Shown here one piece after another: positions 1 through 64,000 of a stretch of 64,000 nt of DNA. The notes under the pieces were generated by a model, which had not been told where the DNA came from, ran no database searches, and saw only the letters and a list, made by a program, of their open reading frames with translations. The first letter of the stretch is position 1, and each line of letters opens with the position of its first letter. The stretch is from Stagnihabitans tardus (lineage in GTDB: Bacteria > Pseudomonadota > Alphaproteobacteria > Rhodobacterales > Rhodobacteraceae): assembly GCF_009925085.1 (NCBI RefSeq), contig NZ_JAABNR010000006.1, positions 1-64,000 on the forward strand. The letters run 5' to 3'. A program made the position numbers and the translations under genes.

Positions 1-74
1 AGACCCCACGGAAGTGCCTGGGCTTCCGAACCCCCGCCGAAGTCTTCCGCGCCCATGTCCTTGGCCGAGGTCAT
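1..74 (-). CDS. Partial CDS at left edge, unknown
   Basis: A reading frame starts at ATG 74 on the minus strand (MTSAKDMGAEDFGGG...) and stays open for 24 codons until it leaves the window. The start is rich in Gly, Glu and Ala, as in a flexible N-terminus. A GGAGAG lies about 14 nt before the ATG, which is far for a ribosome site; an ATG at 56 is a second possible start. It lies downstream of, and in the same direction as, the membrane protein at 160-711. Too little is present to name a function, and it may not be a gene. Confidence 0.3.
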   Translation of the reverse strand, partial: MTSAKDMGAEDFGGGSEAQALPWG

Positions 75-159
75 CGCAAGGCGAAACTCTCCACCAAACC
101 AAAGTCGCATCTGGGCTAGCGCGCCCATGCGAGGCCCCGTTTTTCCCCGTCTTCCGGGC

Positions 160-711
160 TTATTTCATCAAGACCATCACAAGGACGAAGGCCAGCATCC
201 CCAGCGGCGGAAGCAGCATCATCGCAGCGAAGCTCCAGGCGGTTTCGGTCACCTGGGCCTCTTGCGCCAAGCGGTCCACAGCGCTCTCGGGATGACCCGG
301 CGCGCGGTTGATGCGGGTGCCCAGGGCCTTGACCTCGGCCTCCTCGAGCCCAAGGAGCGTCAGATCGAGCGTGACGTTCTTGCCCCCCGCCAAGGGCCGC
401 AGGACGAGGTAATCGCCAACGCGGCCTCCACGCGAATGCATCGAATAGCCCCAGACCGAGCCATAGTCGGCGAGAAGCAGCTGCCGCCTGCGACCGTAGA
501 GGCCGGTGTAGCAGATCATCTCGGGTGTCCAGGAAAGCCTTGGAGTTCCAATCACCTGGCTGTAAGCCATCGCTGCCAGCAGGCCCGTGAGCACGATCCG
601 CACGAGCCAGGTTCCGAGACCCGCCTGGCTCCAAAGAGTCAGTGCAAGGACCCCGCCGACAAGGAGGTAATGTTTCGCCCGCTTCGCCGAGCTTGCACGA
701 TAGGTCTCCAT
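160..711 (-). CDS. Small membrane protein with PH-like middle domain, unknown function
   Basis: 183 residues. Two hydrophobic segments near the N-terminus (about 14-30 and 33-51), a soluble beta-rich stretch of about 100 residues, and a third hydrophobic segment at the C-terminus (about 160-182). The soluble part (after WTPEMICYTGLYGRRRQL) resembles the short bacterial PH-type domains found in small membrane proteins; this is inferred from pattern only. The frame could extend to 921, but the ATG at 711 was chosen because the upstream part would overlap the divergent gene at 812 and the promoter-like AT-rich region between them. No function can be assigned. Confidence 0.6.
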   Translation of the reverse strand: METYRASSAKRAKHYLLVGGVLALTLWSQAGLGTWLVRIVLTGLLAAMAYSQVIGTPRLSWTPEMICYTGLYGRRRQLLLADYGSVWGYSMHSRGGRVGDYLVLRPLAGGKNVTLDLTLLGLEEAEVKALGTRINRAPGHPESAVDRLAQEAQVTETAWSFAAMMLLPPLGMLAFVLVMVLMK

Positions 712-756
712 CCCGCGACCCTGCCCGCGCGGCGTGAACCTTTCAAGCCCCTTCAC

Positions 757-778
757 ATATTGCGAAACGACTATATAT
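757..778. promoter_or_regulatory. AT-rich imperfect inverted repeat, possible ArsR/BigR-type operator
   Basis: Between two divergent genes lies ATAT (757-760), a 12-nt centre, and ATATAT (773-778), in otherwise very GC-rich DNA. ATAT-flanked sites are typical for BigR/SqrR-type persulfide-sensing ArsR repressors, which control metallo-beta-lactamase-fold sulfur enzymes like the one that follows at 812. It could equally be simple promoter -10 sequence. Confidence 0.3.
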
Positions 779-811
779 CTGCCATGCTGAGCCCATCCCC
801 CGGAGGCCCCC

Positions 812-1666
812 ATGTCGCCCGAAGTCCACAGCTTTTTCGACCCCGCCACCAACACGATCAGCCATATCGTCCGCGACCCCGGCAGCCTGGCCTGCGCCGT
901 GATCGACTCGGTCATGGACATCGACTATGCCGCCGGGCGCATCACCACGAGCCATGCGGACGAGATGATCGCTTTCATCCGCGCCAAGGGCTGGGTGCTG
1001 GAGTGGCTGATCGAGACCCATGTCCATGCCGACCACCTTTCAGCGGCGCCCTATATCCAGGCGGCCTTGGGCGGCAAGATCGGCATCGGGGCGCAGATCA
1101 CGGTGGTGCAAGAGGTCTTCGGCAAGATCTTCAACGAGGGCACCGAGTTCCAGCGCGACGGCAGCCAGTTCGACGCGCTGTTTCAGGACGGCGATACCTA
1201 TCAGATCGGCGCGCTCACGGCGCGGGCGATCCATACGCCGGGCCATACGCCGGCCTGCATGACCCATGTCATGGGCGATGCGGCCTTCGTGGGCGACACG
1301 CTCTTCATGCCCGACGGTGGCTCGGCCCGGGCCGATTTCCCCGGGGGCGATGCCGGGCAACTTTATGATTCCATGCAGAAAATCCTCGCCCTGCCCGATC
1401 AGACCCGGCTTTTCATGTGCCATGACTATGGCCCCAATGGCCGCGACATCAGGTGGGAGACCACGGTGGCCGAGGAACGCGCGCACAACATCCACCTGGC
1501 CGGGCGCACGCGCGAAGAGTTCATCGCCATGCGCGAGGCGCGGGATGCGACGCTGGCGGTGCCCAAGCTCATCATCCCCTCGCTTCAGGTCAACATGCGC
1601 GCTGGAGAGATCCCGACCGACAGCGCGGGCCGCCCCATGCTGAAAGTGCCGATCAACGGTCTCTGA
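812..1666 (+). CDS. MBL-fold metallohydrolase, persulfide dioxygenase/Blh-like
   Basis: 284 residues, a full-length metallo-beta-lactamase-fold enzyme. The metal-binding motif THVHADH is at 69-75, followed by HTPGHT (141-146) and an Asp in VGDTLF (about 162). The central and C-terminal layout (CHDYGPNGRD, then a loop with RTREEFIAMRE) matches the ETHE1/CstB/Blh branch, which oxidises glutathione persulfide or related sulfane sulfur in the cytoplasm. No rhodanese domain is fused and no sulfide:quinone reductase is nearby, so the exact substrate is inferred. GGAGG at 802-806 sits 5 nt before the ATG. An AT-rich inverted repeat at 757-778 may control it. Confidence 0.8.
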   Translation: MSPEVHSFFDPATNTISHIVRDPGSLACAVIDSVMDIDYAAGRITTSHADEMIAFIRAKGWVLEWLIETHVHADHLSAAPYIQAALGGKIGIGAQITVVQEVFGKIFNEGTEFQRDGSQFDALFQDGDTYQIGALTARAIHTPGHTPACMTHVMGDAAFVGDTLFMPDGGSARADFPGGDAGQLYDSMQKILALPDQTRLFMCHDYGPNGRDIRWETTVAEERAHNIHLAGRTREEFIAMREARDATLAVPKLIIPSLQVNMRAGEIPTDSAGRPMLKVPINGL

Positions 1667-1767
1667 CGCCTTGGCTTGCGAAAAATCCGGCTTCCGGGCA
1701 TAGTATTGCCAAGGCCCGGAAAGGGTTTGGCAAGACAAGTCCTGCAAGATCGGGACAAAGAGGCAGC

Positions 1768-3081
1768 ATGGTCGAAGTGGTGAAGAAAACCCGTGTCTTG
1801 ACGGATGCGACACAATCCCCCCGGCCCGAAGGCGGCTGGTCGCATGCGATCCGCACGGTCAAGGATGCGGTGATCGCGACCTCGACCCTGCAAGACCTGG
1901 TGCAGCCTGCGGGGGTCTTCGACGCCAAGGGCGACTTTGTCCATGAATCCGTGCTCTGGCGCGGGCGGGCCTTGATGGTCCCGCCGGAAACCATGCCCGA
2001 ACCGGTCGAAACCCTGCCCGGTCGCTGGCTTTGGGCGGGCGTGCTTCTGAACCATTTCGGCCATTTCCTGGTGGAATCCAGCGGGCGGCTTTGGGGGATC
2101 GACGCGGTTCAGGGCAAGCTGGACGGGGTCATCTTCATCTCCAAACGCGACGCCGACGAAGAGGGCGAGGCGCTGGAGCTTTCGGCCTTTCACCAGGGCT
2201 TCATGCGGCTTCTGGGCCTTGACCTGCCCTTCAAGGTGGTGACCCAGCCCACGCGGGTCGAGGTGCTGGAGGTGCCGGGCCAGGGCTTCGGCATCGGCGC
2301 GCTGGCCTCGGGGATCGCGCCTTTCCGCCAGTTCATCCGCAGCCGCTTCGCCAAGGATATCGCGCCGGAAGGCCCTGAAAAGCTGTATATTTCCCGCTCC
2401 GGTCTTTCGGCGGTGCGCGGCGGCATCCTGCATGAAGAGCGCATCGAAGAGCTGCTTTCCCCCCAGGGCTACGAGGTCTTCCACCCCCAGAAGCACCCGA
2501 TGGAGGTGCAGATCGCCCGCTACAAGGCGGCCAAGCAGATCGTCAGCCTCGATGGCTCGGCGCTGCATCTCCTGGCCATGGTCGGGCGCGAGGATCAGCA
2601 GGTCGCCATGATCAAGCGCCGCGATTCCGGGGCTTCGACCTCGATTGTCGCCCATCTGACCGGCTTTACCGGGCGGGCGCCCGAGGTCATCGACGTGATC
2701 AAGCAGGATTGGGTGCGCTCCGACCGCAAGAAGGCCGACCGGACCTCGATCGGCGAGCTGGATTTCGCGCGGCTCGCGGGGGAACTGGTCGCACGCGGCT
2801 TCCTGCCCCAGGGCATCACGGCCGAGGCCTTGAGCCCGCGTCAGGCCGAAAGGGCTATCATCCAGGTCGAAAAAGACCTGCGGCGGCGGAACCTGACCTT
2901 CCGGCCGGTGCCGCGCGGGGTGGATCCCGCGACGATCCCCCTGCCCCTGCGCGCCACGCTCTCGCGGTCGGAGATGAAGGAAGCCAAGCGCCAGCGCCAG
3001 GCAGAGGAAGCGCCCAATCCCTTGAACGCCCGCCGGATGGAGCGGATCAATCGCCGCTCTGTGAAGGATGCGGCGGAGTAG
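1768..3081 (+). CDS. Glycosyltransferase family 61 (DUF563) protein, copy 1
   Basis: 437 residues. The GT61 signatures are visible: GRWLWAGVLLNHFGHFLVES in the first third, KLYISRSGL in the middle, then GYEVFHPQKHPMEVQIARYK followed by SLDGSALHLLAM. Such enzymes transfer sugars during capsule or exopolysaccharide assembly; the sugar here is unknown. The C-terminal 40 residues are Arg/Lys-rich. The start at 1768 gives exactly the length of the convergent paralogue at 3085-4398 and lines up with it; longer upstream frames overlap the MBL gene. Its stop lies only 3 nt from the stop of that paralogue. A weak promoter (TTGCGA near 1676, CATAGT near 1699) may precede it. Confidence 0.85.
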   Translation: MVEVVKKTRVLTDATQSPRPEGGWSHAIRTVKDAVIATSTLQDLVQPAGVFDAKGDFVHESVLWRGRALMVPPETMPEPVETLPGRWLWAGVLLNHFGHFLVESSGRLWGIDAVQGKLDGVIFISKRDADEEGEALELSAFHQGFMRLLGLDLPFKVVTQPTRVEVLEVPGQGFGIGALASGIAPFRQFIRSRFAKDIAPEGPEKLYISRSGLSAVRGGILHEERIEELLSPQGYEVFHPQKHPMEVQIARYKAAKQIVSLDGSALHLLAMVGREDQQVAMIKRRDSGASTSIVAHLTGFTGRAPEVIDVIKQDWVRSDRKKADRTSIGELDFARLAGELVARGFLPQGITAEALSPRQAERAIIQVEKDLRRRNLTFRPVPRGVDPATIPLPLRATLSRSEMKEAKRQRQAEEAPNPLNARRMERINRRSVKDAAE

Positions 3082-3084
3082 GGC

Positions 3085-4398
3085 CTAGCCCCCCGCGTTT
3101 TCCGCTGCCCTGCGCGCCTCGCGGGCCAGTCGCCTTGGGTTGACGGGCTTGGTCGCATCCGGCTTCGCGCGGATCTTGATCTTCTTGCCCTTGGTCGCCT
3201 TGGCCTGACCCTCCGCCACGATGTCGCGCTTGCGCTGGCCGCGTTCCTTCTTGGCGGGCTTTGGGTGGTCCAGGCCAATGGGGCGGAAATACAGCCCCTT
3301 TTTCGGCATCTGCCCCTCGAGCCCGGCAATGAAGTCACCGACTTCGGGCGCCGAGAAGCCGGTCAAGGCCTGGTCCGGCGCCAGGAACCCGTGTTCCGCC
3401 AGCTTCTCGCCCAGGAGCTGGAAATCCACCTCGCCATAGGACATGTTGTCGGCAAAGCGGCGGTCCGACCGCATCCAGTGCCGCTGGATCGCATCCAGCA
3501 CCACGGGGCTTTGCCCGGTGAAGCCCGCCAGGTGATCGACGATCCCATCCGGCGCCGAGCCCGGGCGGCGCTTGATCACTGCGACGCGCTGATCCGGCCC
3601 GGCCACCAGCGCGAAAAGATGCAGCGCCGAGCCGTCGATGCTGATGACCTGTTTCGCCGCCTTGTAGCGCGCGATCTGCGCCTCGAGCCCGTGTTCCTGC
3701 GGGTGGAAAGCCTCGTAGCCATGATCCTGCAACTGCGCCTCGAGCCGGCTTTCCAGCACGATCCCGCCCAGGTCCGCATCGAGCCTGCTGCGCGAGATGT
3801 AAAGCTTGTCGCCGCCCTGAGGCGCGATATCCTTGGCAAAGCGCGTTTGGACAAAGTGCCGGAAATGCGCCGCCCCGCCGATCAAGGGCCCGATGCCGAA
3901 ACCCTGCCCCGGCACGACCAGCGTCTCGACCCGCGTGGGCCTGGTGACGATCCGCACCGGCAGGTCGGTCTGCAAGAGCCGCAGGAAGAGCCTCTGCCAG
4001 GGTTTCAACTCGGGCGATGGCCCGGAGGAAAAGCCGCTTTCCGGGATAAAGAGGATGCCATCGACCTTCTCATGATCGAGCCCCCAGAGACGGCCGAGGC
4101 TTTCCATGATGAAATGGCCGAAATGGTCCATCAGGACGCCGCCCCAAAGCCAGCGGCCCGCCAGGGGCTCGGCCTCTTCGGGGAAGGGCGGCGGGGTCAT
4201 CAGCGCCCTGCCCCGCCAATGCACCGCCTGGGGCACATAGACCCGGTCGGCGTCGAAAACCCCCGAAGGGTGGACGAGATAACCCTGGTTGACATGGGCG
4301 ATGGTGGCCTGATCCACCACGCGCAGGCTGCCCGACCAGCCACCCGCCGCATGGGGGGCGGTGTTGGGATCATCCGAGGGCGTGAACTTCCAGGCCAT
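3085..4398 (-). CDS. Glycosyltransferase family 61 (DUF563) protein, copy 2
   Basis: 437 residues, the same length as the convergent gene at 1768-3081 and alignable along its whole length (WRGRALM, GRWLWGGVLMDHFGHFIMES, KLYISRSRL, YEAFHPQEHGLEAQIARYK, SIDGSALHLFAL), so the two are paralogues in tail-to-tail orientation. It has the GT61 sugar-transferase core and a basic C-terminal tail. It is the last gene of a five-gene minus-strand operon: its ATG (4396-4398) shares one base with the stop of the upstream GT2-like gene (TGATG), which indicates translational coupling. Role inferred: sugar transfer in a surface glycan. Confidence 0.85.
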   Translation of the reverse strand: MAWKFTPSDDPNTAPHAAGGWSGSLRVVDQATIAHVNQGYLVHPSGVFDADRVYVPQAVHWRGRALMTPPPFPEEAEPLAGRWLWGGVLMDHFGHFIMESLGRLWGLDHEKVDGILFIPESGFSSGPSPELKPWQRLFLRLLQTDLPVRIVTRPTRVETLVVPGQGFGIGPLIGGAAHFRHFVQTRFAKDIAPQGGDKLYISRSRLDADLGGIVLESRLEAQLQDHGYEAFHPQEHGLEAQIARYKAAKQVISIDGSALHLFALVAGPDQRVAVIKRRPGSAPDGIVDHLAGFTGQSPVVLDAIQRHWMRSDRRFADNMSYGEVDFQLLGEKLAEHGFLAPDQALTGFSAPEVGDFIAGLEGQMPKKGLYFRPIGLDHPKPAKKERGQRKRDIVAEGQAKATKGKKIKIRAKPDATKPVNPRRLAREARRAAENAGG

Positions 4399-6629
4399 CA
4401 GTGCTGCGCCTCGCCTTCCTGTTCGACGGTAAAGAAGAAATCCGGCGCCAGGCTTTCGGCGAGCGCGATTTCATCGGGGATGACATGGGGGCCGATGGCA
4501 AAGACGGCCGAGCCGAAATGCGCCTGGCGATGGGTCAGGTTGCGCATCCTTTGCCCGGTCAGCTCCTGGTAAAACGCCATCTGGTCCTCGCGCGTTTTCA
4601 GCTCCGCGATCTTCTCGCGGTGCTTGGCGACGGAGTAGTCATGCGCCGCCCGGATCTCGGGGTCGGAGAGAAGCCGCTCTATCTCGGCCTGCAACCTTGG
4701 CAGCATCCGCATGATCGAGCGGTCCTGGTCGACGTTATGCGACATGCGGAACCAGTAGTTCTTGCCCTGGTCGCGGTCAGTGTGGTTCACGCGGCCCCGG
4801 TCGCGCTTCACGAGGAAGCTCTCGACCGACCTTACAGCGTAATGATTGAGCTGCACCCAATCATAGCCATAGGTCGAGGTCGTCGAGCGCCACCCGTTCC
4901 GCAGCGTGCTCTTCGGCATCGGCTTGCCGTTGCCGTTCACCCAATGGATCTTCTCCCAATGTTCGGGCTGAAGACCTTTGGGCCGATGGACCCCGAACTT
5001 GCGGAAAATGTCGATCCGGCGGAAGAGCGTCTTGAAGCCCCAGGCCTGGTGCGGCTTGCGGATCAGCTCGGGCGCGCAGCGGTCGAACTGGGCAATGATC
5101 GGCTGATCGACATAATCCACCACGCCTGAGTCTCCGAAAAGCCGCCAGGTCATCGAGATCAGGTTTGCGCCCTCGCAAGCCCGGTACAGGTCGGAGAGCG
5201 TGCCATCCCCGATCTTTATGTCAATGAATTCATCGACATCCATGCAGACGGCCCAGTCGGCCTCTTGCACCACCGGCTCGCTCTCGCTGGCCTCCAGCGC
5301 GGTATACTGCGGGCTCTGCGCATCGCCCTTTTGCCAAGGATTGGCGCGGTGCTGGCAGATCCCCTTGTCCTGCAACAGCTGAAGAAAGGTATCCGTCCCA
5401 TCCGTGCAGTCATTGGTATAGACGATGAAACCATCCACCCCGATGACCCGGTGATAGGCGATCCATTCCAGCAGAAAGGGCCCCTCGTTCTTCATGCAGG
5501 TGACGATCGTGGTCTTGAGATCCTCGGGCGCCTTGTCGCCCGCCTCCTTGACCTCGGTCGCAGGCGCGCGGACCGGGTCGTGGCCCAAGGCGCGGGCCAG
5601 GTCCAGAAGCCGCGCATCCTCGATCACCGAGGTCTTGGGGACGAGCTTGGAGGTGGCTTGACCCGGCACCCGCAGCCCCATGGCGCGCCAGAACATCAAC
5701 GTGGGGGCGTCGTCAGGCGTATCGGTCACCCGCACCAGCCGCCAAGAGCGCGAGAGCCCCGCAACACGCGGACAGACCGCCCAGCGGCTGATGCCGAAGC
5801 TTTGGTCGAATTGCCGGACGATGTGGTCGCCGAAAGCCGCCTCCCGTCCCGCCCGCACCCGCCAGGGGTAAGAGGGCACCCCGGCGAGGCGGATGGCCCC
5901 ATGGCTCTGCACCAGGTCGAAAGGGTTGGCGCCCAAGGGCAGGATATCGCAGGCGTCAAGACAAGCCACCGCCCGCGCCTCGGCCAGGAAGCGCCACTTG
6001 GCAAGCTCATAGACCAGGGCCTCGGCGAGGTTTGAACGCCAGGGATCGGGCGCAGGCGCCTCCATCCGCCCGCGGCCCGGGGCGGCGGGGGCCATATAGA
6101 CCTCGGTCAGGGCGGGCTCCGGCTTGCCCAAAGGCAGGGGGGAGGTCAGGAGGACGACGGTCATCTCGACCTCCAGCGCCTCCAGCGCCTGGGTCAGGGC
6201 CGCCTCGAACCCCGGCTCCGGGGTCTCGCATCGGTCGTAGAAAACCGCGCCGGAGACGCCAAAAGCCAGGGCGTGATGCGCCAGGCCTTCCGCCAGTTGT
6301 GCGGGCGTCTCGGCGAGGCGGCTGCCCAGGATCACATTGCGCCCCCGGAAGAGCCCAAGCTCCGCCGGGCTTTCGGTCAGGGCAACCCGGACGCCGGATT
6401 TCAGCGCCACCCCCCCCTCGCCCCGCGCCACGAGCATGACCGAGCCGCCCATCTCATGGGCCTCCTCGATGATGACGGCGCCCAAGGCGCGGGCCGGGTC
6501 GAAGCCCTGCACATCCGTCCCCGCGCCGAAAAAGACGCGGAGCCGCCCGTCCTCACCCCGGACGGCGTCCAGAAGCCGCGCGTCTTTGTCGCTTGCGCCA
6601 AGCTTGCGGCGCAGAACCTGAACCGCCAT
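4398..6629 (-). CDS. GT2-like glycosyltransferase with unknown N-terminal domain
   Basis: 743 residues in two parts. The C-terminal half (from about 370) is a GT2-like (Glyco_tranf_2_4 type) domain: TTIVTCMKNEGPFLLEWIAYH, then YTNDCTDGTD, then the metal/nucleotide motif MDVDEFID, and later HYAVRSVESFLVKRDRGR. The first 340 or so residues are not recognised; they contain GVPSYPWRVRAGREAAFGDHIV, which is seen in related bacterial glycan proteins, and could be a second, degenerate transferase domain. The start at 6629 overlaps the stop of the GSCFA gene by one base, and the stop overlaps the next GT61 start by one base, so the three are translated as a unit. Substrate unknown. Confidence 0.8.
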   Translation of the reverse strand: MAVQVLRRKLGASDKDARLLDAVRGEDGRLRVFFGAGTDVQGFDPARALGAVIIEEAHEMGGSVMLVARGEGGVALKSGVRVALTESPAELGLFRGRNVILGSRLAETPAQLAEGLAHHALAFGVSGAVFYDRCETPEPGFEAALTQALEALEVEMTVVLLTSPLPLGKPEPALTEVYMAPAAPGRGRMEAPAPDPWRSNLAEALVYELAKWRFLAEARAVACLDACDILPLGANPFDLVQSHGAIRLAGVPSYPWRVRAGREAAFGDHIVRQFDQSFGISRWAVCPRVAGLSRSWRLVRVTDTPDDAPTLMFWRAMGLRVPGQATSKLVPKTSVIEDARLLDLARALGHDPVRAPATEVKEAGDKAPEDLKTTIVTCMKNEGPFLLEWIAYHRVIGVDGFIVYTNDCTDGTDTFLQLLQDKGICQHRANPWQKGDAQSPQYTALEASESEPVVQEADWAVCMDVDEFIDIKIGDGTLSDLYRACEGANLISMTWRLFGDSGVVDYVDQPIIAQFDRCAPELIRKPHQAWGFKTLFRRIDIFRKFGVHRPKGLQPEHWEKIHWVNGNGKPMPKSTLRNGWRSTTSTYGYDWVQLNHYAVRSVESFLVKRDRGRVNHTDRDQGKNYWFRMSHNVDQDRSIMRMLPRLQAEIERLLSDPEIRAAHDYSVAKHREKIAELKTREDQMAFYQELTGQRMRNLTHRQAHFGSAVFAIGPHVIPDEIALAESLAPDFFFTVEQEGEAQH

Positions 6630-7681
6630 CAGCCCTTCTTCGCCTTCTGCCGCTCGGCCTTGCGGGCCTGGCGTTCCTCTTCCGACCTTTTGCGGGTCTT
6701 TTCCTCGGTCTCCGTCTCGGGCGCCGCAGCCCCGAGATGGGCGGCGGTAAAGACCTGCATGACCCTCGCCACGCCCGCCTCGGTGACCTGGCGGAAGTTG
6801 GGTTCGAAGAACGAGATCCCTGCCCTTGTCGAAGTCACGATTTCATAAGACGGGAAGTAGTCGACCTCGGGGAAGTCTTCGTAAAGCTCCCCCGCCACCG
6901 CCCGCAGCACCGATTTCGACCAGGTGGTCGCGGCCAGGATATGCCCGCCCGAGGCCGTCGCCGTCAAAGGCACCGGCGAAACCGTGAGCAAAACCCGCAG
7001 CTTGGGGTTGGTCTCTTTCAGCCGCGCGAGCGCCGCCACCAGGTCCGCCCGCACCTCTGCCGCGCGGAAATTTACAAAGCCATGGACCGACGGATCATAG
7101 ACCCCCGCCACCGTCCCCGGCGCAATCGCATAGACCTGGCCCGAGGGCTTGTGCATCCAGGCCTCGGTCAGACCCAGGGTAAAGATGAAGACATCGGCCT
7201 GGGAGAAGACCTCCTTCACCGCCGCGAGGTGCTTGACGCGGGCGGCTTTCACCGCCTCGGCGCTGTCGAGGCCTTGCGGGTCGACATTGGGCCGCATCGC
7301 ATCATGGAAGCGGCCGCCCTTGGTCCAGATCGCGTCGAAGTCGCGCGGGCCGTCCCAGGCTTCCTCCATCAACTGCCGCAGCTGGCGGGTGGTGTAGATG
7401 TTCCCATAGCGCGCCGAATACATGCCGTAGCCGTTCTCGCCATGCCGCTCCGGCGCCAGCCCTTCTGGTGCGGGTTCGGCATCCAGCACCGTGAAGCCAT
7501 TCTTGCGGAGCGCCCGGCCGACATGCTGGGCAAAGCAGGAGCCCGCCGTGACGATGCGGTCAGTCTTCGACAGGGCCCATTTCGGACGGTAGAGATCAGC
7601 GGGGGGATAATCGCCCTCCTGATAGCCGGTGCGCCAGAAGGCGCGGGGCTCAAGGCCTTGATAGGGAGATATCTTTTCCAT
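6629..7681 (-). CDS. GSCFA-domain protein (SGNH-type esterase/acyltransferase family)
   Basis: 350 residues. The family-naming motif GSCFAQHVG starts at residue 47, so the predicted nucleophile Ser48 is present. FTLGLTEAW and LTVSPVPLTAT in the middle and the conserved SYEIVTS near the C-terminus complete the GSCFA core. The last 35 residues are highly charged (EEKTRKRSEEERQARKAERQ). GSCFA proteins are predicted to act as acyl-esterases or acyltransferases on surface polysaccharide; no substrate has been assigned here. The gene sits between an SGNH-like gene (7 nt gap) and a GT2-like gene (1 nt overlap). A diverged paralogue lies two genes upstream at 8450-9388. Confidence 0.85.
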   Translation of the reverse strand: MEKISPYQGLEPRAFWRTGYQEGDYPPADLYRPKWALSKTDRIVTAGSCFAQHVGRALRKNGFTVLDAEPAPEGLAPERHGENGYGMYSARYGNIYTTRQLRQLMEEAWDGPRDFDAIWTKGGRFHDAMRPNVDPQGLDSAEAVKAARVKHLAAVKEVFSQADVFIFTLGLTEAWMHKPSGQVYAIAPGTVAGVYDPSVHGFVNFRAAEVRADLVAALARLKETNPKLRVLLTVSPVPLTATASGGHILAATTWSKSVLRAVAGELYEDFPEVDYFPSYEIVTSTRAGISFFEPNFRQVTEAGVARVMQVFTAAHLGAAAPETETEEKTRKRSEEERQARKAERQKAKKG

Positions 7682-7688
7682 CCTGTCC

Positions 7689-8453
7689 TCACATGCGCTG
7701 CAGGGCGGGCAGAACCTCGGGCCAGATCGCGGCGCCGAAATCCCCGTTCATATGGGCGGCATCCGTGCCCCCACCCTCACCCGAAATCAGCCGCGAGGCG
7801 TCCTTGTTATAGGCGAGCCGCGTGGTGATCCCATGGGCGACGGTAACAGCCGGCTGCGGCAGAAATTGGGCATGGGGGGGGAGGCTCGCGGCCACCGTGT
7901 CACGGAACATCTGGCCGATGGCATCGCCGTCGCCCGCGCTGATCGCCGCCTCCCAGCCATAGTCCGGCACGCCCTTGGCGCCTGCCCGGATCCATTCGGC
8001 CCAGAGCGGCTCGGCCAGGGCCAGGACCTTGCGGCCCTGCAGATGCCCCGCCGTGACCCCCATCAGCGTATCGGCATAGCGTTCGGTCAGGAAGTCGCGG
8101 GCGAAACCGGGATGGACCAGGCCCTTGCCTTCCGTCCCCTTCAGGCCGACCCAGGCATGGCTCTTGTAGAACCTCAGGATGCGCTTGACCGAGACATTGA
8201 GGCCGATGAGGAAAAACGCTTCATAGTCGTCGAGGACGATGTGATCCGCGCCGCCCATGCGCTGGAAATGCTCGGCGATGTCCTTGCGTTTGGGCGTCAG
8301 GCGGCCATTCTCGGCGCGCAGATGGCGGACGCCGTCCGAGGGGGCACCGAAGAAAACAGGCGTCAGATCAGGGGCTTGGCCCTTGGCCTTCAACTGGTCC
8401 CAGCCAAGCTTCAGGGCCGCGATATGCGAATTGCCGATGACGCAGAGCCTCAT
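7689..8453 (-). CDS. SGNH/GDSL-like hydrolase-type protein
   Basis: 254 residues. It opens with MRLCVIGNSHIAALKLGW, the GNSH block I of SGNH-like proteins with the Ser at residue 9, and ends with TDAAHMNGDFGAAIW, where Asp and His of a DxxH block V are present. Blocks II and III are less clear. No signal peptide is seen, so a cytoplasmic action on a glycan precursor is more likely than surface action. It overlaps the upstream gene by 4 nt (ATGA at 8450-8453) and is followed 7 nt later by the GSCFA gene. Enzyme activity is inferred from two motifs and the neighbourhood. Confidence 0.65.
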   Translation of the reverse strand: MRLCVIGNSHIAALKLGWDQLKAKGQAPDLTPVFFGAPSDGVRHLRAENGRLTPKRKDIAEHFQRMGGADHIVLDDYEAFFLIGLNVSVKRILRFYKSHAWVGLKGTEGKGLVHPGFARDFLTERYADTLMGVTAGHLQGRKVLALAEPLWAEWIRAGAKGVPDYGWEAAISAGDGDAIGQMFRDTVAASLPPHAQFLPQPAVTVAHGITTRLAYNKDASRLISGEGGGTDAAHMNGDFGAAIWPEVLPALQRM

Positions 8454-9388
8454 TTCGCAAAGGCCTCCAAAAGTTCGTCCTCGCAGACCACCTTGGCGGC
8501 ATCGCCTTTCTTGTCCTTGTTCCGCGCCCGGCGTTCCTTGCGGCGCTGGCGCTTTTCGCGGTCAGATTCCTCGGCGGCCACGGGGGCCGGGGTTCCGCCA
8601 AGGGTATCGAGGTCGCCCCCTTGTGCCAGATGGGCCAAGGCCGCAGCGCCTCCGCCCCCCGACAGGCGGCGGAGGAGCAGCGCGTCGAAGACCGGGTCAT
8701 GGGTGACGCCGGGCACCGAGGTCAGGGCGCGCAAGGCCACTTCGATCGCCACGGGATCGGGCTGTTCCATCAGCGAGGGTTGCAGGGTCACCTGCACCAC
8801 AATCCCGGGATGGGCCTTGCGCAAAAGCTCAACCAGCGCCGCAAGATCGTCCTGCATCTCTTTGACGGTAAAGGAAACCTCGGAGAGCTTCACCCCCGTG
8901 GGCAACGTCACCCCCTTGGGCCGCGCGCCAAAGACCGTGCCCGCGCCATCCACCATGGCGCGCGTCGTGCACAGCGGCAGGATCAGCCGGTCCACCTCGG
9001 CCGGGAGCCGCGCCACGGCGGCCAGATGCGCCAGGCGGTAAGCCAGCATCGCCTCTTTCGGCAAGCCCTCGGGATCGACCTCGGGGCGCAGACCATCGAC
9101 GGCCAGCCCATCGGCGCCCTTCCATATCCAGCCCTTGGGCAGCTCGCAGCGCAAAAGCTGCAGGGCGGCGCGCGGATGGCCCAGAAGCCCGGCCCGCACC
9201 GTCGCCCGCCCGTAATGCCACTTGGCGGCGACCTCGGGCGCCACGGTCTTGGGCGCAGGCTCCAGATCGACCGGGGCCAGCCCTGCCGCCCGCAGCACCT
9301 CGGCCACCGACCAGAGCCCATCCCCGCCCAGAACCCCCACCTTGGAGCTTGCCAAGCCGGTTTCGGGTCCGGTTTCTTCGTCTTCCAT
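8450..9388 (-). CDS. Degenerate GSCFA paralogue lacking the nucleophile
   Basis: 312 residues, first gene of the glycan operon; ATG 9388 is preceded by GGAGCAGGA. It can be aligned by eye with the GSCFA protein at 6629-7681: DLEPAPKTVAPE versus DAEPAPEGLAPE; PEVDPEGL versus PNVDPQGL; RLAHLAAV versus RVKHLAAV; DLAALVELLRKAHPGI versus DLVAALARLKETNPKL; and a basic tail of the same kind. At the catalytic site it has LGGDGLWSV (20-28) where the active paralogue has AGSCFAQHV, so the serine nucleophile is missing. It is also shorter. A non-catalytic, perhaps partner or chaperone role is my inference. The first dozen residues are acidic and probably unstructured. Confidence 0.7.
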   Translation of the reverse strand: MEDEETGPETGLASSKVGVLGGDGLWSVAEVLRAAGLAPVDLEPAPKTVAPEVAAKWHYGRATVRAGLLGHPRAALQLLRCELPKGWIWKGADGLAVDGLRPEVDPEGLPKEAMLAYRLAHLAAVARLPAEVDRLILPLCTTRAMVDGAGTVFGARPKGVTLPTGVKLSEVSFTVKEMQDDLAALVELLRKAHPGIVVQVTLQPSLMEQPDPVAIEVALRALTSVPGVTHDPVFDALLLRRLSGGGGAAALAHLAQGGDLDTLGGTPAPVAAEESDREKRQRRKERRARNKDKKGDAAKVVCEDELLEAFAK

Positions 9389-9469
9389 CGGTCCTGCTCC
9401 GTTTTTGCCAAGATAGGCGGCAGGGCGGAGAATGGAAAGGGATTGTTGCCAAATCGTCTACAACACCGA

Positions 9470-10670
<1,201 letters not shown>

Positions 10671-10681
<11 letters not shown>

Positions 10682-11357
10682 CTTGGCGAATGTCCGATTG
10701 CAGGCGGCCATCGACGAAGGTGGCGACGCGGGTGGCATAGGCGGCCATATCGGGCTCGTGGGTGACCATGAGGACCGTCATGCCCTCGTCCCGGTTCAGC
10801 TGCTGCAACAGAAGCATGATCTCGCGGGACCGCGCGGAGTCCAGGTTCCCCGTCGGCTCATCGGCCAGGATCAGCTGGGGCCGCGTGACGATGGCCCGCG
10901 CGATGGCCACACGCTGCTGCTGGCCGCCCGAAAGCTCGCTGGGCTTGTGGCCCGCCCGGTCCGCCAGCCCGACCTTGCCCAAGGCCGCCAGCGCACGTTC
11001 GCGGCGTTCGTCCTGGGGCACGCCCTGGTAGACCAGCGGCAGTTCGACATTCTCCAGCGCCGTGGTGCGGGGCAAAAGGTTGAAACCCTGAAAGATGAAG
11101 CCCAGGAAGTTGCGCCGAAGCAAAGCCCTCTGGTCGCGGTCCAGCCCGCCAACCTCTTGCCCCATCAAGAGATACTGCCCCGAAGAGGGCGTATCGAGGC
11201 AACCGATGATGTTCATCGTCGTGGATTTCCCCGAGCCCGAAGGCCCCATGACCGCGATGAAATCCCCACGGTCCACGCTGAAATCCACCCCATCCAGCGC
11301 CCGCACCATGGCCTCGCCCGTCCCGTAAGACTTGGTGATCCCCCGCAGCTCGATCAT
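10671..11357 (-). CDS. MacB/LolD-type ABC transporter ATP-binding subunit
   Basis: 228 residues, a complete nucleotide-binding domain: Walker A GPSGSGKST, signature LSGGQQQR, Walker B LILADEPTGNLD, H-loop VTHEP. The insert SSGQYLLMGQEVGGLDRDQRALLRR is typical of the MacB/LolD/FtsE group. It powers the permease encoded immediately downstream (11 nt overlap). Its ATG overlaps the stop of the adaptor gene by 4 nt (ATGA), so the order adaptor, ATPase, permease is translationally linked. Confidence 0.88.
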
Positions 11358-12634
11358 TCGGCGACCGTGGTCTGGGCCGTCACCACGAGGTCGCCAGCCT
11401 TGAGATCGCCCTCCAGCACCTGGGTCAGCGTGCCATCCGTGGCCCCGGTCTTGACCTGGACCTTGGCAGGCACCCCGTCGCGCAGGACGTAAAGCCCGCG
11501 GAAACCCTCGCGGTCGGGCTCGTTCGAGACCGTGGTCCGGTTGCCCCGATTGCCGCCGGGGCCGCCGCCCGAGAAGAGCACACCGAGGAGCCCACTGGAA
11601 GATTGCGTCGCAACTGATTGACGCGGAGGAGAAAAACGGAAGGCCGCATTGGGGACGGTCAAGACGCCCTTGACCTCTTGCACCGTGATATCGGCCGAGG
11701 CCGTCATGCCCGGCCGCAGCCGCAGGTCGGAATTGTCGATCGACAGGATGGTCGGATAGGTCACGATCCCGTCGACGGTCTGGGGCGCGTAATGCAGCTC
11801 TGACACCTGTGCCGGAAAGCTCTCCCCCAGCCAGGCGTCGACCGTGAACTCCGCCGGATTGTCCAGCGCCACCTTGCCGACATCGGCCTCGGCGACATCG
11901 ACCGACAGCCGCATCTGCGCCAGGTCATGGGCCAGGGTGAAGAGAACGGCGGTCTCCGAGGCCGAGGCATTGACCGTCTGGCCCACATCGGCCGAGACCT
12001 CCAGAACCATGCCGTCGATGGGCGAGGTGATGACCGCCTTGGCCAAAGAGGTCTCCGACAGAAGTACATTGGCCTCCGCCACCTGGACCTGGGCCATGGC
12101 CTGGGCCAGACCGGCCTCGGCGCGGCGCGCGGCGGTGGCGGCGGTGCTCAGTTCGTCATCGGTGTTGAGCCCCTTGTCGTGGATCTTCTGCACCCGGGCG
12201 AGCGTGGCCCGCGCCGCCTCCAGCGCCGCCTCGGCATCCGCCACTTGCGCCTTTTGCGCGGCCAAGGTCGCCTGGTCGCGGGCAAGCTCGGCCTGCAAGG
12301 ACGAGGTATCCAGCCGCGCCAGCACATCGCCCTTCTTGACCCGGTCATTCACCCGGACCGCCATCTCGGCAATCGTCCCCGAGATGAGGGACGAGACATC
12401 GACCTGCTCGATGGGCTCCACCGTGCCGACAGCGGTGATCTGCACGACGATATCGCGCGTGGCGACCTCGGAGCTCGTGTAGCTGACCGCAGGCGTCGAG
12501 TCCGAGCCCCGGCCATAAACCCAAGCCCCCCCGCCGCAGAGGGCGACCAGCAAGGCCAGCACCAGCCAGCCCTTCCATCTCCGCCTCTTGCGGCGCGTGA
12601 TCTGTTGCAGCACCTCTGCCCCGGTCTCGGTCAT
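11354..12634 (-). CDS. macA: MacA/HlyD-type periplasmic adaptor subunit
   Basis: 426 residues. One N-terminal membrane segment (about 18-40: KGWLVLALLVALCGGGAWVYG), then a lipoyl/barrel-sandwich half (VEPIEQVDVSSLISGTI), a long alpha-hairpin rich in Ala/Gln/Glu (about 110-200), the second lipoyl half (ITSPIDGMVLEVSADVGQTV), beta-barrel and membrane-proximal domains. This is the RND/MacA adaptor layout. A Gly-rich insertion near 345-360 (LFSGGGPGGNRGNR) is unusual in the membrane-proximal part. It links the inner-membrane MacB complex to an outer-membrane tunnel that is not in the window. First gene of a three-gene operon, with AAGGGG in front of the start. Confidence 0.85.
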   Translation of the reverse strand: MTETGAEVLQQITRRKRRRWKGWLVLALLVALCGGGAWVYGRGSDSTPAVSYTSSEVATRDIVVQITAVGTVEPIEQVDVSSLISGTIAEMAVRVNDRVKKGDVLARLDTSSLQAELARDQATLAAQKAQVADAEAALEAARATLARVQKIHDKGLNTDDELSTAATAARRAEAGLAQAMAQVQVAEANVLLSETSLAKAVITSPIDGMVLEVSADVGQTVNASASETAVLFTLAHDLAQMRLSVDVAEADVGKVALDNPAEFTVDAWLGESFPAQVSELHYAPQTVDGIVTYPTILSIDNSDLRLRPGMTASADITVQEVKGVLTVPNAAFRFSPPRQSVATQSSSGLLGVLFSGGGPGGNRGNRTTVSNEPDREGFRGLYVLRDGVPAKVQVKTGATDGTLTQVLEGDLKAGDLVVTAQTTVAE

Positions 12635-12726
12635 CGTCGTCCCCTTGGAAGGCCCAGTCCCCTATCTGGGCCGGTCGGTCGTGGGGATCAACGCCCGGGC
12701 CACGGGATTCCGTCGCGGGCCGGCGA

Positions 12727-13233
12727 TTATTCCACCTTGCAGGCCCTGACCAGCAAGAGCCCGGTCGCCGCATAGACGACTGCCGGGAAATCCTTCAAAA
12801 ATTGCCCGACCGCGATCAGATTGGCCTTGCGCCCGGGATCGCTTTCTTCCGCCGCGGAGTCCCATGCGAAATAGCCCGAAGAGGCGATATCCGGATAGTT
12901 CGGCGGATAGAAGGCTTCCGCGCCATTCGGCATCGTGGCCGTCAGACTGCCATCAAAGCCCATGACCGTCGTGACCGCCCCCTCCGCCGTGTCCCGCCCC
13001 GGAGCCACGTCCGAGCGCCATTCGATCCGCCCCGTGTCACAATCCAGCCGGAACCCCAGCGCCAGGCTTTCCTCCGGCACCCAGATTGCAAGGCCGCCCC
13101 GCGCCCCGCCCTTCTCTGGCGCATAGTCCCGCAACTCCACCCGGAAGCCGCCGAAATCATGCGAAGCCATCAGCACCTCGGCGCCCGCCAAACCCGGCCA
13201 CAGCGCCAAAACCACGATCCAGATCGTCTTCAC
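12727..13233 (-). CDS. Secreted protein of unknown function
   Basis: 168 residues from a GTG start at 13233, chosen because AAAGGAGG (minus strand) lies 5 nt upstream; an in-frame TTG at 13251 would contain that ribosome site. Residues 1-19 form a Sec signal peptide (KTIWIVVLALWPGLAGAEV, cleavage after GAGA). The mature part is small and beta-rich, with MASHDFGGFRVELRDYAPEKGG and later SLTATMPNGAEAFYPPNY; a hydrophobic stretch (VVYAATGLLLVRA) near the end could be a membrane segment. No family was recognised. It lies downstream of tsf and upstream of the MacAB operon on the same strand. Confidence 0.6.
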   Translation of the reverse strand: MKTIWIVVLALWPGLAGAEVLMASHDFGGFRVELRDYAPEKGGARGGLAIWVPEESLALGFRLDCDTGRIEWRSDVAPGRDTAEGAVTTVMGFDGSLTATMPNGAEAFYPPNYPDIASSGYFAWDSAAEESDPGRKANLIAVGQFLKDFPAVVYAATGLLLVRACKVE

Positions 13234-13260
13234 GCCCGCCTCCTTTCCCAAGCCTGCAAA

Positions 13261-13317
13261 TTCATCTGTTCACAAATATCCCACGGGAGGGTCCGGAGGG
13301 GTGTGAAACCCCTCCGG
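13261..13317 (-). repeat. 24-nt dispersed box plus hairpin, 3' of tsf
   Basis: Copy of the dispersed element: TTCATC...CAAATATCCC at 13261-13282, next to a perfect 9-bp stem (CCGGAGGGG/CCCCTCCGG, 13293-13317). In the direction of tsf the order is hairpin then box. The same hairpin, loop included, follows rpsI at 43712-43736. Confidence 0.7.
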
Positions 13318-13322
13318 GCCTG

Positions 13323-13361
13323 CCGCAAAACAAGGGGCCGGAGGTTCGCACCCCCGGCCCC
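13323..13361 (-). terminator. Rho-independent terminator of rpsB-tsf
   Basis: On the minus strand a GGGGCCGG/CCGGCCCC stem (13334-13361) is followed by TTGTTTTG, a typical intrinsic terminator about 20 nt after the tsf stop. Confidence 0.75.
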
Positions 13362-13382
13362 AAATTCGCCCGTCCGAACGAC

Positions 13383-14291
13383 TCAGGCCTGGACCATCTT
13401 GGCCACTTCGGCCGCGAAGTCTTCTTCCTTCTTCTCGACGCCTTCGCCGACCATCACGCGGGCATAGCCGGTGATCTCGACGCCGGCTTCCTTGGCCGCC
13501 GCCTCGACCGTCAGGTCGGGGTTGATGACGAAGGCTTGGCCCAGAAGGGTGTTTTCCGCCAGGAACTTCTTCATCCGGCCCGGGATGATGTTGTTGTGGA
13601 TCACGGCCTCGGGCTTCGGCTTGGCCGAGGAGGCGTTTTCTTCCAGCGCCTTGGCGGTCTGCACGGCCAGCTCACGCTCCACGACCACCGGGTCGAGGGT
13701 CGCTTCCGAGAGCGACAGCGGGTTGGTCGCGGCAATGTGCATGGCGAACTGCTTGCCGATCTCTTCGGCGCGGGCCGCATCGCCGTTCAGCGCGACCAGC
13801 ACGCCGATCTTGCCCATGCCAGCGGTGGCGGCATTGTGGACATAGGAGACGACGGTCGAGCCTTCCAGCACATGCATGCGGCGGAAGTTCAGGTTTTCCC
13901 CGATCCGCGCCACGGCTTCCTGGATGACTTCCTCGACCTTCTTGCCGTTCAGATGCGCGGCCTTGCAGACCTCGACCGATTCGCCGACGGTCAGGGCCAC
14001 ATTGGCCACGTCACGCACCAGCGCCTGGAAATCGGCGTTCTTGGCGACGAAGTCGGTTTCCGAGTTGATCTCGACGGCGACGCCGCGCCCGTTCGACACG
14101 GCCACGCCCACCAGGCCCTCGGCGGCGACGCGGTCGGCCTTCTTGGCGGCTTTCGCCAGGCCCTTGGTGCGCAGCCAGTCCACGGCGGCTTCCATGTCGC
14201 CATTGGTCTCGGTCAGCGCCTTCTTGGCATCCATCATCCCCGCGCCGGTCGATTCGCGCAGTTCCTTCACCATCGCAGCGGTGATCGTCAT
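13383..14291 (-). CDS. tsf: Elongation factor Ts
   Basis: 302 residues, the normal length. EF-Ts, the guanine-nucleotide exchange factor for EF-Tu in translation elongation. The N-terminal UBA-like module ([20 protein letters not shown]) and the conserved exchange motif [10 protein letters not shown] (about residues 76-85) are intact, as are the two core subdomains and the C-terminal module. It follows rpsB by 87 nt on the same strand, the usual rpsB-tsf pair; the gap contains a small GGGGAG/CTCCCC hairpin (14319-14338) that could reduce read-through. A GGAG precedes the ATG. Confidence 0.97.
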
Positions 14292-14378
14292 GTCAGACTC
14301 CAGTCCTTGAAAGGGTCAGGGGAGCCCATAGACTCCCCCGATTTCCGTTTTATGACAGGCCCGATCCCGGGCCAGCCC

Positions 14379-15134
14379 TCAGGCTTCGACGGCTTCTTCA
14401 GCCGGAGCCTCGTCCATGGCACCGAGGTCGATGCCCGCAGCGCCCATCTGGGCCGACATGCCGTCCAGGGCAGCGCGGCTGATCAGGTCGCAATACATGG
14501 CGATGGCGCGCGAGGCGTCGTCGTTGCCGGGGATGATATAGTCCACGCCCTTGGGCGAGCAGTTGGTATCGACCACGCCGACGACCGGGATGCCCAGCTT
14601 CTTGGCCTCGGTGATGGCCAGGGCCTCTTTGCCAACGTCGATGACGAAAAGCAGGTCCGGAACGCCGCCCATGTCGCGGATACCGCCCAGGCTGGCCTGC
14701 AGCTTCTGCTGGTCACGCTCCAGGTTCAGACGCTCTTTCTTGGTCAGGCCCTCGGCGCCCGAGGCCAGGATTTCGTCGATCTGCTTCAGGCGCTGGATCG
14801 AGTTGGAGATGGTCTTCCAGTTCGTCAGCGTGCCACCGAGCCAGCGGTGGTTCATGTAATACTGCGCGCATTTCTCGGCCGATTCGGCGATCGACTTCTG
14901 CGCCTGGCGCTTGGTGCCGACGAAGAGGATGCGGCCGCCCTTGGCGACGGTGTCACGGACCACTTTCAGCGCCGCGTCCAGCATCGGAACGGTCTGGGTC
15001 AGGTCAAGAATATGGATGCCATTGCGGTCGCCATAGATGAACTCGCCCATGCGGGGGTTCCAGCGCGCGGTCTGGTGGCCATAGTGAACGCCAGCTTCCA
15101 AGAGCTGGCGCATGGTGAACTCGGGAAGAGCCAT
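14379..15134 (-). CDS. rpsB: 30S ribosomal protein S2
   Basis: 251 residues. S2 family signatures are clear: [20 protein letters not shown] at the N-terminus, [23 protein letters not shown], and [16 protein letters not shown] with [14 protein letters not shown]2 binds the body of the 30S subunit and recruits S1. The last 25 residues are acidic ([11 protein letters not shown]). First gene of the rpsB-tsf operon. The 159-nt upstream gap must hold the promoter and a leader; I could not identify a defined S2-responsive RNA structure in it. Confidence 0.97.
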
Positions 15135-15293
15135 GCTCGTATCCTTTCCGGTTTGAACCTCGGCCCAAGTGTCTCAGGGTTTCCCCCAACCGGTGGACTG
15201 CATGGGATTTCTCCCCATGAAGCCCCACCTGAGCCTGTGAAGTGCGCCGCCTTTACGCCAGATGCGGCCCTGCTGCAAGGCCTTTTCCCGCAG

Positions 15294-16373
15294 TCAGGGC
15301 GCCTTTGCGCCCCGCAACAGCGCCAGGACCTCGGACTTGGGCCCCATCCGGCTGCCCTCTATCCAGGCGGCCAGGGCGGCGTTATAGGTCTCGTCCCAGG
15401 CCGAGTCCACCCAGTCGCGCATCTCTTCCGCCGAGATCGGTGCCGGGATCGGGGCGGAGGGCGGGCCTTCGCGCAGGCGCAGCGCGGCCCGGAGGGGCTC
15501 GGGGTGGTCCGAACGCGCAAGCATCGCATTCCAGCGCGGCGCGGCATTGGCCTCGAGCCGCGCGCGCCAGGTTTCGGGCAGGGTCAACCGCGGAAAGGCC
15601 AGCCCCGCGCGCTGGATCGCCCCGCGCAACAGGCCAAAGAGCCTTGGGTCGCTTTCGGGGCTGCGCGCTTCGCCCAGCCGCAGCAAGAGCGCCGAGGCCG
15701 CGGCCGGCATGGATTCGTTGGCCCGCAGCGCCCCCCCAAGATCGGGAAGCGCCCGGCCGCAGACCGCCCCGATCCATTGCGCGACATCGGCGGTGACATC
15801 GCCCCCCAGAAGGCTTTGACGCGAAAACACCCGCAGGCGCAGGGCATCCGCGCCATAGATGGTCTCGATCGTCTCCAGCCGGTCGAGGTGGTCGATCAGC
15901 GCCGGGTCGATCTTGTGGCCATAGCGCTTGACCTGCTGCTGGGCGGCCGAGGGGTAATGGTCGGTCACCGGGCGCAGATAGGCCAGGGCCGTGACCTGAA
16001 CCCCATGGCGGGCGAAAAGCGCGGTCAGCCTCTTGCCCCCCGGGGCCGACATCGGATGGGACAGATGCTCTGCCGACAAAAGAACCACGCCGTCGCCATG
16101 GGCGCGGGCCTGGGCGATGGCGGTCTCCAGCGCCAGGGTCACCCGGTCGGCAGCGCCAGGCCCCATATGGCGCAGGCGCTCGGCCAGGTGATGGGCGGGC
16201 GGCAGGCTCTCGGCCCAAAGCGCTGCAAGCTGCCAATGGCCCGCGACCGCGTCCTCCCCGAGGCTCGGATAGAAGAACCCCTCGGCGGCAAGCTTCTCGC
16301 GCCCCTGGGCCAATTGCGCCTGGATCGCGCTGGAGCCTGTCTTCTGCATCCCCAGATGGATGATGGCGCGCAT
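15294..16373 (-). CDS. Sulfotransferase-family protein
   Basis: 359 residues from ATG 16373, preceded by AAGGGGG. The first residues MRAIIHLGMQKTGSSAIQ carry the 5'-phosphosulfate-binding loop (QKTGSS) of PAPS-dependent sulfotransferases, and VTALAYLRPVTDHYPSAAQQQ resembles the 3'-phosphate-binding region (R and S). Such enzymes transfer sulfate from PAPS to sugars or lipids. The acceptor is unknown; with the glycan genes at 1.7-9.4 kb and a second sulfotransferase at 36662-37729, sulfated surface glycan is a reasonable guess. It is a single-gene unit between rpsB and a divergent gene. Confidence 0.75.
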   Translation of the reverse strand: MRAIIHLGMQKTGSSAIQAQLAQGREKLAAEGFFYPSLGEDAVAGHWQLAALWAESLPPAHHLAERLRHMGPGAADRVTLALETAIAQARAHGDGVVLLSAEHLSHPMSAPGGKRLTALFARHGVQVTALAYLRPVTDHYPSAAQQQVKRYGHKIDPALIDHLDRLETIETIYGADALRLRVFSRQSLLGGDVTADVAQWIGAVCGRALPDLGGALRANESMPAAASALLLRLGEARSPESDPRLFGLLRGAIQRAGLAFPRLTLPETWRARLEANAAPRWNAMLARSDHPEPLRAALRLREGPPSAPIPAPISAEEMRDWVDSAWDETYNAALAAWIEGSRMGPKSEVLALLRGAKAP

Positions 16374-16546
16374 GGTCCGGCCCCCTTGCCTGCTGCCGAC
16401 GTGCGGCCCGATCATTGGTCAAATTGCGCGCAAGTCAACGTCCTGCGGCCCCCCGATGCCGCTAGCCGACGCCTGAAGGACGGTTTCCGACCTTGCCTCG
16501 GCCTGCCTTCCGGCTAGAACCGCCTGTGACACGCAGGAGACGCGCG

Positions 16547-18592
16547 ATGAAAGATCTGGATCAAGCCGAGACCACTTCCGATGCCCTGGTGATCTTCACC
16601 CCCTCGGGCAAGCGCGGGCGCTTTGCGCTTGGCACGCCAATCCTGACGGCGGCGCGGCAATTGGGGGTCGACCTGGATTCGGTTTGCGGCGGGCGCGGGA
16701 TTTGCTCGAAGTGCCAGATCCAGCCCTCTTACGGCGAGTTCCCCAAGTTCGGCGTCACGGTCCAGGACGGCGCCCTGACCGAATGGAACGAGGTCGAGGC
16801 GCGCTACAAGCGCATCCGGGGCATGATCGACGGCCGCCGCCTGGGCTGCCAGGCCAAGGTTCAGGGCGATGTGATCGTCGATGTGCCGCCCGAAAGCCAG
16901 GTCCACAAGCAGGTGATCCGCAAGGCGGCCTCGGACCGGGTCATCGCGATGGACCCGGCGACGCGCCTTCTGTTCATCGAGGTCGCCGAGCCCGACATGC
17001 ACGAGCCCACCGGCGATTTCGAGCGCGTCAAGCGCGCGCTGAAGGATCAATGGCAGGTCGAGGGGGTCGAGGCCGATCTGGGCCTTCTGCGCCGCCTGCA
17101 ACCCGCGCTCCGCAAGGGCGAATGGAAGATCACCGTGGCGCTTTACAAGGGCAACCATGATACGTCGCACCGGATCCTGGACCTCTGGCCGGGCTTCCAC
17201 GAGGGTCCGATCCTGGGGCTGGCCATCGACCTGGGCTCGACGACGATTGCCGCCCATCTGTGCGACCTGACCGATGGGCGGGTCCTGAACTCGGCCGGCC
17301 TGATGAACCCGCAGATCCGCTTTGGCGAAGACCTGATGAGCCGGGTGTCCTATGCCATGATGAACCCGGGCGGCGATGTCGAGATGACGACGGCGGTGCG
17401 GGCGGCCATCGACAGCCTGGCCCATACGATCTGCGAAGAGGCCGGGGTTTCGACCCAGGCGCTTTACGAGCTGGTCTTCGTCTGCAACCCGGTCATGCAT
17501 CATCTTCTCTTGGGCATCGACCCGGTCGAACTGGGCCAGGCGCCCTTTGCCCTGGCGACCTCGGGCTCCATGGCTTTCCCGGCCCGTGACCTGAACCTTT
17601 CCAACGTCAATACCTCCGCCCGGGTCTATGTCCTGCCCTGTATCGCCGGTCATGTGGGGGCCGACTGCGCCGCCGTGGCCTTGGCCGAAGAGCCGCAGCA
17701 TTCCGAAGACATGGTCCTGATCGTGGACGTGGGCACCAATGCCGAGATCCTTCTGGGCAACAAGACCAAGGTGCTCGCCTGTTCCTCGCCCACGGGTCCG
17801 GCCTTCGAGGGCGCGCAGATCTCCAGCGGTCAACGCGCCGCCCCCGGCGCCATCGAGCGCATCACCATCGACCCGGTGACCAAGGAGCCGCGCTTCCGCG
17901 TCATCGGTTCCGAACTCTGGTCCGACGAGCCGGGTTTTGCCGAGGCCGTGGGGGCGACGGGTGTGACGGGCATCTGCGGCTCTGGCATCATCGAGGCCGT
18001 GGCCGAGATGCGCATCGCGGGCCTGGTGGACCAGGGCGGCCTGATCGGCGGCCCCGACCAGACCGGCACGGCCCGCTGCGAGGCGGAAGGCCGCACCCAT
18101 GCCTACCTGATCCACGACGGCTCTGCCACGGGCGGGCCCCGGATCACGGTGACGCAAGGCGACATCCGCGCGATCCAGCTCGCCAAGGCCGCGCTTTACG
18201 CGGGGGCCAGGCTCCTGATGGACGAGATGGGCGTGACGACGGTGGACCGCGTGGTCCTGGCGGGGGCCTTCGGCGCCCATATCTCGCCGCGCCATGCCAT
18301 GGTCCTGGGGATGATCCCGGATTGCGAACTGCCCAAGGTCATCTCGGCCGGGAACGCGGCGGGGACGGGGGCGCGGATTGCGCTTTGCAACCGCGCGGCC
18401 CGCGACACGATCGAGGCCGTGGTCCACGAGATCCACAAGGTCGAAACCGCCATCGAGCCGCGCTTCCAGGAGCATTTCGTCAATGCCTCGGCCATCCCCA
18501 ATGCGGTCGATGCCTTCCCGCACCTGGACCCGCTGCCCGAGGTGAGCTTCAACACCAATTCCGGCGCCGAGGGCCGTCGCCGCCGCAGGTAA
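16547..18592 (+). CDS. Ferredoxin-ASKHA protein (corrinoid activation/DUF4445 family)
   Basis: 681 residues. N-terminal 2Fe-2S ferredoxin domain with CGGRGICSKC (Cys47, 53, 56) and a fourth Cys in RRLGCQAK (about 106), then a linker, then an ASKHA ATPase domain (ILGLAIDLGSTTIAAHLCDL, VLIVDVGTNAEILLG, GICGSGIIEAVAEM, VVLAGAFGAHISPRHAM). Proteins of this build (RACE/RamA-like) use ATP to reduce cob(II)alamin to cob(I)alamin in corrinoid methyltransferases. No methyltransferase or corrinoid protein lies nearby, so its partner must be elsewhere. ATG 16547 is preceded by CAGGAGA; the longer frame from 16493 lacks such a site. Followed by a long hairpin. Confidence 0.85.
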   Translation: MKDLDQAETTSDALVIFTPSGKRGRFALGTPILTAARQLGVDLDSVCGGRGICSKCQIQPSYGEFPKFGVTVQDGALTEWNEVEARYKRIRGMIDGRRLGCQAKVQGDVIVDVPPESQVHKQVIRKAASDRVIAMDPATRLLFIEVAEPDMHEPTGDFERVKRALKDQWQVEGVEADLGLLRRLQPALRKGEWKITVALYKGNHDTSHRILDLWPGFHEGPILGLAIDLGSTTIAAHLCDLTDGRVLNSAGLMNPQIRFGEDLMSRVSYAMMNPGGDVEMTTAVRAAIDSLAHTICEEAGVSTQALYELVFVCNPVMHHLLLGIDPVELGQAPFALATSGSMAFPARDLNLSNVNTSARVYVLPCIAGHVGADCAAVALAEEPQHSEDMVLIVDVGTNAEILLGNKTKVLACSSPTGPAFEGAQISSGQRAAPGAIERITIDPVTKEPRFRVIGSELWSDEPGFAEAVGATGVTGICGSGIIEAVAEMRIAGLVDQGGLIGGPDQTGTARCEAEGRTHAYLIHDGSATGGPRITVTQGDIRAIQLAKAALYAGARLLMDEMGVTTVDRVVLAGAFGAHISPRHAMVLGMIPDCELPKVISAGNAAGTGARIALCNRAARDTIEAVVHEIHKVETAIEPRFQEHFVNASAIPNAVDAFPHLDPLPEVSFNTNSGAEGRRRRR

Positions 18593-18599
18593 AGAGAAA

Positions 18600-18634
18600 G
18601 CCGGGCTCGGGGGCATCGAGCCCCCTCGCCCGGC
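18600..18634 (+). terminator. GC-rich hairpin after the ASKHA gene
   Basis: GCCGGGC...GCCCGGC with an inner GGGGGC/GCCCCC stem, starting 7 nt after the stop codon. No U-tract follows, so termination is only inferred. Confidence 0.5.
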
Positions 18635-18730
18635 TGCTGCCGCAGGACCAGGGCCAAAGGGTCGGACGCCGCCCCCGAGCCAGCCGATCACGGCTTTCAA
18701 CGCGCCCCCCAACCCGCGCGCGCCCTGCCT

Positions 18731-18919
18731 CTTTCAACTTGGCACAAATATCCAAACCCCGCGCCCAAGCAGCACCGCCCCGCGCCTTTCATGCTTGCCC
18801 AAATACTCCAGCCCTGCCCCTCGCGCGCCTCACCTCGCCCCTTTCAACTTGGCCCAAATACTCCCGCAGCATCCGCCGCAAGCGCCTCCCTATCCCCTTT
18901 CACACTGGCCCAAATATCC
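18731..18919 (+). repeat. Array of four 23-24-nt repeats with 55/55/56-bp period
   Basis: Four direct copies of CTTTCA + 3-4 nt + TTGGC(C/A)CAAATA(C)TCC at 18731-18753, 18786-18809, 18841-18864 and 18897-18919. Start-to-start distances are 55, 55 and 56 bp; the three spacers are 32, 31 and 32 nt, C-rich and mutually unrelated. The repeats belong to the dispersed family described elsewhere in this list, but only here are they in tandem. The array fills the 470-nt gap between the ASKHA gene and the ECF sigma gene. The last copy continues into CGCCGGAGGCTCCAA, as do copies at 31642 and 57963. Confidence 0.75.
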
Positions 18920-19032
18920 CCGCCGGAGGCTCCAACCGCCCCAGCAGCGCCACGCCCGGCGTTCTCTCCTGCCTCAGGTCCCGCCCAATGCCTTGACGCA
19001 GCCCTGCCTTACGCTACCCTGCCCCCATCGCC

Positions 19033-19073
19033 AAGGAGAACCCGTGTCCCCGACCCCGCCCCTTCATGCCTGA
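19033..19073 (+). promoter_or_regulatory. Ribosome site with mini-ORF overlapping the sigma-factor start
   Basis: AAGGAG (19033-19038) is followed at normal distance by GTG 19044, which opens a nine-codon frame (VSPTPPLHA) ending at TGA 19071-19073. The ATG of the sigma gene (19066) lies inside this mini-ORF in another frame and has no Shine-Dalgarno sequence of its own. Translational coupling through the mini-ORF is the simplest reading. Confidence 0.45.
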
Positions 19074-19605
19074 GGACGCGCTCACCCCGCTTCTCCTCTC
19101 GGTCGCAGCCCAGGACCGCGCCGCCTTCCGGGCGCTTTATTCGGCTGCCGCTCCGAAACTCATGGGGGTGCTGATCCGTATGCTGGGCACGAGGTCCGAA
19201 GCGGAGGATGCCTTGCAAGAGGTCTTTACACGGGTTTGGCTGCGCGCCCATCGGTTCGACGCCGCAAAGGGTGCGGCCATGGGCTGGCTGGTGGCGCTCG
19301 CGCGCAACCATGCCATCGACCGCATCCGGGCCCGCCATGACACGGTCTCGGACGACCTGGCCATGGAAGCCCTGCCCGACCTTGCCCCCCGTGCCGAGAC
19401 CCGTCTTCAGGCCCAGGGCGAGGCGCGCCGCATCGGCGAGTGCTTCGACACGCTGGAGGCCGATCGCGCGGCGGCCATCCGGGGCGCCTATCTCGACGGC
19501 CTGTCCTACCAGGACCTTGCCACCCGCCATGACGTGCCCTTGAACACGATGCGCACCTGGCTCAGACGCGGGCTCTTGCGGCTGAAGGAGTGCATGGAGC
19601 GATGA
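19066..19605 (+). CDS. ECF RNA polymerase sigma factor (SigK-like group)
   Basis: 179 residues with sigma region 2 (DRAAFRALYSAAAPKLMGVLIRML, then SEAEDALQEVFTRVWLRAHRFD and WLVALARNHAIDRIRAR) and region 4 (LDGLSYQDLATRHDVPLNTMRTWLRRGLLRLKECM). Typical size for an extracytoplasmic-function sigma factor. The next gene, overlapping by 4 nt, encodes its likely RskA-type anti-sigma factor, and a fasciclin-domain protein with an ECF-like promoter follows. This parallels mycobacterial SigK-RskA, which controls fasciclin proteins MPT70/83. No in-frame start exists upstream; see the mini-ORF entry for the unusual initiation region. Confidence 0.9.
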   Translation: MPEDALTPLLLSVAAQDRAAFRALYSAAAPKLMGVLIRMLGTRSEAEDALQEVFTRVWLRAHRFDAAKGAAMGWLVALARNHAIDRIRARHDTVSDDLAMEALPDLAPRAETRLQAQGEARRIGECFDTLEADRAAAIRGAYLDGLSYQDLATRHDVPLNTMRTWLRRGLLRLKECMER

Positions 19606-20234
19606 CCGCCACGGACCAAGACGATGACCTTCTGGCCGCGGAATATGTCCTGGGCACCCTGCCGCTCGAGGACCGCGCCCTGGCCGAGCGGCGCCTGCGC
19701 GAGCCCGGTTTCGCGGCGCGGGTCGCGGAGTGGGAGCGGCGGCTTTCCGGGCTGAACCCCGAGTTTGCCGAGGCCCCGGCGCCCGACCTGATGCCCGCCA
19801 TCGAGGCGCGGCTCTTCCCCCAGGCCCCGGCACCCTCGCGCTGGCAGGGGCTGCGGCTGTGGGGCGCCTCGGCGCTTTCAGCTCTGGCGGTGGTGGCCTA
19901 TCTTGCCCTCACCCCGGTGCAGCCCGATTTCACCGCCGTGATCCTGGCCGAAACCGGGGGGCTGGAATATGACGCCCAACTCAGCGGGCGTCAGATGGTC
20001 GTCAGCCTGAAATCGGGCAGCCTGCCGGGCCCCGACCAGGCGCATGAGCTTTGGCTGATCGTCGGCGATGCAGCGCCGGTCTCCCTGGGCCTCCTGGGCG
20101 CCGAGACCCGGATCGCCTTTGCCGCCCCGCCCGAGGGGGCGATCCTGGCCGTCTCGCTGGAGCCTGCGGGCGGCTCGCCCACCGGGCAGCCGACCGGGCC
20201 GGTCCTGGCCCTGGGCGCGCTCAAGCGGAGCTGA
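19602..20234 (+). CDS. RskA-type anti-sigma factor
   Basis: 210 residues. N-terminal anti-sigma domain (DDDLLAAEYVLGTLPLEDRALAERRL...VAEWERRLSGLNPEFAEAPAPD), one transmembrane segment (about 86-106: LWGASALSALAVVAYLALTPV), then a periplasmic RskA C-terminal domain (HELWLIVGDAAPVSLGLL, ILAVSLEPAGGSPTGQPTGPVLALG). This matches the RskA family, which holds the cognate ECF sigma factor at the membrane until regulated proteolysis. The ATG overlaps the sigma stop (ATGA, 19602-19605), so the two are made together. The signal it senses is unknown. Confidence 0.9.
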   Translation: MTATDQDDDLLAAEYVLGTLPLEDRALAERRLREPGFAARVAEWERRLSGLNPEFAEAPAPDLMPAIEARLFPQAPAPSRWQGLRLWGASALSALAVVAYLALTPVQPDFTAVILAETGGLEYDAQLSGRQMVVSLKSGSLPGPDQAHELWLIVGDAAPVSLGLLGAETRIAFAAPPEGAILAVSLEPAGGSPTGQPTGPVLALGALKRS

Positions 20235-20395
20235 CCGCCGTCCATGGCCACCCGCCCTGGCCGCCCCCCATGACCACGGCTGGACCGGGGCCTTGCCCGC
20301 CATCTCCCTTGGCGCCAGGCGGCCCGCAAGTCGGGCAGCGGCGCCTTCCCCCCCTCCCCAGGCGCAAAGAATCTCGCAGAAATTTTTCGCCCCCC

Positions 20396-20423
20396 TGAAA
20401 CTCTTTCGCCCGCAGCCCCGTTT
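20396..20423 (+). promoter_or_regulatory. Predicted ECF-type promoter of the fasciclin gene
   Basis: TGAAAC at 20396-20401 and CGTTT at 20419-20423, separated by 17 nt, fit the AAC/CGT-type consensus of ECF promoters. The site lies about 50 nt before the fasciclin start, so the adjacent sigma factor is the natural candidate to use it. I did not find the same pair before the sigma gene itself. Confidence 0.5.
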
Positions 20424-20473
20424 CCCCTTCAGAGCGACAGGATGAGCCTGCCGCCTTTGACATGGAGATGACG

Positions 20474-21034
20474 ATGCTGAAATCCCTCTTGGCCGCCCCG
20501 CTTCTGGCCACCTCGCTCCTGGCCCTGACCGCCACCGCCGTCCTGGCCGACAATCCCATGGTGGGCGGCGCCGCGATGTTCCCCACCAAGAACATCGTTG
20601 AAAACGCGGTCAATTCGGCCGATCACACGACCCTGGTCGCCGCAGTGAAGGCTGCGGGCCTGGTCGAGACGCTGCAAGGCCCCGGCCCCTTCACCGTCTT
20701 CGCCCCCACCAACGCGGCCTTCGCGGCCCTGCCGGCGGGCACGGTCGACAACCTGCTGAAGCCCGAGAACAAGGACGCTCTGGTCAAGGTCCTGACCTGC
20801 CATGTCGTGGCCGCCAATGCCCTGGCCGAGACGGTGCAGGGCATGATCCAGGCCGATGGCGGCAAGCATGTGATCGAGACGGTCGGCGGCTGCAAGATCA
20901 CCGCCTCGACCGAGGGCGGCATGGTCGTCCTGACCGACGAGATGGGCGGCAAGGCCAAGGTCACCATCGCCGACGTGGTGCAGTCGAATGGCGTGATCCA
21001 TGTCATCGACGCGGTGCTGCTGCCGAAGATGTAA
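20474..21034 (+). CDS. Secreted fasciclin (FAS1) domain protein
   Basis: 186 residues from ATG 20474, chosen because GGAG lies 6 nt upstream; ATG 20462 would contain that site. Sec signal peptide (MLKSLLAAPLLATSLLALTATAVLA) then one FAS1 domain: H1 motif GPFTVFAPTNAAFAALPAG and H2-like GVIHVIDAVLLP. FAS1 proteins act outside the cytoplasm in adhesion or surface maintenance. Preceded by an ECF-like promoter and by the sigma/anti-sigma pair, so it is the probable regulon target. A Cys pair (TCHVV and GGCKIT) could form a disulfide. Confidence 0.88.
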   Translation: MLKSLLAAPLLATSLLALTATAVLADNPMVGGAAMFPTKNIVENAVNSADHTTLVAAVKAAGLVETLQGPGPFTVFAPTNAAFAALPAGTVDNLLKPENKDALVKVLTCHVVAANALAETVQGMIQADGGKHVIETVGGCKITASTEGGMVVLTDEMGGKAKVTIADVVQSNGVIHVIDAVLLPKM

Positions 21035-21097
21035 GCTCCACGGCGGGCTGCTGCCCCAAACGGCCGCCCCCTTGGCCCGGGCCCTGAACCGGGGTCT

Positions 21098-21134
21098 GGT
21101 CTCCCGCTTCAGGCCCGGCGCCCGAGGCGGGAGA
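21098..21134 (+). terminator. Hairpin 3' of the fasciclin gene
   Basis: GTCTCCCGC and GCGGGAGAC form a perfect 9-bp stem with a long GC-rich loop, 64 nt after the stop. The rest of the 270-nt gap (21035-21308) is GC-rich with further short hairpins; I see no gene in it. Confidence 0.35.
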
Positions 21135-21308
21135 CCTTTGCACCGTCCCGGCGCGGGCCGGGTCGCGCCGGGATTTGGCCGGGGCCTGCGGGTCCCGGCC
21201 TTTTCATGGGCCGGGGACTTGGGGCCCGCGTCCCGGGGCTTGGGATTTGCGCCCTCTGGCGCAGCCCCGCCCAGGGGTCTAGCATGGGCCCCAAGCCCAG
21301 GACCCAAG

Positions 21309-22046
21309 ATGACCCCGATCCCCGACACCGGCTACCGGCTCTGCCAATCTTCCGCCATCGCAGACTGGGCGCGCGCCGCCCATGGGCCCGCAATCCGCGC
21401 CTTGCAGGACGAGCCCCGGCGCCATGGCGGCACCTGGGCCGTGGGGCTTGACCTTCTGCCCAATGCGCCAGACGGGTCCATCGGCGCCGCCTTGCCCTGG
21501 CAGGACCTCGGGCTCGACCCGCAACCGCTGCACCCGGCCCAGCTTTCGGCGGTCTTCCAGGGCTATCCCCGCCGCGACCCCGACGAGACCGAGGCCGCCC
21601 ACCGCTTCCGCATCACCCGCGACGCGACGCATCTGGACGGGCTCTTGCCGCTCGGCCCCGACAAGCGCCGCTTCATGAAAGAGCCCCATGCCTGGATCCT
21701 GGGCCTGGCCCTGACCGAAAGCGATGCCGCCCCGCTTGTGGTCTGGGAGGGCTCCCATCACCTGATCCGCGCGGCCCTGGCCCGGGCGCTGGCCCCCCAT
21801 GACCCCGCGACCTGGGGCGATGTCGACCTGACCGAAGCCTATGCCGAGGCCCGCCGCGTGGTCTTTGCCTCCTGCAAGCGCGTCGCCCTGCCCCAAAAGC
21901 CTGGCCAGGCCGTGATCCTGCACCGCATGGCTCTGCATGGCGTGGCGCCCTGGGCCGAGGGCGCCTCTGCCCCGCCCGAGGGCCGGATCGTCGCCTATTT
22001 CCGCCCGCTCTTGCCCTCGGTCGAGGCGTGGCTCCGCCTGCCCTGA
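21309..22046 (+). CDS. Putative Fe(II)/2-oxoglutarate dioxygenase-like protein
   Basis: 245 residues from ATG 21309. A possible metal triad is visible: THLDG (HxD, about residues 105-107), a distal His in LHRMALHGVAPWA (about 213), and Arg in GRIVAYFRPLLP that could bind 2-oxoglutarate. WEGSHHLIRAAL between them also resembles phytanoyl-CoA dioxygenase-like folds. Longer frames upstream have no ribosome site. Substrate unknown; the assignment is by motif pattern. The stop codon lies inside a 24-bp perfect hairpin shared with the convergent gene. Confidence 0.55.
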   Translation: MTPIPDTGYRLCQSSAIADWARAAHGPAIRALQDEPRRHGGTWAVGLDLLPNAPDGSIGAALPWQDLGLDPQPLHPAQLSAVFQGYPRRDPDETEAAHRFRITRDATHLDGLLPLGPDKRRFMKEPHAWILGLALTESDAAPLVVWEGSHHLIRAALARALAPHDPATWGDVDLTEAYAEARRVVFASCKRVALPQKPGQAVILHRMALHGVAPWAEGASAPPEGRIVAYFRPLLPSVEAWLRLP

Positions 22047-22095
22047 GAGGGGCTCTCGGCGGAACGCAGATTTCCGCCGAGAGCCCCTCTCAGGG
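22041..22095. terminator. Bidirectional terminator, 24-bp perfect stem
   Basis: Arms 22041-22064 and 22072-22095 are perfect reverse complements around a 7-nt loop. The left arm contains the TGA of the dioxygenase-like gene; the right arm ends 8 nt before the stop of the convergent protease gene. Confidence 0.75.
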
Positions 22096-22103
22096 GCCCA
22101 AGC

Positions 22104-22676
22104 CTAACGCCGCAGCTCCATCCTCTCGCCCGCGATGGAAATGTCGAAAAGCCCCAGGTAGCTCATCCCCAGAAGCGAGATATCCATCTCTCCCGTCGTC
22201 ACCGCCGCCGGGATCTCGGCATCCGAAAACGGTCCGAAAGAGACATCACGCAGGGTGACACGCGCCGTCTGCACCATGCCATTGGCCGTCATCGCCGTGC
22301 CGGTATAGGCCAGGCCTTCGCCCGTGATCCCCAGCCGCGCCGCGTCGCGGGCGTTCAGCACGATCTCGGTGGCGCCCGTATCGGCCATGAACTGCACATC
22401 GACCCCGGCAATCGTCAGGGTGGCATAGTAATGCCCATCCTCGGCGCGGGGGAGGACGACGGAAGCCGCCCCCTCCTCCTGCCCCGGCCGGATGCCACGC
22501 CGGATGTCGCCCCAAAGCCCGTAAAGCGCCACGACGCCCAGGAAGATCATCCCCCAGGCCAGCGCCATCCGGCCCGTCCGCCCCGCGCCCTTGCGCATCT
22601 CGACCATGGCCCAGCCCGAAAGCGCCGCCAGCAAGAGCCCGATATAAAGCGCCCGCATCCAAAGATCGCCGTCCAT
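22104..22676 (-). CDS. Retropepsin-like aspartic protease, membrane anchored
   Basis: 190 residues. Two N-terminal hydrophobic segments (about 7-24 and 36-54), then a single retroviral-type aspartic protease domain (clan AA): VQFMADTGATEIVLNARDAARLGI contains the catalytic DTGA, followed by ATVTTGEMDISLLGMSYLGL and GERMELRR. This is the TIGR02281-type family common in alphaproteobacteria, which works as a homodimer with the domain on the outer side of the inner membrane. Physiological substrate unknown. It starts 9 nt after the stop of the marC-type gene on the same strand, so the two are probably one transcript. Confidence 0.85.
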   Translation of the reverse strand: MDGDLWMRALYIGLLLAALSGWAMVEMRKGAGRTGRMALAWGMIFLGVVALYGLWGDIRRGIRPGQEEGAASVVLPRAEDGHYYATLTIAGVDVQFMADTGATEIVLNARDAARLGITGEGLAYTGTAMTANGMVQTARVTLRDVSFGPFSDAEIPAAVTTGEMDISLLGMSYLGLFDISIAGERMELRR

Positions 22677-22685
22677 CCCCGCCCC

Positions 22686-23297
22686 CTACAACAATCCGGT
22701 GCCCTTGACGCCATCGATGACGAATTGCACCGACAGGGCCGCAAGCAACATCCCCAGGAGCCGCGTGATGACCACGGTTCCCGTCCGCCCCATCAAGCGC
22801 TCGATGGGCGCGGCGGCGAGGAAGAAGAGGAAGGTCGCCGCCACCATCCCCGCCATGAGACCTATGACACCAAGGCGGATCGACCAGTCCTCGGCCTGGG
22901 CCATCAAGAGGATCATCGTGGCGATGGCCCCAGGCCCGGCGATCAGCGGCGTGGCCAGGGGGAAGACCGAAGGGTCATGGTCGGGCTCGGCATGCTGCCC
23001 CTCGCGCCGCTGGGTGCGGCGCTCGAAAAGCATGTCCAGCGCGGTCAGGAACAGAAGCATTCCCCCCGCGATGCGGAAGGCAGGCATCGAAATGCCGACG
23101 AAGCCCAGAAGCGCGTCGCCCAAAAGGCCAAAGGCCAAGAGGATGCCAAAGGCGATGACACAGGCCCGCAGCGCGAGCCGCCTGCGATGGGCGCTGTCCA
23201 TCCCCCGGGTCAGCGCGATGAAAAGCGGAACCAGGCCCGGCGGGTCGATGACCACGAAAAGCGTCGCGAAAGCCGTGACGAAAAAGCCTGAACGCAT
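22686..23297 (-). CDS. MarC-family integral membrane protein
   Basis: 203 residues from ATG 23297, preceded by AGGAGA. Six hydrophobic segments and the MarC/NAAT signatures FATLFVVIDPPGLVPLF near the N-terminus and PLATPLIAGPGAIATMILL in the middle. The family is widespread, of unclear function, and not truly linked to multiple antibiotic resistance despite the name. A short hydrophilic loop (FERRTQRREGQHAEPDHD) separates the two halves. Co-directional with the aspartic protease gene downstream. Confidence 0.85.
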   Translation of the reverse strand: MRSGFFVTAFATLFVVIDPPGLVPLFIALTRGMDSAHRRRLALRACVIAFGILLAFGLLGDALLGFVGISMPAFRIAGGMLLFLTALDMLFERRTQRREGQHAEPDHDPSVFPLATPLIAGPGAIATMILLMAQAEDWSIRLGVIGLMAGMVAATFLFFLAAAPIERLMGRTGTVVITRLLGMLLAALSVQFVIDGVKGTGLL

Positions 23298-23412
23298 GCG
23301 CCTCTCCTTTTGGCCCACCTTACCCAAGCAACCCCAAAGCGCCAGCCCCAAAGGGGGAGGCCGAGACCACGCCCCCGGGGATTGCGCGTGGCTTGCGGCC
23401 TTTGCCCTGTCC

Positions 23413-23640
23413 GGTCGAGGCCCGAGAGCTCAAGCCCGGGACGGCGGGGAGTAAGCGATACCGTGGGCCCGCGTAACCCGGGGTATACCCCGGGGCTCCG
23501 GGCAGCGGGTCGAGGCCCGAGAGCTCAAGCCCAGGACGGCGGGGAGTAAGCGATACCGTGGTCCCGCGTAGCCCGGGGTATACCCCGGGGCTTTGGACAG
23601 CGGATCGAGGTCCGAAGGCTCAAGTCCGGGGCGGCAGGGC
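23413..23640. repeat. 95-bp tandem repeat, 2.4 copies
   Basis: Copy 1 at 23413-23507 and copy 2 at 23508-23602 differ at about 7 of 95 positions; a partial, more diverged copy 3 starts at 23603 and runs into the 3' end of the WYL regulator gene, so its last codons derive from the repeat. Each full unit holds a perfect 18-bp palindrome around GTATAC and a segment TCAAGCCCGGGAC that also occurs inside tatB (25485-25505) and the SseB-like gene (45252-45272). No gene is seen in 23298-23619. Confidence 0.8.
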
Positions 23641-24300
23641 GGCAGCCTCTTCGCGCCATTTGCGCCAGTCGGCCAGCCTGCGCCCGGTCTCGCGCGGGAA
23701 GGTCTCGCCGCGCGGCACGACCTCCAGCACCAGGTCCAGACCCAGGGCCGCGAAACCCTGGCCCTCGACCCAGGCCGCAAGCACCCAGGACCCCTCCAGG
23801 AGCAAAGCCAGCGGGCGGATGTCGCGCTCGGTCAGGCGGCCCTCCTCCAGAAGCGCCACGGTCAGCACCTCGCGCAGGCGGATCGCCTTGCGGATCAGCG
23901 GCAGTTGAGGCCCGCGCGCCGCCCCCGCCTCGGGGCGCGTGGCGAAAATGTCCTCGCCCTCTTCCCTCGGCCCCGGCGTCAGGCCCGCAAGCTTGCCCGC
24001 CAAGGACCGCGCCGCCCCCGCAAGCTCGCCCCCGCCCTCGGCCACCAGCCGCAACCCCGCCCGCAAAGCCAGCATCTCCGAGGCCTGGAGCATCATCGGC
24101 GGCAGGGTGATCGGCTGGCGCAGCACATAGCCCACCCCCCGCTCCCCCTCGACCGCCAGCCCCGAGGCCGCCAGAACCCCCATGTCGCGCCAGATCGTCC
24201 GCACCGAGACGCCAAGCGCCCGCCCCAGATCCTCGGCCCGGTGCAGGCGCCCGTCGCGCAAAAGCTGGATCAGGTCGAACAATCGGTCCGAACGCGGCAT
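23620..24300 (-). CDS. WYL-domain transcriptional regulator with DeoR-type HTH
   Basis: 226 residues. N-terminal HTH (RSDRLFDLIQLLRDGRLHRAEDLGRALGVSVRTIWRDMGVL) as in YafY-type regulators, then a WYL region (VLTVALLEEGRLTERDIRPLALLLEGSWVLAAWV) that normally binds a nucleic acid or small ligand. A perfect 9-bp inverted repeat lies 32 nt upstream (24332-24355), likely its own operator. The usual divergent target gene is missing: the next gene is tatA. The C-terminus (EEAAALPPRT) is encoded within a dispersed repeat copy, so the natural tail may have been replaced. Confidence 0.82.
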   Translation of the reverse strand: MPRSDRLFDLIQLLRDGRLHRAEDLGRALGVSVRTIWRDMGVLAASGLAVEGERGVGYVLRQPITLPPMMLQASEMLALRAGLRLVAEGGGELAGAARSLAGKLAGLTPGPREEGEDIFATRPEAGAARGPQLPLIRKAIRLREVLTVALLEEGRLTERDIRPLALLLEGSWVLAAWVEGQGFAALGLDLVLEVVPRGETFPRETGRRLADWRKWREEAAALPPRT

Positions 24301-24331
24301 TTTCAGGCATCCCCGGGGACGAATTGGCCCG

Positions 24332-24355
24332 CTACTGACAGAATAATGTCAGTAG
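24332..24355. promoter_or_regulatory. Palindromic operator for the WYL regulator
   Basis: CTACTGACA and TGTCAGTAG flank GAATAA: a perfect 9-bp inverted repeat between the divergent WYL gene (start 24300) and tatA (start 24467). CTGACA-N6-TGTCAG-like sites are typical for YafY/WYL autoregulation. Confidence 0.65.
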
Positions 24356-24466
24356 CCCCCCAAAAAGCCAAGGGGTCCGTCGCCATATCCCCTTGCGATG
24401 CGCTCTGCTTTGGCGCCACCGTGAGGTCAAGCCCGCACTTTCGCGGCCACCAAAGGGAATCTGAAA

Positions 24467-24691
24467 ATGCATCCGCCTGGCCCCGTTACTATGATCCTCA
24501 TCGCCGTTGTCGTCCTGGTCCTCTTCGGGCGCGGCAAGGTCTCGTCCCTGATGGGCGAGGTCGGCAAGGGCATCACCGCCTTCAAGAAGGGCATCAATGA
24601 CGGCCAGGCCGAGGCCGCCAAGGAGCCCGAAGTGACGCCTCCGCCGGTCGTCGCCAAGGACGTGACGCCGCAAGACGACAAGCAGGCGTAA
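24467..24691 (+). CDS. tatA: Sec-independent translocase subunit TatA
   Basis: 74 residues. Short N-terminal membrane helix ([13 protein letters not shown]), the hinge FGRGK, amphipathic helix ([19 protein letters not shown]) and a short charged tail. TatA forms the pore-like assembly that moves folded twin-arginine proteins across the inner membrane. The Pro-rich start MHPPGPVT is slightly atypical; an internal ATG at 24491 would shorten the membrane helix, so 24467 is kept. First gene of tatABC with tatB 7 nt downstream. Confidence 0.93.
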
Positions 24692-24698
24692 CCTGTAA

Positions 24699-25793
24699 AT
24701 GTTCGGATTGAACTGGCCTGAACTCGTGATCATCTCGGTCGTGGCGCTGATCGTCATTGGCCCCGAAGACCTGCCCAAGATGTTCCGCGAGCTGGGCCGC
24801 TTCACCGGCAAGCTGCGCCAGATGAGCCGGGAGTTTTCCCGCGCCATGGAGCAGGCGTCCAAGGACACCGGCGTCTCGGACATCGCCAAGGACCTGAAGA
24901 ACGTGACCTCGCCCAAGTCGCTGGGCCTGGATGCGGTGAAGGGGACGATGGACAAGTTCGAGAAATGGGACCCGCTGAAGAACGCGGCCAAGCCCACTGG
25001 AACGAACACCATCGCCAAGCCCCTGACCCCGCCGCCCATGCCCGAGACGCCCGCCCCCGCAACCAGCAGCCTGACCTCGGTCGCGGCCCGGGATGCGGCC
25101 AAGGATGCGGCGGCGAAGGCTGACCTGCCCTCCATCGAGGACGAGATGGAAGACGACCTGGCAGAGCTGGCCGATCTGGAGGCGCTGGACGACCTCGACG
25201 CCCTGGCCGAGCTGGACGCCTTGGAGCCCGCCCCGGCTCCTGCTCCTGCTCCTGCTCCGTCACCCGCCACGGCGCATGGGCCCCATACCCAGGCGCTCTA
25301 TGACAAGGCCGCGCTGAAGGCCAAGGTCATCGCGGAACAGACCGAAAAGCTGAAGGCCATCGAGGCCGGGACCTATGTGCCCGATGCCCCGGCGACCCCG
25401 GTTGTGGCGGCGCCCGCCGTGTCAGCTCCGCTGCCCCCCGAAGTCCCGCCCAATGCCCCGACCGCGGCCCCACAGGACGCCGCTGTCCCGGGCTTGACCC
25501 GGGACCTCGACGCTGAACAGAAGCCGAAAGCCACGCGCGCCAAGAAGGCCGTTGCCCCCGCCGAGGCCGCAGAGGTCAAGGCGCCGAAGACCAAGGCGCC
25601 CAAGTCCAAGGTCACGGAGTCCAAGGCCACGGAGTCCAAGGCTTCTGCGCTGGAGGCCGCCGAACCGGACCAAGCCTCCGCGCCGCCGGCAAAGACCTCC
25701 AAACCGCGCCGCAAATCCGCCGTCGAGGCCGAGATCGAGGCCAAGGCGCGCGACCTGAAGACATCCCGCTCGGCGGGTGAGGAGACGGCATGA
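24699..25793 (+). CDS. tatB: Tat translocase subunit TatB with long C-terminal tail
   Basis: 364 residues, about twice the usual length. The functional N-terminus is normal: MFGLNWPELVIISVVALIVIGPEDLP, then the amphipathic helix (KMFRELGRFTGKLRQMSREFSRAM). From about residue 95 the tail is low-complexity: acidic Leu/Glu/Asp segment, an Ala-Pro repeat encoded by CTCCTG-type triplets near 25235-25258, an Ala/Pro stretch, and Lys/Ala/Thr repeats (KAPKTKAPKSKVTESKATESK). The peptide VPGLTRDLDAEQ is encoded by a palindromic element at 25485-25505, apparently inserted in frame. TatB with TatC recognises twin-arginine signal peptides. The stop overlaps tatC by 4 nt. Confidence 0.92.
   Translation: MFGLNWPELVIISVVALIVIGPEDLPKMFRELGRFTGKLRQMSREFSRAMEQASKDTGVSDIAKDLKNVTSPKSLGLDAVKGTMDKFEKWDPLKNAAKPTGTNTIAKPLTPPPMPETPAPATSSLTSVAARDAAKDAAAKADLPSIEDEMEDDLAELADLEALDDLDALAELDALEPAPAPAPAPAPSPATAHGPHTQALYDKAALKAKVIAEQTEKLKAIEAGTYVPDAPATPVVAAPAVSAPLPPEVPPNAPTAAPQDAAVPGLTRDLDAEQKPKATRAKKAVAPAEAAEVKAPKTKAPKSKVTESKATESKASALEAAEPDQASAPPAKTSKPRRKSAVEAEIEAKARDLKTSRSAGEETA
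25485..25505. repeat. Palindromic element inserted in tatB
   Basis: Perfect 8-bp arms (GTCCCGGG/CCCGGGAC) around CTTGA. It reads through in frame as PGLTRDL. The same arms-and-loop design occurs at 45252-45272 and, in partial form, in the 95-bp tandem repeats at 23413. Confidence 0.7.
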
Positions 25794-26635
25794 GCCAGAC
25801 CGAAGACCTCGACGGCTCCGCCGCGCCGCTGATCGAACACCTGAAGGAACTGCGCAACCGCATCCTGATGTCGATGGGCGCCTTCGTGGTGGCCTTCATC
25901 ATCGCCTTCCTGATCTATGGCACGATCTGGGATTTCGTCTCGGCGCCGATCTGCCATGTGCTCAGCGCCAGGGGGGATGACTGCACCTTCCAGGTCCTGG
26001 CCCCGCAGGACAGCTTCTTCGTCGCCATGAAACTGGCGATGTGGGGAGGCCTGGTCTTCTCCTTCCCGATCATCGCCTTCCAGATGTGGCGCTTCGTGGC
26101 GCCCGGGCTCTACAAGAACGAGAAGCGCGCCTTTCTGCCCTTCCTCGTCGCCTCGCCCGTCATGTTCGTCCTGGGTGGCGGCTTCGCCTACCTGGTGGTC
26201 ATCCCCACGGCCTTGAACTTCTTCCTCGATTTCCAGGACCAGATGGCCTCGTCCATGACGAGCGGTGATCAGAGCCTGGCCAACCTGCCCTCGGGCCTGG
26301 TCTTCCAGGGCTCGATCGACCGGCTTTATTCCCTGGTCATGCAGTTCGTCCTGGCCTTTGGCCTTTGCTTCCAGCTGCCGGTGCTTTTGACGCTGATGGG
26401 CAAGGCCGGGCTGATCGGGTCCAAGGCGCTGAAGGCCACGCGGAAATATGCCGTGGTGGGCATCCTGATCCTGTCCTCGATGATCGCGCCGCCCGATGTG
26501 ACCTCGATGCTGATCCTCTTTGCGGCGATCTATCCGCTCTATGAGATCTCGATCTGGATCATCGTGCTCTTCGAACGCCAGGCCAAGGCACAGGCCATGG
26601 CGGATGGCACCTGGGAGCCGGAAGACGAGGAATGA
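25790..26635 (+). CDS. tatC: Tat translocase subunit TatC
   Basis: 281 residues, six transmembrane helices. Family signatures are plain: PLIEHLKELRNRILMSM at the cytoplasmic N-terminus (signal-peptide binding face with the conserved Glu), the first periplasmic loop, and FRFVAPGLYKNEKRAFLPF-like FVAPGLYKNEKRAFLPF. It ends in a short basic/acidic tail. TatC is the receptor for twin-arginine precursors together with TatB. ATGA overlap with tatB at 25790-25793 and with the next gene at 26632-26635, so four genes are translationally linked. Confidence 0.95.
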   Translation: MSQTEDLDGSAAPLIEHLKELRNRILMSMGAFVVAFIIAFLIYGTIWDFVSAPICHVLSARGDDCTFQVLAPQDSFFVAMKLAMWGGLVFSFPIIAFQMWRFVAPGLYKNEKRAFLPFLVASPVMFVLGGGFAYLVVIPTALNFFLDFQDQMASSMTSGDQSLANLPSGLVFQGSIDRLYSLVMQFVLAFGLCFQLPVLLTLMGKAGLIGSKALKATRKYAVVGILILSSMIAPPDVTSMLILFAAIYPLYEISIWIIVLFERQAKAQAMADGTWEPEDEE

Positions 26636-27468
26636 AGACCCTTGAACGCATTGCGGCGGCGCTGGAACGCCTGGCGCCGCCGCCCGCCCCCGCGCCCGAC
26701 TTCAGCGCCGAGGCCTTTGCTTGGGCAGTGGAGCCGGACCGGCTGATCCCGGTGGCCAAGGTTGCCCGCGTCGATGTCGGGCTTTTGGTCGGCATCGACC
26801 GCAGCCGTGACACGCTTCTGGCCAATACGCGGCATTTCGCGGCGGGTCTGCCCGCCAACAACGCCCTTCTGTGGGGCGCGCGGGGGATGGGGAAGTCTTC
26901 GCTGGTCAAGGCGATCCATGCCCAGGTGCGCAGCGAGGGCCATGACCTGAAAATCGTGGAGCTCTCGCGCGAGGATCTGCCCTCGGTCGGCCGATTGCTC
27001 GATCACCTGAGGGCGGCGCCGCATCGCTTCATCCTCTTTTGCGACGACCTGAGCTTTTCGGGCGATGACCAGCATTACAAGGCATTGAAGGCCGTGCTGG
27101 ATGGCGGCATCGCGGGGCGGCCTGAGAATGTGGTGCTTTACGCCACCTCGAACCGCCGCCACCTGATGCCGCGCGACATGATCGAGAACGAAAGGTCCAC
27201 CGCCATCACCCCGGGCGAGGCGGTGGAGGAGAAGGTCTCCCTCTCCGACCGCTTCGGGCTTTGGCTGGGCTTCCATCCCTGCACGCAGGACGAATACCTC
27301 GCCATGATCGCAGGCTATTGCGCGGCTTACGGCGTAAGGGTCGAGGCCGAGCGCCTGCGCGCCGAGGCGGTGGAATGGCAAGCGACACGGGGCTCGCGGT
27401 CGGGCCGCGTGGCCTGGCAGTTCTTCTGCGACCTCGCCGCAAGGGAAGGCGTGGCACTCAAGGCCTGA
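26632..27468 (+). CDS. DUF815-family AAA+ ATP-binding protein
   Basis: 278 residues. Walker A in LLWGARGMGKSSLVKAIH (about residues 80-97), Walker B-like HRFILFCDDLSFSGDD, sensor-like ENVVLYATSNRRHLMPR and a C-terminal lid. These match the DUF815 group of AAA+ proteins, whose role is not established. It is tied to tatABC by a 4-nt overlap with tatC, an arrangement that recurs in this bacterial group as far as I know; a link to Tat function is not proven. A hairpin plus 24-nt box follows its stop. Confidence 0.85.
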   Translation: MKTLERIAAALERLAPPPAPAPDFSAEAFAWAVEPDRLIPVAKVARVDVGLLVGIDRSRDTLLANTRHFAAGLPANNALLWGARGMGKSSLVKAIHAQVRSEGHDLKIVELSREDLPSVGRLLDHLRAAPHRFILFCDDLSFSGDDQHYKALKAVLDGGIAGRPENVVLYATSNRRHLMPRDMIENERSTAITPGEAVEEKVSLSDRFGLWLGFHPCTQDEYLAMIAGYCAAYGVRVEAERLRAEAVEWQATRGSRSGRVAWQFFCDLAAREGVALKA

Positions 27469-27487
27469 GGGCGGTGTTGCGGCACTA

Positions 27488-27543
27488 CCGGGGGACTTCA
27501 CGTCCCCCGGACCCCCTGTGGGATATTTGAGCCAATGTGAAAG
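27488..27543 (+). repeat. Hairpin plus dispersed 24-nt box, 3' of the DUF815 gene
   Basis: CCGGGGGAC/GTCCCCCGG stem (27488-27510) followed by GGGATATTTGAGCC...GAAAG (27520-27543), in the direction of the gene that ends at 27468. The 160 nt up to the mirror copy at 27707 hold no gene I can see. Confidence 0.65.
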
Positions 27544-27706
27544 ACGCAACAGAGCAAGCGACCCGGTTGCACTCGATGCGACTGGCTTTGGTGTCGCTTA
27601 AGGGTTGGGAGTCAGCTGACACTGAGGATGGCCGGACGCGCGGCCCCTGTGGCCTCATGGCACCCGCGCCAGCCCCTGCTCCCTGCAAAGGTGCCCGACC
27701 TTCAGC

Positions 27707-27766
27707 CTTTCATACTGACCCAAATATCCCGGGGGAGGTCTGGAGGGGGCCCGCGGCTCCCTCCAG
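27707..27766 (-). repeat. Hairpin plus dispersed 24-nt box, 3' of the NlpD-like gene
   Basis: Box CTTTCATAC...CAAATATCCC at 27707-27730 on the plus strand and stem CTGGAGGG/CCCTCCAG (27740-27766), 5 nt from the stop of the minus-strand gene. Read from that gene, the order is hairpin then box. Confidence 0.65.
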
Positions 27767-27771
27767 TCTTC

Positions 27772-28938
27772 TTACTGCAGATAGCTCAGCGGATCGACGG
27801 CCTGTTGTCCCTGGCGGACCTCGAAATGTAGCGTTCCCGCCCGCAGCGTGCCAAGGGCGGCGCCGCGTTTGACCGATGCGCCCTTTTCGACCGATGCGGC
27901 ATCGAGGCCGGCATAGACGGTCAGGAGCCCGCCCTCGTGTTTCAGGATCACGATGGTCGAGCCCGAGCCTGCGTCCTTGGTCACCACGGCGACGGTGCCG
28001 GAGGCGGCGGCCTTGACGGTGGACCCTGCGCCTGCCGCGATGTCGATGCCCTGGTTGGACTTGGCGTCATAGGGTTTGATGATCTTGCCTTCGACCGGCA
28101 TGGCCATGGCGGCCGCCGAGGCCGAGGTCCGCCCGCTCCCGAGGTCGGGCGCGGCCTGGCCGCTGGCGGCGGCCTGGGCGGCGGTCACGGTGGTCTCGTT
28201 CGGCAGGGGGGCGCTGGCCGAGGGCGGCAGGGGCGTGGGCGAGCCCTGGCCCGGCATGGTCTCGGTCACGCCGCCACGCGCCAGGTCGGCGGCGGTCGGG
28301 ATGATCAGGTATTGGCCCTCGCGCACGGAAAGGTCGGAGGGCAGGCTGTTCCAGTCTGCCAGGGCCTTGGCCGAGATGTTGAACTGCCGGGCGATGGTGA
28401 AGGCGGTCTCGCCGCGCTTGACCTGGTAGCGCACCGGGACCGGGCCCGAGCCCGTGGAGGAAAACGGCACCTGGCCCGCGGGTTGCGCAGCGGCGGCAGG
28501 CGCGCCCGAACGGTCGATGGCGGTGGAGGCGATGGCCTCGACATCGATCCCGCCGGTGGCCACCCCGGCGCCAGGCATCGCGGCCCCCGGCAAGGTCGCG
28601 GGGCTGGCCGCAACGCGGACCGGCAGGGCGAGGATCTCGCCGTCGCGCAGGGCATCGGTGGGCGACAAGGCGTTGAACCGCGCCAGTTGATCGGGCGCCA
28701 CGCCGACCCGGGCCGCGACCGAGGCCACGGTGTCCCCGCGCCGCGCCACGGCGACCTGGTAGCCGGGATAGGAAATGATCCCCCGCGCATCGGGCGAGGG
28801 CCGGGCCGAGACCGATTGCGCGGCACCCGAGGTGCCGCCATTGGTCCTCAGGTCCCAATCCAGCGCGCCGGTGTTCACGCATCCCTGCAAAGCCAAAGCT
28901 GCCAGCACGAACCCGGCCTTGCCGCCCCTGATCATCAT
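27772..28938 (-). CDS. nlpD: NlpD-like lipoprotein: LysM domains plus M23 peptidase-like domain
   Basis: 388 residues from ATG 28938 (MMIRGGKAGFVLAALALQGC), a lipoprotein signal with lipobox LQGC; an in-frame ATG at 28953 is also possible. Two LysM peptidoglycan-binding modules (VAVARRGDTVASVAARVGVAPDQLARFNALS; YQVKRGETAFTIARQFNISAKALADWN), Ala/Pro-rich linkers, and a C-terminal M23 domain (GKIIKPYDAKSNQGIDIAAGAGS...TIVILKHEGGLLTVYAGL...LHFEVRQGQQAVDPLSYL). The LytM zinc ligands look incomplete (no HxH at the usual end: LHFEV only), as in EnvC/NlpD amidase activators. Probably an activator of cell-division amidases. Downstream of surE-pcm. Confidence 0.85.
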   Translation of the reverse strand: MMIRGGKAGFVLAALALQGCVNTGALDWDLRTNGGTSGAAQSVSARPSPDARGIISYPGYQVAVARRGDTVASVAARVGVAPDQLARFNALSPTDALRDGEILALPVRVAASPATLPGAAMPGAGVATGGIDVEAIASTAIDRSGAPAAAAQPAGQVPFSSTGSGPVPVRYQVKRGETAFTIARQFNISAKALADWNSLPSDLSVREGQYLIIPTAADLARGGVTETMPGQGSPTPLPPSASAPLPNETTVTAAQAAASGQAAPDLGSGRTSASAAAMAMPVEGKIIKPYDAKSNQGIDIAAGAGSTVKAAASGTVAVVTKDAGSGSTIVILKHEGGLLTVYAGLDAASVEKGASVKRGAALGTLRAGTLHFEVRQGQQAVDPLSYLQ

Positions 28939-28963
28939 CCTACCCCGTTTCATCCCAAAACAC

Positions 28964-29605
28964 TCAGTCGGCCGCCAAGCCCTCGACCAGGGGCACGAAG
29001 CGCACTGGCCGCAATTCCTCGTAGTCATAGCCGCTGTCCAGCCGCCGCACCTTGATCAGGCTTTGCACCGCATCGGACTGGCCCACCGGCACGACCATGA
29101 TACCGCCGGTCTTCAGCTGCGCCAAGAGCGGGCCGGGCGGGTCCTCGGCCGCGGCGGTCACGATGATTTTATCGAAAGGCGCCTGGTCGGGCAGGCCATG
29201 GGAGCCGTCGCCGGTCTGGGCGGTGATGTTCACCAGGCCCAGGTCGCGGAACACCGCTTCGGCCTCGCGCACCAGGGTCCGGTGGCGGTCAATCGTATAG
29301 ACCCTTCGGCACAGAAGCGAGAGGATCGCCGCCTGGTAACCAGAGCCGGTGCCGACCTCCAGCACCTTGTCGCGCGGTTGCAGGTCCAGGGCCTGGGTCA
29401 TCAGCCCCACGACCGAGGGCTGGCTGATCGTCTGGCCGCAGGCGATGGGCAGGGGCACGTCCTCATGGGCACGGGTCGCAAAGATGCCGCGCAGGAAGAG
29501 GCCACGGTCGATGCGCTCCATCGCGTCCAGCACCCGGGGGTTGGTGATCCCCTGGGAGCGCAGCGCGAAGAGAAAGCGCATCTTGCGGGTGGCCTCGTCT
29601 TCCAT
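28964..29605 (-). CDS. pcm: Protein-L-isoaspartate O-methyltransferase
   Basis: 213 residues. SAM-binding motif [18 protein letters not shown] (about 82-99), upstream [17 protein letters not shown] and downstream [13 protein letters not shown] are PCMT family features. The enzyme methylates isoaspartyl residues so that aged proteins can be repaired, in the cytosol. The start at 29605 overlaps the surE stop by one base (TGATG). Order surE, pcm, nlpD is the classic stress-survival cluster. Confidence 0.93.
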
Positions 29606-30390
29606 CAGGCCAGCGCCTTCGCGAGGTCGTCCAGCCGATCATGCGCCGTAAGGTCGGCGCGCAAGGGCGTGACCGAGATATAGCCCTCGACATTGGCGGC
29701 GACATCGGTGCCGGGCAAAGTGGGCTTGCCCTGCTCGCCGCCCTTGATCCAGAGGAACTGGCGGCCCGAAGGCGCCGTGGCGGGCTCCATCGAGAAGGAG
29801 GTATAGCGCCGGAAGCCCTGGGCCGCGACCTTGGTGCCCCGGACGCCCTCGGCCGGGGTGGCAGGGAAATTGACGTTGTAGAAGATCCGGTAATCGGCCT
29901 TGTCCCAGATCCCCCGGTCCAAAAGCGCGCGGATGACCTTGGGGCCATGGAGGGCAGCCGCCTCGAAGGGCTGGTCCAGCGTCGCATTGCCGGGGCCGAA
30001 GAACTGCGAGAGCGCGATGGCGGGCACGCCTTGCAGGGCCGCCTCGATGGCAGCACCAATCGTGCCCGAGTAAAGCACGTTCTCGCCCGAGTTGTTGCCC
30101 CGGTTGACGCCCGACAGAACCAGGTCGGGGCGGGCATCCTTCATCACATGATAAAGCCCCGCCAGCACGCAATCGGCCGGAGAGCCCTCGGCCGCGAAAC
30201 GGCGCGGGGCAAGTTCGGCGATCATGGTGGGATGGGTATAGCTGATGCAATGGCCGACGCCGGATTGTTCAAAGGCCGGGGCCACGGTCCAGACCTCGCC
30301 GCCCGGGCCCGCGATCTCGGTGGCGATCTGGTGCAGGACGGCCAGGCCGGGGGCGTTGATCCCGTCGTCATTGGTGATGAGGATGCGCAT
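29605..30390 (-). CDS. surE: 5'/3'-nucleotidase SurE
   Basis: 261 residues from ATG 30390, preceded by [25 protein letters not shown] carries the metal-binding NDD motif; the second signature [22 protein letters not shown] is intact. SurE hydrolyses nucleoside monophosphates and short polyphosphate in stationary phase. Longer frames to 30594 would run through repeat DNA. First gene of surE-pcm-nlpD. Confidence 0.95.
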
Positions 30391-30448
30391 GGGGGGTCTC
30401 CTTGCCCCCTGATAGACGAGGGGGCGCGGACGGGCAAGCGGCAGAGGG

Positions 30449-30548
30449 CGGGTTTCACCCCGTCGTTCGGGCGGGCGGTGGGTTGGCACTCCCGCTGCGC
30501 ATGGGGCAGGTTTCACCTCTTGGTCCGGGCGGTGGGTTGGCACCCACC
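30449..30548. repeat. Direct repeats between surE and dusA
   Basis: Two imperfect copies of a unit beginning with GGTTTCACC and ending with GGTGGGTTGGCAC, at about 30449-30490 and 30507-30545. The second ends in a GGTGGG/CCCACC hairpin (30531-30548). They occupy most of the 202-nt gap between divergent surE and dusA. Confidence 0.5.
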
Positions 30549-30592
30549 CTACCCCCTCGCCAGAGACAGCACTTGGGTTTATAGGGCGGCCC

Positions 30593-31609
30593 ATGATGAC
30601 AGAGCCCTCCTCCCAGGCCCACCGCCTCTCCGTCGCCCCGATGATGGACTGGACCGACCGCCATTGCCGCTATTTCCACCGGCTGATGACGCGCCGGGCG
30701 ATGCTTTACACCGAGATGGTGACCGCCCCCGCCGTGGTCCACGGGCCGAAACCGCGCCTCCTGGACTATTCGGACGCCGAACATCCGGTGGCTTTGCAGC
30801 TCGGCGGCTCTGACCCTGCGGAGCTGGCCCAGGCCGTGAAGATCGCGGGCCCCTGGGCCTATGACGAGGTGAACCTGAACTGCGGCTGCCCCTCCGACCG
30901 CGTGCAGTCCGGCGCTTTCGGCGCAGTGCTGATGACCACGCCGGACCTCGTGGCCTCTTGCGTCAAGGCCATGCAGGCCGAGACCGATGCCCCGGTGACG
31001 GTGAAATGCCGCATCGGCGTCGATGACCAGGAGCCCACCGAAATCCTGCCCCGCTTCCTGGAGACCGTGGCAGCGGCCGGCGTGCGCCATTTCATCATCC
31101 ATGCCCGCAAGGCCTGGCTGCAAGGTCTTTCCCCCAAGGAGAACCGCGAGATCCCGCCGCTGGACTACGCCCTTGTCCTTGCCATGAAGGCCCGCTTCCC
31201 CGAGCTGACGATTTGCCTGAACGGCGGCGTGACCTCGCTGGCCCAGGTGCAGAGGCTTCTGGCCCAGGGCCTCGATGGCGTGATGATCGGCCGCCAGGCC
31301 TATCATGACCCGGCCTCGGTGCTTTTGGGCGCCGATGCGCTTTGGGAACGCCCGATGGCAGAGGCGACAGACTCGAACTCTGTTGCCGCCCGCCTCGCCG
31401 TGGCCCAGGCCATGGAACCCTATATCGCCGAGCACCTCGCCACCGGCGGCCGCCTCCACCAGGTCACCCGCCACATGCTGGGCCTCTTCACCGGCCGCCC
31501 CGGCGCGCGCGGCTTCCGAAGGGTGCTGAGCGAAGGCGCCTCCCGCCCGGGCGCAGGGCTGGACCTCTGGCGCGAGGCCCTGGCCCAGATCGGACAGGAC
31601 CCCGGCTGA
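30593..31609 (+). CDS. dusA: tRNA-dihydrouridine synthase A
   Basis: 338 residues. [23 protein letters not shown] is the DusA N-terminal signature; the active-site cysteine is in [19 protein letters not shown], and the FMN phosphate site in [17 protein letters not shown] and [12 protein letters not shown]. The TIM barrel and helical C-terminal domain are complete. The enzyme reduces U20/U20a in the D-loop of tRNAs using FMN/NADPH. Divergent from surE; its 3' end shares a bidirectional hairpin with the convergent ABC ATPase gene. Confidence 0.92.
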
Positions 31610-31612
31610 TCT

Positions 31613-31709
31613 CTTTCATACTGGGCTCAAAACTGGGCTCAAATATCCCCGCCGGAGGCTCCAATCGCAGAAAAGAGCCTCCGGCGGGGATATTTCGACC
31701 AAGTTGAAA
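31613..31709. terminator. Bidirectional hairpin with paired dispersed boxes
   Basis: Perfect 20-bp inverted repeat (31642-31661 with 31675-31694, 13-nt loop) between convergent genes, flanked on each side by a dispersed 24-nt box facing outward (31613-31649 and 31687-31709). The left box carries a perfect 12-bp tandem duplication (31620-31631 and 31632-31643). Confidence 0.7.
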
Positions 31710-32786
31710 TCAGGCCGGGAAGACGAAGCAGCGGTCGCGGCGGATCATCAGCCAGAGCGCGGTCCCGGGCTTGGGCAGGAAGACCCCGGGCACGGCGGCG
31801 GTGAGGGTGGAGCCGTCGTGGTCCATGCGGAACTCCACCAGGCTCTCGTGCCCCAGGAACCGCGCCCGGGTGACGAGACCGCGGGCGGCGGTGCCATCCT
31901 GGATCGTCGGATTGGGGCCGCGCCCGGCCCGGTCGAAGTCGATCTTCAGATGCTGCGGGCGGATGACGATATCGACCGCTGCCCCGTCCGTCTGACCCGG
32001 CGTCAGGAAGGCGCCAAAGGGCGTCTGGGTCAGGGCGCCGCGCGACTGGCCCCGGATCACGTTGATATCGCTGAAGAAGGCCGCCGCAGCCCGGTCGACG
32101 GGGGCGTTGTATACATTGTAAGGCGCGCCCCTTTGCACGATGACCCCATCGCGCATCAGGGCGATCTCATCGGCCATCCGCATGGCCTCGCCCGGCTCAT
32201 GGGTCACCAGGACCACCGCTGTCCCCTCTTCCTTCAAGAGGTCCAGCGTCGCATCCCGGATGCCATCCCGCAGCCGGTTGTCCAGCCCCGAAAAGGGCTC
32301 GTCCATCAGCATGACACGGGGGCGCGGCGCCAGGGCCCGGGCCAGCGCCACCCGCTGCTGCTCGCCCCCCGAAAGCTCATGCGGATGCTTGGCCTGAAAG
32401 CCCGAGAGATTGACCCGCTCCAAAAGCTCATCGACCCGGGCCGCCCGCCCCTCCCCCTTGCGCAGCCCGAAGGCCACGTTCTGCGCCACGGTCAGATGCG
32501 GGAACAGGGCGAAGTCCTGGAACATCAGCCCCACGCCCCGCGCCTCGGGCGGCAAGCGGACCCCGGGGCCAAAGACCTCCTCGCCGTCGATCAGGATGCG
32601 CCCCTGGTCAGGCTCCTCGACCCCCGCCACCATGCGCAAGGTCGTCGACTTGCCGCAGCCCGAGGGCCCAAGCAGGCAGGTCAACTGCCCCGCCTCGACG
32701 ACCAGCGACAGGTCCCGCACCACGGCCCGGCCCCCGAAGGACCGGCTGACGTTTTGCACGACCAGGCGAGGCTTGTGGGACTGCAT
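31710..32786 (-). CDS. Importer-type ABC ATPase with TOBE domain, orphan (FbpC/PotA-like)
   Basis: 358 residues from ATG 32786 (AAGG upstream; ATG 32801 is an alternative). Walker A LLGPSGCGKSTT, signature LSGGEQQRVALARAL, Walker B VMLMDEPFSGLD, H-loop VTHEP, and a C-terminal regulatory/TOBE region (VDIVIRPQHLKIDF onward). It resembles ATPases of Fe3+, thiamine or polyamine importers. No permease or binding-protein gene is adjacent, so its partners must be encoded elsewhere. A 390-nt gap with no gene (32787-33176) lies upstream. Confidence 0.8.
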   Translation of the reverse strand: MQSHKPRLVVQNVSRSFGGRAVVRDLSLVVEAGQLTCLLGPSGCGKSTTLRMVAGVEEPDQGRILIDGEEVFGPGVRLPPEARGVGLMFQDFALFPHLTVAQNVAFGLRKGEGRAARVDELLERVNLSGFQAKHPHELSGGEQQRVALARALAPRPRVMLMDEPFSGLDNRLRDGIRDATLDLLKEEGTAVVLVTHEPGEAMRMADEIALMRDGVIVQRGAPYNVYNAPVDRAAAAFFSDINVIRGQSRGALTQTPFGAFLTPGQTDGAAVDIVIRPQHLKIDFDRAGRGPNPTIQDGTAARGLVTRARFLGHESLVEFRMDHDGSTLTAAVPGVFLPKPGTALWLMIRRDRCFVFPA

Positions 32787-33074
32787 GGGATACCTTGGCA
32801 TTGGACCTGGGGCTTCCCTAGCAGGCAAGCCACAGGGCCGCAACTCCTGCGGCCGGACAGGGCCCTTGCCCCAGGCAGCACGACCCCAATTCAAGGGCGC
32901 CAAAACAAGGGCTCCAGACCGCGAGCCTCCCCCGCCCACGCCATGGAAGTCCCCTGCCCCATCGTCACACCAAGGCCAGGCGCCAAGAGACCCCGCGCTC
33001 CCCCCCATCGCAGCGACCCCAGCCCCTTCGCCGCCAAAGCCAAGACCCCCAGCCGGAGGCCCGCGCCCCTTCCC

Positions 33075-33098
33075 CTTTCATCTTTTCCCAAATATCCC
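33075..33098 (-). repeat. Dispersed 24-nt box, 3' of the histidine kinase
   Basis: CTTTCATC...CCCAAATATCCC on the plus strand, about 80 nt beyond the stop of the minus-strand kinase gene, next to GC-rich inverted repeats (GGCCGCC...GGCCCGG and GGGGGAGGC...GCCTCCCCCC, 33104-33157). Confidence 0.6.
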
Positions 33099-33176
33099 AG
33101 AGGGGGAGGGCCGCCCTGCGCGGCCCGGGGGAGGCAGCGCCTCCCCCCAAAGCATCTCTTGCGAAGCTCCGCTGGA

Positions 33177-34499
33177 TCAGCGCGCCAGAAGAAGCTCCGC
33201 CTTCAGCCCGCCAAGCGCCTCGCTCTGCCCCAGCCGCAGCTCGCCGCCATGGCTGCGCGCGATATCGGCCGCGATCGAGAGGCCAAGCCCCACCCCTCCC
33301 CCCCGGTTCGGGTCGCGCGCCGCGTCCAGCCGGGCGAAGGGCTGCATCGCCTCCTCGCGCCGCGCCTGGGGGATGCCCGGACCGTCATCCTCCACCACGA
33401 TCCGCAGAAACCGCTCCGAGGCCAGCGTCATGACCCGCACCCGGCTCCCATGGCGCAGCCCATTGCCGATCAGGTTGTCGAGCGCCCGCTCCACCGCCTG
33501 GACTCGCAGCCGCATCGGCCCGATCGGGGCCAGATCGCCCAAGGTTACCGCCTCCCCCCGCCGGGCCCAGCGGCCCACGAGCTCTTGCACGACCTCCGAC
33601 GGCGCCGCCGTCACCGTCTCCTCCAGCGCATCGCCGCGGGCAAAGGCCAGGAACTCTTCGACCAGCCGCTCCATCGCCGTCACATCGGCCTGCAGGGCCT
33701 CGGTCTCCTCATCCTCGGGCAAGAGCGACAGGCCCAGCTTCAGCCGCGTGATCGGCCCGCGCAGGTCATGGCTCACCCCCGACAGAAGCAGCGTGCGCTG
33801 TTCGATCTGCCGTTCGATCCGCGCCCGCATGTCCAGAAAGGCCTTGCCCGCCGCCCGCACCTCCAGCGCGCCCCTTGGCTTGTAAGGCAAGGTCTGGCCC
33901 CGGCCAAAGGCCTCCGCCGCCTGGGCCAGGCGATTGATCGGCACCAGTTGGTTGCGCAGGAAAAGATAGGCCACCCCCGTCATCACCACCGAGGCCAGGA
34001 TCGAGATCACCAAGAGCTGATGCGGATTCGACGCCGTGACCCGGGTGCGCGGCACATCGACCCGCATCAGGCCAAAGTCGGTGCGCAGCCAAAGCTGCAC
34101 CTCGCGCGGGTTGGTCAGAAGATCGACGACCTCCAGCCCCGCCAGGCCCTCGTGCAGCACCGTTCCCACTTCGCGCCCCGACAGGTCCCACCAGAGCCGC
34201 TGATCCTGGGCCGGCGGCGCGCCGGTCGCGGGCAGCGCGGCCCCAAGCCCAAGCCCCGACGCGATGCGCCCCATCCCCGCCTGGGCCGCGCCCAGGTCGC
34301 GCGCCGCTTCCACCTCGGACAAGAGCCAGGCGACCTCGACCCGCACGGTCCGGCTCATCTGCCGCGTCACCCCGTCGAAATGGCGCTGGATGATGATCAG
34401 CGAGACGACAAGCTGCAAGGTCACGACCGGCAGGACCAGGATCAACAGGGCCCGGCCGATCAGGCCATGGGGCAGGAAGGATTTCATGCGCAGGGTCAT
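33177..34499 (-). CDS. Sensor histidine kinase, EnvZ-like, orphan
   Basis: 440 residues. Transmembrane helix 1 at about 15-38, periplasmic domain of about 120 residues, transmembrane helix 2 (LLVISILASVVMTGVAYLFL, about 162-181), HAMP (QLVPINRLAQAAEAFGRG), HisKA with the phospho-accepting His in GVSHDLRGPITRLKLGL, then the ATPase boxes NLIGNGLRHG, EDDGPGIP, GGVGLGLSIAADIA. The layout and RQMSRTVRVEVAWLL match EnvZ/RstB-like sensors. No response-regulator gene lies in the window on either side, so the partner is unknown. Divergent from the MBL gene at 34588. Confidence 0.85.
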   Translation of the reverse strand: MTLRMKSFLPHGLIGRALLILVLPVVTLQLVVSLIIIQRHFDGVTRQMSRTVRVEVAWLLSEVEAARDLGAAQAGMGRIASGLGLGAALPATGAPPAQDQRLWWDLSGREVGTVLHEGLAGLEVVDLLTNPREVQLWLRTDFGLMRVDVPRTRVTASNPHQLLVISILASVVMTGVAYLFLRNQLVPINRLAQAAEAFGRGQTLPYKPRGALEVRAAGKAFLDMRARIERQIEQRTLLLSGVSHDLRGPITRLKLGLSLLPEDEETEALQADVTAMERLVEEFLAFARGDALEETVTAAPSEVVQELVGRWARRGEAVTLGDLAPIGPMRLRVQAVERALDNLIGNGLRHGSRVRVMTLASERFLRIVVEDDGPGIPQARREEAMQPFARLDAARDPNRGGGVGLGLSIAADIARSHGGELRLGQSEALGGLKAELLLAR

Positions 34500-34587
34500 G
34501 GGGTGAGCCTATCGCAAGCCGCAGCGCCTTCCCACCCCGGATTGCGCCGGGCTTGCACCCCGGGCGCTGCGGCGCCATGCTGCCGTC

Positions 34588-35451
34588 ATGGACCCGATCT
34601 TGCGCCTCCTGGCCCCGAACCCCGGCCCCTGGACGGGCGAGGGCACCAATTCCTGGCTCCTGGGCGAGGACAACCTTGTCCTGATCGACCCCGGCCCCGA
34701 CCTGCCCGCGCATGAGGCGGCCCTTGTCACCGCCATCGCCGGACGGCGGGTCGAGGCGATCCTTGTGACCCATGCCCACCGCGACCATTCGGCCCTGGCC
34801 CCGCGCCTGTCCCGGGTTCTGGGCGCCCCGATCTGGGCGGCCGGGGATCCCCATGGGGCCAAGACCCCGCGCCCCGACATGGTCGGCGGAGAAGGCGTCG
34901 ACCGCGACTTCCGCCCCGACTTTGCCCTGGGCGATGGGCAGGTTCTGAGCCTCGCGGGGCTTCGGCTGCGCGCGCTGCATACGCCGGGCCATCTGGGCGG
35001 GCATTTCTGCTTTGCGCTGGGCGATCTGCTCTTTTCGGGCGACCATGTCATGGGCTGGTCGACCTCGACCGTCTCGCCGCCCGAGGGCGACATGGCGGCC
35101 TATCGGGCCAGCCTTGCGCGCCTCGCTTCCGAGCGCTGGCGACTCATGCTGCCCGGACATGGGCCCGAGATCCCCGATCCGGCGGCAAGGCTCGCCTTCC
35201 TCATGGCGCACCGCAACGACCGCGAGGCCCAGGTTCTGGACGCCCTGCGCGCAGGCCCCGCCCTTGCCCTGGACCTGGTGCCGCGCCTTTACCCTGGCCT
35301 CGACCCGGCGCTGACCCGGGCTGCGGCCGGCAATGTCCTGGCCCATCTGTTGCAACTGGAGGAAGAAGGCCGCGCCCATGTGCTGAAACCCGGGGCATCC
35401 AACCCCGCCGAATCCCGCTTTGCCCTTGGCCCCGGACCCCGCCCCCCCTGA
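34588..35451 (+). CDS. MBL-fold hydrolase, LACTB2-like
   Basis: 287 residues. GEGTNSWLLGEDNLVLIDPGP at the start and the metal motif THAHRDHSA (about 65-73) define a metallo-beta-lactamase fold; HTPGHLGGHFCF and FSGDHVMGWSTS supply further ligands, and LPGHGPEI the last His. The C-terminal 70 residues form the small helical domain seen in LACTB2-type proteins. Those are endoribonucleases or thioester hydrolases; which applies here cannot be told. Distinct from the sulfur-type MBL at 812. Divergent from the histidine kinase with an 88-nt gap. Confidence 0.8.
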   Translation: MDPILRLLAPNPGPWTGEGTNSWLLGEDNLVLIDPGPDLPAHEAALVTAIAGRRVEAILVTHAHRDHSALAPRLSRVLGAPIWAAGDPHGAKTPRPDMVGGEGVDRDFRPDFALGDGQVLSLAGLRLRALHTPGHLGGHFCFALGDLLFSGDHVMGWSTSTVSPPEGDMAAYRASLARLASERWRLMLPGHGPEIPDPAARLAFLMAHRNDREAQVLDALRAGPALALDLVPRLYPGLDPALTRAAAGNVLAHLLQLEEEGRAHVLKPGASNPAESRFALGPGPRPP

Positions 35452-35518
35452 AGACCTTGCCCCAAGCCTCTGTTTAAAATTATCTTTCCCCGAACCCCAA
35501 CTTTTTTCATCTCCCCCC

Positions 35519-35546
35519 TTGCCGCCCCCGAAAGCCCCCGTTATAC
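35519..35546 (+). promoter_or_regulatory. Promoter of tRNA-Asn
   Basis: TTGCCG (35519-35524) and TTATAC (35541-35546) with a 16-nt spacer; the tRNA begins 12 nt after the -10 box. Confidence 0.6.
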
Positions 35547-35558
35547 AGCCCCCCATGT

Positions 35559-35633
35559 TCCGGCGTAGCTCAGCGGTAGAGCAGCTGACTGTTAATCAGC
35601 TGGTCGTTGGTTCGATCCCAACCGCCGGAGCCA
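35559..35633 (+). tRNA. tRNA-Asn (anticodon GUU)
   Basis: 75 nt. Acceptor stem TCCGGCG pairs with CGCCGGA, discriminator G, encoded CCA at 35631-35633. The anticodon loop reads CTGTTAA, giving GTT at its centre. T-arm GTTGG-TTCGATC-CCAAC is perfect, D-arm contains AGCTCAGCGGTAGAGC. All arms close, so the gene looks functional. A GGAAACCC/GGGTTTCC hairpin lies just downstream (35659-35676). Confidence 0.97.
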
Positions 35634-35843
35634 AATCCCCCCCTGATGGATGATTTGGCAGGAAACCCCAGGGTTTCCGTATGACGAGCGCCGCAAGAGG
35701 CATCCCCCCGAGGGGCCCGGTGCAGGCAGGTTCGCCAGGATACAACTGCGATGGACGCTTGACCCTTTGGGCCCTTGATGGGCAAATCGGAATGTCGGCC
35801 CGCCCTGCAGGGGAAAACCTGGGCCTGATCCTGGGGATTTGAC

Positions 35844-36533
35844 GTGCAGCGGTTCATCCCACCCCTGTTGGCGCCTCGAAAGCAGCTGTCCCTTGGCTTG
35901 GCTGCAATCCTCGCGGCGCTGGCGCAGGCGTCTGGGGCGCAAGTGGCTTGCGGGCCCGAGGGCGGCTATGTCTACAGCCAGCTCCTGGATGACTTTACGA
36001 CGTCCAACACCCTGTCCCTGGTTCTGTGGCGGGACACGCGGGATGCCAGGCACCGGCTGGGCATCGACCTTGCCGGACTTGGCCGTCCCACCCAACCGAT
36101 CTACCCGATCAAGAACGGATGGATCGCGTCTTTCCATCTGGGCGGAGAGCCGCTCTTCAGTCTTGTGAAAGCCGGAATTGAGGCCGGGAGCCATGTGGCC
36201 GCCCCGACGACCTATCACGATGCCTGGGGCGCAAAGCTGGATGCGCTCGTGACGATTGACGGGCTGGTCAACGCGGGCGGGAGGTCGATTCTCTATGAAT
36301 GGGGCGGCGACGAGGCCAAGCCCCCTCCGGATGAAGTGATCGTCACCTCGACCTGCGCCAATCTCATCGTGAATTTCCAATACGGCCCAAGGGGACGGCA
36401 GTGGGACAGCGAAGAGACAACCAGGGCCTATCTGGAGACGATGGATAGCCTGACAGAGGCCCTGGGGGCAGGCAGCCGGTCCACTTGCACCTGGGTGCTG
36501 ACAGGCTGCGCCGAAGACCAGGGCGGGCCCTGA
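35844..36533 (+). CDS. Secreted protein of unknown function next to tRNA-Asn
   Basis: 229 residues from a GTG start. Residues about 12-33 (KQLSLGLAAILAALAQASGAQ) form a signal peptide. The mature part has several Cys (VACGPEG, TSTCANL, STCTWVLTGC), consistent with disulfides outside the cytoplasm. No domain recognised; WDSEETTRAYLETMDSLTEAL near the C-terminus is helical. The gene and its flanks (35640-36540) are somewhat less GC-rich than the neighbours and sit directly after a tRNA, which would fit acquired DNA, but no integrase or att repeat is visible. No good ribosome site: GGGG lies 8 nt upstream. Confidence 0.5.
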   Translation: MQRFIPPLLAPRKQLSLGLAAILAALAQASGAQVACGPEGGYVYSQLLDDFTTSNTLSLVLWRDTRDARHRLGIDLAGLGRPTQPIYPIKNGWIASFHLGGEPLFSLVKAGIEAGSHVAAPTTYHDAWGAKLDALVTIDGLVNAGGRSILYEWGGDEAKPPPDEVIVTSTCANLIVNFQYGPRGRQWDSEETTRAYLETMDSLTEALGAGSRSTCTWVLTGCAEDQGGP

Positions 36534-36661
36534 ACCCTTTTCGGCCGGGCGCTGGATGGGCCGCGTGACCCGGTCGGCGAAAGATGAACCTCTTGCGGAG
36601 AGCCCGGGATGGAAGACCTGGCTGCCGCGCGCGGGATGGGCCTTCTGCGGATGGCAAAGCC

Positions 36662-37729
36662 TTACGCCCTTGCGGGGATGCGCTGGATCTGGACGGCCTC
36701 GGCGGCGTGGCGGCGGACCTCTTCCAGGGCGCGCTGGATCTGCTCCATACGCTCGCGCTGGTCGGTCACCTGGCGGCCCAGGGCCATCATCATCGGAATG
36801 ACGAATTCCTCCATCAGCCGCGCCGAATCGGGCGGCAACTGACGTTCGGCCAGGGGGGCATCCGCCGCCGGGACCGGATCGCGGAACAGGACCTCGCGCC
36901 CCAGGTAGCGCTGGGCCACCTGGGCATTGCCCGCCGCATGCGCCGAGAGGATCGCGGCCCGATCCTCATGCGACAGCAAGAGCTTGGAGCCATTGGTCAA
37001 GAGATCCTCGTCCACCGCCATGGCGGCCAGCTCGAAGTAACGGCGGTCGGGGTCGCGCAGGCGGTGCAGCGGCAGGTGGCGGACGAATTCGCTCATCAGG
37101 GGCGACAGCGAGGAGTTCTGATGCACCTCGGGCCCGGTGAAGGAGGGATCGGCGATTCCCATCAGCCGCAGCACCGCCGCCGTGGGGCCATCGGGCATAT
37201 CGGCCCGCTCGAACACGCCCGCCACGACCGAACCCGGGCCGAAGACCGTCTCGTAATGGGCAAAGCGGGCGGCGTAATCCATCCAGAAGAACTCGGCCTG
37301 CCGCGCCATGAAGGCGTCGAAGGACAGATTGGCGACCCTGGCATCCCATTGCCATTTCACGTTTTGCAGATACCAGCTTTCCAGCCAGAGATCCTGGCGC
37401 CGCATCATGGCGACGACCTTGACCTCGAACACCTCGGCCAGGGGGGCGAAGAGGTTGAAATCGCGGATCATCGACATGTCTTCATCCGACAGGATGATGT
37501 TGTCGACCGCCACGGGATGGGCATCGGCGCGGCGCGTCAGGTCTTCGGCCAGGTCGCGGGCCGAGAGCAGGCCGATGCGCAACCGGCGGATCAGGTCGTC
37601 ATGGCGCACGGCGGCGAAGGGATACATGTAACCGCGCTGCAAGAGCCCGGGGAAATTGTCGCGCAGCACGCGCTGGGTCGAGGAGGTTCCCGTGCGATGA
37701 ACCCCGACGTGAAGATAGAGCTTGCGCAT
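36662..37729 (-). CDS. Sulfotransferase-family protein, second copy
   Basis: 355 residues. The N-terminus MRKLYLHVGVHRTGTSSTQR has the PAPS 5'-phosphosulfate loop (HRTGTSS); VKVVAMMRRQDLWLESWYLQ has the Arg/Ser type 3'-phosphate motif. The C-terminal 45 residues (MALGRQVTDQRERMEQIQRALEEVRRHAAEAVQIQ) are predicted coiled coil. Different in sequence from the sulfotransferase at 15294-16373, so not a recent duplicate. Acceptor unknown, probably a glycan. Monocistronic, with the polyamine transporter terminator upstream. Confidence 0.75.
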   Translation of the reverse strand: MRKLYLHVGVHRTGTSSTQRVLRDNFPGLLQRGYMYPFAAVRHDDLIRRLRIGLLSARDLAEDLTRRADAHPVAVDNIILSDEDMSMIRDFNLFAPLAEVFEVKVVAMMRRQDLWLESWYLQNVKWQWDARVANLSFDAFMARQAEFFWMDYAARFAHYETVFGPGSVVAGVFERADMPDGPTAAVLRLMGIADPSFTGPEVHQNSSLSPLMSEFVRHLPLHRLRDPDRRYFELAAMAVDEDLLTNGSKLLLSHEDRAAILSAHAAGNAQVAQRYLGREVLFRDPVPAADAPLAERQLPPDSARLMEEFVIPMMMALGRQVTDQRERMEQIQRALEEVRRHAAEAVQIQRIPARA

Positions 37730-37801
37730 GAGACCCCTTTCCTGCCCGTTCTGAGACTGGCTTCATGGGTCGCATGAACTGGTTACCAAATTCCCAACCA
37801 A

Positions 37802-37845
37802 AACGAAAAACGCCCCCCGGATCGCATCGCGGGGGGCGCTTTTTC
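37802..37845 (-). terminator. Rho-independent terminator of the polyamine transporter operon
   Basis: Minus strand: GC-rich stem (CGCCCCCC/GGGGGGCG, 37811-37838) followed by TTTTTCG. It begins directly at the stop codon of the ATPase gene and has A and T runs on both sides, so it could act in either direction. Confidence 0.85.
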
Positions 37846-38947
37846 AGCGGAACATCACCATGGCCCCGGGGCTCCAACCCACCCGGCAGCGGGTGCCGAT
37901 ATCCAGCACCGGGCGGCCAAAGACATTGCGCATCGACATGCGGATCGGGGCGTCGCAGTCATCCAGCGTGACATCGTAATAGGTCATGTCGCCGTAATAG
38001 ACGACCTCGGAGACCGTGCCCATGCTTTCGCGGTCGGTGGCGGCCTGTCCGTCAAACAGCAGCGTCGCGGTCTCGGGGCGGAAGCCGATCGTGGTCTGGC
38101 CCGTCCCCGGCGCCGAGGAGATCTGCTTTTCGATATCGACCGTCAGGCGACCCAGGCCCGGGGCCTGGACCTCGGCGCGGCCCCCGGCCTCGGACAGGAT
38201 CTCGGCCGGCAGGAAGTTCATCGTCCCGATGAAATTCGCCACCTGGCGGGTCTTGGGCAGACGGTAAAGCGTTTCCGGGTCGTCGAGCTGGGCGATATTG
38301 CCCTCGAACATGACGGCGATGCGGTCGGACATGACCAGCGCCTCTTCCTGGTCATGGGTGACCAGGACGAAGGTGATGCCGACCTCGCGTTGCAGCTTGA
38401 TCAGCTCCAGTTGCATCTGCTCGCGGATCTTCTTGTCCAGCGCGGACAAGGGCTCATCCAAGAGCAGCACCTTGGGCTTGAGGATCAGCGCCCGGGCCAG
38501 CGCCACCCGCTGCCGCTGCCCGCCCGAAAGCGCATGGGCCGAGCGCTTGCCATAGCCCGCCAGCCCCACCATCTCCAGCGCCTGACCCACGGCGCGCATC
38601 TTCTCCTCTTTCGAGCGCGGATCGCGGCGCAGGCCGAAGCCCACGTTCTGCTCCACCGTCAAATGCGGGAAGATCGCATAGGACTGGAAGACCATGTTCG
38701 TGGGCCGCTTGTTGGCCGGCACATTGGCCATGTCCTTGCCATCGACCAGGACCACGCCCGAGGAAATCCCCTCGAACCCGGCAATGGTGCGCAGAAGCGT
38801 CGTCTTGCCGCAGCCAGACGGACCCAGCAGAGAGAAGAACTCCCCCGCCTTGATCGTGGCATTGATCCCCCGCAAGGCGTGGTAATCGCCATAGTATTTG
38901 TGAACGTCGCGGAACTCGATCATCACAGGCTTGTCGGATGAAGTCAC
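37844..38947 (-). CDS. potA: Polyamine-type ABC importer ATPase (PotA-like)
   Basis: 367 residues. Walker A LLGPSGCGKTTLLRT, signature LSGGQRQRVALARAL, Walker B VLLLDEPLSALDKKI, H-loop VTHDQEEA, then a TOBE regulatory domain (TIGFRPETATLLF onward). EMVGLAGYGKRSAHALSGGQ is typical of PotA/spermidine-putrescine ATPases. It energises the two permeases encoded just upstream (4-nt overlap). No periplasmic binding protein is encoded next to it. Transported substrate is inferred from family. Confidence 0.88.
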   Translation of the reverse strand: MTSSDKPVMIEFRDVHKYYGDYHALRGINATIKAGEFFSLLGPSGCGKTTLLRTIAGFEGISSGVVLVDGKDMANVPANKRPTNMVFQSYAIFPHLTVEQNVGFGLRRDPRSKEEKMRAVGQALEMVGLAGYGKRSAHALSGGQRQRVALARALILKPKVLLLDEPLSALDKKIREQMQLELIKLQREVGITFVLVTHDQEEALVMSDRIAVMFEGNIAQLDDPETLYRLPKTRQVANFIGTMNFLPAEILSEAGGRAEVQAPGLGRLTVDIEKQISSAPGTGQTTIGFRPETATLLFDGQAATDRESMGTVSEVVYYGDMTYYDVTLDDCDAPIRMSMRNVFGRPVLDIGTRCRVGWSPGAMVMFR

Positions 38948-39750
38948 AGGAAGCCTCCGGTATCCTTGGCACCAGTCCGGGCAAGGCCACGGCGGCGGAA
39001 AAATTCGGCAGTGGCCAGCAGAAGGACCGAGACGCAGACGAGGATGGTCCCCAGGGCCATGATATTGGGCACGTTCTTCGGAAAGCGCAGCTGGCCGAAG
39101 ATATAGGTCGACAAGAGCTTCTGCCCCGAACCCAGGAAGTTCGCGATGATGAACTCGTCGATGGCGATGGTGAAGCAGATCAGCATGGCCGAGATGATGC
39201 CGGGCATCACCAGGGGCAGGATGACCAGGTAGAAGGTCGAGAACGGCCCCTCGCCCAGGTCCTGGGCGGCCTCTTCAAGGCTTTTGTCCAGCGACTGGAA
39301 GGCCGAGGTCAGGATCGCGACGGCAAAGGGCGTGCAGATCAGCACATCGCCCAGGATGATGGTGAAGAGGCTCAGCGGCACGCCGATCGACAGAAGCACG
39401 ACCAGAAGCGCCATGGCCATGATCATCTCGGGCAGGACCATGGGCAGCATGATCAGCCCCGACAGTGACGCCGAACCCGGGAAGCGATAGCGCGTCAGGG
39501 CGCGGGCCGCGAGGATCCCCAGAAGCGTCGCGAAGACCGAGGTCGAGCCCGCCACGATGAGCGAATTCTTCAGGGCCTCTCCCAGGGCCGGGTCCGAAAA
39601 GACGCGGCCGAACCACTCCGTCGTGAAGCCCTTCAGCGGGAAGGCCGCCGTGGTCGAGTCGTTGAAGGCAAAGATCGGCAGGATCAGGATGGGGATATAC
39701 AGGAATGCGAGGTAAAGCACCGCATAGCTGCGCAGGATCGGGAGTTTCAT
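38944..39750 (-). CDS. potC: Polyamine-type ABC permease (PotC-like)
   Basis: 268 residues, six transmembrane helices. AVLYLAFLYIPILILPIFAFNDS at the N-terminus and the cytoplasmic EAA loop (EEAAQDLGEGPFSTFYLVILPLVMPGI) that docks on the ATPase are clear. Inner-membrane subunit of the polyamine-type importer. Overlaps both neighbours by 4 nt (ATGA at 38944-38947 and 39747-39750). Confidence 0.88.
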   Translation of the reverse strand: MKLPILRSYAVLYLAFLYIPILILPIFAFNDSTTAAFPLKGFTTEWFGRVFSDPALGEALKNSLIVAGSTSVFATLLGILAARALTRYRFPGSASLSGLIMLPMVLPEMIMAMALLVVLLSIGVPLSLFTIILGDVLICTPFAVAILTSAFQSLDKSLEEAAQDLGEGPFSTFYLVILPLVMPGIISAMLICFTIAIDEFIIANFLGSGQKLLSTYIFGQLRFPKNVPNIMALGTILVCVSVLLLATAEFFRRRGLARTGAKDTGGFL

Positions 39751-40694
39751 TTGTTCCCTTTCAGATAGCGGCGGTTGAGGAAGAGGAACAAGAGGCTTAC
39801 CGCCCCCACGACCAGCATCGCCGAGACCGCAACGGCAGAGCCAAGCGCCCGGTTGTCGGCCTGCAGCATCTGAACCTCGATCATGTTGGCGATCATCGGG
39901 ATCTTGCCGCCGCCGATCAGGTTGGGCGTGATGTAATCGCCGATGGTGGGGATGAAGACGATCAAGACCGCCGCGATCACCCCCGACATGGACAGGGGCA
40001 AGGTCACGCGCAGGAAGGTCGTAAAGCGCGTCTCGCCCAGGTCCTGGCCGGCCTCAAGGAGCGAGCGGTCGATCTTCTCCAGCGCCACATAGATCGGCAG
40101 GATGGCGAAGGGGGCATAGGCATGCGCCAGCGTCACGACCATGGCCTGGATGGTGAAGGCCATCCTCAGGGGCTCGTCGATGATGCCAAGGCTCATCAGC
40201 GTCGAATTGATCACCCCGGTCCGCGAGATCATCACGTTCCACATGAAGACCCGGATGACGTAAGAGGTCCAGAAGGGAATGGTGATCAGGAAGAGCCAGA
40301 GCGACTTCTTCGAGGGCTCGACATTGAACGAGACGAAATAGGCGACCGGATAGGCGAAGATCACCGTGGCCGCCGTCACGAAGATCGAAACGTAAAGCGA
40401 CCGCCACATCAGCGTCATGACCACCGGGTCGGACCAGGCGCCCAGGTAGGTCTGATCCTGGACATATTCCCCCGTGGCCGCATCCAGCTTCAGCGAGGCG
40501 CATTCGCCGATATAGTTGCACAGCTGAAAGCGCGGGATGATTTCAAGGTAACCATCCGTGAAGACGGAATAGAGAAGCGTGGTCGCCAGGGGGGCGGCCA
40601 GAAGCAGAATGGCGAAAAGCGCCGTGGGAGAGATCAGATAGAGGCCGGTAGCGGCCTCCGATCTCCAGAAGCCCCGCCCTTGCGGTTCAGACAT
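39747..40694 (-). CDS. potB: Polyamine-type ABC permease (PotB-like)
   Basis: 315 residues from ATG 40694. Six membrane helices, with a long first periplasmic loop (RFQLCNYIGECASLKLDAATGEYVQDQTYLGAW) that contains two Cys and may contact the binding protein. EAA loop: LLEAGQDLGETRFTTFLRVTLPLSMSGV. First gene of the importer operon. Upstream (40719-40728) is a perfect TTTGATCAAA palindrome that could be an operator. The binding protein gene that usually accompanies such permeases is absent here. Confidence 0.88.
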   Translation of the reverse strand: MSEPQGRGFWRSEAATGLYLISPTALFAILLLAAPLATTLLYSVFTDGYLEIIPRFQLCNYIGECASLKLDAATGEYVQDQTYLGAWSDPVVMTLMWRSLYVSIFVTAATVIFAYPVAYFVSFNVEPSKKSLWLFLITIPFWTSYVIRVFMWNVMISRTGVINSTLMSLGIIDEPLRMAFTIQAMVVTLAHAYAPFAILPIYVALEKIDRSLLEAGQDLGETRFTTFLRVTLPLSMSGVIAAVLIVFIPTIGDYITPNLIGGGKIPMIANMIEVQMLQADNRALGSAVAVSAMLVVGAVSLLFLFLNRRYLKGNK

Positions 40695-40718
40695 TGCACA
40701 CCCTGTCGGATCGTTTCT

Positions 40719-40728
40719 TTTGATCAAA
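40719..40728. promoter_or_regulatory. TTTGATCAAA palindrome upstream of the importer operon
   Basis: Perfect 10-bp palindrome in an AT-rich pocket, 25 nt before the first permease start; candidate repressor site or part of the promoter. Confidence 0.35.
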
Positions 40729-40836
40729 TTAAGCAGCTTGCCCGCCACAGCGCAAGGCTTTTGCGCAAGCCGGGGCAAGCTGCCCAACAATTCGCCAGAA
40801 AACCGCGCCGATCAAGGCCTTGCGGCAGCGGTCCGG

Positions 40837-41088
40837 TTAAAAGACGCCGCTTTCGACGGCAATCGCCCGCTTTTTCAACTCGTCCATCAGCCGCGGCAGG
40901 ACGTGACGCGCGCCCACGGCCAGTTGCATGGCCTCCACCAGGCGCTCATCGGGATGGGCCTCGGTCAGGCGCATGACGCGGCGTTGCGAGGCATTCTCGA
41001 AGACGATTTCGGTATGGCCGGTGCGATCCAGTCGCCAACCCAGAAAAGCCGCACCCTGCGGTGCGTGGAACGTGGCTTGAAGCCCCAT
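40837..41088 (-). CDS. Small conserved-looking protein of unknown function
   Basis: 83 residues from ATG 41088, preceded by GGAGGG. Starts MGLQATFHAPQGAAFLGWRLD; no membrane segment, no signal peptide. RRVMRLTEAHPDERLVEAMQLAVGARHVLPRLMDELKK suggests a helical second half. It lies between the MocR gene and the importer operon on the same strand but with gaps of over 100 nt to both. No family recognised. The good ribosome site and lack of an overlapping better frame support it. Confidence 0.55.
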   Translation of the reverse strand: MGLQATFHAPQGAAFLGWRLDRTGHTEIVFENASQRRVMRLTEAHPDERLVEAMQLAVGARHVLPRLMDELKKRAIAVESGVF

Positions 41089-41218
41089 GATATGACCCTC
41101 CGGGCGGTTTCTGCTCGAATTATATGCCCTTGGTCCAAAGCTGGCCCCACGGGGAGATTCCGTCAAGCCCTCCCCCCTTTTCCTCTGGCGGTTGAGTCAA
41201 TCCGGTCACACTGGCTGG

Positions 41219-42604
41219 TCACACCGCCATATCGTCGGGCGGCGCGGACATCAGGCCCGCCAGGCGCCGCAGCCCCTCTTCCAGCCGCGCCAGGCTGACA
41301 TCGCCCGCCAGGGCCATTCGCACCGCGTTGGGCGCATGACCGTTGACCATGACATAGTGATCCGAGGGCCGCAGCAGCACCCCCGCCTCCTCGGCCCGGC
41401 GCGCAAAGGTCGAACTGCGCCAGCCCTGGGCCAGAGTCATCCAGACGAAGGGCAGGCCCGGCTGCCAGGCGATGTCGAAAGAGCCGAGTATATTGGCGGC
41501 CATCCGCGAGCGGCTGGTGAAATCCTCCAGCACGCGGGTGCGGATCGCCTGGGCGGCGCCAGATTGGAAGAGGTCCAGCACCAGAGAGGCCACGGGCTGC
41601 GACAGGGCGAAATAGGCATGCTGCGCCGCAAGCCGTCCCGCCGTCCCCATCCCCGCCGGGCACAGCAGATAACCAAACCGCAGCGCCGCCGAGAGGGTTT
41701 TCGACAGCGAGCCGACATACCAGACCCGCGAGGGCGCAATGGCCCGCAGCGTAGGCACATCGTGGTCGCGGGGGGTATAGCATTCATCCTCGATGATTTG
41801 CAGATTGTACCTCTCGGCGATGGATACAATCTGCCGCCGCCGCTCCAGGCTCATCCGCGCGGTGGTGGGGTTCTGCGCATCGGGGGTCAGGCAAAGGACC
41901 TGGGGCATATGGCGGCGGCAAGCGGCCTCCAGCGCATCGGGGCGCATGCCCTCGGCGTCCATGGCGACACCAAAGACCTCGGCCCGGGCGAGGCGGGCGG
42001 CATAACGGAAGCCGGGGTAGCAGAGGTCCTCGACCAGGACAGCAGGACGATCCCCGCGCAAGACGCATTGCAAGACCAGGCTGACGGCCGACTGCCCGCC
42101 ATGGGTCAGGACGACATCCTCGGGCGGCAAAGCGCCCAACATGCGGTCCGAGAGCCAGCGCACGACCGCGGCCCGCAGGGTGGACTCGCCGGATTGCGTC
42201 ACATAGCCAAGCCATTGCGCGTCGATCTTCATGGAGATACGCCGCAGGCTCTCCCCCAGGGCCGCCACCTGCCCGACCTCGGGCAGCGACGGAGACCGCA
42301 GGTCCAGCCGCCCCGCAACGGGCCGCACATCGACCTCGGCCTCGGTCGGCGGAGGCGGCCCCAGACGCGGGGTTCGCGCCGCCACAAAGGTGCCGCGCCC
42401 CACCGTGGCCTCCAGGAGACCCTCTTGCGTCAGGATGCGATAGGCCCGCGCCACGGTGCCCGGGGTCACCTTGGCCTCCCAGGCCAGGTCGCGGACGGGG
42501 GGCAGCTGCGCGCCCTCGGCCAGGTCACCGCGCGCGATCCTCTCACGCAGATGCTGCGCCAGGGCCTGGTACTTCGGCCCCTCTCCCGTCAAAATTGTAT
42601 CCAT
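41219..42604 (-). CDS. MocR/PdxR-type regulator: GntR HTH plus aminotransferase domain
   Basis: 461 residues from ATG 42604. N-terminal GntR winged HTH (KYQALAQHLRERIARGDLAEGAQLPPVRDLAWEAKVTPGTVARAYRIL), a linker, then a class I aminotransferase-like domain with the PLP lysine in VGSLSKTLSAALRFGYL and PDAQNPTTARMS. MocR regulators bind direct repeats with PLP-dependent dimers. Three ATTGTATC repeats lie at its start and in the gap to the divergent DUF1127 gene (42594, 42638, 42668), so autoregulation and control of that gene are likely. Metabolic target otherwise unknown. Confidence 0.88.
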   Translation of the reverse strand: MDTILTGEGPKYQALAQHLRERIARGDLAEGAQLPPVRDLAWEAKVTPGTVARAYRILTQEGLLEATVGRGTFVAARTPRLGPPPPTEAEVDVRPVAGRLDLRSPSLPEVGQVAALGESLRRISMKIDAQWLGYVTQSGESTLRAAVVRWLSDRMLGALPPEDVVLTHGGQSAVSLVLQCVLRGDRPAVLVEDLCYPGFRYAARLARAEVFGVAMDAEGMRPDALEAACRRHMPQVLCLTPDAQNPTTARMSLERRRQIVSIAERYNLQIIEDECYTPRDHDVPTLRAIAPSRVWYVGSLSKTLSAALRFGYLLCPAGMGTAGRLAAQHAYFALSQPVASLVLDLFQSGAAQAIRTRVLEDFTSRSRMAANILGSFDIAWQPGLPFVWMTLAQGWRSSTFARRAEEAGVLLRPSDHYVMVNGHAPNAVRMALAGDVSLARLEEGLRRLAGLMSAPPDDMAV

Positions 42605-42678
42605 GACAATTCCACCTCTGGCCAAGCCGCAGCTGCGATTGTATCAATTCAATATCCGAATGTCCGGATTGTATCAAT
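42594..42678. promoter_or_regulatory. Three ATTGTATC direct repeats, MocR operator
   Basis: ATTGTATC occurs at 42594-42601, 42638-42645 and 42668-42675; the last two are in the longer identical block GATTGTATCAAT (42637 and 42667, 30 bp apart). They lie on one strand between and at the start of the divergent genes. The first copy covers the MocR start codon and is part of an ATTGTA/TGACAAT near-palindrome. Confidence 0.7.
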
Positions 42679-42693
42679 ACAAAAGAGCGCATC

Positions 42694-42906
42694 ATGTCGA
42701 CCGCCGAGATCACCTTCCTGTCCCGTCACCCCCTGCCCGCCTTCTCGCGCGTGCTGGTGGCCCTGACCGTGACCCTGGTGACCTGGCAGTTGCGACGCCG
42801 GACCCGGGCCGATCTGCGCAACCTGCCCGATCATATGCTGCGCGACATCGGGATGAAACCGATGGAAGCCGAGGCCGAGGCACAGAAACCCTTCTGGCGC
42901 CCATAA
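42694..42906 (+). CDS. DUF1127 small protein
   Basis: 70 residues. A hydrophobic N-terminal half (FSRVLVALTVTLVTWQLRRRTR) and the DUF1127 signature RRRTRADLRNLPDHMLRDIGM. DUF1127 proteins are small arginine-rich proteins of alphaproteobacteria linked to RNA turnover, phosphate and stress responses in other species; the role here is unknown. Divergent from the MocR gene; its promoter region contains two of the ATTGTATC repeats, which suggests control by MocR. A terminator follows. Confidence 0.85.
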   Translation: MSTAEITFLSRHPLPAFSRVLVALTVTLVTWQLRRRTRADLRNLPDHMLRDIGMKPMEAEAEAQKPFWRP

Positions 42907-43004
42907 GGCCCGGACCGCGATCAGAGCCCGCGCCGCCGCTCCCCGGCCGCGCCTCTGATCGCCCCAATTCGGAGCCTCGATTTTCCCCCGAGGTCTCCTG
43001 ACCT

Positions 43005-43031
43005 GGGGCCGCAAGCGCGGCCCCCTTTTTC
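43005..43031 (+). terminator. Rho-independent terminator after the DUF1127 gene
   Basis: GGGGCCGC-AAGC-GCGGCCCC stem followed by CTTTTT on the plus strand. It ends 20 nt before the stop of the convergent RDD gene. Confidence 0.8.
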
Positions 43032-43051
43032 ACATCAGAAAACCCGCGCCC

Positions 43052-43579
43052 TCAAAAGACGTTCGATTGCGCCACCGAGTCCTTCTTCACCACCAGGGTC
43101 CCGGCGATCATGTCATGCAGCCCCTGTTTGCGCTCGGTCCAGCCAACCATGAGAAAGCCGATGCCCAGGATCAGCGCCGAGGGGATCTTGGCGAAGTAGC
43201 GCCCCGTGGCGCGCCAGGGCGTCAGGCGCTGGCCGTTCAGATCGACGACGATCAGCCCAAGCGCCCGCTTGCCCACCGTTGCCTGCCAGGAGGACGCGGT
43301 CAGCAGGACATCGTACAGGATCGGAGCAATCATCGCGAGCAGCGTATACCCCAGCAAGAGCGGCCAATTTTCGATCAGCACCTGGAGCATGACCTCATCC
43401 TGAGAGGTCCCCGGCGCGATATTGGGCACGGTCATGAATCTCTCGATCGGAATGATGGCCCCCAGGACCATCTCGACGACCTTCTGGATGATGTTCAAGA
43501 TCACCCCGTCGATCAGCGCCGCCCCCACCCGCCGCCAAAACCCGCCATATTCCGCCGTGATCGTTCCCGAATAACTCAT
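43052..43579 (-). CDS. RDD-family membrane protein
   Basis: 175 residues from ATG 43579. Three or four hydrophobic segments and the RDD signature: GGFWRRVGAALIDGVILNII with the Arg and Asp, then SSWQATVGKRALGLIVVD and LHDMIAGTLVV. RDD proteins are small inner-membrane proteins of unclear, perhaps transport-related function. Longer frames extend to 43759 through a dispersed repeat and were rejected. The end reads KKDSVAQSNVF. Confidence 0.82.
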   Translation of the reverse strand: MSYSGTITAEYGGFWRRVGAALIDGVILNIIQKVVEMVLGAIIPIERFMTVPNIAPGTSQDEVMLQVLIENWPLLLGYTLLAMIAPILYDVLLTASSWQATVGKRALGLIVVDLNGQRLTPWRATGRYFAKIPSALILGIGFLMVGWTERKQGLHDMIAGTLVVKKDSVAQSNVF

Positions 43580-43677
43580 CGCAATCTCCTTTGGCCAAAA
43601 CTTGCCGCGCAAAGCCCCTGGCGCCAATCCCCCAAGAGTCACCGCCCCGCCCCTGTGGCAAGTCCGCGACACTTCCC

Positions 43678-43736
43678 CTTTCACCTTGGCACAAATATTC
43701 CACGGGGAGGTCCGGAGGGGTGTGAAACCCCTCCGG
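43678..43736 (-). repeat. Dispersed 24-nt box plus hairpin, 3' of rpsI
   Basis: Box CTTTCACC...CAAATATTCC at 43678-43701 and a CCGGAGGGG/CCCCTCCGG stem at 43712-43736, identical in sequence and loop to the hairpin after tsf. Confidence 0.7.
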
Positions 43737-43756
43737 GCTTTCCGCAAGGCCCAGCC

Positions 43757-43792
43757 CAAAAGAAAAGGGCCCGCCGCAGCGAGCCCTTTCCA
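43757..43792 (-). terminator. Rho-independent terminator of rplM-rpsI
   Basis: Minus strand: AAAGGGCTCGC pairs with the following GGCGGGCCCTTT, then CTTTT. It lies about 20 nt beyond the rpsI stop codon. Confidence 0.75.
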
Positions 43793-43807
43793 CGAAACCT
43801 GAGAAGC

Positions 43808-44290
43808 TTAGCGCTTCGAGAACTGGAAGGACCGACGCGCTTTGCGCTTGCCGTATTTCTTCCGTTCGACGACGCGCGAGTCGCGGGTCAGGAAGCCAGC
43901 GGCCTTCAGCGCGGGGCGCAAGCTGGGGTCGTAAAGCTGCAGCGCCTTGGACACGCCGTGCTTCACAGCACCGGCCTGGCCCGAGAGACCGCCGCCGACC
44001 ACGGTGGCCATGACGTCGAACTGACCTTCGACATTGGCGACGGTGAAGGCTTGCTTCAGGATCATTTGCAACACGGGACGGGCGAAATAGACCGCCAGTT
44101 CCTTGCCGTTGACGGTGACCTTGCCCGAGCCGGGCTTGACCCAGACGCGGGCGACCGCGTTCTTGCGCTTGCCGGTGGCATAGGCGCGGCCGAGCTTGTC
44201 ACGGACCGGGGTGCGGACGATGGCGGCCGGAGCCGAGGGCGCCGCGCCGACGGCCGACTTCAGATCGTCGAGAGACTTGATATCGGCCAT
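43808..44290 (-). CDS. rpsI: 30S ribosomal protein S9
   Basis: 160 residues. S9 signatures: [30 protein letters not shown] and [63 protein letters not shown], ending in the conserved KR that reaches the P-site tRNA. A 30-residue N-terminal extension ([23 protein letters not shown]) precedes the core. Follows rplM with 2 nt between stop and start. Confidence 0.97.
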
Positions 44291-44292
44291 GT

Positions 44293-44757
44293 TCAGGCGC
44301 TCCGGGTGTTCTTCGGGTTCATCGCCTTGACGTCGATGACCGCGGGGGCTTGGGCTTCATGCGGGTGAGCGGCGCCAGCGTAGACTCGCAGGTTCGTCAT
44401 CTGCTGACGGCCCAGCTTGTTGCGCGAGATCATGCGCTCGACCGCCTTTTCCACGACACGTTCGGGATGGGCGCCTTCGAGGATCTGCGAAGCGCTGCGC
44501 TCCTTGATCCCGCCGGGGTGGCCGGTGTGCCAGTAGTACTTTTTGTCCTGGCGCTTCTTGCCGGTCATCTGCACCTTGTCGGCGTTGATGATGATGACAT
44601 TGTCGCCCATATCCATGTGCGGCGTGTAGGACGGCTTGTTCTTGCCGCGCAGGATGGTCGCCGCGATCGAAGCCAAGCGGCCCAGGACGACGCCTTCAGC
44701 GTCGATCAGGACCCACTTCTTCTCGATATCCGCAGGCGTTGCGGTGAAGGTTTTCAT
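44293..44757 (-). CDS. rplM: 50S ribosomal protein L13
   Basis: 154 residues. [55 protein letters not shown] and the basic [29 protein letters not shown] are diagnostic for L13, an early assembly protein of the 50S subunit. First gene of rplM-rpsI. The upstream gap (44758-44909) contains an AT-rich stretch near 44845-44905 that probably holds the promoter; no single -35/-10 pair stands out. Confidence 0.97.
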
Positions 44758-44909
44758 ATCGGAACCCGTGGTTGGTGAAAGCGGAACCGGGGTCCCGCCG
44801 GGGATGGGGGCTTATCACCGCAAAGCCGCAGCGCGTCAAGTGGGTGAAGACCTTCAAATATCGTTCTCTTTCAATGCCTTGACGATATAGGTATTAATTT
44901 ACCCCATGT

Positions 44910-45680
44910 TCAACGCAGTTTTGGCGGGCTTGAAGGGTCCATCCCCGGCGCCGGGCTGCTCCGGCCTTGAGCCGGAGCCTCGACCCGGGCGGGCCCTGCG
45001 AATCCCTGGCCCGCTTCGGCCATGCGGCGCAGGATCGGCGCATCGGGCATGACGAAGAAGACATCGAGGCTGGCGGCGTCCAGGCCCGAGAAGGCCAGAA
45101 CCTCGGTGACCGCGCGGGCGAAACCCTCTTCGCGCGCGGGCTCCAGCCCGGCCACGGCCAGGGCATGGCCCCGCGCGCCCGTGTCATATTCCACCGCCGC
45201 CAGCGCCGCGAGGCTGCCCGGCGGCAAAAGCCCCGCCAAGGCCCCCGCGAGGCCCCGGGTCAAGCCCGGGGCACCCATGGCCTTGATCCGCGCGCTGGCC
45301 TGTTCGGGCATGGCCTGGGAGAGCATATCGGCCAGCCAATCGACCGAGGCGGGCGGCAGGATCGTCTCCGACGCCGCCCCGGAGCCGAGGTTCAACCCCA
45401 GCCCCAGGCCCTGCCCGGCCAGTTGTGCGGCAATCACCCGTCCGGGCAGCGCCGCATAGGGCACGGGGTCGGCCGAGAGCGTCCCCAGCCGCTCTTCGCT
45501 GTCGAAGACCAGAAGCAGGGGGCCGGAGGAGAGGTCAAAACTGCGCGGCTTGATCGTGGCGCCTTCGGCCTCCTCCTCCAGCACGAGGAAAAGCTCCGCA
45601 TCGGCAAAGGCGCGCCAAAAGGCCAAAGCCTCGGCCTCGCCGCCGTCTTCCATTGCTTGATGGGCTGCATCCAGGGTCAT
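44910..45680 (-). CDS. SseB-family protein
   Basis: 256 residues from ATG 45680, preceded by GGAGG. The first half (ELFLVLEEEAEGATIKPRSFDLSSGPLLLVFDSEERLG) matches the SseB N-terminal domain; the second half (ARGHALAVAGLEPAREEGFARAVTEVLAFSGLDAASLDVFFVMPDAPIL) the C-terminal part. Function of these proteins is unclear. The peptide APGLTRGLAG is encoded by a palindromic element at 45252-45272 that appears inserted in frame, as in tatB. Divergent from the 50-residue membrane protein gene. Confidence 0.75.
   Translation of the reverse strand: MTLDAAHQAMEDGGEAEALAFWRAFADAELFLVLEEEAEGATIKPRSFDLSSGPLLLVFDSEERLGTLSADPVPYAALPGRVIAAQLAGQGLGLGLNLGSGAASETILPPASVDWLADMLSQAMPEQASARIKAMGAPGLTRGLAGALAGLLPPGSLAALAAVEYDTGARGHALAVAGLEPAREEGFARAVTEVLAFSGLDAASLDVFFVMPDAPILRRMAEAGQGFAGPARVEAPAQGRSSPAPGMDPSSPPKLR
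45252..45272. repeat. Palindromic element inside the SseB-like gene
   Basis: Perfect arms GCCCCGGG/CCCGGGGC around TCAAG; the loop is the complement of the loop in the tatB element at 25485-25505. Reads in frame as PGLTRGL. Confidence 0.65.
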
Positions 45681-45866
45681 CGCTTCCTCCAAATCGCTGC
45701 GCCGGTCTTGGGCAGAGACCCCGTCGGGGGCAAGAGAAAAATCTTCGGCGAAAATTATTTGCTGGGGCGCGGTGATTGGGCGGCTCGTTCCATGAAATCG
45801 CCGCGATCCCTTCAAAAAAAAACGAAATACAACGGCTTATGGCAGACAGGAAAAGGAGATTTTCAA

Positions 45867-46019
45867 ATGGGCGCTGCAATGTTGATGGGACTCGGATTGG
45901 CCTTGGCTTTCAAAGGCGGTCGCCTTTGGCTGGTCCTTGGCGGGACGGTTGCGATCCTCGGGCTGGCCCTGATGGCCCTCGACTTCATGGTCGGCGCCGT
46001 GAGCGCCGGCCTGATCTGA
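45867..46019 (+). CDS. 50-residue hydrophobic membrane protein
   Basis: ATG 45867 with a strong ribosome site AAAAGGAGA at 45851-45859. The product (MGAAMLMGLGLALAFKGGRL then WLVLGGTVAILGLALMALDF) is almost entirely two hydrophobic segments around a KGGR turn. No family recognised. It stands alone between the divergent SseB-like gene and the convergent moxR gene (14 nt from its stop). Upstream is an A9 run at about 45813. The ribosome site makes it credible despite its size. Confidence 0.65.
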   Translation: MGAAMLMGLGLALAFKGGRLWLVLGGTVAILGLALMALDFMVGAVSAGLI

Positions 46020-46033
46020 GCCGCGCGGGCGGC

Positions 46034-46879
46034 CTACCGCTCCCGCCGCGCCAGAAAAGCCAGCTTCTCGAAAAGCTGCACATCCTGTTCGTTCTTCAAA
46101 AGCGCCCCATGCAGCCTGGGCAGGTTGCTCTTGGCGTCGCGCTTCAGGTCCTCCGGCCCCAGGTCCTCGGCGAGAAGCAGCTTCAGGCAGTCCAGCACCT
46201 CCGAGGTCGAGGGTTTCTTCTTCAGCCCCGGCGTCTCGCGGATCTCGAAGAACTGCGCGAGGGCGGCCGACAGAAGGGCCTCCTTGATGCCGGGGAAATG
46301 CATGCGGGTGATGGCGGCGAGGTCCTCGGGGGAGGGAAAGCGGATGAAGTGGAAGAAGCAGCGGCGCAGGAAGGCGTCGGGAAGCTCTTTCTCGTTGTTC
46401 GAGGTGATGATGACCAGGGGGCGATGGGTGGCGCGGATCGTCTCTCCGGTCTCGTAGACATGGAACTCCATCCGGTCGAGCTCTTGCAGAAGGTCATTGG
46501 GAAATTCCAGGTCGGCCTTGTCGATCTCGTCGATCAAGAGGACCACCCGCGAGGGCGCGGTGAAGGCCTGCCAGAGCTTGCCGGGGCGGATGTAGTTGGC
46601 CACATCATGCACCCGCGCCTCGCCCAGTTGGCCATCGCGCAAGCGCCCCACCGCGTCATAGTCGTACAAGCCCTGCGCCGCCTTGGTCGTGGATTTGACA
46701 TGCCATTCCACCAGCTCCATCCCCAAGGAGCCCGCCACCTGCCGCGCAAGCTCGGTCTTGCCGGTGCCCGGTTCGCCCTTGACCAGAAGCGGCCGGCCCA
46801 GGGTCAGGGCCGCATTGACCGCCAAGGCGAGTTCAGGGGCGGCCAGGTAACCTGCGGTTGAGGCGAATTTTCCCGACAT
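46034..46879 (-). CDS. MoxR-type AAA+ ATPase
   Basis: 281 residues from ATG 46879 (AGGGAA upstream). Walker A LLVKGEPGTGKTELARQVA (about 34-52), Walker B VVLLIDEIDKADLEF, sensor 1 PLVIITSNNEKELPDAFLRRCFFHFIRFP. MoxR ATPases work with VWA-domain proteins in assembling or activating target complexes. A CoxE-like VWA protein is encoded 4 kb away at 50683-51852 and could be its partner, although the two are not in one operon. Divergent from dksA. Confidence 0.88.
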   Translation of the reverse strand: MSGKFASTAGYLAAPELALAVNAALTLGRPLLVKGEPGTGKTELARQVAGSLGMELVEWHVKSTTKAAQGLYDYDAVGRLRDGQLGEARVHDVANYIRPGKLWQAFTAPSRVVLLIDEIDKADLEFPNDLLQELDRMEFHVYETGETIRATHRPLVIITSNNEKELPDAFLRRCFFHFIRFPSPEDLAAITRMHFPGIKEALLSAALAQFFEIRETPGLKKKPSTSEVLDCLKLLLAEDLGPEDLKRDAKSNLPRLHGALLKNEQDVQLFEKLAFLARRER

Positions 46880-47033
46880 ATCAATTCCCTGCGCGATTGT
46901 TGCCCGCTCAAGGTTAACCATGGGTTGAAATCTGCGCAACGGCTAGTGACATTCCCCGGCCCTTGGGGTAATCGGGCCCCAATCCGTCGGTGCATCCCTC
47001 AGGAGGGCTCCGACCGGGAGAAGGAGAGACGCG

Positions 47034-47456
47034 ATGAAAGCCGAAATCTTCCTGCCAGAGGATTATCGCCCGGCCGAGGACGAGCCCTTCATGAACGACC
47101 GGCAGCTGGAATATTTCCGCCGCAAGCTGGTCGGGTGGAAACAGGACCTCTTGGACCAAAGCGCCGAGACGATCGACAACCTGCAGGACTCGGCGCGCTC
47201 GGTGCCCGATCTGGCGGACCGGGCCTCCGAAGAGACCGACCGCGCGCTGGAGCTGCGGACGCGGGATCGGCAGCGCAAGCTGGTCAACAAGATCGACGCG
47301 GCGCTGCGGCGGATCGAGAATGGCGAATACGGCTATTGCGAGGTCTCGGGGGAACCCATCAGCCTGAAGCGGCTCGATGCGCGCCCGATTGCCACCATGA
47401 CGCTGGAGGCGCAGGAAAAGCACGAACGCCGCGAAAAGGTCCACCGCGACGACTGA
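47034..47456 (+). CDS. dksA: DksA-type RNA polymerase regulator lacking the zinc cysteines
   Basis: 140 residues. Coiled-coil domain with the tip motif DLADRA (DxxDxA) that reaches the polymerase active site through the secondary channel, then the globular part YGYCEVSGEPISLKRLDARPIATMTLEAQEKHERREKV. Of the four zinc-binding Cys of E. coli DksA only the first remains; the others are Ser, Thr and Ala. Such one-Cys or no-Cys forms are known (Rhodobacter sphaeroides and Pseudomonas DksA2) and keep activity, so it probably mediates the ppGpp-linked stringent response. ATG preceded by AAGGAGAG. Followed by a tandem-hairpin 3' region. Confidence 0.9.
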   Translation: MKAEIFLPEDYRPAEDEPFMNDRQLEYFRRKLVGWKQDLLDQSAETIDNLQDSARSVPDLADRASEETDRALELRTRDRQRKLVNKIDAALRRIENGEYGYCEVSGEPISLKRLDARPIATMTLEAQEKHERREKVHRDD

Positions 47457-47576
47457 AAGCGACGGAACAGCGCCGGGCCCCAGGGTCCGGCGTTTTCCTT
47501 TGGGGGGGCTGGGGCGGGTTTCAACCTTCCACTCCCTGCGGATGGCTTGGCCCGCAGGGCTGGTGCCGCACCCGCC

Positions 47577-47703
47577 CGAAGCGCGGGGGGGGCACACTCC
47601 CGCACCCAAGCGAAGAGCGGGGGTTTCACACCCCCGCACCCACACGAAGAGCGGGGGTTTCACACCCCCGCACCCCCGTGGGATATTTGAGCCAATGTGA
47701 AAG
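47577..47703 (+). repeat. Three 34-bp hairpin repeats plus dispersed box, 3' of dksA
   Basis: Three tandem units of 34 bp (47577-47610 degenerate, 47611-47644, 47645-47678). The last two each hold a GCGGGGG-TTTCACA-CCCCCGC hairpin (47617-47637 and 47651-47671). The dispersed box GGGATATTTGAGCC...GAAAG follows at 47680-47703. Candidate multi-hairpin terminator or processing region. Confidence 0.7.
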
Positions 47704-47774
47704 GGAAGACCGCGGCAGGGGCCGGGGTCTTTCGGGCAAGCTGGCGCTGCGGTGCGCGTCGAGGAGAGGGCGGG

Positions 47775-48974
47775 ATGGGGCAGCTTTCGGGGCGGAAGGT
47801 GACGGTTCTGGGGGCCGGGGTGGCGGGGCTCTCGGTGGCGCTGGCGCTGGCGCGGCGGGGGGCGCTGGTCACCGTGCTGGAACAGGCCGAGGCGATCCGC
47901 GAGGTGGGGGCGGGCTTGCAGGTCTCGCCCAATGGGGCGGGGGTCTTGCAGGGGCTCGGGCTTGGGGCGGCCCTGGAGGCGGTGACCTCTCGGGGCGCTG
48001 CGGTGGAGTTGTGGGACGGGCTGGCGGAGAGCCGCCTCGTGCGGATGGCGGTGGGCGCCATCGACCCGGGCCGTGGCTGGCACTTCCTGCACCGCGCCGA
48101 CCTGATCGAGATCCTGCGGGTGGGGGCCCTGGCGGCGGGGGTGGAGGTCAGGCTCTGGCACCGGGCGGCCTCGGTCAACCTCTCGGGCGCGCGGCCCGGG
48201 CTCGTCCTGGACCAGGGCCATGAGGAGGCCGATATCCTCATCGGCGCCGATGGGCTCCATTCGGTCACGCGGGCGGCGCTGAACGGGGCGGCGCGGCCTT
48301 TCTTCACCGGCCAGGCGGCCTGGCGGGCGGTGATCCCGGGCGATGGCGGCGACCGGGCGGAGGTTCACCTGGGCCCCGGGCGGCACCTGGTCAGCTATCC
48401 CCTGCGCGGCGGCCTCTTGCGCAACATCGTGGCGGTCGAGGAACGCGGCACCTGGGTCGAGGAGAGCTGGTCGCTGCGTGCCGATCCGCTGGAGCTGCGC
48501 CTGGCCTTTGCCGACTTCGGGCCCAGGGTGCGCGGCTGGTTGGACCGGGTCGAGGAGACCCACCTTTGGGGCCTCTTCCGCCATCCGGTGGCCGAGGTCT
48601 GGCAGCGGCGCATGGCCGGGGGCGGGGTGGCGATCCTCGGCGATGCGGCCCATCCGACCCTGCCCTTCCTCGCCCAGGGCGCCTGCATGGCGCTGGAGGA
48701 TGCCTGGGTGCTGGCCGAGGCCCTGGATGCCCAGGGGCTGGAGGGGCTTGGGGCCTACCAGGAAGGCCGCGCGGCGCGCTGTCGGCGCATCGTTCAGGCC
48801 GCCAATACCAATGCGAAGCTCTGGCACCTGCGGGGGCCCCAGCGTGCCGTGGCGCATCTGGGGCTTCGGGCGATCGGGGCACTGGCGCCAGGGGCGCTTC
48901 TGGGGCGGTTCGACTGGCTTTACCGGGAGGATGTCACGACGGGCGCCGGGAAAGGTGCGGGGAATGGTGCGTGA
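47775..48974 (+). CDS. FAD-dependent monooxygenase, salicylate-hydroxylase-like
   Basis: 399 residues from ATG 47775 (GAGGAGAGGG upstream). N-terminal Rossmann motif VTVLGAGVAGLSVALALARRGALVTVLEQ, the DG motif ILIGADGLHSVTR, and the second FAD motif VAILGDAAHPTLPFLAQGACMALEDAW place it in the class A flavoprotein hydroxylases (PHBH fold). These use NAD(P)H and O2 to hydroxylate aromatic or similar substrates; no aromatic-degradation genes are nearby, so the substrate is open. The stop codon lies within a TGCGTGA/TCACGCA palindrome. Confidence 0.85.
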   Translation: MGQLSGRKVTVLGAGVAGLSVALALARRGALVTVLEQAEAIREVGAGLQVSPNGAGVLQGLGLGAALEAVTSRGAAVELWDGLAESRLVRMAVGAIDPGRGWHFLHRADLIEILRVGALAAGVEVRLWHRAASVNLSGARPGLVLDQGHEEADILIGADGLHSVTRAALNGAARPFFTGQAAWRAVIPGDGGDRAEVHLGPGRHLVSYPLRGGLLRNIVAVEERGTWVEESWSLRADPLELRLAFADFGPRVRGWLDRVEETHLWGLFRHPVAEVWQRRMAGGGVAILGDAAHPTLPFLAQGACMALEDAWVLAEALDAQGLEGLGAYQEGRAARCRRIVQAANTNAKLWHLRGPQRAVAHLGLRAIGALAPGALLGRFDWLYREDVTTGAGKGAGNGA

Positions 48975-49023
48975 AATCACGCAGCCTACGGGCGCCGGAT
49001 GGTAGGGTGCGTGATTTCACGCA
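48968..49023. repeat. Two TGCGTGA-type palindromes
   Basis: 48968-48983 and 49008-49023 are 16-nt palindromes with 7-bp arms (TGCGTGA/TCACGCA); their centres are reverse complements (AA and TT), so together they also form a larger inverted repeat. The first covers the stop codon of the monooxygenase gene. Confidence 0.6.
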
Positions 49024-49118
49024 GCATGACGCGACTGAAAATCCCGGTTCCGTCCCGGCTTTGCCTTGATCTTGCCATGGCTTGGCGGTCAAATCCCAAG
49101 ACAGTCCCGGAGGTCCGG

Positions 49119-50495
49119 GTGGGGGTGTTCATGCGGTTCGGTCTGGTTCTGGCCTGTCTTTCTGTTGCGGCCTGCGCCTCGGGCAACGTGACCAAAAGCG
49201 CCAGTGACCCGGGCGGGCTCGACCTTTCAGGCCCCGTGCTGCAATTCCCCGCCACCGATCCCATCCCTGTCTCCCGCGCCAACCAGGACCTCGCCCGCGA
49301 CTTCCTCGACCTGGAGTTCCAGCTGGAATCCGGCCTTGCCCTGCCCGTCCTGACCCGCTTCCAGGGCCCCATCGCCCTGACCATGGAGGGCGCCGTTCCG
49401 CCCACCGCAAGGGCCGAGACCGAGGCGCTGATGGCGCGGCTCCGGGCCGAGGCGGGATTGCAGATCGACTGGGGCACCGGGGCTGCGGCCAATGTCATCA
49501 CCTTGTCGTTCCAGCCCTCCAGCCGCCTGCGCCGGATGGAGCCCACGGCGGCCTGTTTCGTCGTTCCCAATGTCGCTGGGCTGGCCGATTGGACGGGGCG
49601 GCGCGGCAGCACGGCGCTGGACTGGGGGCGGATGTCCGAACGGCATGCGGCCACGCTTTTCCTGCCGCAGGATGCCGCGCCGCAAGAGCTGCGCGACTGC
49701 CTGCACGAGGAAATGGCCCAGGCGCTGGGACCGGTCAACGACCTCTACCGCCTGCCCGATTCTGTCTTCAACGACGACAATTTCCAATCCGTCCTGACCG
49801 AGTTCGACATGCTGATGCTGCGGCTGCATTATGCGCCCGAACTCTCCAACGGCATGGGCGCGGCGCAGGTGGCGGCCCTTCTCCCCGGGCTTCTGGCGCG
49901 GGAGAACCCGCGCGGCGAGGTGCGGGGGGCTGCGGGTGATGGGGGGCCGACGCCGCGTGTCTGGATCGACAGCGTGGCGCAAGCCATGTCGGCCTCGACC
50001 CCCAAAGCCGCGCGGATCGCTGCGGCCGAGCGCGTCCTCTCCCTGGCGCTGGAGGCAGGTTGGCAGGACAACCGCGCGGGCTTTGCCTGGTTCCTGCGCG
50101 GCCGCGTCCTCGCCCCCAGCGACCCCGCCGCCGCGCGTGACGCCTATGCCCAGGCCGCGCGGATCTACGAGACCCTGCCCGATGGCGGGGTGCACCTGGC
50201 CCATGCGCTGATGCAGCTCGCGGCGCTCGACCTCGCGCGCGGGGATATCGCGGGGGCCGGCGCCGGGGTGGACCGGGGCCTGCCGCTCGCTCACCGCGCC
50301 CAGAATGCCGCGCTGATCGCCACCTTCCAGATGATCAAGGCCGAGATCCTGATGGCCCAGGGCCAGGCCCAGGCGGCCGAGGGCTTGCGTCTCGACACTC
50401 TGCCCGCTGCAAGGTATGGCTTCGGTTCAAGCGCGAAGATCCGCGCAAGGGCCGCCGAGATCGCCGCAATCGCGAGGCTGGCCCCGGCAGGCTGA
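49119..50495 (+). CDS. DUF2927-family lipoprotein
   Basis: 458 residues from GTG 49119 with GGAGG 5 nt upstream; ATG 49131 is the next choice. Lipoprotein signal (MRFGLVLACLSVAACASG, lipobox SVAAC). The domain RANQDLARDFLDLEFQLESGLALPVLTRFQGPIAL through LHEEMAQALGPVNDLYRLPDSVFNDDN is DUF2927, which resembles metalloprotease-like secreted domains with HEE. The C-terminal 170 residues are helical repeats, TPR-like (AARDAYAQAARIYETLPDGGVHLAHALMQLAALDLARGD). Surface role not known. Followed closely by a small membrane protein gene. Confidence 0.8.
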   Translation: MGVFMRFGLVLACLSVAACASGNVTKSASDPGGLDLSGPVLQFPATDPIPVSRANQDLARDFLDLEFQLESGLALPVLTRFQGPIALTMEGAVPPTARAETEALMARLRAEAGLQIDWGTGAAANVITLSFQPSSRLRRMEPTAACFVVPNVAGLADWTGRRGSTALDWGRMSERHAATLFLPQDAAPQELRDCLHEEMAQALGPVNDLYRLPDSVFNDDNFQSVLTEFDMLMLRLHYAPELSNGMGAAQVAALLPGLLARENPRGEVRGAAGDGGPTPRVWIDSVAQAMSASTPKAARIAAAERVLSLALEAGWQDNRAGFAWFLRGRVLAPSDPAAARDAYAQAARIYETLPDGGVHLAHALMQLAALDLARGDIAGAGAGVDRGLPLAHRAQNAALIATFQMIKAEILMAQGQAQAAEGLRLDTLPAARYGFGSSAKIRARAAEIAAIARLAPAG

Positions 50496-50516
50496 TGGCG
50501 GCGGAGGGGCTTTCAC

Positions 50517-50681
50517 ATGATGTGGCTGGTCATTGCCGGAGCGGCGGCGGCAGGCGCGTTTTTCGCCCGCAAGAAGGGCGGGCGCGGCGTCGACATGGCG
50601 CAATATGCCGCCGTCTGGGGCATCTGCGCGGCCCTGGCCTCGCTGGTCGTCGTCGTCTTCGTCTCGCGGCTTCTGAACTAG
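50517..50681 (+). CDS. 54-residue two-helix membrane protein
   Basis: ATG 50517 with GGAGG at 50503-50507. The product starts MMWLVIAGAAAAGAFFARKK, has a short polar middle (GGRGVDMAQYAAVWG) and a second hydrophobic segment (ICAALASLVVVVFVSRLLN). It sits between the DUF2927 gene (21 nt) and the VWA gene, whose ATG begins 1 nt after its stop, so it is probably part of that transcript. No family recognised. Confidence 0.7.
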   Translation: MMWLVIAGAAAAGAFFARKKGGRGVDMAQYAAVWGICAALASLVVVVFVSRLLN

Positions 50682-50682
50682 G

Positions 50683-51852
50683 ATGTTCCGGCCTTTTTTC
50701 CTGAACCTCAGGAAGCAAGGCCTGCCCGTCGGCCTGACGGATTACCTGTCCTTTCTGGGCGTCTTGCAGGCGGGGCTTGCCACCAATGACCCGGAGGGCT
50801 TCTACCACCTGGCCCGCATGAGCCTGGTGAAGGACGAGGCTTTGTTCGACCGCTTCGACCGCGCCTTTGCGGAAAGCTTCGCGGGGCTCGACGCCCTGCC
50901 CGATGCCGAGGTCCTCGCCGCCCTGGACATCCCCCGCGACTGGCTGGAGGCGGCCCTGGCGCGGCAGTTCACCGAGAAAGAGCGTGCGGCGGTTCAGGCC
51001 CTGGGTGGCCTCGACAAGCTGATGGAGACCCTGCGCCAGCGCCTGGCCGAGCAGAAGGGCCGCCACGAGGGGGGCTCGAAATGGGTGGGGACGGGGGGGA
51101 CATCGCCCTTTGGACACTCTGGCTACAACCCCGAGGGGGTGCGGATCGGCGGGCCGGGCGGTCAGGGTCGCGCCGTCAAGGTCTGGGAGCGGCGCGAGTT
51201 CCGCGATCTGGATGCCGATGCCGAGCTGGCCCCGCGCAGCCTGAAGCTCGCGCTCCGCAGCCTGCGCCGTTGGGCGCGGGAGGGGGAGAAGCGCTTCGAC
51301 CTCGAGGCCACGATCGCCGCCACCGCCCGGCAGGGCTGGCTCGATGTGCAAGAGCGGCCGGAGAAGCGCAACGGGGTCAAGGTCCTTCTGTTCCTCGACA
51401 TCGGGGGTTCGATGGATGGCCATGTCCTGCAGACAAGGGCTCTGTTTGGGGCCGCCCAGGCCGAGTTTCACCGCATGACGGTCTTCTACTTCCACAACTG
51501 CCTTTACGAGACGCTCTGGACCGATGCGACCCGCCGCGCCTCGGTGCCGACGCTGGATGTGCTGCGCCGCTTCGGCCCCGACCACCGCGCGATCTTCGTG
51601 GGCGATGCGGCGATGAGCCCCTATGAGATCGAGGCCAGGGGTGGCAGCGTCGAGCACTGGAACCCCGAGCCCGGCCGCGCCTGGCTGATGCGGGCGCGCG
51701 TGGCCTGGCCAAAGTCGCTCTGGATCAACCCCACGCCTGAGCCCGGCTGGCGCTATGCACAATCCACCGCGATGATCGGCGACATCTTCGACGGAAAGAT
51801 GGTGCCCCTGACGTTGAATGGGTTGACCTTGGGCCTGAAGGAGATCCGATGA
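50683..51852 (+). CDS. CoxE-like VWA domain protein
   Basis: 389 residues. The N-terminal half is helical (FFLNLRKQGLPVGLTDYLSFLGVLQAGL); the C-terminal half is a VWA fold with the MIDAS-like VLLFLDIGGSMDGHV, in which the usual DxSxS is DxGxS, as in CoxE-type proteins. FVGDAAMSPYEIEARGG and WPKSLWINPTP complete the family pattern. Such proteins partner with MoxR ATPases; a moxR gene lies at 46034-46879. The stop overlaps the next gene by 4 nt (ATGA). Confidence 0.85.
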   Translation: MFRPFFLNLRKQGLPVGLTDYLSFLGVLQAGLATNDPEGFYHLARMSLVKDEALFDRFDRAFAESFAGLDALPDAEVLAALDIPRDWLEAALARQFTEKERAAVQALGGLDKLMETLRQRLAEQKGRHEGGSKWVGTGGTSPFGHSGYNPEGVRIGGPGGQGRAVKVWERREFRDLDADAELAPRSLKLALRSLRRWAREGEKRFDLEATIAATARQGWLDVQERPEKRNGVKVLLFLDIGGSMDGHVLQTRALFGAAQAEFHRMTVFYFHNCLYETLWTDATRRASVPTLDVLRRFGPDHRAIFVGDAAMSPYEIEARGGSVEHWNPEPGRAWLMRARVAWPKSLWINPTPEPGWRYAQSTAMIGDIFDGKMVPLTLNGLTLGLKEIR

Positions 51853-52208
51853 CCCGCACCGACCTTGCCCTTCTCTGGCGCCGCCACCGGGCCGCGAGCT
51901 TGGTGTTTCTTCTCGCTGCCGCCGTGACGCTGTTCTTCGTGGTCCGCATCGCGGTCTCGGCGGTCTATTGGGCGGGCCATCACGAGGAGCCGATCCAGCC
52001 CTGGATGACGGTGGGCTATATCGGCCATTCCTGGGACCTCCCCCCACGCGAGATCGATGCCCGCGCGGGACTGCCGATGCCGGTCGAGGGCCAACCCTTC
52101 ACGCTGCAAGAGATTGCCGACCAGCGCGGCGTCCCGGTGGCCGAGGTGATCGCCCTGGTCGAGAAGACCCTGGCCGAGATGCGGGCCGCAGAGGGGATGG
52201 CGCCGTGA
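51849..52208 (+). CDS. Membrane protein of unknown function after the VWA gene
   Basis: 119 residues. One strong membrane helix (AASLVFLLAAAVTLFFVVRIAVSAVYW, about 15-41), then a periplasmic or cytoplasmic part with PWMTVGYIGHSWDLPPREIDARAGLPMPVEGQPFTLQEIADQRGVPVAEVIALVEKTL. The last third looks like a small helical module. Tight 4-nt overlap with the VWA gene implies joint function. Not recognised beyond that. Confidence 0.7.
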   Translation: MTRTDLALLWRRHRAASLVFLLAAAVTLFFVVRIAVSAVYWAGHHEEPIQPWMTVGYIGHSWDLPPREIDARAGLPMPVEGQPFTLQEIADQRGVPVAEVIALVEKTLAEMRAAEGMAP

Positions 52209-52265
52209 GGGGGAGCCTCGTGCGACCTGCGCAGGCGGAACCCCCGGGGCGCTGCCCCGGACCCC

Positions 52266-52289
52266 GGGATATTTATGAAAAGATGAAAG
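52266..52289 (+). repeat. Dispersed 24-nt box in the gap before the DedA gene
   Basis: GGGATATTTATG...GATGAAAG, preceded by a CCCCGGGGCGCTGCCCCGG-type hairpin (about 52241-52260), 3' of the gene ending at 52208. The remaining gap to 52572 is GC-rich and holds no gene I can support. Confidence 0.6.
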
Positions 52290-52572
52290 GGGGGCGCTGG
52301 CTTGCGGGCCTGGCCGGGCACCGGGGCGCCTCGGCATGCGTTCTGCGCAGGCCCCGTTGTGCACCCCGGGCCAGGCCGATGCTGCGAGAGCCCCTTCATG
52401 GCGCCGGACTGCGCTTGGGGACCGAGGATGGGGGCCGAGGTTGGTGGCGCGGCGATGGGCCCGGGGCTGCGCGCGCCCGGCGGCGGCCAGTCTTGCACAC
52501 CCTGATGTGCCAAAGCCTGCGGCTGGGCGGGGACCTGCCCGCTGCCCCGCCGCCTCTCGTGGAGGGAGGGCC

Positions 52573-53175
52573 ATGACCGACTGGCTCCTGGCCCTGGTGC
52601 CGACCTGGGGCGTCTGGCTCATGGCCCTTGCGACCTTCTTCTCCTGCCTCGCCCTGCCCGTCCCCTGTTCCGTCCTGATGCTGACGGCCGGGGGCTTCGC
52701 GGCGGCCGGAGACCTTGACCTTGGCGCCCTGCTCATGGGCTCGCTGGCCGGGGCGGTGGCGGGGGATCAGACGGGCTACCGGCTTGGGCGGCTTGGCGGG
52801 CAACCCCTCCTCGCGCGGCTGGCGCGCAACCCGACGCGCGCGGCGCTTTTGGACCGCGCCGCCCGGCTGATGGAGACCAGGGGCGCGCCGGGCATCTTCT
52901 TCACCCGCTGGCTCTTCGCCCCGGTCGGACCTTACGCCAATTTCACCGCCGGGGCGCTGGGCTGGTCCTGGACGCGCTTCACGCTTTGGGGCGTCCTGGG
53001 AGAGGCCGTCTGGGTCGGGCTTTACTGCGGCCTCGGCTATGGCTTTGCCGGCAATATCCAGGCCGCCACCGACTATGCGGGCTCGCTTCTGGGCATCCTC
53101 GCAGGCCTCGCCGCCATGGGAGCCGCCGCCTGGTGGCTGGTCAACAGCCTCAGGCAAGAGCGCGCCAAGGGCTGA
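52573..53175 (+). CDS. DedA-family membrane protein
   Basis: 200 residues from ATG 52573 (GGAGGGAGGG upstream). Family features: LALPVPCSVLMLTAGGFAAAGDLDL near the start, GDQTGYRLGRLGG, and TRWLFAPVGPYANFTAGALGWSWTRF with the conserved Arg; four or more membrane helices. DedA proteins are membrane lipid transporters or scramblases and affect envelope integrity. A hairpin and dispersed box follow between this gene and the convergent PIN gene. Confidence 0.85.
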   Translation: MTDWLLALVPTWGVWLMALATFFSCLALPVPCSVLMLTAGGFAAAGDLDLGALLMGSLAGAVAGDQTGYRLGRLGGQPLLARLARNPTRAALLDRAARLMETRGAPGIFFTRWLFAPVGPYANFTAGALGWSWTRFTLWGVLGEAVWVGLYCGLGYGFAGNIQAATDYAGSLLGILAGLAAMGAAAWWLVNSLRQERAKG

Positions 53176-53190
53176 ACCACGCCCTCTTCC

Positions 53191-53238
53191 AATTCATCTT
53201 TTCATAAATATCCCGGGGGTCTGGGGGCTGGCCCCCAG
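53191..53238 (-). repeat. Dispersed 24-nt box plus hairpin between convergent genes
   Basis: Box AATTCATC...AAATATCCC at 53191-53214 and CTGGGGGC/GCCCCCAG stem at 53221-53238, 6 nt from the stop of the minus-strand PIN gene. Confidence 0.6.
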
Positions 53239-53244
53239 TCAACC

Positions 53245-53787
53245 TCACCCCTCCAGCGCCTTGGAGAGCCGCCAAAGCTGCGCCTTCTTCAAAAGCCGCT
53301 TCAGGGGGATCTCCTCGCCCGCCATCTGGCAGGCCCTGGCATGGACGCCCGCCACCACCGCGCCGACCTCGGCGGGGTGATGCGACCAGAGCTCCCACAG
53401 GAAGCCATCCGGGTCGCGGCGGTCGAGCCCGTGATCGGCCAGAACGGGGCGCGGGAAGTCCTGGGCGTTGAAGGTCACGATCGCATCGGCATGGCCGCCG
53501 ATCGCCACGGCCAGGACATGGTCGTCATTCGGATCGGGCAGCGAGAGGCGCGCCTCGATATTGGGCTGTTCCCGCACCAGGGCGCGGGGGAAGGCGGCTT
53601 TCACCATCAGGGCCTCGCCCTCGGCCAGGGCCTGGGCTTCGGGGCCGATCTTCGCCGTGGCCAAGGTCCATTCGCGCAGGATGCGGTCTGACACCAGGGG
53701 CTCGTAAAGCCCGCGTGCCGCGACGCCCAGAAGGATCTCGCGCAGCACGGATGGGTAAAGCACGCAGGCGTCGAGGACGGCTCTCAT
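53245..53787 (-). CDS. PIN-domain protein, coupled to an rRNA methyltransferase
   Basis: 180 residues from ATG 53787. PIN acidic residues are visible: D7 in MRAVLDACVLYPS, E in DRILREWTLA, and D/D in DPNDDHVLAVAIGGHADAIVTFNAQDF. PIN domains are metal-dependent RNases, most known from VapC toxins. No antitoxin gene is adjacent; instead the start overlaps the stop of the methyltransferase gene by one base, so the two are co-translated. The C-terminal 45 residues are helical and basic. A toxin role is not supported; an RNA-processing role with the methyltransferase is a guess. Confidence 0.75.
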   Translation of the reverse strand: MRAVLDACVLYPSVLREILLGVAARGLYEPLVSDRILREWTLATAKIGPEAQALAEGEALMVKAAFPRALVREQPNIEARLSLPDPNDDHVLAVAIGGHADAIVTFNAQDFPRPVLADHGLDRRDPDGFLWELWSHHPAEVGAVVAGVHARACQMAGEEIPLKRLLKKAQLWRLSKALEG

Positions 53788-55022
53788 CAGTCCAGCCGGA
53801 AGAACAGCGCCTTCAGGTAAGCGCTTTCGGCCAGGTGCGGCAGCATCGGGTGATCGGGGCCGGCGAACCCGGTGTGGATCAGCTGGCTCCGGCGCCCTGC
53901 CCGCCCGATCCCGCGCGAGGAGGCATTGCGGAAAGCCTGCAAATCGGCCGCATGGCTGCAGGAACAAAGCCCCAGGTAGCCGCCCGGTGCCACCAGGGCC
54001 GCAGCCCCCCGCGCCACGCGCTCATAGGCGCGAAGTCCCGCCTCGAGGGCCGGTTTGGCGGGGGCGAAGGCGGGCGGGTCGCAGATCACCAGGTCGAACT
54101 GGGCACCCTCGGCGGCCAGCATCTCCATCACGTCGAAGGCATCGCCCTGGCGGGTCGAGAAACCGCTGAAACCCGCAGCCCTTGCGCCCTCTTCGGCCAG
54201 GCCCAGGGCGGCGGCCGAGGCATCGACGGCCAGGGCCGAAACCGCGCCGCCCGCCAGCGCCGCCAACCCGAAACCGCCAACATGGGAGAAGACGTCCAGC
54301 ACCCGCGCGCCCTTGGCCATCCTTGCGGCAAAGGCGTGATTCGGGCGCTGGTCATAGAAGAGCCCGGTCTTCTGCCCGCCCATCAGGTCGGCCATATAGA
54401 CCGCACCATTCATCGGCACAGGCACCGGGGCCGAGACCCCGCCCTGGACCACGACCATCTCTTCCGCCAACCCCTCCAGCACCCGAGACCGGCCCGAGCC
54501 GTTCTTGATCACGGTCGAAACCCCGGTGACCTGGACCAGGGCCGCGACCAGGGGCTCCAGGTGAGCTTCGGCCCAGGCGGCATTGGGCTGGACCACCACG
54601 GCGTCGCCGAAACGGTCGATGACGATGCCGGGCAGTCCATCGGCCTCGGCATGGACAAGGCGGTAATGGGCCGTGTCATGCAGCTTTTCGCGCAGGGCCA
54701 GGGCCTTGGCGATGCGGGTGGCGAACCAGGCCTGGTCGATCACGGCCAGGGGGTCGCGGTCCAGCATCCTTGCGATGATCTTGGACTTGGTGTTGACGGT
54801 CACCAGCCCCAGGGGCCGCCGCTCGCCATCCTCGAGGACGGCCAGAGCCCCGGGCTCCAACCCTTGGGTGCGGCGGTCGGTCACCAGCTCGTCGGCATAG
54901 ACCCAAGGGAAGCCATGCCTGATGGCCCGCGCATCCCCCTTGGGGCGCAGGCGCACGACCGGGCGGTCGCCATAGGGACGGGTTTGGGGCTTTTGCGGGT
55001 CGGTGTCAGAAGAGGGGCTCAT
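53787..55022 (-). CDS. rlmI: RlmI-like SAM-dependent rRNA methyltransferase
   Basis: 411 residues. N-terminal PUA domain (VVRLRPKGDARAIRHGFPWVYADEL), EEHD-type middle region (ADGLPGIVIDRFGD), then the methyltransferase domain: FYDQRPNHAFAARMAKGARVLDVFSHVGGFGLAALAGGA and VICDPPAFAPAKPALEAG, with LGLCSCSHAADL near the end. This is the RlmI/RlmK family, which makes m5C at 23S rRNA position 1962 in E. coli. Specificity is inferred. Followed by a coupled PIN gene. Confidence 0.85.
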   Translation of the reverse strand: MSPSSDTDPQKPQTRPYGDRPVVRLRPKGDARAIRHGFPWVYADELVTDRRTQGLEPGALAVLEDGERRPLGLVTVNTKSKIIARMLDRDPLAVIDQAWFATRIAKALALREKLHDTAHYRLVHAEADGLPGIVIDRFGDAVVVQPNAAWAEAHLEPLVAALVQVTGVSTVIKNGSGRSRVLEGLAEEMVVVQGGVSAPVPVPMNGAVYMADLMGGQKTGLFYDQRPNHAFAARMAKGARVLDVFSHVGGFGLAALAGGAVSALAVDASAAALGLAEEGARAAGFSGFSTRQGDAFDVMEMLAAEGAQFDLVICDPPAFAPAKPALEAGLRAYERVARGAAALVAPGGYLGLCSCSHAADLQAFRNASSRGIGRAGRRSQLIHTGFAGPDHPMLPHLAESAYLKALFFRLD

Positions 55023-55061
55023 GCGCCCCCCTTTAGTCGCTTGCCAGGCTTTGCGAAAGCC

Positions 55062-55739
55062 TTATTGGATCAGGCCCAGGTCCGAGGGCTGGAAGGCGTT
55101 GCGGCTGACCGCAGCCTCGGCGCCCGGCAGGACGATGCGCCGCGACAACTCGCGCTGGAAGACGCCCGAGACATGGTCGACGATGACCATGCGCTGGGTG
55201 ATGCCAGCCGCCTCTTCCTCCATCGCACGCTGCCCGCCCGAGGCCGGGCAATCGGCCACCACGATCCGGGGCCCGTCGATCACCGCACCCGAGCGCGCAT
55301 CGCGCACCGTCAACAGGAAGCGGGTCGCGAAATTGCCGCCGAAGGTATAGCGCGCCTTGGGAGTCAGGGCGTGAAAGCGCATGATCTCGACCTGCACCGT
55401 GACCGGCGTGCCGCTGTGCATTCCCGCCGTGCCGCGCTGGGCCGCCTCGGTCATGATCGAGCGGACCTGCTCGTAGCGGTCGCCCAGCCTGTCGCCATGC
55501 CAGACGATATCGGCGCGCGGCACATAGGTGTTCTCTTCCGAGACCCGCAGGCTGCGCGGCACGATCACATCGAGCCGCGTCACATTGTAGGAAGCCGCGA
55601 CCGGAACCTGTCCCGCCTCGCCCCCGATGAGCCCGGTGACGGCGCTTGCCGTCCCCGCGCTCCGGCTGACCACTTGTCCTGCGTCGCACCCGGCCAGCGC
55701 CAAAGCCGCCACCAGTGCCAGACCTGCCTTCAACTTCAT
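55062..55739 (-). CDS. Lipoprotein of unknown function (DUF6778-like)
   Basis: 225 residues from ATG 55739, preceded by GGAGGG. Signal peptide with lipobox LALAGC (Cys18). Body: VTRLDVIVPRSLRVSEENTYVPRADIVWHGD, then YTFGGNFATRFLLTVRDARSGAVIDGPRIVVADCP. This pattern is common in Rhodobacterales lipoproteins, likely outer-membrane or periplasmic; the role is unknown. It ends just upstream of the rRNA methyltransferase on the same strand (40 nt). Confidence 0.7.
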   Translation of the reverse strand: MKLKAGLALVAALALAGCDAGQVVSRSAGTASAVTGLIGGEAGQVPVAASYNVTRLDVIVPRSLRVSEENTYVPRADIVWHGDRLGDRYEQVRSIMTEAAQRGTAGMHSGTPVTVQVEIMRFHALTPKARYTFGGNFATRFLLTVRDARSGAVIDGPRIVVADCPASGGQRAMEEEAAGITQRMVIVDHVSGVFQRELSRRIVLPGAEAAVSRNAFQPSDLGLIQ

Positions 55740-55896
55740 CTCACAGCCCTCCGGCTTTTCCATTGGCCTCAACTTGGCGGGGGAATATGGCCGAATTTGG
55801 TAAATTTGCGCACATCTTCGCGGTGATCCCGGGGCTGATGCCTTGCAGGGGGCGCTTGGCGCGGGCAGGATGGGCCTTGGCGCGGAATTGGGTATT

Positions 55897-55908
55897 GTTA
55901 GCGCTAAC
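55897..55908. promoter_or_regulatory. LacI-family operator at the edd promoter
   Basis: GTTAGCGCTAAC is a perfect 12-bp palindrome (within TTGTTAGCGCTAACGG) with the central CG typical of LacI/GalR-family operators. It lies 40 nt before the edd start, overlapping the probable promoter (TGCTAT at 55915-55920 as -10). No LacI gene is in the window. Confidence 0.65.
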
Positions 55909-55947
55909 GGCCCTTGCTATCATGGGCGGCGTAACCAAGAGGACATC

Positions 55948-57753
55948 ATGGCGCTGCATCCGACCCTGGCCCGCGTGACCGACCGCATCCGCAAACGCTC
56001 TGAGCGCAGCCGGGGCGATTACCTGGACCGCATGGGCGCGGCCCATCAAAAGGGCGCGGTGCGTGCGCATCTGTCCTGCGGCAACCAGGCCCATGCCTAT
56101 GCGGCGATGACCCAGGACAAGGCGGCGCTGGCCGAGGGGCGGGCGACCAACATCGGCATCGTGACCGCCTATAACGACATGCTCTCGGCCCATCAACCCT
56201 ATGAGCATTACCCCGAGCTGATCCGTTCGACCGCGCGCCGGCTTGGGGCGACCGCCCAGGTCGCGGGTGGGGTTCCGGCCATGTGCGACGGGGTCACCCA
56301 AGGCCAGCCGGGGATGGAGATGTCGCTCTTCTCCCGCGATGTCATCGCCATGGCGGCCGGAATCGCCATGAGCCACAACACCTTTGACAGCTCGCTCTAC
56401 CTTGGCGTCTGCGACAAGATCGTGCCGGGCCTGATCATCGCGGCGGCCACCTTCGGCCATATCCCGGCGGTCTTCGTCCCCGCGGGCCCGATGTCGACCG
56501 GCCTGCCGAATGAAGAGAAGAGCCGCGTCCGCAATGCCTTCGCCGCCGGTGAAGTCGGGCGCGAGGCGCTGATGGCGGCCGAGATGGCCAGCTACCACGG
56601 CATCGGCACCTGCACCTTCTACGGCACGGCCAATACCAACCAGATGCTGATGGAGTTCATGGGGCTCCACCTGCCCGGGTCTTCCTTCGTGAACCCCGGC
56701 ACGCCGCTGCGCGAGGCGCTGACCATCGCCGCCGTCGAACGCGCCGCCGCGATCAGCGCGCTCGGCAACGACTACCGCCCGGCCGGAGAGATCCTGGACG
56801 AACGCGCCTATGTGAATGGCCTCGTCGGTCTGATGGCCACGGGGGGCTCGACCAACCTGGTCCTGCACCTGCCTGCCATGGCCCGGGCCTCGGGCGTGCT
56901 CCTCGACCTCGAGGATTTCGAGGATATCTCCCAGGCCGTGCCCTTGCTGGCCAAGGTCTATCCGAACGGCATGGCCGACGTGAACCATTTCCATGCCGCA
57001 GGGGGCCTGGGCCTTCTGATGCGCGAGCTGATGGATGCGGGGCTTTTGCATGAGGATGCGAAAACCGTGATGGGCGAGGGGCTGCAAGCCTATCGCCGCG
57101 AGCCCAAGCTGGTCATGGGCCGCCTGACCTGGGCCGATGGCGCGAAAGAGAGCCTGAACGACAAGATCGTCCGCCCCGTCTCGGCGCCCTTTGCGGCGAC
57201 CGGGGGCCTGAAGCAGCTTGCGGGCAACCTGGGGCGCGGGGTGATCAAGGTCTCGGCCGTGGCGCCCGAGCGTCACGTGATCGAGGCCCCGGCCCGCGTC
57301 TTTCACAGCCAGGACGCCGTGAAGGCCGCCTTCAAGGCAGGCGAGTTCACCGGGGACACGGTGGTCGTCGTCCGCTTCCAGGGGCCCCAAGCCAATGGCA
57401 TGCCCGAACTGCACTCCCTGACCCCCCTGCTGTCGATCCTGCAGGACAAGGGCTACAAGGTGGCGCTGGTGACCGATGGCCGCATGTCAGGCGCCTCTGG
57501 CAAGGTCCCCGCCGCGATCCACGTGGCTCCCGAGGCCGCCGCCGGTGGCCCCCTCGCCCGGGTGCAGGACGGTGATATGCTTCGCCTCGACGCCGTGGCC
57601 GGCACGCTGAGCGTCCTGGCCGAGGACTTCGAGAGCCGGACACCCGCCGAGGCCGACCTCTCTGCCAACCAATACGGCCTCGGCCGCGAACTCTTCGCAA
57701 CCTTCCGCGCCCGCGTGGGCAATGCGACGGAAGGGGCCAGTTCCCTGTTCTGA
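55948..57753 (+). CDS. edd: 6-phosphogluconate dehydratase
   Basis: 601 residues. Edd signatures: [51 protein letters not shown] with a cluster Cys, CDKIVPG, and [27 protein letters not shown]. It is a [4Fe-4S] enzyme that dehydrates 6-phosphogluconate to KDPG in the Entner-Doudoroff pathway. Start at ATG 55948 with AAGAGGA upstream; the frame could extend to 55843 but would cover the operator. eda follows 271 nt downstream on the same strand, with an inverted-repeat pair in between. Confidence 0.95.
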
Positions 57754-57778
57754 AGCGGGAACATTGTTTGAAATGTGC

Positions 57779-57980
57779 GCCTCCGGCGGGGATATTTTAA
57801 CAAGTATGAAAGGAATCAGGGTTAACGATTGAAGTGCGGTACAGGCGGGGACGCCGATGACCGACAAGTGTGAAAGGCCCCCCTTCTCCCCCGCGCAAGC
57901 GGCCCGAGTTGGGGGGTCAACACCGCTCTTCGACCTCTGCTTTTCTCTTTCATACTTGCCCAAATATCCCCGCCGGAGGC
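57779..57980. repeat. Inverted pair of dispersed boxes between edd and eda
   Basis: An 18-nt arm at 57779-57796 and its perfect complement at 57963-57980 enclose 166 nt. Each arm is attached to a dispersed box (57789-57812 and 57947-57970, reverse and forward). The enclosed part has no supported gene. The first box follows the edd stop as expected for a 3' element; the second precedes eda. Confidence 0.7.
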
Positions 57981-58024
57981 TCCAACCTCTCCGCCGCGCT
58001 GGCGGCCCAGAACCGGAGCCTGAC

Positions 58025-58663
58025 ATGACCCCCGCTGAACAATCCCTCAAAGCCGCCGAGATCTGCCGCCTCGCCCCCGTCGTCCCGGTGATCGTGGTCG
58101 AGGACCTCTCCCATGCTGCCCCCCTGGCCCGCGCCCTCGTGGCCGGAGGCCTCCCCGCGCTGGAGGTCACCCTGCGAACCCCCGTGGCGTTCGACGCGAT
58201 CCGCGCCATGGCTGAGGTCGAGGGCGGCGTCGTGGGTGCGGGCACGCTTCTGACCCCTGCCGATGTCAAGGCCGCCAAGGCTGCCGGCGCCAAGTTCGGC
58301 GTCTCGCCCGGCGCCACGGAGCGTCTCCTCGATGCCTGCGCCGAACATGACCTGCCGCTTCTCCCCGGCGCGGCCACGGCCACCGAGATCATGGTGCTTC
58401 TAGAAAAGGGCTACACAGTCCAGAAGTTTTTCCCCGCCGAACAGGCCGGAGGCGCCGCCTATCTGAAATCCATCGGCTCGCCCATCCCCCAGGTGAAATT
58501 CTGCCCCACCGGAGGCATCAGCCTGAAGAACGCCCGCGATTACCTGGGCCTGTCCAATATCCTCTGCGTCGGTGGCTCCTGGGTTGCCCCCAAGGATGCC
58601 CTTGCCCGCGGCGACTGGGCCGAGGTCACCCGCCTCGCCGCCGAGGCCCGCGCGCTTCGTTGA
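58025..58663 (+). CDS. eda: KDPG/KHG aldolase
   Basis: 212 residues. VVPVIVVEDLSHAAPLARALVAGGLPALEVTLRTP carries the catalytic Glu; the Schiff-base Lys is in GYTVQKFFPAEQAGG, and VKFCPTGGISLKNARDYL binds phosphate. The enzyme splits 2-keto-3-deoxy-6-phosphogluconate into pyruvate and glyceraldehyde-3-phosphate, the second Entner-Doudoroff step. Start at ATG 58025 gives the usual length; no strong ribosome site, so translation from a longer edd-eda transcript is possible. Confidence 0.95.
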   Translation: MTPAEQSLKAAEICRLAPVVPVIVVEDLSHAAPLARALVAGGLPALEVTLRTPVAFDAIRAMAEVEGGVVGAGTLLTPADVKAAKAAGAKFGVSPGATERLLDACAEHDLPLLPGAATATEIMVLLEKGYTVQKFFPAEQAGGAAYLKSIGSPIPQVKFCPTGGISLKNARDYLGLSNILCVGGSWVAPKDALARGDWAEVTRLAAEARALR

Positions 58664-58695
58664 GCCCAAGACGCGCGGGCGCCAGCCCGCGCGCC

Positions 58696-58885
58696 CCCCG
58701 CCGCCGCGCGGGCCCGATCCGAAGGCGAGGCCATCCGTCCCGCCAGCCGCACCCCTCGGGGATCAGCGCCCCCGCCGCCGCGCGCGCCCGAGCCGAAGGC
58801 GAGGCCATCCGTCCCGCCAGCACGCCCCTCAGGGATCAGCGCCCCCGCCGCCGCGCGGGCCGAGCCCGAAGGGCGAGGCCCCCTT
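58696..58885. repeat. 73-74-bp tandem repeat, 2.6 copies, after eda
   Basis: Units begin near 58696, 58770 and 58843, judged from GAAGGCGAGG at 58721 and 58795 and its variant at 58868 (74 and 73 bp apart). The third copy is truncated and runs into the 3' end of holC. The unit is GC-rich (CCGCCGCCGCGCG core). Confidence 0.7.
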
Positions 58886-59363
58886 ACCCCCGCGCCGCCT
58901 TCTCGGATTTCTTCGCCCAGGGCCCCTCGGCATCGCTCCAGTACTGCGCGCCGAGGCCCCAGCCGGTGAACATCACCCAGGCCTCCCGTGCGCGCGACAC
59001 CGCCGCCGCATCCGCGCCGTCGAACAGCACCCAGACCCGCTCGAGCCCCGCCATCTCGGCCTCGGACGCCCCCGCGCCGCCCAGGAGCATCAGCCCCCGC
59101 GCGCCATTTCCAATGGCGCCGGTGCCCAGAAGCACCGGCTGCAGCGCATCATGGGGCCCGCCCGCCAGGCCATGGGGCAGGAATCCCTCTTCGCGGCCGA
59201 GCCAAAGCTGGCGGTCGAGATGCTCCAGGAACCCGCTCTCGGGCGCGCGCAGCATGACCTGCCAGCCCTGACCCAGCGCCCGGGTCAGGATCATCGCCAC
59301 GGTCTCTTCCAGCCCGGCATGGATCATGTGGTAGAAGACCGCCGTCGCGGAGGGGGCGCTCAT
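58884..59363 (-). CDS. holC: DNA polymerase III chi subunit
   Basis: 159 residues. AVFYHMIHAGLEETVAMILTRALGQGWQVMLRAPESGFLEHLDRQLWLGREEGFLPHGL is the HolC N-terminal pattern, with QPVLLGTGAIGNGARGLMLLGG and EAEMAGLERVWVLFDGADAAAVSRAREAW following. Chi links the clamp loader (via psi) to SSB. It lies downstream of pepA on the same strand, the usual pepA-holC order. The 3' end touches a tandem repeat. Confidence 0.9.
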   Translation of the reverse strand: MSAPSATAVFYHMIHAGLEETVAMILTRALGQGWQVMLRAPESGFLEHLDRQLWLGREEGFLPHGLAGGPHDALQPVLLGTGAIGNGARGLMLLGGAGASEAEMAGLERVWVLFDGADAAAVSRAREAWVMFTGWGLGAQYWSDAEGPWAKKSEKAARG

Positions 59364-59501
59364 CCACGCCTCCGCCCGAAGGGCACCATCCTTGGACGCT
59401 CAGCCCGGGTGTCGCCAAGGCCCCAGAACCGAGGGCCCCAAAACCGAGGGCCCCCGGTCACACGTCCAGGGCCAGGCCAGGCAACTCCCCTACTTGCCAT
59501 C

Positions 59502-60965
59502 TCAGCGCTCCAGCATATCCGCCACCAGCCGGTTCAGGGACCGCACCCCCCAGCCCGTCGCCCCCTTGGGCGCGAGCCCGGTATCGCCCTTGGCCAGGGT
59601 CACCCCCGCGATGTCGAGGTGGATCCAGGGCTGGCCCTCCTTGATGAAGCGCTTGAGGAACTGCGCCGCCGTGATTGCCCCGCCCTCGCGGCCGCCCACG
59701 TTCATCATGTCGGCCAGGCGCGACTTCAGCTTCTCGTCATAGGCCGCGCCCATGGGCATCCGCCAGGCGCCCTCCTGCTCGGCCGCAGCCGCCTTGAGGA
59801 AAGCGCCACAGAGCGCGTCGTCATTCGAAAACACCCCGGCATTCTCGGACCCCAAGGCCACGATGATCGCCCCGGTCAGCGTCGCCAGGTTGATGATCCC
59901 CGTGGGCTTGAAGCGTTCCTGCGCATACCAGAGCACATCGGCCAGCACGAGGCGCCCCTCGGCATCGGTGTTGATCACCTCGACCGTATCGCCCTTCATG
60001 GACTTCACGATATCGCCCGGACGCTGGGCGCGGCCATCGGGCATGTTCTCGACCAGACCCACCAGGCCCACGACATGCGCGCGCGCTTTCCGCAGCGCGA
60101 GCGTCTTCATCACCCCCGCCACGACGCCCGCCCCGCCCATGTCCATGGTCATCTCTTCCATGCCACCCGCAGGCTTGATCGAGATGCCGCCCGTGTCGAA
60201 ACAGACCCCCTTGCCCACCAGGGCGAAGGGCTCGGCGTCAGAGCCCTTCCAGGTCATCACCACGACCTTGGAGGGACATTCCGACCCGATCCCCACGCCC
60301 AGAAGCAGGCGCATGCCAAGGCGCTCCAGCTCTTCCTCGTCCAGGACCTCGACCTCGACGCCCAGGTCGCGCAGGCCCTCGAGCCTTGCCGCAAACTCCA
60401 TCGTCGTCAGCACATTGGCGGGCTCGTTCACCAGGTCGCGGGTGAAGGTCACGCCCTCGGCCACGGCGCGGGCGGCCTCCAGCGCGGCGCTCGCCGCCGC
60501 GAGGTCGGTGACCGAGACGCTGACCGTGCCCTTCTCGGGCCTCTCGCCGGTCTTGTAGACCGCGAAATCATAGGACCGCAGCATCAGGCCAAGGAAGATA
60601 TCCTCAAGCCGCGCCGCGCCCTCGGCGAGCACCAGCAGCCCCGCCTTGCCCCGCGCCCGGGCCAAGGCCGCACCCGCCTTGCGCGCCTCTTCCGCCGTGG
60701 GACGCCGGGGCAGGCGCACCAGCACCAGGCCCTCGGCCGCGAGGCCCGGCGCATGGGAGAGCTCCAGCGCCTCGCCGGGTTTCACCTTGCCCCAGGCCTC
60801 GGACCCCATGGCCTTGGTCACCATGCCCCGCGTCAGCCGGTCGAGCCTGCGCAGAAGCGCGGCCTTGGGCGCATCGCCCTCGGCGAAGACGGCGATCTTG
60901 GCCGTCACCGCCCCCAGGGTCTCGGGGACGGTGGTGACGAGGGCGGGGATCAGGACATCGGTCAT
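59502..60965 (-). CDS. pepA: Leucyl aminopeptidase (M17)
   Basis: 487 residues from ATG 60965. Metal and catalytic motifs: LVGKGVCFDTGGISIKPAGGMEEMTMDMGGAGVV (Lys and Asp ligands), NTDAEGRLVLADVLWYA (the family signature), and GWGVRSLNRLVADML at the end. It is a cytosolic di-zinc enzyme that removes N-terminal residues; PepA also binds DNA in some bacteria. The N-terminal 170 residues form the macro-like domain. Divergent from lptF, with a gap of 127 nt containing the promoters. Confidence 0.95.
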   Translation of the reverse strand: MTDVLIPALVTTVPETLGAVTAKIAVFAEGDAPKAALLRRLDRLTRGMVTKAMGSEAWGKVKPGEALELSHAPGLAAEGLVLVRLPRRPTAEEARKAGAALARARGKAGLLVLAEGAARLEDIFLGLMLRSYDFAVYKTGERPEKGTVSVSVTDLAAASAALEAARAVAEGVTFTRDLVNEPANVLTTMEFAARLEGLRDLGVEVEVLDEEELERLGMRLLLGVGIGSECPSKVVVMTWKGSDAEPFALVGKGVCFDTGGISIKPAGGMEEMTMDMGGAGVVAGVMKTLALRKARAHVVGLVGLVENMPDGRAQRPGDIVKSMKGDTVEVINTDAEGRLVLADVLWYAQERFKPTGIINLATLTGAIIVALGSENAGVFSNDDALCGAFLKAAAAEQEGAWRMPMGAAYDEKLKSRLADMMNVGGREGGAITAAQFLKRFIKEGQPWIHLDIAGVTLAKGDTGLAPKGATGWGVRSLNRLVADMLER

Positions 60966-61092
60966 GGGGGGCTCCAAGGGCAGGAATGGGCGGCAATGTG
61001 CGCGAGGCTAGGACGCGGCGGGGGAAATGGCCAGATGGCAGTTTTCCTTCCCCGCGCTTGGCTGTAGTGTCCCGGCCAAAGGAGAGCCAGCA

Positions 61093-62202
61093 TTGCCACG
61101 GATCGACCGCTATATCTTGGGCCAGTTCCTGCAATACTTCGGCTTCTTCGCCCTTGTCATCGCGGGGGTCTATTGGGTCAACAAGGCGGTGGGGCTCTTT
61201 GACCAGCTGATCGGCGACAACCAGTCGATCTGGGTCTTCGTGCAATTCTCGCTTCTGACCCTGCCCCAGGTCATCAAGCTGATTCTGCCCATCGCGGCCT
61301 TCATCGCCACGGTCTATGCCACCAACCGCCTGATGGGCGACAGCGAGATGGTGGTCATGCAGGCCACCGGTTTCTCGCCCTTTCGCCTGGCGCGTCCGGT
61401 CCTGTATTTCGGCCTGGTCGTCGCGCTGATGGCCGCCGTTCTGACCCATGTCCTGGTGCCGCAAAGCCGCACCGCCCTGACCGAGGCCCGGGCCGAACTG
61501 TCCGAGAACCTGACCGCGCGTTTCCTGGAATCGGGGGTCTTCACCCATCCCGCCCCCGAGGTCACGCTTTACATCCGCGAGATCACCGAGAGGGGGGAAC
61601 TCCGCGACATCTTCCTCGCCGATGCCCGCGACCCGGCCCAGAGCATGACCTATACCGCGCCCTCGGCGCTTTTGCTGCGCGGCGAGAACGGGCCCAAGCT
61701 GATCATGGTGGGCGGCATGGCCCAGGCGCTGGAGAAGGCGACCCTGCGCCTGTCGGTCACGCGTTTTGCCGATTTCACCTATGACCTGGGCGCCATGCTG
61801 GTGGGACGTGCGGCGCGGGGGCGGTCGGATGCGGAGCTGGGGACCTTCGAACTCTTGTTCCCGACCGAGGCTCTTGTGGCCGAGACCGGGCGCAGCCTCT
61901 TGGACCTGCGCTTCCAGGGCCATCAGCGGCTGGCAGAGCCCTTCCTGGCGCTGTCGGTCTCGCTCATCGGCTTTGCGGCGCTTTTGGTCGGGGGCTTCAG
62001 CCGCTTTGGCCTGTGGCGCCAGATCGCGCTGGCCGTGGGGATCCTGGTGCTGGTCCAGGGCCTGGCCACGGCGGCCGGGGGGGCGGGAGGCAGGCTCTCG
62101 CAGGGCTGGGCGCTGGCCTATGCGGCGCCGGTCCTGGGCTTTGCCCTGGCCTTCGGGCTCCTGGCCTGGGCGGGGCGTTCGCGGCGGATGGGGGCCTCCT
62201 GA
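61093..62202 (+). CDS. lptF: LPS transport permease LptF
   Basis: 369 residues from a TTG start at 61093, with AAAGGAG at 61078-61084; no ATG is suitably placed. YjgP/YjgQ family: N-terminal LPRIDRYILGQFLQYFGFFALVIAGVYWVNKAV, three helices, a periplasmic beta-jellyroll domain (about 130-265), and three C-terminal helices. With LptG and the ATPase LptB it extracts LPS from the inner membrane and feeds it to LptC. The stop overlaps lptG by one base. Confidence 0.93.
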   Translation: MPRIDRYILGQFLQYFGFFALVIAGVYWVNKAVGLFDQLIGDNQSIWVFVQFSLLTLPQVIKLILPIAAFIATVYATNRLMGDSEMVVMQATGFSPFRLARPVLYFGLVVALMAAVLTHVLVPQSRTALTEARAELSENLTARFLESGVFTHPAPEVTLYIREITERGELRDIFLADARDPAQSMTYTAPSALLLRGENGPKLIMVGGMAQALEKATLRLSVTRFADFTYDLGAMLVGRAARGRSDAELGTFELLFPTEALVAETGRSLLDLRFQGHQRLAEPFLALSVSLIGFAALLVGGFSRFGLWRQIALAVGILVLVQGLATAAGGAGGRLSQGWALAYAAPVLGFALAFGLLAWAGRSRRMGAS

Positions 62203-63296
62203 TGGTCCTGCATCTGTACATCGCGCGCCGCTTCCTCTGGCTGACCTTCCGCATCTTCGCGGGGTTCTTCGCGCTGATGGTGGCGCTGGACATGGTCGAC
62301 GAGCTGCGCCGCTTTTCGGACGAGGGCCTGACGCTGTCGGGCGCGCTGATGCTGGCGGTGATGAATGTGCCTGCGACCTTCTACAAGCTTTTGCCCTTGA
62401 TCGTCATCCTGTCGGCCATCTCGCTTTTCATCGGCCTTGCGCGGTCGTCGGAACTGGTCGTCATGCGCGCCTCGGGGCGGTCGGGGCTGGTGATCCTGCT
62501 GGCGCCCGCCGTCACGGCCTTCCTTTTGGGCGCGGTCTGCGTCACGGTGCTCGATCCGCTCGTCGCTGCCACCTCGCGGCGCTATGACGTGCTGAGCCAG
62601 GGCCAGTCGCGCGGCGGCTCGGTCCTGTCGGTGTCAGAGGCCGGGCTCTGGCTGCGCCAGGGCAGCGAAGAGGGCCAGACCGTGGTCTCTGCCGCCCGCG
62701 CCAACCTGGACGGGACCGCGCTTTACGAGGTCACCTTCCTGACCTTCGGCCCCGATGGCACGCCCGAAACCCGGATCGAGGCGCAAGAGGCGGTCCTGGG
62801 CGAGGGCGCCTGGGATCTCAGCGGCGCGAAGCGCTGGTCGCTGCGGCAAGAGAACCCCGAGCGCCGGGCCGAGGCCCTCGGCCCCGGGGCGAGCCTGCCC
62901 ACCGACCTGACCCGCGACCGCATCCGCGCGGGCTTCGGCACGCCGGGCGCCATCGGCTTCTGGGCCCTGCCCGACTATATCGCGGGCCTGCACCGGGCGG
63001 GCTTTTCGGCGCTTGGCCACGAGGTCTGGTACCAGATGGAGCTGGCCCAGCCGCTGCTCTTCGCCGCCATGGTGCTTTTGGCGGGGGGCTTCACCATGGG
63101 TCATGCGCGGCTGAGGCGCGGCGGGCTCTTGATCCTGGGGGCGGTGCTGTCGGGCTTTGCCGTCTTCTTCCTGCGCAACTTCGGCCAGGTCCTGGGCGAG
63201 AACGGCCAGATCCCCATCCTTCTTGCCGCCTGGACCCCGCCCATCGCCGCCCTGCTCTTTGCCCTTGGGCTGCTCTTGCACCTGGAGGACGGTTGA
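62202..63296 (+). CDS. lptG: LPS transport permease LptG
   Basis: 364 residues. MVLHLYIARRFLWLTFRIFAGFFALMVALDMVDELRRF is the typical N-terminus. Six membrane helices in two sets with a jellyroll between (about 120-270), the same architecture as LptF. TGATG overlap at both ends (lptF stop, lptD start), so lptF, lptG and lptD are translated together. Confidence 0.93.
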   Translation: MVLHLYIARRFLWLTFRIFAGFFALMVALDMVDELRRFSDEGLTLSGALMLAVMNVPATFYKLLPLIVILSAISLFIGLARSSELVVMRASGRSGLVILLAPAVTAFLLGAVCVTVLDPLVAATSRRYDVLSQGQSRGGSVLSVSEAGLWLRQGSEEGQTVVSAARANLDGTALYEVTFLTFGPDGTPETRIEAQEAVLGEGAWDLSGAKRWSLRQENPERRAEALGPGASLPTDLTRDRIRAGFGTPGAIGFWALPDYIAGLHRAGFSALGHEVWYQMELAQPLLFAAMVLLAGGFTMGHARLRRGGLLILGAVLSGFAVFFLRNFGQVLGENGQIPILLAAWTPPIAALLFALGLLLHLEDG

Positions 63297-64000
63297 TGCG
63301 TCTGCTTGTCCTTCTGCTTTCGCTGCTCTGGGCCCTTCCGGCCGCCGCACAGGACCAGGCCACCCTGGTGGCCGACCGGCTGACGCTGCAAAGCAGCAAG
63401 GTCATGGTCGCCTCGGGCCATGTCGAGGTGTTCTACAAGGGCCAGCACATCACGGCCTCCCGCGTGGTCTATGACGCGGCCCAGGATCACCTGGTCATCG
63501 AGGGGCCGATCCTGATCACCGATGCCAGCGGCAGCCGCATCACCGCCGACAGCGCCGAATTCACCGCCGATCTGACCGAGGGCCTGATCCGCACCGCCCG
63601 CATCGTCATGGCCGAACAGTTGCAACTGGCCGCGGCCGAGATGCGGCGCGACGGGAGCGTCACTGCGATGCGGTCGGTCGCGGCCTCGTCCTGCCGGGTC
63701 TGCGGCGATGGCCCGCCCCTGTGGGAGATCCGGGCGCGGCAAGTGGTCCATGACGCCCAGGCGCAGCAAATCTGGTTCACCGGGGCCTCGTTGCGCCTGG
63801 CGGGCGTGCCGGTGATCTACCTGCCCGTCCTGCGTGTGCCCGACCCGACGCTGGACCGCGCCCAGGGCTTCCTCTTCCCCGAACTCAGCGCCTCGACCGC
63901 CTTGGGCACCGGGATCAGCCTGCCCTATTTCATCCCCCTCGGACGCTCGCGCGATCTGACCCTGACGCCCTTCCTGACCGACAACGGCGGGCGGACCCTG
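63296..64000 (+). CDS. lptD: LPS assembly outer-membrane protein LptD, N-terminal part (cut)
   Basis: ATG 63296 overlaps the lptG stop; the frame stays open to the window edge, giving 235 residues. Signal peptide MRLLVLLLSLLWALPAAAQ, then the OstA/LptA-like jellyroll (LVADRLTLQSSKVMVASGHVEVFYKGQHITASRVVYD), a CxxC region (SSCRVCGDGPPLWEIRARQVVHD) and the beginning of the beta-barrel (LRLAGVPVIYLPVLRVPDP). LptD with LptE inserts LPS into the outer membrane. The C-terminal barrel is outside the window. Confidence 0.92.
   Translation, partial: MRLLVLLLSLLWALPAAAQDQATLVADRLTLQSSKVMVASGHVEVFYKGQHITASRVVYDAAQDHLVIEGPILITDASGSRITADSAEFTADLTEGLIRTARIVMAEQLQLAAAEMRRDGSVTAMRSVAASSCRVCGDGPPLWEIRARQVVHDAQAQQIWFTGASLRLAGVPVIYLPVLRVPDPTLDRAQGFLFPELSASTALGTGISLPYFIPLGRSRDLTLTPFLTDNGGRTL

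Follow-up and report, generated by a model that had tools for sequence, protein, structure and literature searches.

A dispersed box near gene ends as the distal part of a larger repeated element with a predicted triple-helix pseudoknot

The box that recurs near gene 3' ends in the 64,000-nt stretch of Stagnihabitans tardus DNA analysed here (the window) is, as judged from sequence comparison, the distal part of a larger dispersed structured element repeated across one bacterial order, taken to be Rhodobacterales from the named carriers. The best explanation, to which we assign a probability somewhat below one half (about 0.45), is that the element would be a pseudoknot with a triple helix, located near gene ends, acting as a putative two-way boundary and distributed in a manner similar to REP sequences. 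A related statement, held more tentatively, is that it may represent a triple-helix module that recurs genome-wide and obeys a code of its own, locked by pairing between loop and tail in single-stranded DNA or RNA, and serving either as a two-way boundary or as a new form of mobile-element recognition.

Read in the sense of the box, the element comprises, in this order, a hairpin (S1) whose 5' arm is purine and whose 3' arm is pyrimidine, in most cases a single A, a further pyrimidine tract (L3), 2–6 nt of tail, the motif GGATATTT and a purine-rich half that is specific to the lineage and terminates in GAAAG. Its total length in the window is 46–60 nt. The succession of S1 hairpin, L3, short tail and GGATATTT is found in about two thirds of the copies in the source genome (G000, 4.59 Mb), and because of this common upstream architecture the box as a stand-alone signal was rejected. 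Among 82 boxes of this genome inspected by eye, those lacking the typical hairpin comprise about 16 of class B and about 11 with no hairpin or an irregular one. The copies in the window are the following:

13259..13317, minus strand: element downstream of tsf; S1 CCGGAGGGGT/ACCCCTCCGG, loop TTCAC, L3 A-CCCTCCC, tail GTGG, box GATATTTGTGAACAGATGAATT
18731..18920, minus strand: row of four boxes (18731, 18786, 18841, 18897) with a period of 55–56 nt; S1 found for none; the last is class B
27488..27543, plus strand: element; S1 CCGGGGGAC/GTCCCCCGG, loop TTCAC, L3 A-CCCCCT (parallel to GGGGGA), tail GTGG, then box
27707..27766, minus strand: element at the 3' end of an M23-peptidase-like gene; S1 CTGGAGGG/CCCTCCAG, large loop, L3 A-CCTCCCCC, box
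31613..31649, minus strand: class B box (GCCTCCGGCG-GGGATATTT) adjoining the dusA 3' end; insertion ahead of TGAAAG
31687..31710, plus strand: class B box, tail-to-tail with the 31613 box; inverted repeat GAGCCTCCGGCGGGGATATTT / complement common to both
33075..33126, minus strand: irregular element; hairpin GGGCCGC/GCGGCCC flanked by a G-rich hairpin upstream and by the last pyrimidine tract; box end GATGAAAG
43678..43736, minus strand: element past the canonical rpsI terminator; S1 CCGGAGGGGT/ACCCCTCCGG, loop TTCAC, L3 A-CCTCCCC, tail GTGG, box
47651..47703, plus strand: element downstream of dksA; S1 GCGGGGGT/ACCCCCGC, loop TTCAC, L3 A-CCCCC, tail GTGG, box
52244..52289, plus strand: element; S1 CCGGGGC/GCCCCGG, loop GCT, L3 A-CCCC, tail GG, box GATATTTATGAAAAGATGAAAG
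53191..53238, minus strand: element; S1 CTGGGGG/CCCCCAG, loop CCAG, L3 A-CCCCC, tail GG, box end GAATT
57789..57812, plus strand: class B box after edd (phosphogluconate dehydratase)
57947..57970, minus strand: class B box, antisense to both predicted neighbours; shares its tandem region with the 57789 box, which it faces

At the gene end that carries the element 27488..27543, the corresponding locus of another genome (G154) reads GGGGAGG/CCCCTCC.

The original prediction placed the box at 16 positions, and a recognisable box does lie at all 16; the copies nevertheless differ, and only 11 places in the window match TTGGCCCAAATAT with at most two mismatches, compared with 0.54 expected and a maximum of 3 in 100 shuffles. 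The boxes at 18786 and 18841 have the sequence AAATACTCC, those at 13261 and 53191 terminate in GAATT instead of GAAAG, and that at 31613 carries an insertion. In the whole source genome, GGGATATTTNNNNCAANNTGAAAG has 174 matches with at most one mismatch and its reversed control none, and the NGAAAG half differs between lineages, forming lineage dialects. These numbers are far above chance, but the data do not support the box alone as the unit. The hairpin is as variable in sequence as had been described, but it varies together with the next pyrimidine tract and with the loop and tail. Rfam covariance models at gathering thresholds matched a single tRNA in the window and no known family for the box, and no description of the element was present among the matches listed from the open-licence PMC literature.

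Across loci, L3 has a parallel orientation to the 5' arm, with which it agrees base by base. With the register picked for best G–C agreement, C occupies 252 of the 255 L3 positions opposite an arm G, and the 66 positions opposite an arm A carry T in 26, A in 36 and C in 4 cases, the fraction of T or A in this register (0.94) exceeding the permuted maximum of 0.75; under the same choice, an internal A (G-A-G) faces T 19 times, A nine times and C once. Without register choice, G lies opposite C 831, A 20 and T 17 times, and A opposite T 35, A 43 and C 21 times, in 171 elements. For pure-G arms (n=93), the run lengths of arm and L3 are correlated (r=0.68; permuted maximum 0.38) and are equal in 70% of cases, against a permuted mean of 39%. 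A search of 149 genomes of the order gives 61 places for the parallel form GGAGGGG..CCCCTCC..CCTCCCC, spread over 13 genomes and 8 genera (4 for the reversed control), and one place for the direct-repeat form ..CCCCTCC (2 for the reversed control); on this difference, the idea that L3 is an alternative partner pairing antiparallel with the 5' arm was rejected. An exact parallel complement follows 23 of 194 distinct asymmetric purine-arm hairpins in contiguous stretches (permuted mean 3.4, maximum 10), and a direct repeat follows 3 (permuted mean 2.7), in six genomes of which four were picked because the parallel pattern already appeared there. A scan with overlapping 6-mers, in which 51 copies among 390 are parallel and 24 direct, is less clean, since a symmetric arm like GGGAGGG scores for both forms; such arms were left out of the tests made after it. 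Over 400 kb of one genome (G094), a parallel complement followed none of the 54 asymmetric purine arms scanned, the arms listed for this genome being pure G.

The tail, in turn, tends to pair with the hairpin loop, as predicted from the sequences of both. For 29 distinct loops, the Watson–Crick score between loop and tail is 69, compared with a permuted mean of 48 and a maximum of 65, none of 10,000 permutations being as high, and the test becomes weaker when wobble pairs are allowed (3 of 10,000). The loops TGTCT, TTTCC and TGTCC have the tail GAG with no clean pairing, ACCCACGGGGC is accompanied by the tail GGGA, and 3-nt loops permit just 2–3 possible pairs with the tail. In the preferred reading, one strand would fold as a pseudoknot in which L3 would supply the third strand of a triple helix that stops directly at GGATATTT. 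Loop–tail pairing and a loop strand lying along the stem are shared with the H-type pseudoknots with triple helix of the SAM-II, SAM-V and guanidine-III riboswitches; they differ from the element, whose putative third strand would span the whole G-rich stem and covary over many loci, and which lies downstream of genes and, so far as observed, is not a ligand sensor. Telomerase RNA and the MALAT1 3' end are further H-type pseudoknot or triple-helix comparisons. Covariation of three strands is, to our knowledge, rarely seen; since it recurs here over many loci in several genera, a triple-helix code may be readable from genomes alone, and it could be tested on short oligonucleotides.

The symmetry of the tracts could also be read as double-stranded H-DNA, with the 3' arm and L3 as a pyrimidine mirror repeat and the hairpin incidental. 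In H-DNA, as in the element, a pyrimidine mirror repeat adjoins its purine complement, and the mirror images formed by 3' arm and L3 in the listed class A elements would follow from mirror symmetry alone. The element, however, also conserves an extra inverted repeat, as the complementarity of the 5' arm is kept as well (perfect stems in 103 of 159 anchored hairpins, a set containing some spurious ones), and its loop pairs with the tail; neither is required by H-DNA, and in some copies the mirror halves are split by another hairpin, all of which makes this reading very improbable. In the same partly spurious set, the stem mismatches, counted as a possible means of telling RNA from DNA, are A.C/C.A in 18 cases and G.T/T.G in 4.

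Regarding the type of triplex, a pyrimidine motif (C+.G-C, U.A-U) is disfavoured, since an arm A often faces A and seldom C. Read on the strand opposite the box sense, the L3 code (G with C, A with T or A) corresponds to the third-strand code of the antiparallel purine motif, which is protonation-free. This correspondence favours a rival that we regard as rather unlikely, in which the element would be REP-like mobile or selfish DNA: single-stranded DNA of the strand opposite the box sense would fold as a purine-motif triplex (G.G-C, A.A-T or T.A-T), a putative enzyme recognising folded strand and box would spread the element, and gene ends would merely tolerate its insertion. The 3' arm, whose complement would then be the central purine strand, is also the least free, since the 19 departures from consistent triples (against 1,166 consistent, in 272 distinct elements) comprise ten in the 5' arm, seven in L3, one in the 3' arm and one elsewhere; but 10 to 1 is a small count, agreement was maximised through the choice of register, 30 of the loci searched came from a search with the parallel pattern itself, and the register is doubtful for three or more of the ten 5'-arm cases. 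Pointing the opposite way, single-mismatch copies among the matches listed for one variant include two 3'-arm changes of C to T and no 5'-arm change of G to A. Possible wobble pairs between loop and tail (GUGGGA with UUUCAC) fit RNA of the box sense better than this mobile DNA, and the many combinations of hairpins, loops and box types across copies are unlike the copies of one master.

The placement relative to genes bears on function. In seven genomes, 74 elements lie in 65.8 kb of convergent, 94 in 189.8 kb of tandem and 14 in 94.6 kb of divergent regions (1.13, 0.50 and 0.15 per kb, respectively), 10 of the 14 divergent ones coming from G154. Between tandem genes, 48 elements are sense and 46 antisense (25/18 in G000, 10/18 in G154), compared with 88 sense and 34 antisense for canonical terminators. 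Conservation of position and direction, as originally predicted, therefore holds for position, with elements near gene 3' ends and rare in divergent regions, but not for the strand between tandem genes; of the two biases whose joint lack was to count against that prediction, the positional one is present and the strand one is absent in tandem regions. Eleven of the window copies had been placed past the stop codon of a gene with their own orientation, which is in part recovered: among 14 boxes above the score, with genes from our own gene finder, nine follow a same-strand gene, four an opposite-strand gene and one falls within a doubtful ORF. Over 864 kb of G000, a span that takes in the window, 56 of the 82 boxes follow a same-strand gene, 22 an opposite-strand gene and 4 lie in predicted genes.

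These data were weighed against an ordinary intrinsic terminator of the preceding gene, acting in one direction and with TATTT as a poor U-tract, an explanation already strained and improbable. The element shares with Rho-independent terminators a GC-rich hairpin, a T-rich stretch and its location at gene ends; 47 of the 56 same-strand G000 boxes are within 110 nt of the stop, and elements occur at none of 265 tandem G000 gene ends with a gap of at most 30 nt but at 37 of 212 convergent ends. In contrast to terminators, of which canonical examples with hairpin and T-tract are present in these genomes too, L3 and the tail separate the hairpin from a T-rich stretch that is only TATTT, by about 7–14 nt and by more where a second hairpin intervenes, and the base-by-base agreement of L3 with the arm is left unexplained by a simple terminator. 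The absence of strand bias between tandem genes, unlike canonical terminators, weakens any transcript role in one direction, and for an element near 3' ends makes "terminator of the preceding gene" at best partial. For the antisense elements between tandem genes, the strand of the neighbours was confirmed by Pfam (ten genes, nine with a family). One element lies in a 103-nt region between Rrf2 regulator and class V aminotransferase genes that look co-transcribed, and at the rpsI end, inspected by eye, a canonical hairpin and T-tract follow the stop in nearly all genomes, with a box beyond this terminator in 4 of 21. Given these antisense copies, copies between seemingly co-transcribed genes and the copy past the rpsI terminator, a transcript-end signal is possible but not the whole story.

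In the pseudoknot reading, a compact knot at the gene end would be a physical boundary stopping RNA polymerase or a 3' exonuclease from either side, and the GAAAG half would be read by a lineage-specific protein; these are the least certain steps. A boundary acting from either side would account for frequent head-to-head pairs, and among 275 elements the pairs within 200 nt comprise 25 head-to-head, 3 tail-to-tail and 8 on the same strand, in a scan that missed the tail-to-tail pair 31613/31687 of the window. Should the element mark the ends of transcripts or block their decay, 3'-end annotation in these bacteria would change. DNA uptake sequences, placed in terminators (PMC1852404), are likewise short lineage-specific motifs near gene ends, but the box differs from them in being distinct from the hairpin and, here, seldom lies within a gene.

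The distribution appears to behave like that of REP/BIME sequences, with many copies near gene 3' ends that are gained and lost between species. REP/BIME sequences of enterobacteria and pseudomonads are short, dispersed and intergenic, lie near gene 3' ends, often as inverted pairs, and carry GTAG and a palindrome associated with a RAYT-type Y1 transposase. The element is similar in being short, dispersed, intergenic, rare between divergent genes, present in inverted pairs and found in lineage-specific versions; it differs, as judged from the element lists, in having GGATATTT instead of GTAG and a palindrome, and its hairpin is followed by a third tract with a base-by-base code and loop–tail pairing. 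Identity with REP/RAYT was rejected, as a RAYT-type Y1 transposase was not found in G000; the Y1 family (PF01797) is also absent from seven of eight other genomes tried, with one match among the nine (G020), and the known spreader of REP sequences is thus missing, against the mobile DNA rival. If the element did spread as folded DNA, it would be REP-like without a known REP transposase, and under either reading the box dialects offer a handle for finding the reader protein.

Of 390 genomes of the order, 133 carry one element variant, which is absent from all 285 genomes, not all complete, that represent other families of the class. The occurrence of one variant, with at most one mismatch, in 73 of 140 genera, together with the box dialects, the patchy presence at rpsI among genomes and the lack of tandem strand bias, fit mobile DNA. 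Sequence matches also occur under other names (Exiguobacterium, Prevotella, Hyphomicrobiaceae and others), a 38-base query had no match in phages, and reciprocal BLAST between G000 and G154 gave 15 ortholog pairs, none listed with a box. Of seven plasmid copies, five have gene tables: two are sense, two antisense to both neighbours and one at a table gap. At one orthologous gene end in 16 genomes of the same genus, inspected by eye, six elements are intact, four partial or decayed and six genomes have none, the six intact ones falling into five versions of hairpin and L3, in one of which A faces A.

The original prediction placed a dispersed box at 16 positions of the window, and a recognisable box is present at 16 of the 16. 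Within the window, TTGGCCCAAATAT with at most two mismatches occurs at 11 places against 0.54 expected; in the 4.59-Mb genome to which the window belongs (G000), TTGGCCCAAATATCCC with at most one mismatch occurs at 91 places and a longer box pattern at 174, the reversed version of each occurring at none. The longer pattern was matched in 25 of 149 genomes of the order and, among the matches listed, GGGATATTT is mostly constant across lineages while the second half of the box changes (CCAGAATGAAAG, GCAAGAGGAAAG, CCAAAGTGAAAG). Sixteen genomes of the same genus hold from 0 to 186 matches each and differ in dialect; a lineage dialect of the box is evident at the level of sequence. An Rfam scan at the boxes returned no family at gathering score. 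Among the open-access papers listed by literature searches none describes this element, which is weak evidence of novelty.

When copies were aligned on GGATATTT and judged by eye, about two thirds of 82 boxes from G000 showed upstream parts in a fixed order: a hairpin whose 5′ arm is purine and whose 3′ arm is pyrimidine, then in most cases a single A, a second pyrimidine tract (L3), a tail, and GGATATTT. Read in the same direction as the 5′ arm, L3 is complementary to it and so mirrors the 3′ arm; in some copies an extra hairpin separates the 3′ arm from L3. Two example elements read:

CTGGAGAGGGC-gcc-GCCCTCTCCAG-A-CCTCTCCC
CCGGGGAGGT-ttcac-ACCTCCCCGG-A-CCCCTCC-GT

In about 16 of the 82 boxes (class B) GCCTCCGGCG lies immediately 5′ of GGGATATTT, and in about 11 the hairpin is, by eye, irregular or missing. 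Class B boxes, in which GCCTCCGGCG is almost invariant and the long hairpin and L3 are lacking, lie at 31613-31710, 57789-57812, 57947-57970 and 18897-18920 of the window, and are present in genomes G094 and G150 too. At 18731-18920 four same-strand boxes follow one another every 55-56 nt; none has a main-type hairpin, and the surrounding 1 kb has no confident gene call.

The relation between L3 and the 5′ arm was assessed in several ways. In the 149 genomes, the parallel arrangement GGAGGGG-N3..9-CCCCTCC-N1..5-CCTCCCC occurs at 61 places, spread over 13 genomes and 8 genera (4 for the reversed control), and the same arm with a direct repeat in place of the parallel tract at 1 (reversed control, 2). 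For asymmetric arms, 194 distinct purine-arm hairpins from contiguous stretches of G000, G094, G052, G133, G098 and G087, the last four chosen because the pattern already showed there, are followed by an exact parallel complement in 23 cases, the majority from G000 (permuted mean 3.4, maximum 10), and by a direct repeat in 3 (permuted mean 2.7); the G094 stretch, with a parallel complement after 0 of 54 scanned arms, counts against the rule. Where the arm is pure G (93 distinct elements), the length of the G run correlates with that of the C run at r = 0.68, above the permuted maximum of 0.38, and the two lengths agree in 70% of elements, compared with a permuted mean of 39%. Two further comparisons drew partly on loci that had been fetched for different purposes. 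With 171 distinct elements lined up from their inner ends and no register set, L3 had C 831, A 20 and T 17 times opposite G, and T 35, A 43 and C 21 times opposite A, P(T given A) in A-containing arms being 0.35, where permutation reached at most 0.25 and the reversed register gave 0.14. For 49 distinct A-containing arm/L3 pairs the register was fixed solely from G-C agreement, a choice that inflates the agreement opposite G but not that opposite A; here L3 had C in 252 of 255 positions opposite G, and T 26, A 36 and C 4 times opposite A (n = 66), an A flanked by G facing T 19, A 9 and C 1 times. In these 49 pairs the T-or-A fraction opposite A is 0.94 (permuted maximum 0.75). The counts show, for the elements compared, a three-way covariation of the hairpin arms and L3.

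Loop and tail, as aligned here, likewise show covariation. Scored against their own tails, 29 distinct loops of at least 5 bases reach a Watson-Crick score of 69 (permuted mean 48, maximum 65; 0 of 10,000 permutations), or, with wobble pairs, 93 versus 76.9 (3 of 10,000). Tails beginning GTG accompany the loops TTTCACA, CTTCACG, CACG, CCACGG, CCCACGGG, GCCACGG and TAGCACGCTC, GCA accompanies CTTTGCG and TTTTGCA, and GCG accompanies CTTCGCG. Against this pairing, CTGTCTG, CTTTCCG and CTGTCCG go with GAG at one mismatch, ACCCACGGGGC goes with GGGA, and 3-base loops allow just two or three pairs.

The elements lie near gene ends. Gene orientation, taken from a purpose-written gene finder in seven genomes and summed over four groups, gave 74 elements in 65.8 kb of convergent, 94 in 189.8 kb of tandem and 14 in 94.6 kb of divergent regions. 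The tandem copies comprise 48 sense versus 46 antisense elements (G000 25/18, G154 10/18, G094 4/3, the other four genomes 9/7), and canonical terminators scanned in the same manner gave 88 versus 34. Of 10 genes next to antisense copies, 9 matched a Pfam family on the strand predicted for them, and the tenth (110 aa) matched none. In G000 the element is found at 0 of 265 ends where the tandem gap is at most 30 nt, at 5 of 97 where it is 31-100 nt, at 17 of 129 where it is wider, and at 37 of 212 convergent ends. Pairs at most 200 nt apart among 275 elements were head-to-head in 25 cases (10 spanning 55-64 nt), tail-to-tail in 3 and same-strand in 8, in a scan that missed the tail-to-tail pair 31613/31687 of the window. 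In each of ten G151 pairs, fetched for being pairs, the span is 61-63 nt; the four pairs measured in G020, G035 and G150 have spans of 60-63 nt, and G020 has one more pair. An eleventh listed G151 pair (contig C16) is wider. At loci L273-L284, L286 and L287, in four genomes of several genera, the total head-to-head span is kept at 60-63 nt while the spacer sequence varies, as though room had to be kept for two bound partners or a pair of polymerases. On the Thalassococcus plasmid pS3A (L299) an element separates the annotated genes bchY and bchZ, which are normally co-transcribed.

We infer that the element would fold as a triple-stranded knot, and the evidence as to which molecule folds is divided. 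Box-sense RNA is favored by the additional wobble pairing that GUGGGA and UUUCAC could form, and by the way sense copies cluster, 47 of the 56 lying no more than 110 nt from the stop. DNA or the opposite strand is favored by the lack of strand bias in tandem regions, and by the antiparallel purine-motif triplex code, which equals the code of the element (G:C, A:T or A) as read on the opposite strand. Departures from consistent triples point the same way: the 5′ arm has 10, L3 has 7, the 3′ arm has 1 and 1 is classed as other, beside 1,166 consistent triples, with 272 distinct elements entered. The register in this count was picked for agreement, 30 of its loci had been fetched by the parallel pattern, and at least 3 of the 10 5′-arm cases are of doubtful register; the few stem changes in the GGGGGTTTCACACCCCCNNACCCCCGTGG matches listed point the opposite way. 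Speculatively, folded knots might act as a two-way boundary at gene ends.

The 3′ end of an M23-peptidase-like gene (window 27772-29028), compared by eye in 16 same-genus genomes, has an intact element in 6, a partial or decayed one in 4 and none in 6; the intact hairpins differ (GGGGG/CCCCC, GGAGGGG/CCTCCCC, GGAGGG/CCTCCC twice, GGAGGG/CCACCC, and that of the window), and the hairpin of the convergent neighbour is GGGGGA/CCCCCT in G000, GGGGAGG/CCCCTCC in G154. At the rpsI end, 21 genomes (G000 and 20 hand-picked from 120 others; one stretch short) nearly all have, by eye, a canonical hairpin and T-tract directly after the stop, with a box beyond it in 4 (G000, G020, G052, G088). From these orthologous ends it follows that the element is gained and lost, and that it is not the main rpsI terminator. 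Rho-independent terminators in Rhodobacteraceae are treated in PMC5089854. A mobile REP-like element is a speculative alternative to the boundary role; the REP transposase family (Y1, PF01797), the known spreader of REP elements, was not found in G000, and 1 of the 9 genomes searched has a match.

Of 390 genomes of the order, representing 140 genera, 133 genomes (73 genera) contain GGGGGTTTCACACCCCCNNACCCCCGTGG with at most one mismatch (reversed control, 0), and a slightly looser version, in 289 genomes from the class (235 passing completeness and contamination marks), matched only G000 and G002, with 0 of 285 outside the family. A related pattern gave 57 stretches in named genomes, many from Rhodobacterales (Tabrizicola, Cypionkella, Paracoccus, Fuscovulum, Palleronia, Sulfitobacter) and several under other labels. 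Plasmids gave 17 records (Paracoccus 15, Gemmobacter 1, Thalassococcus 1), and phages searched with the same query gave no match. The named carriers, plasmids included, suggest that the order is Rhodobacterales. At L154 and L192, labelled Neisseriales and Prevotella (G+C 37% and 50%), the hairpin pattern matched without the GGATATTT context, probably by chance. CP059262.1, labelled Exiguobacterium profundum, holds several elements (L139, L149, L160, L161, L167, L178, L179) at loci of 65-69% G+C, and its label may for these reasons be wrong.
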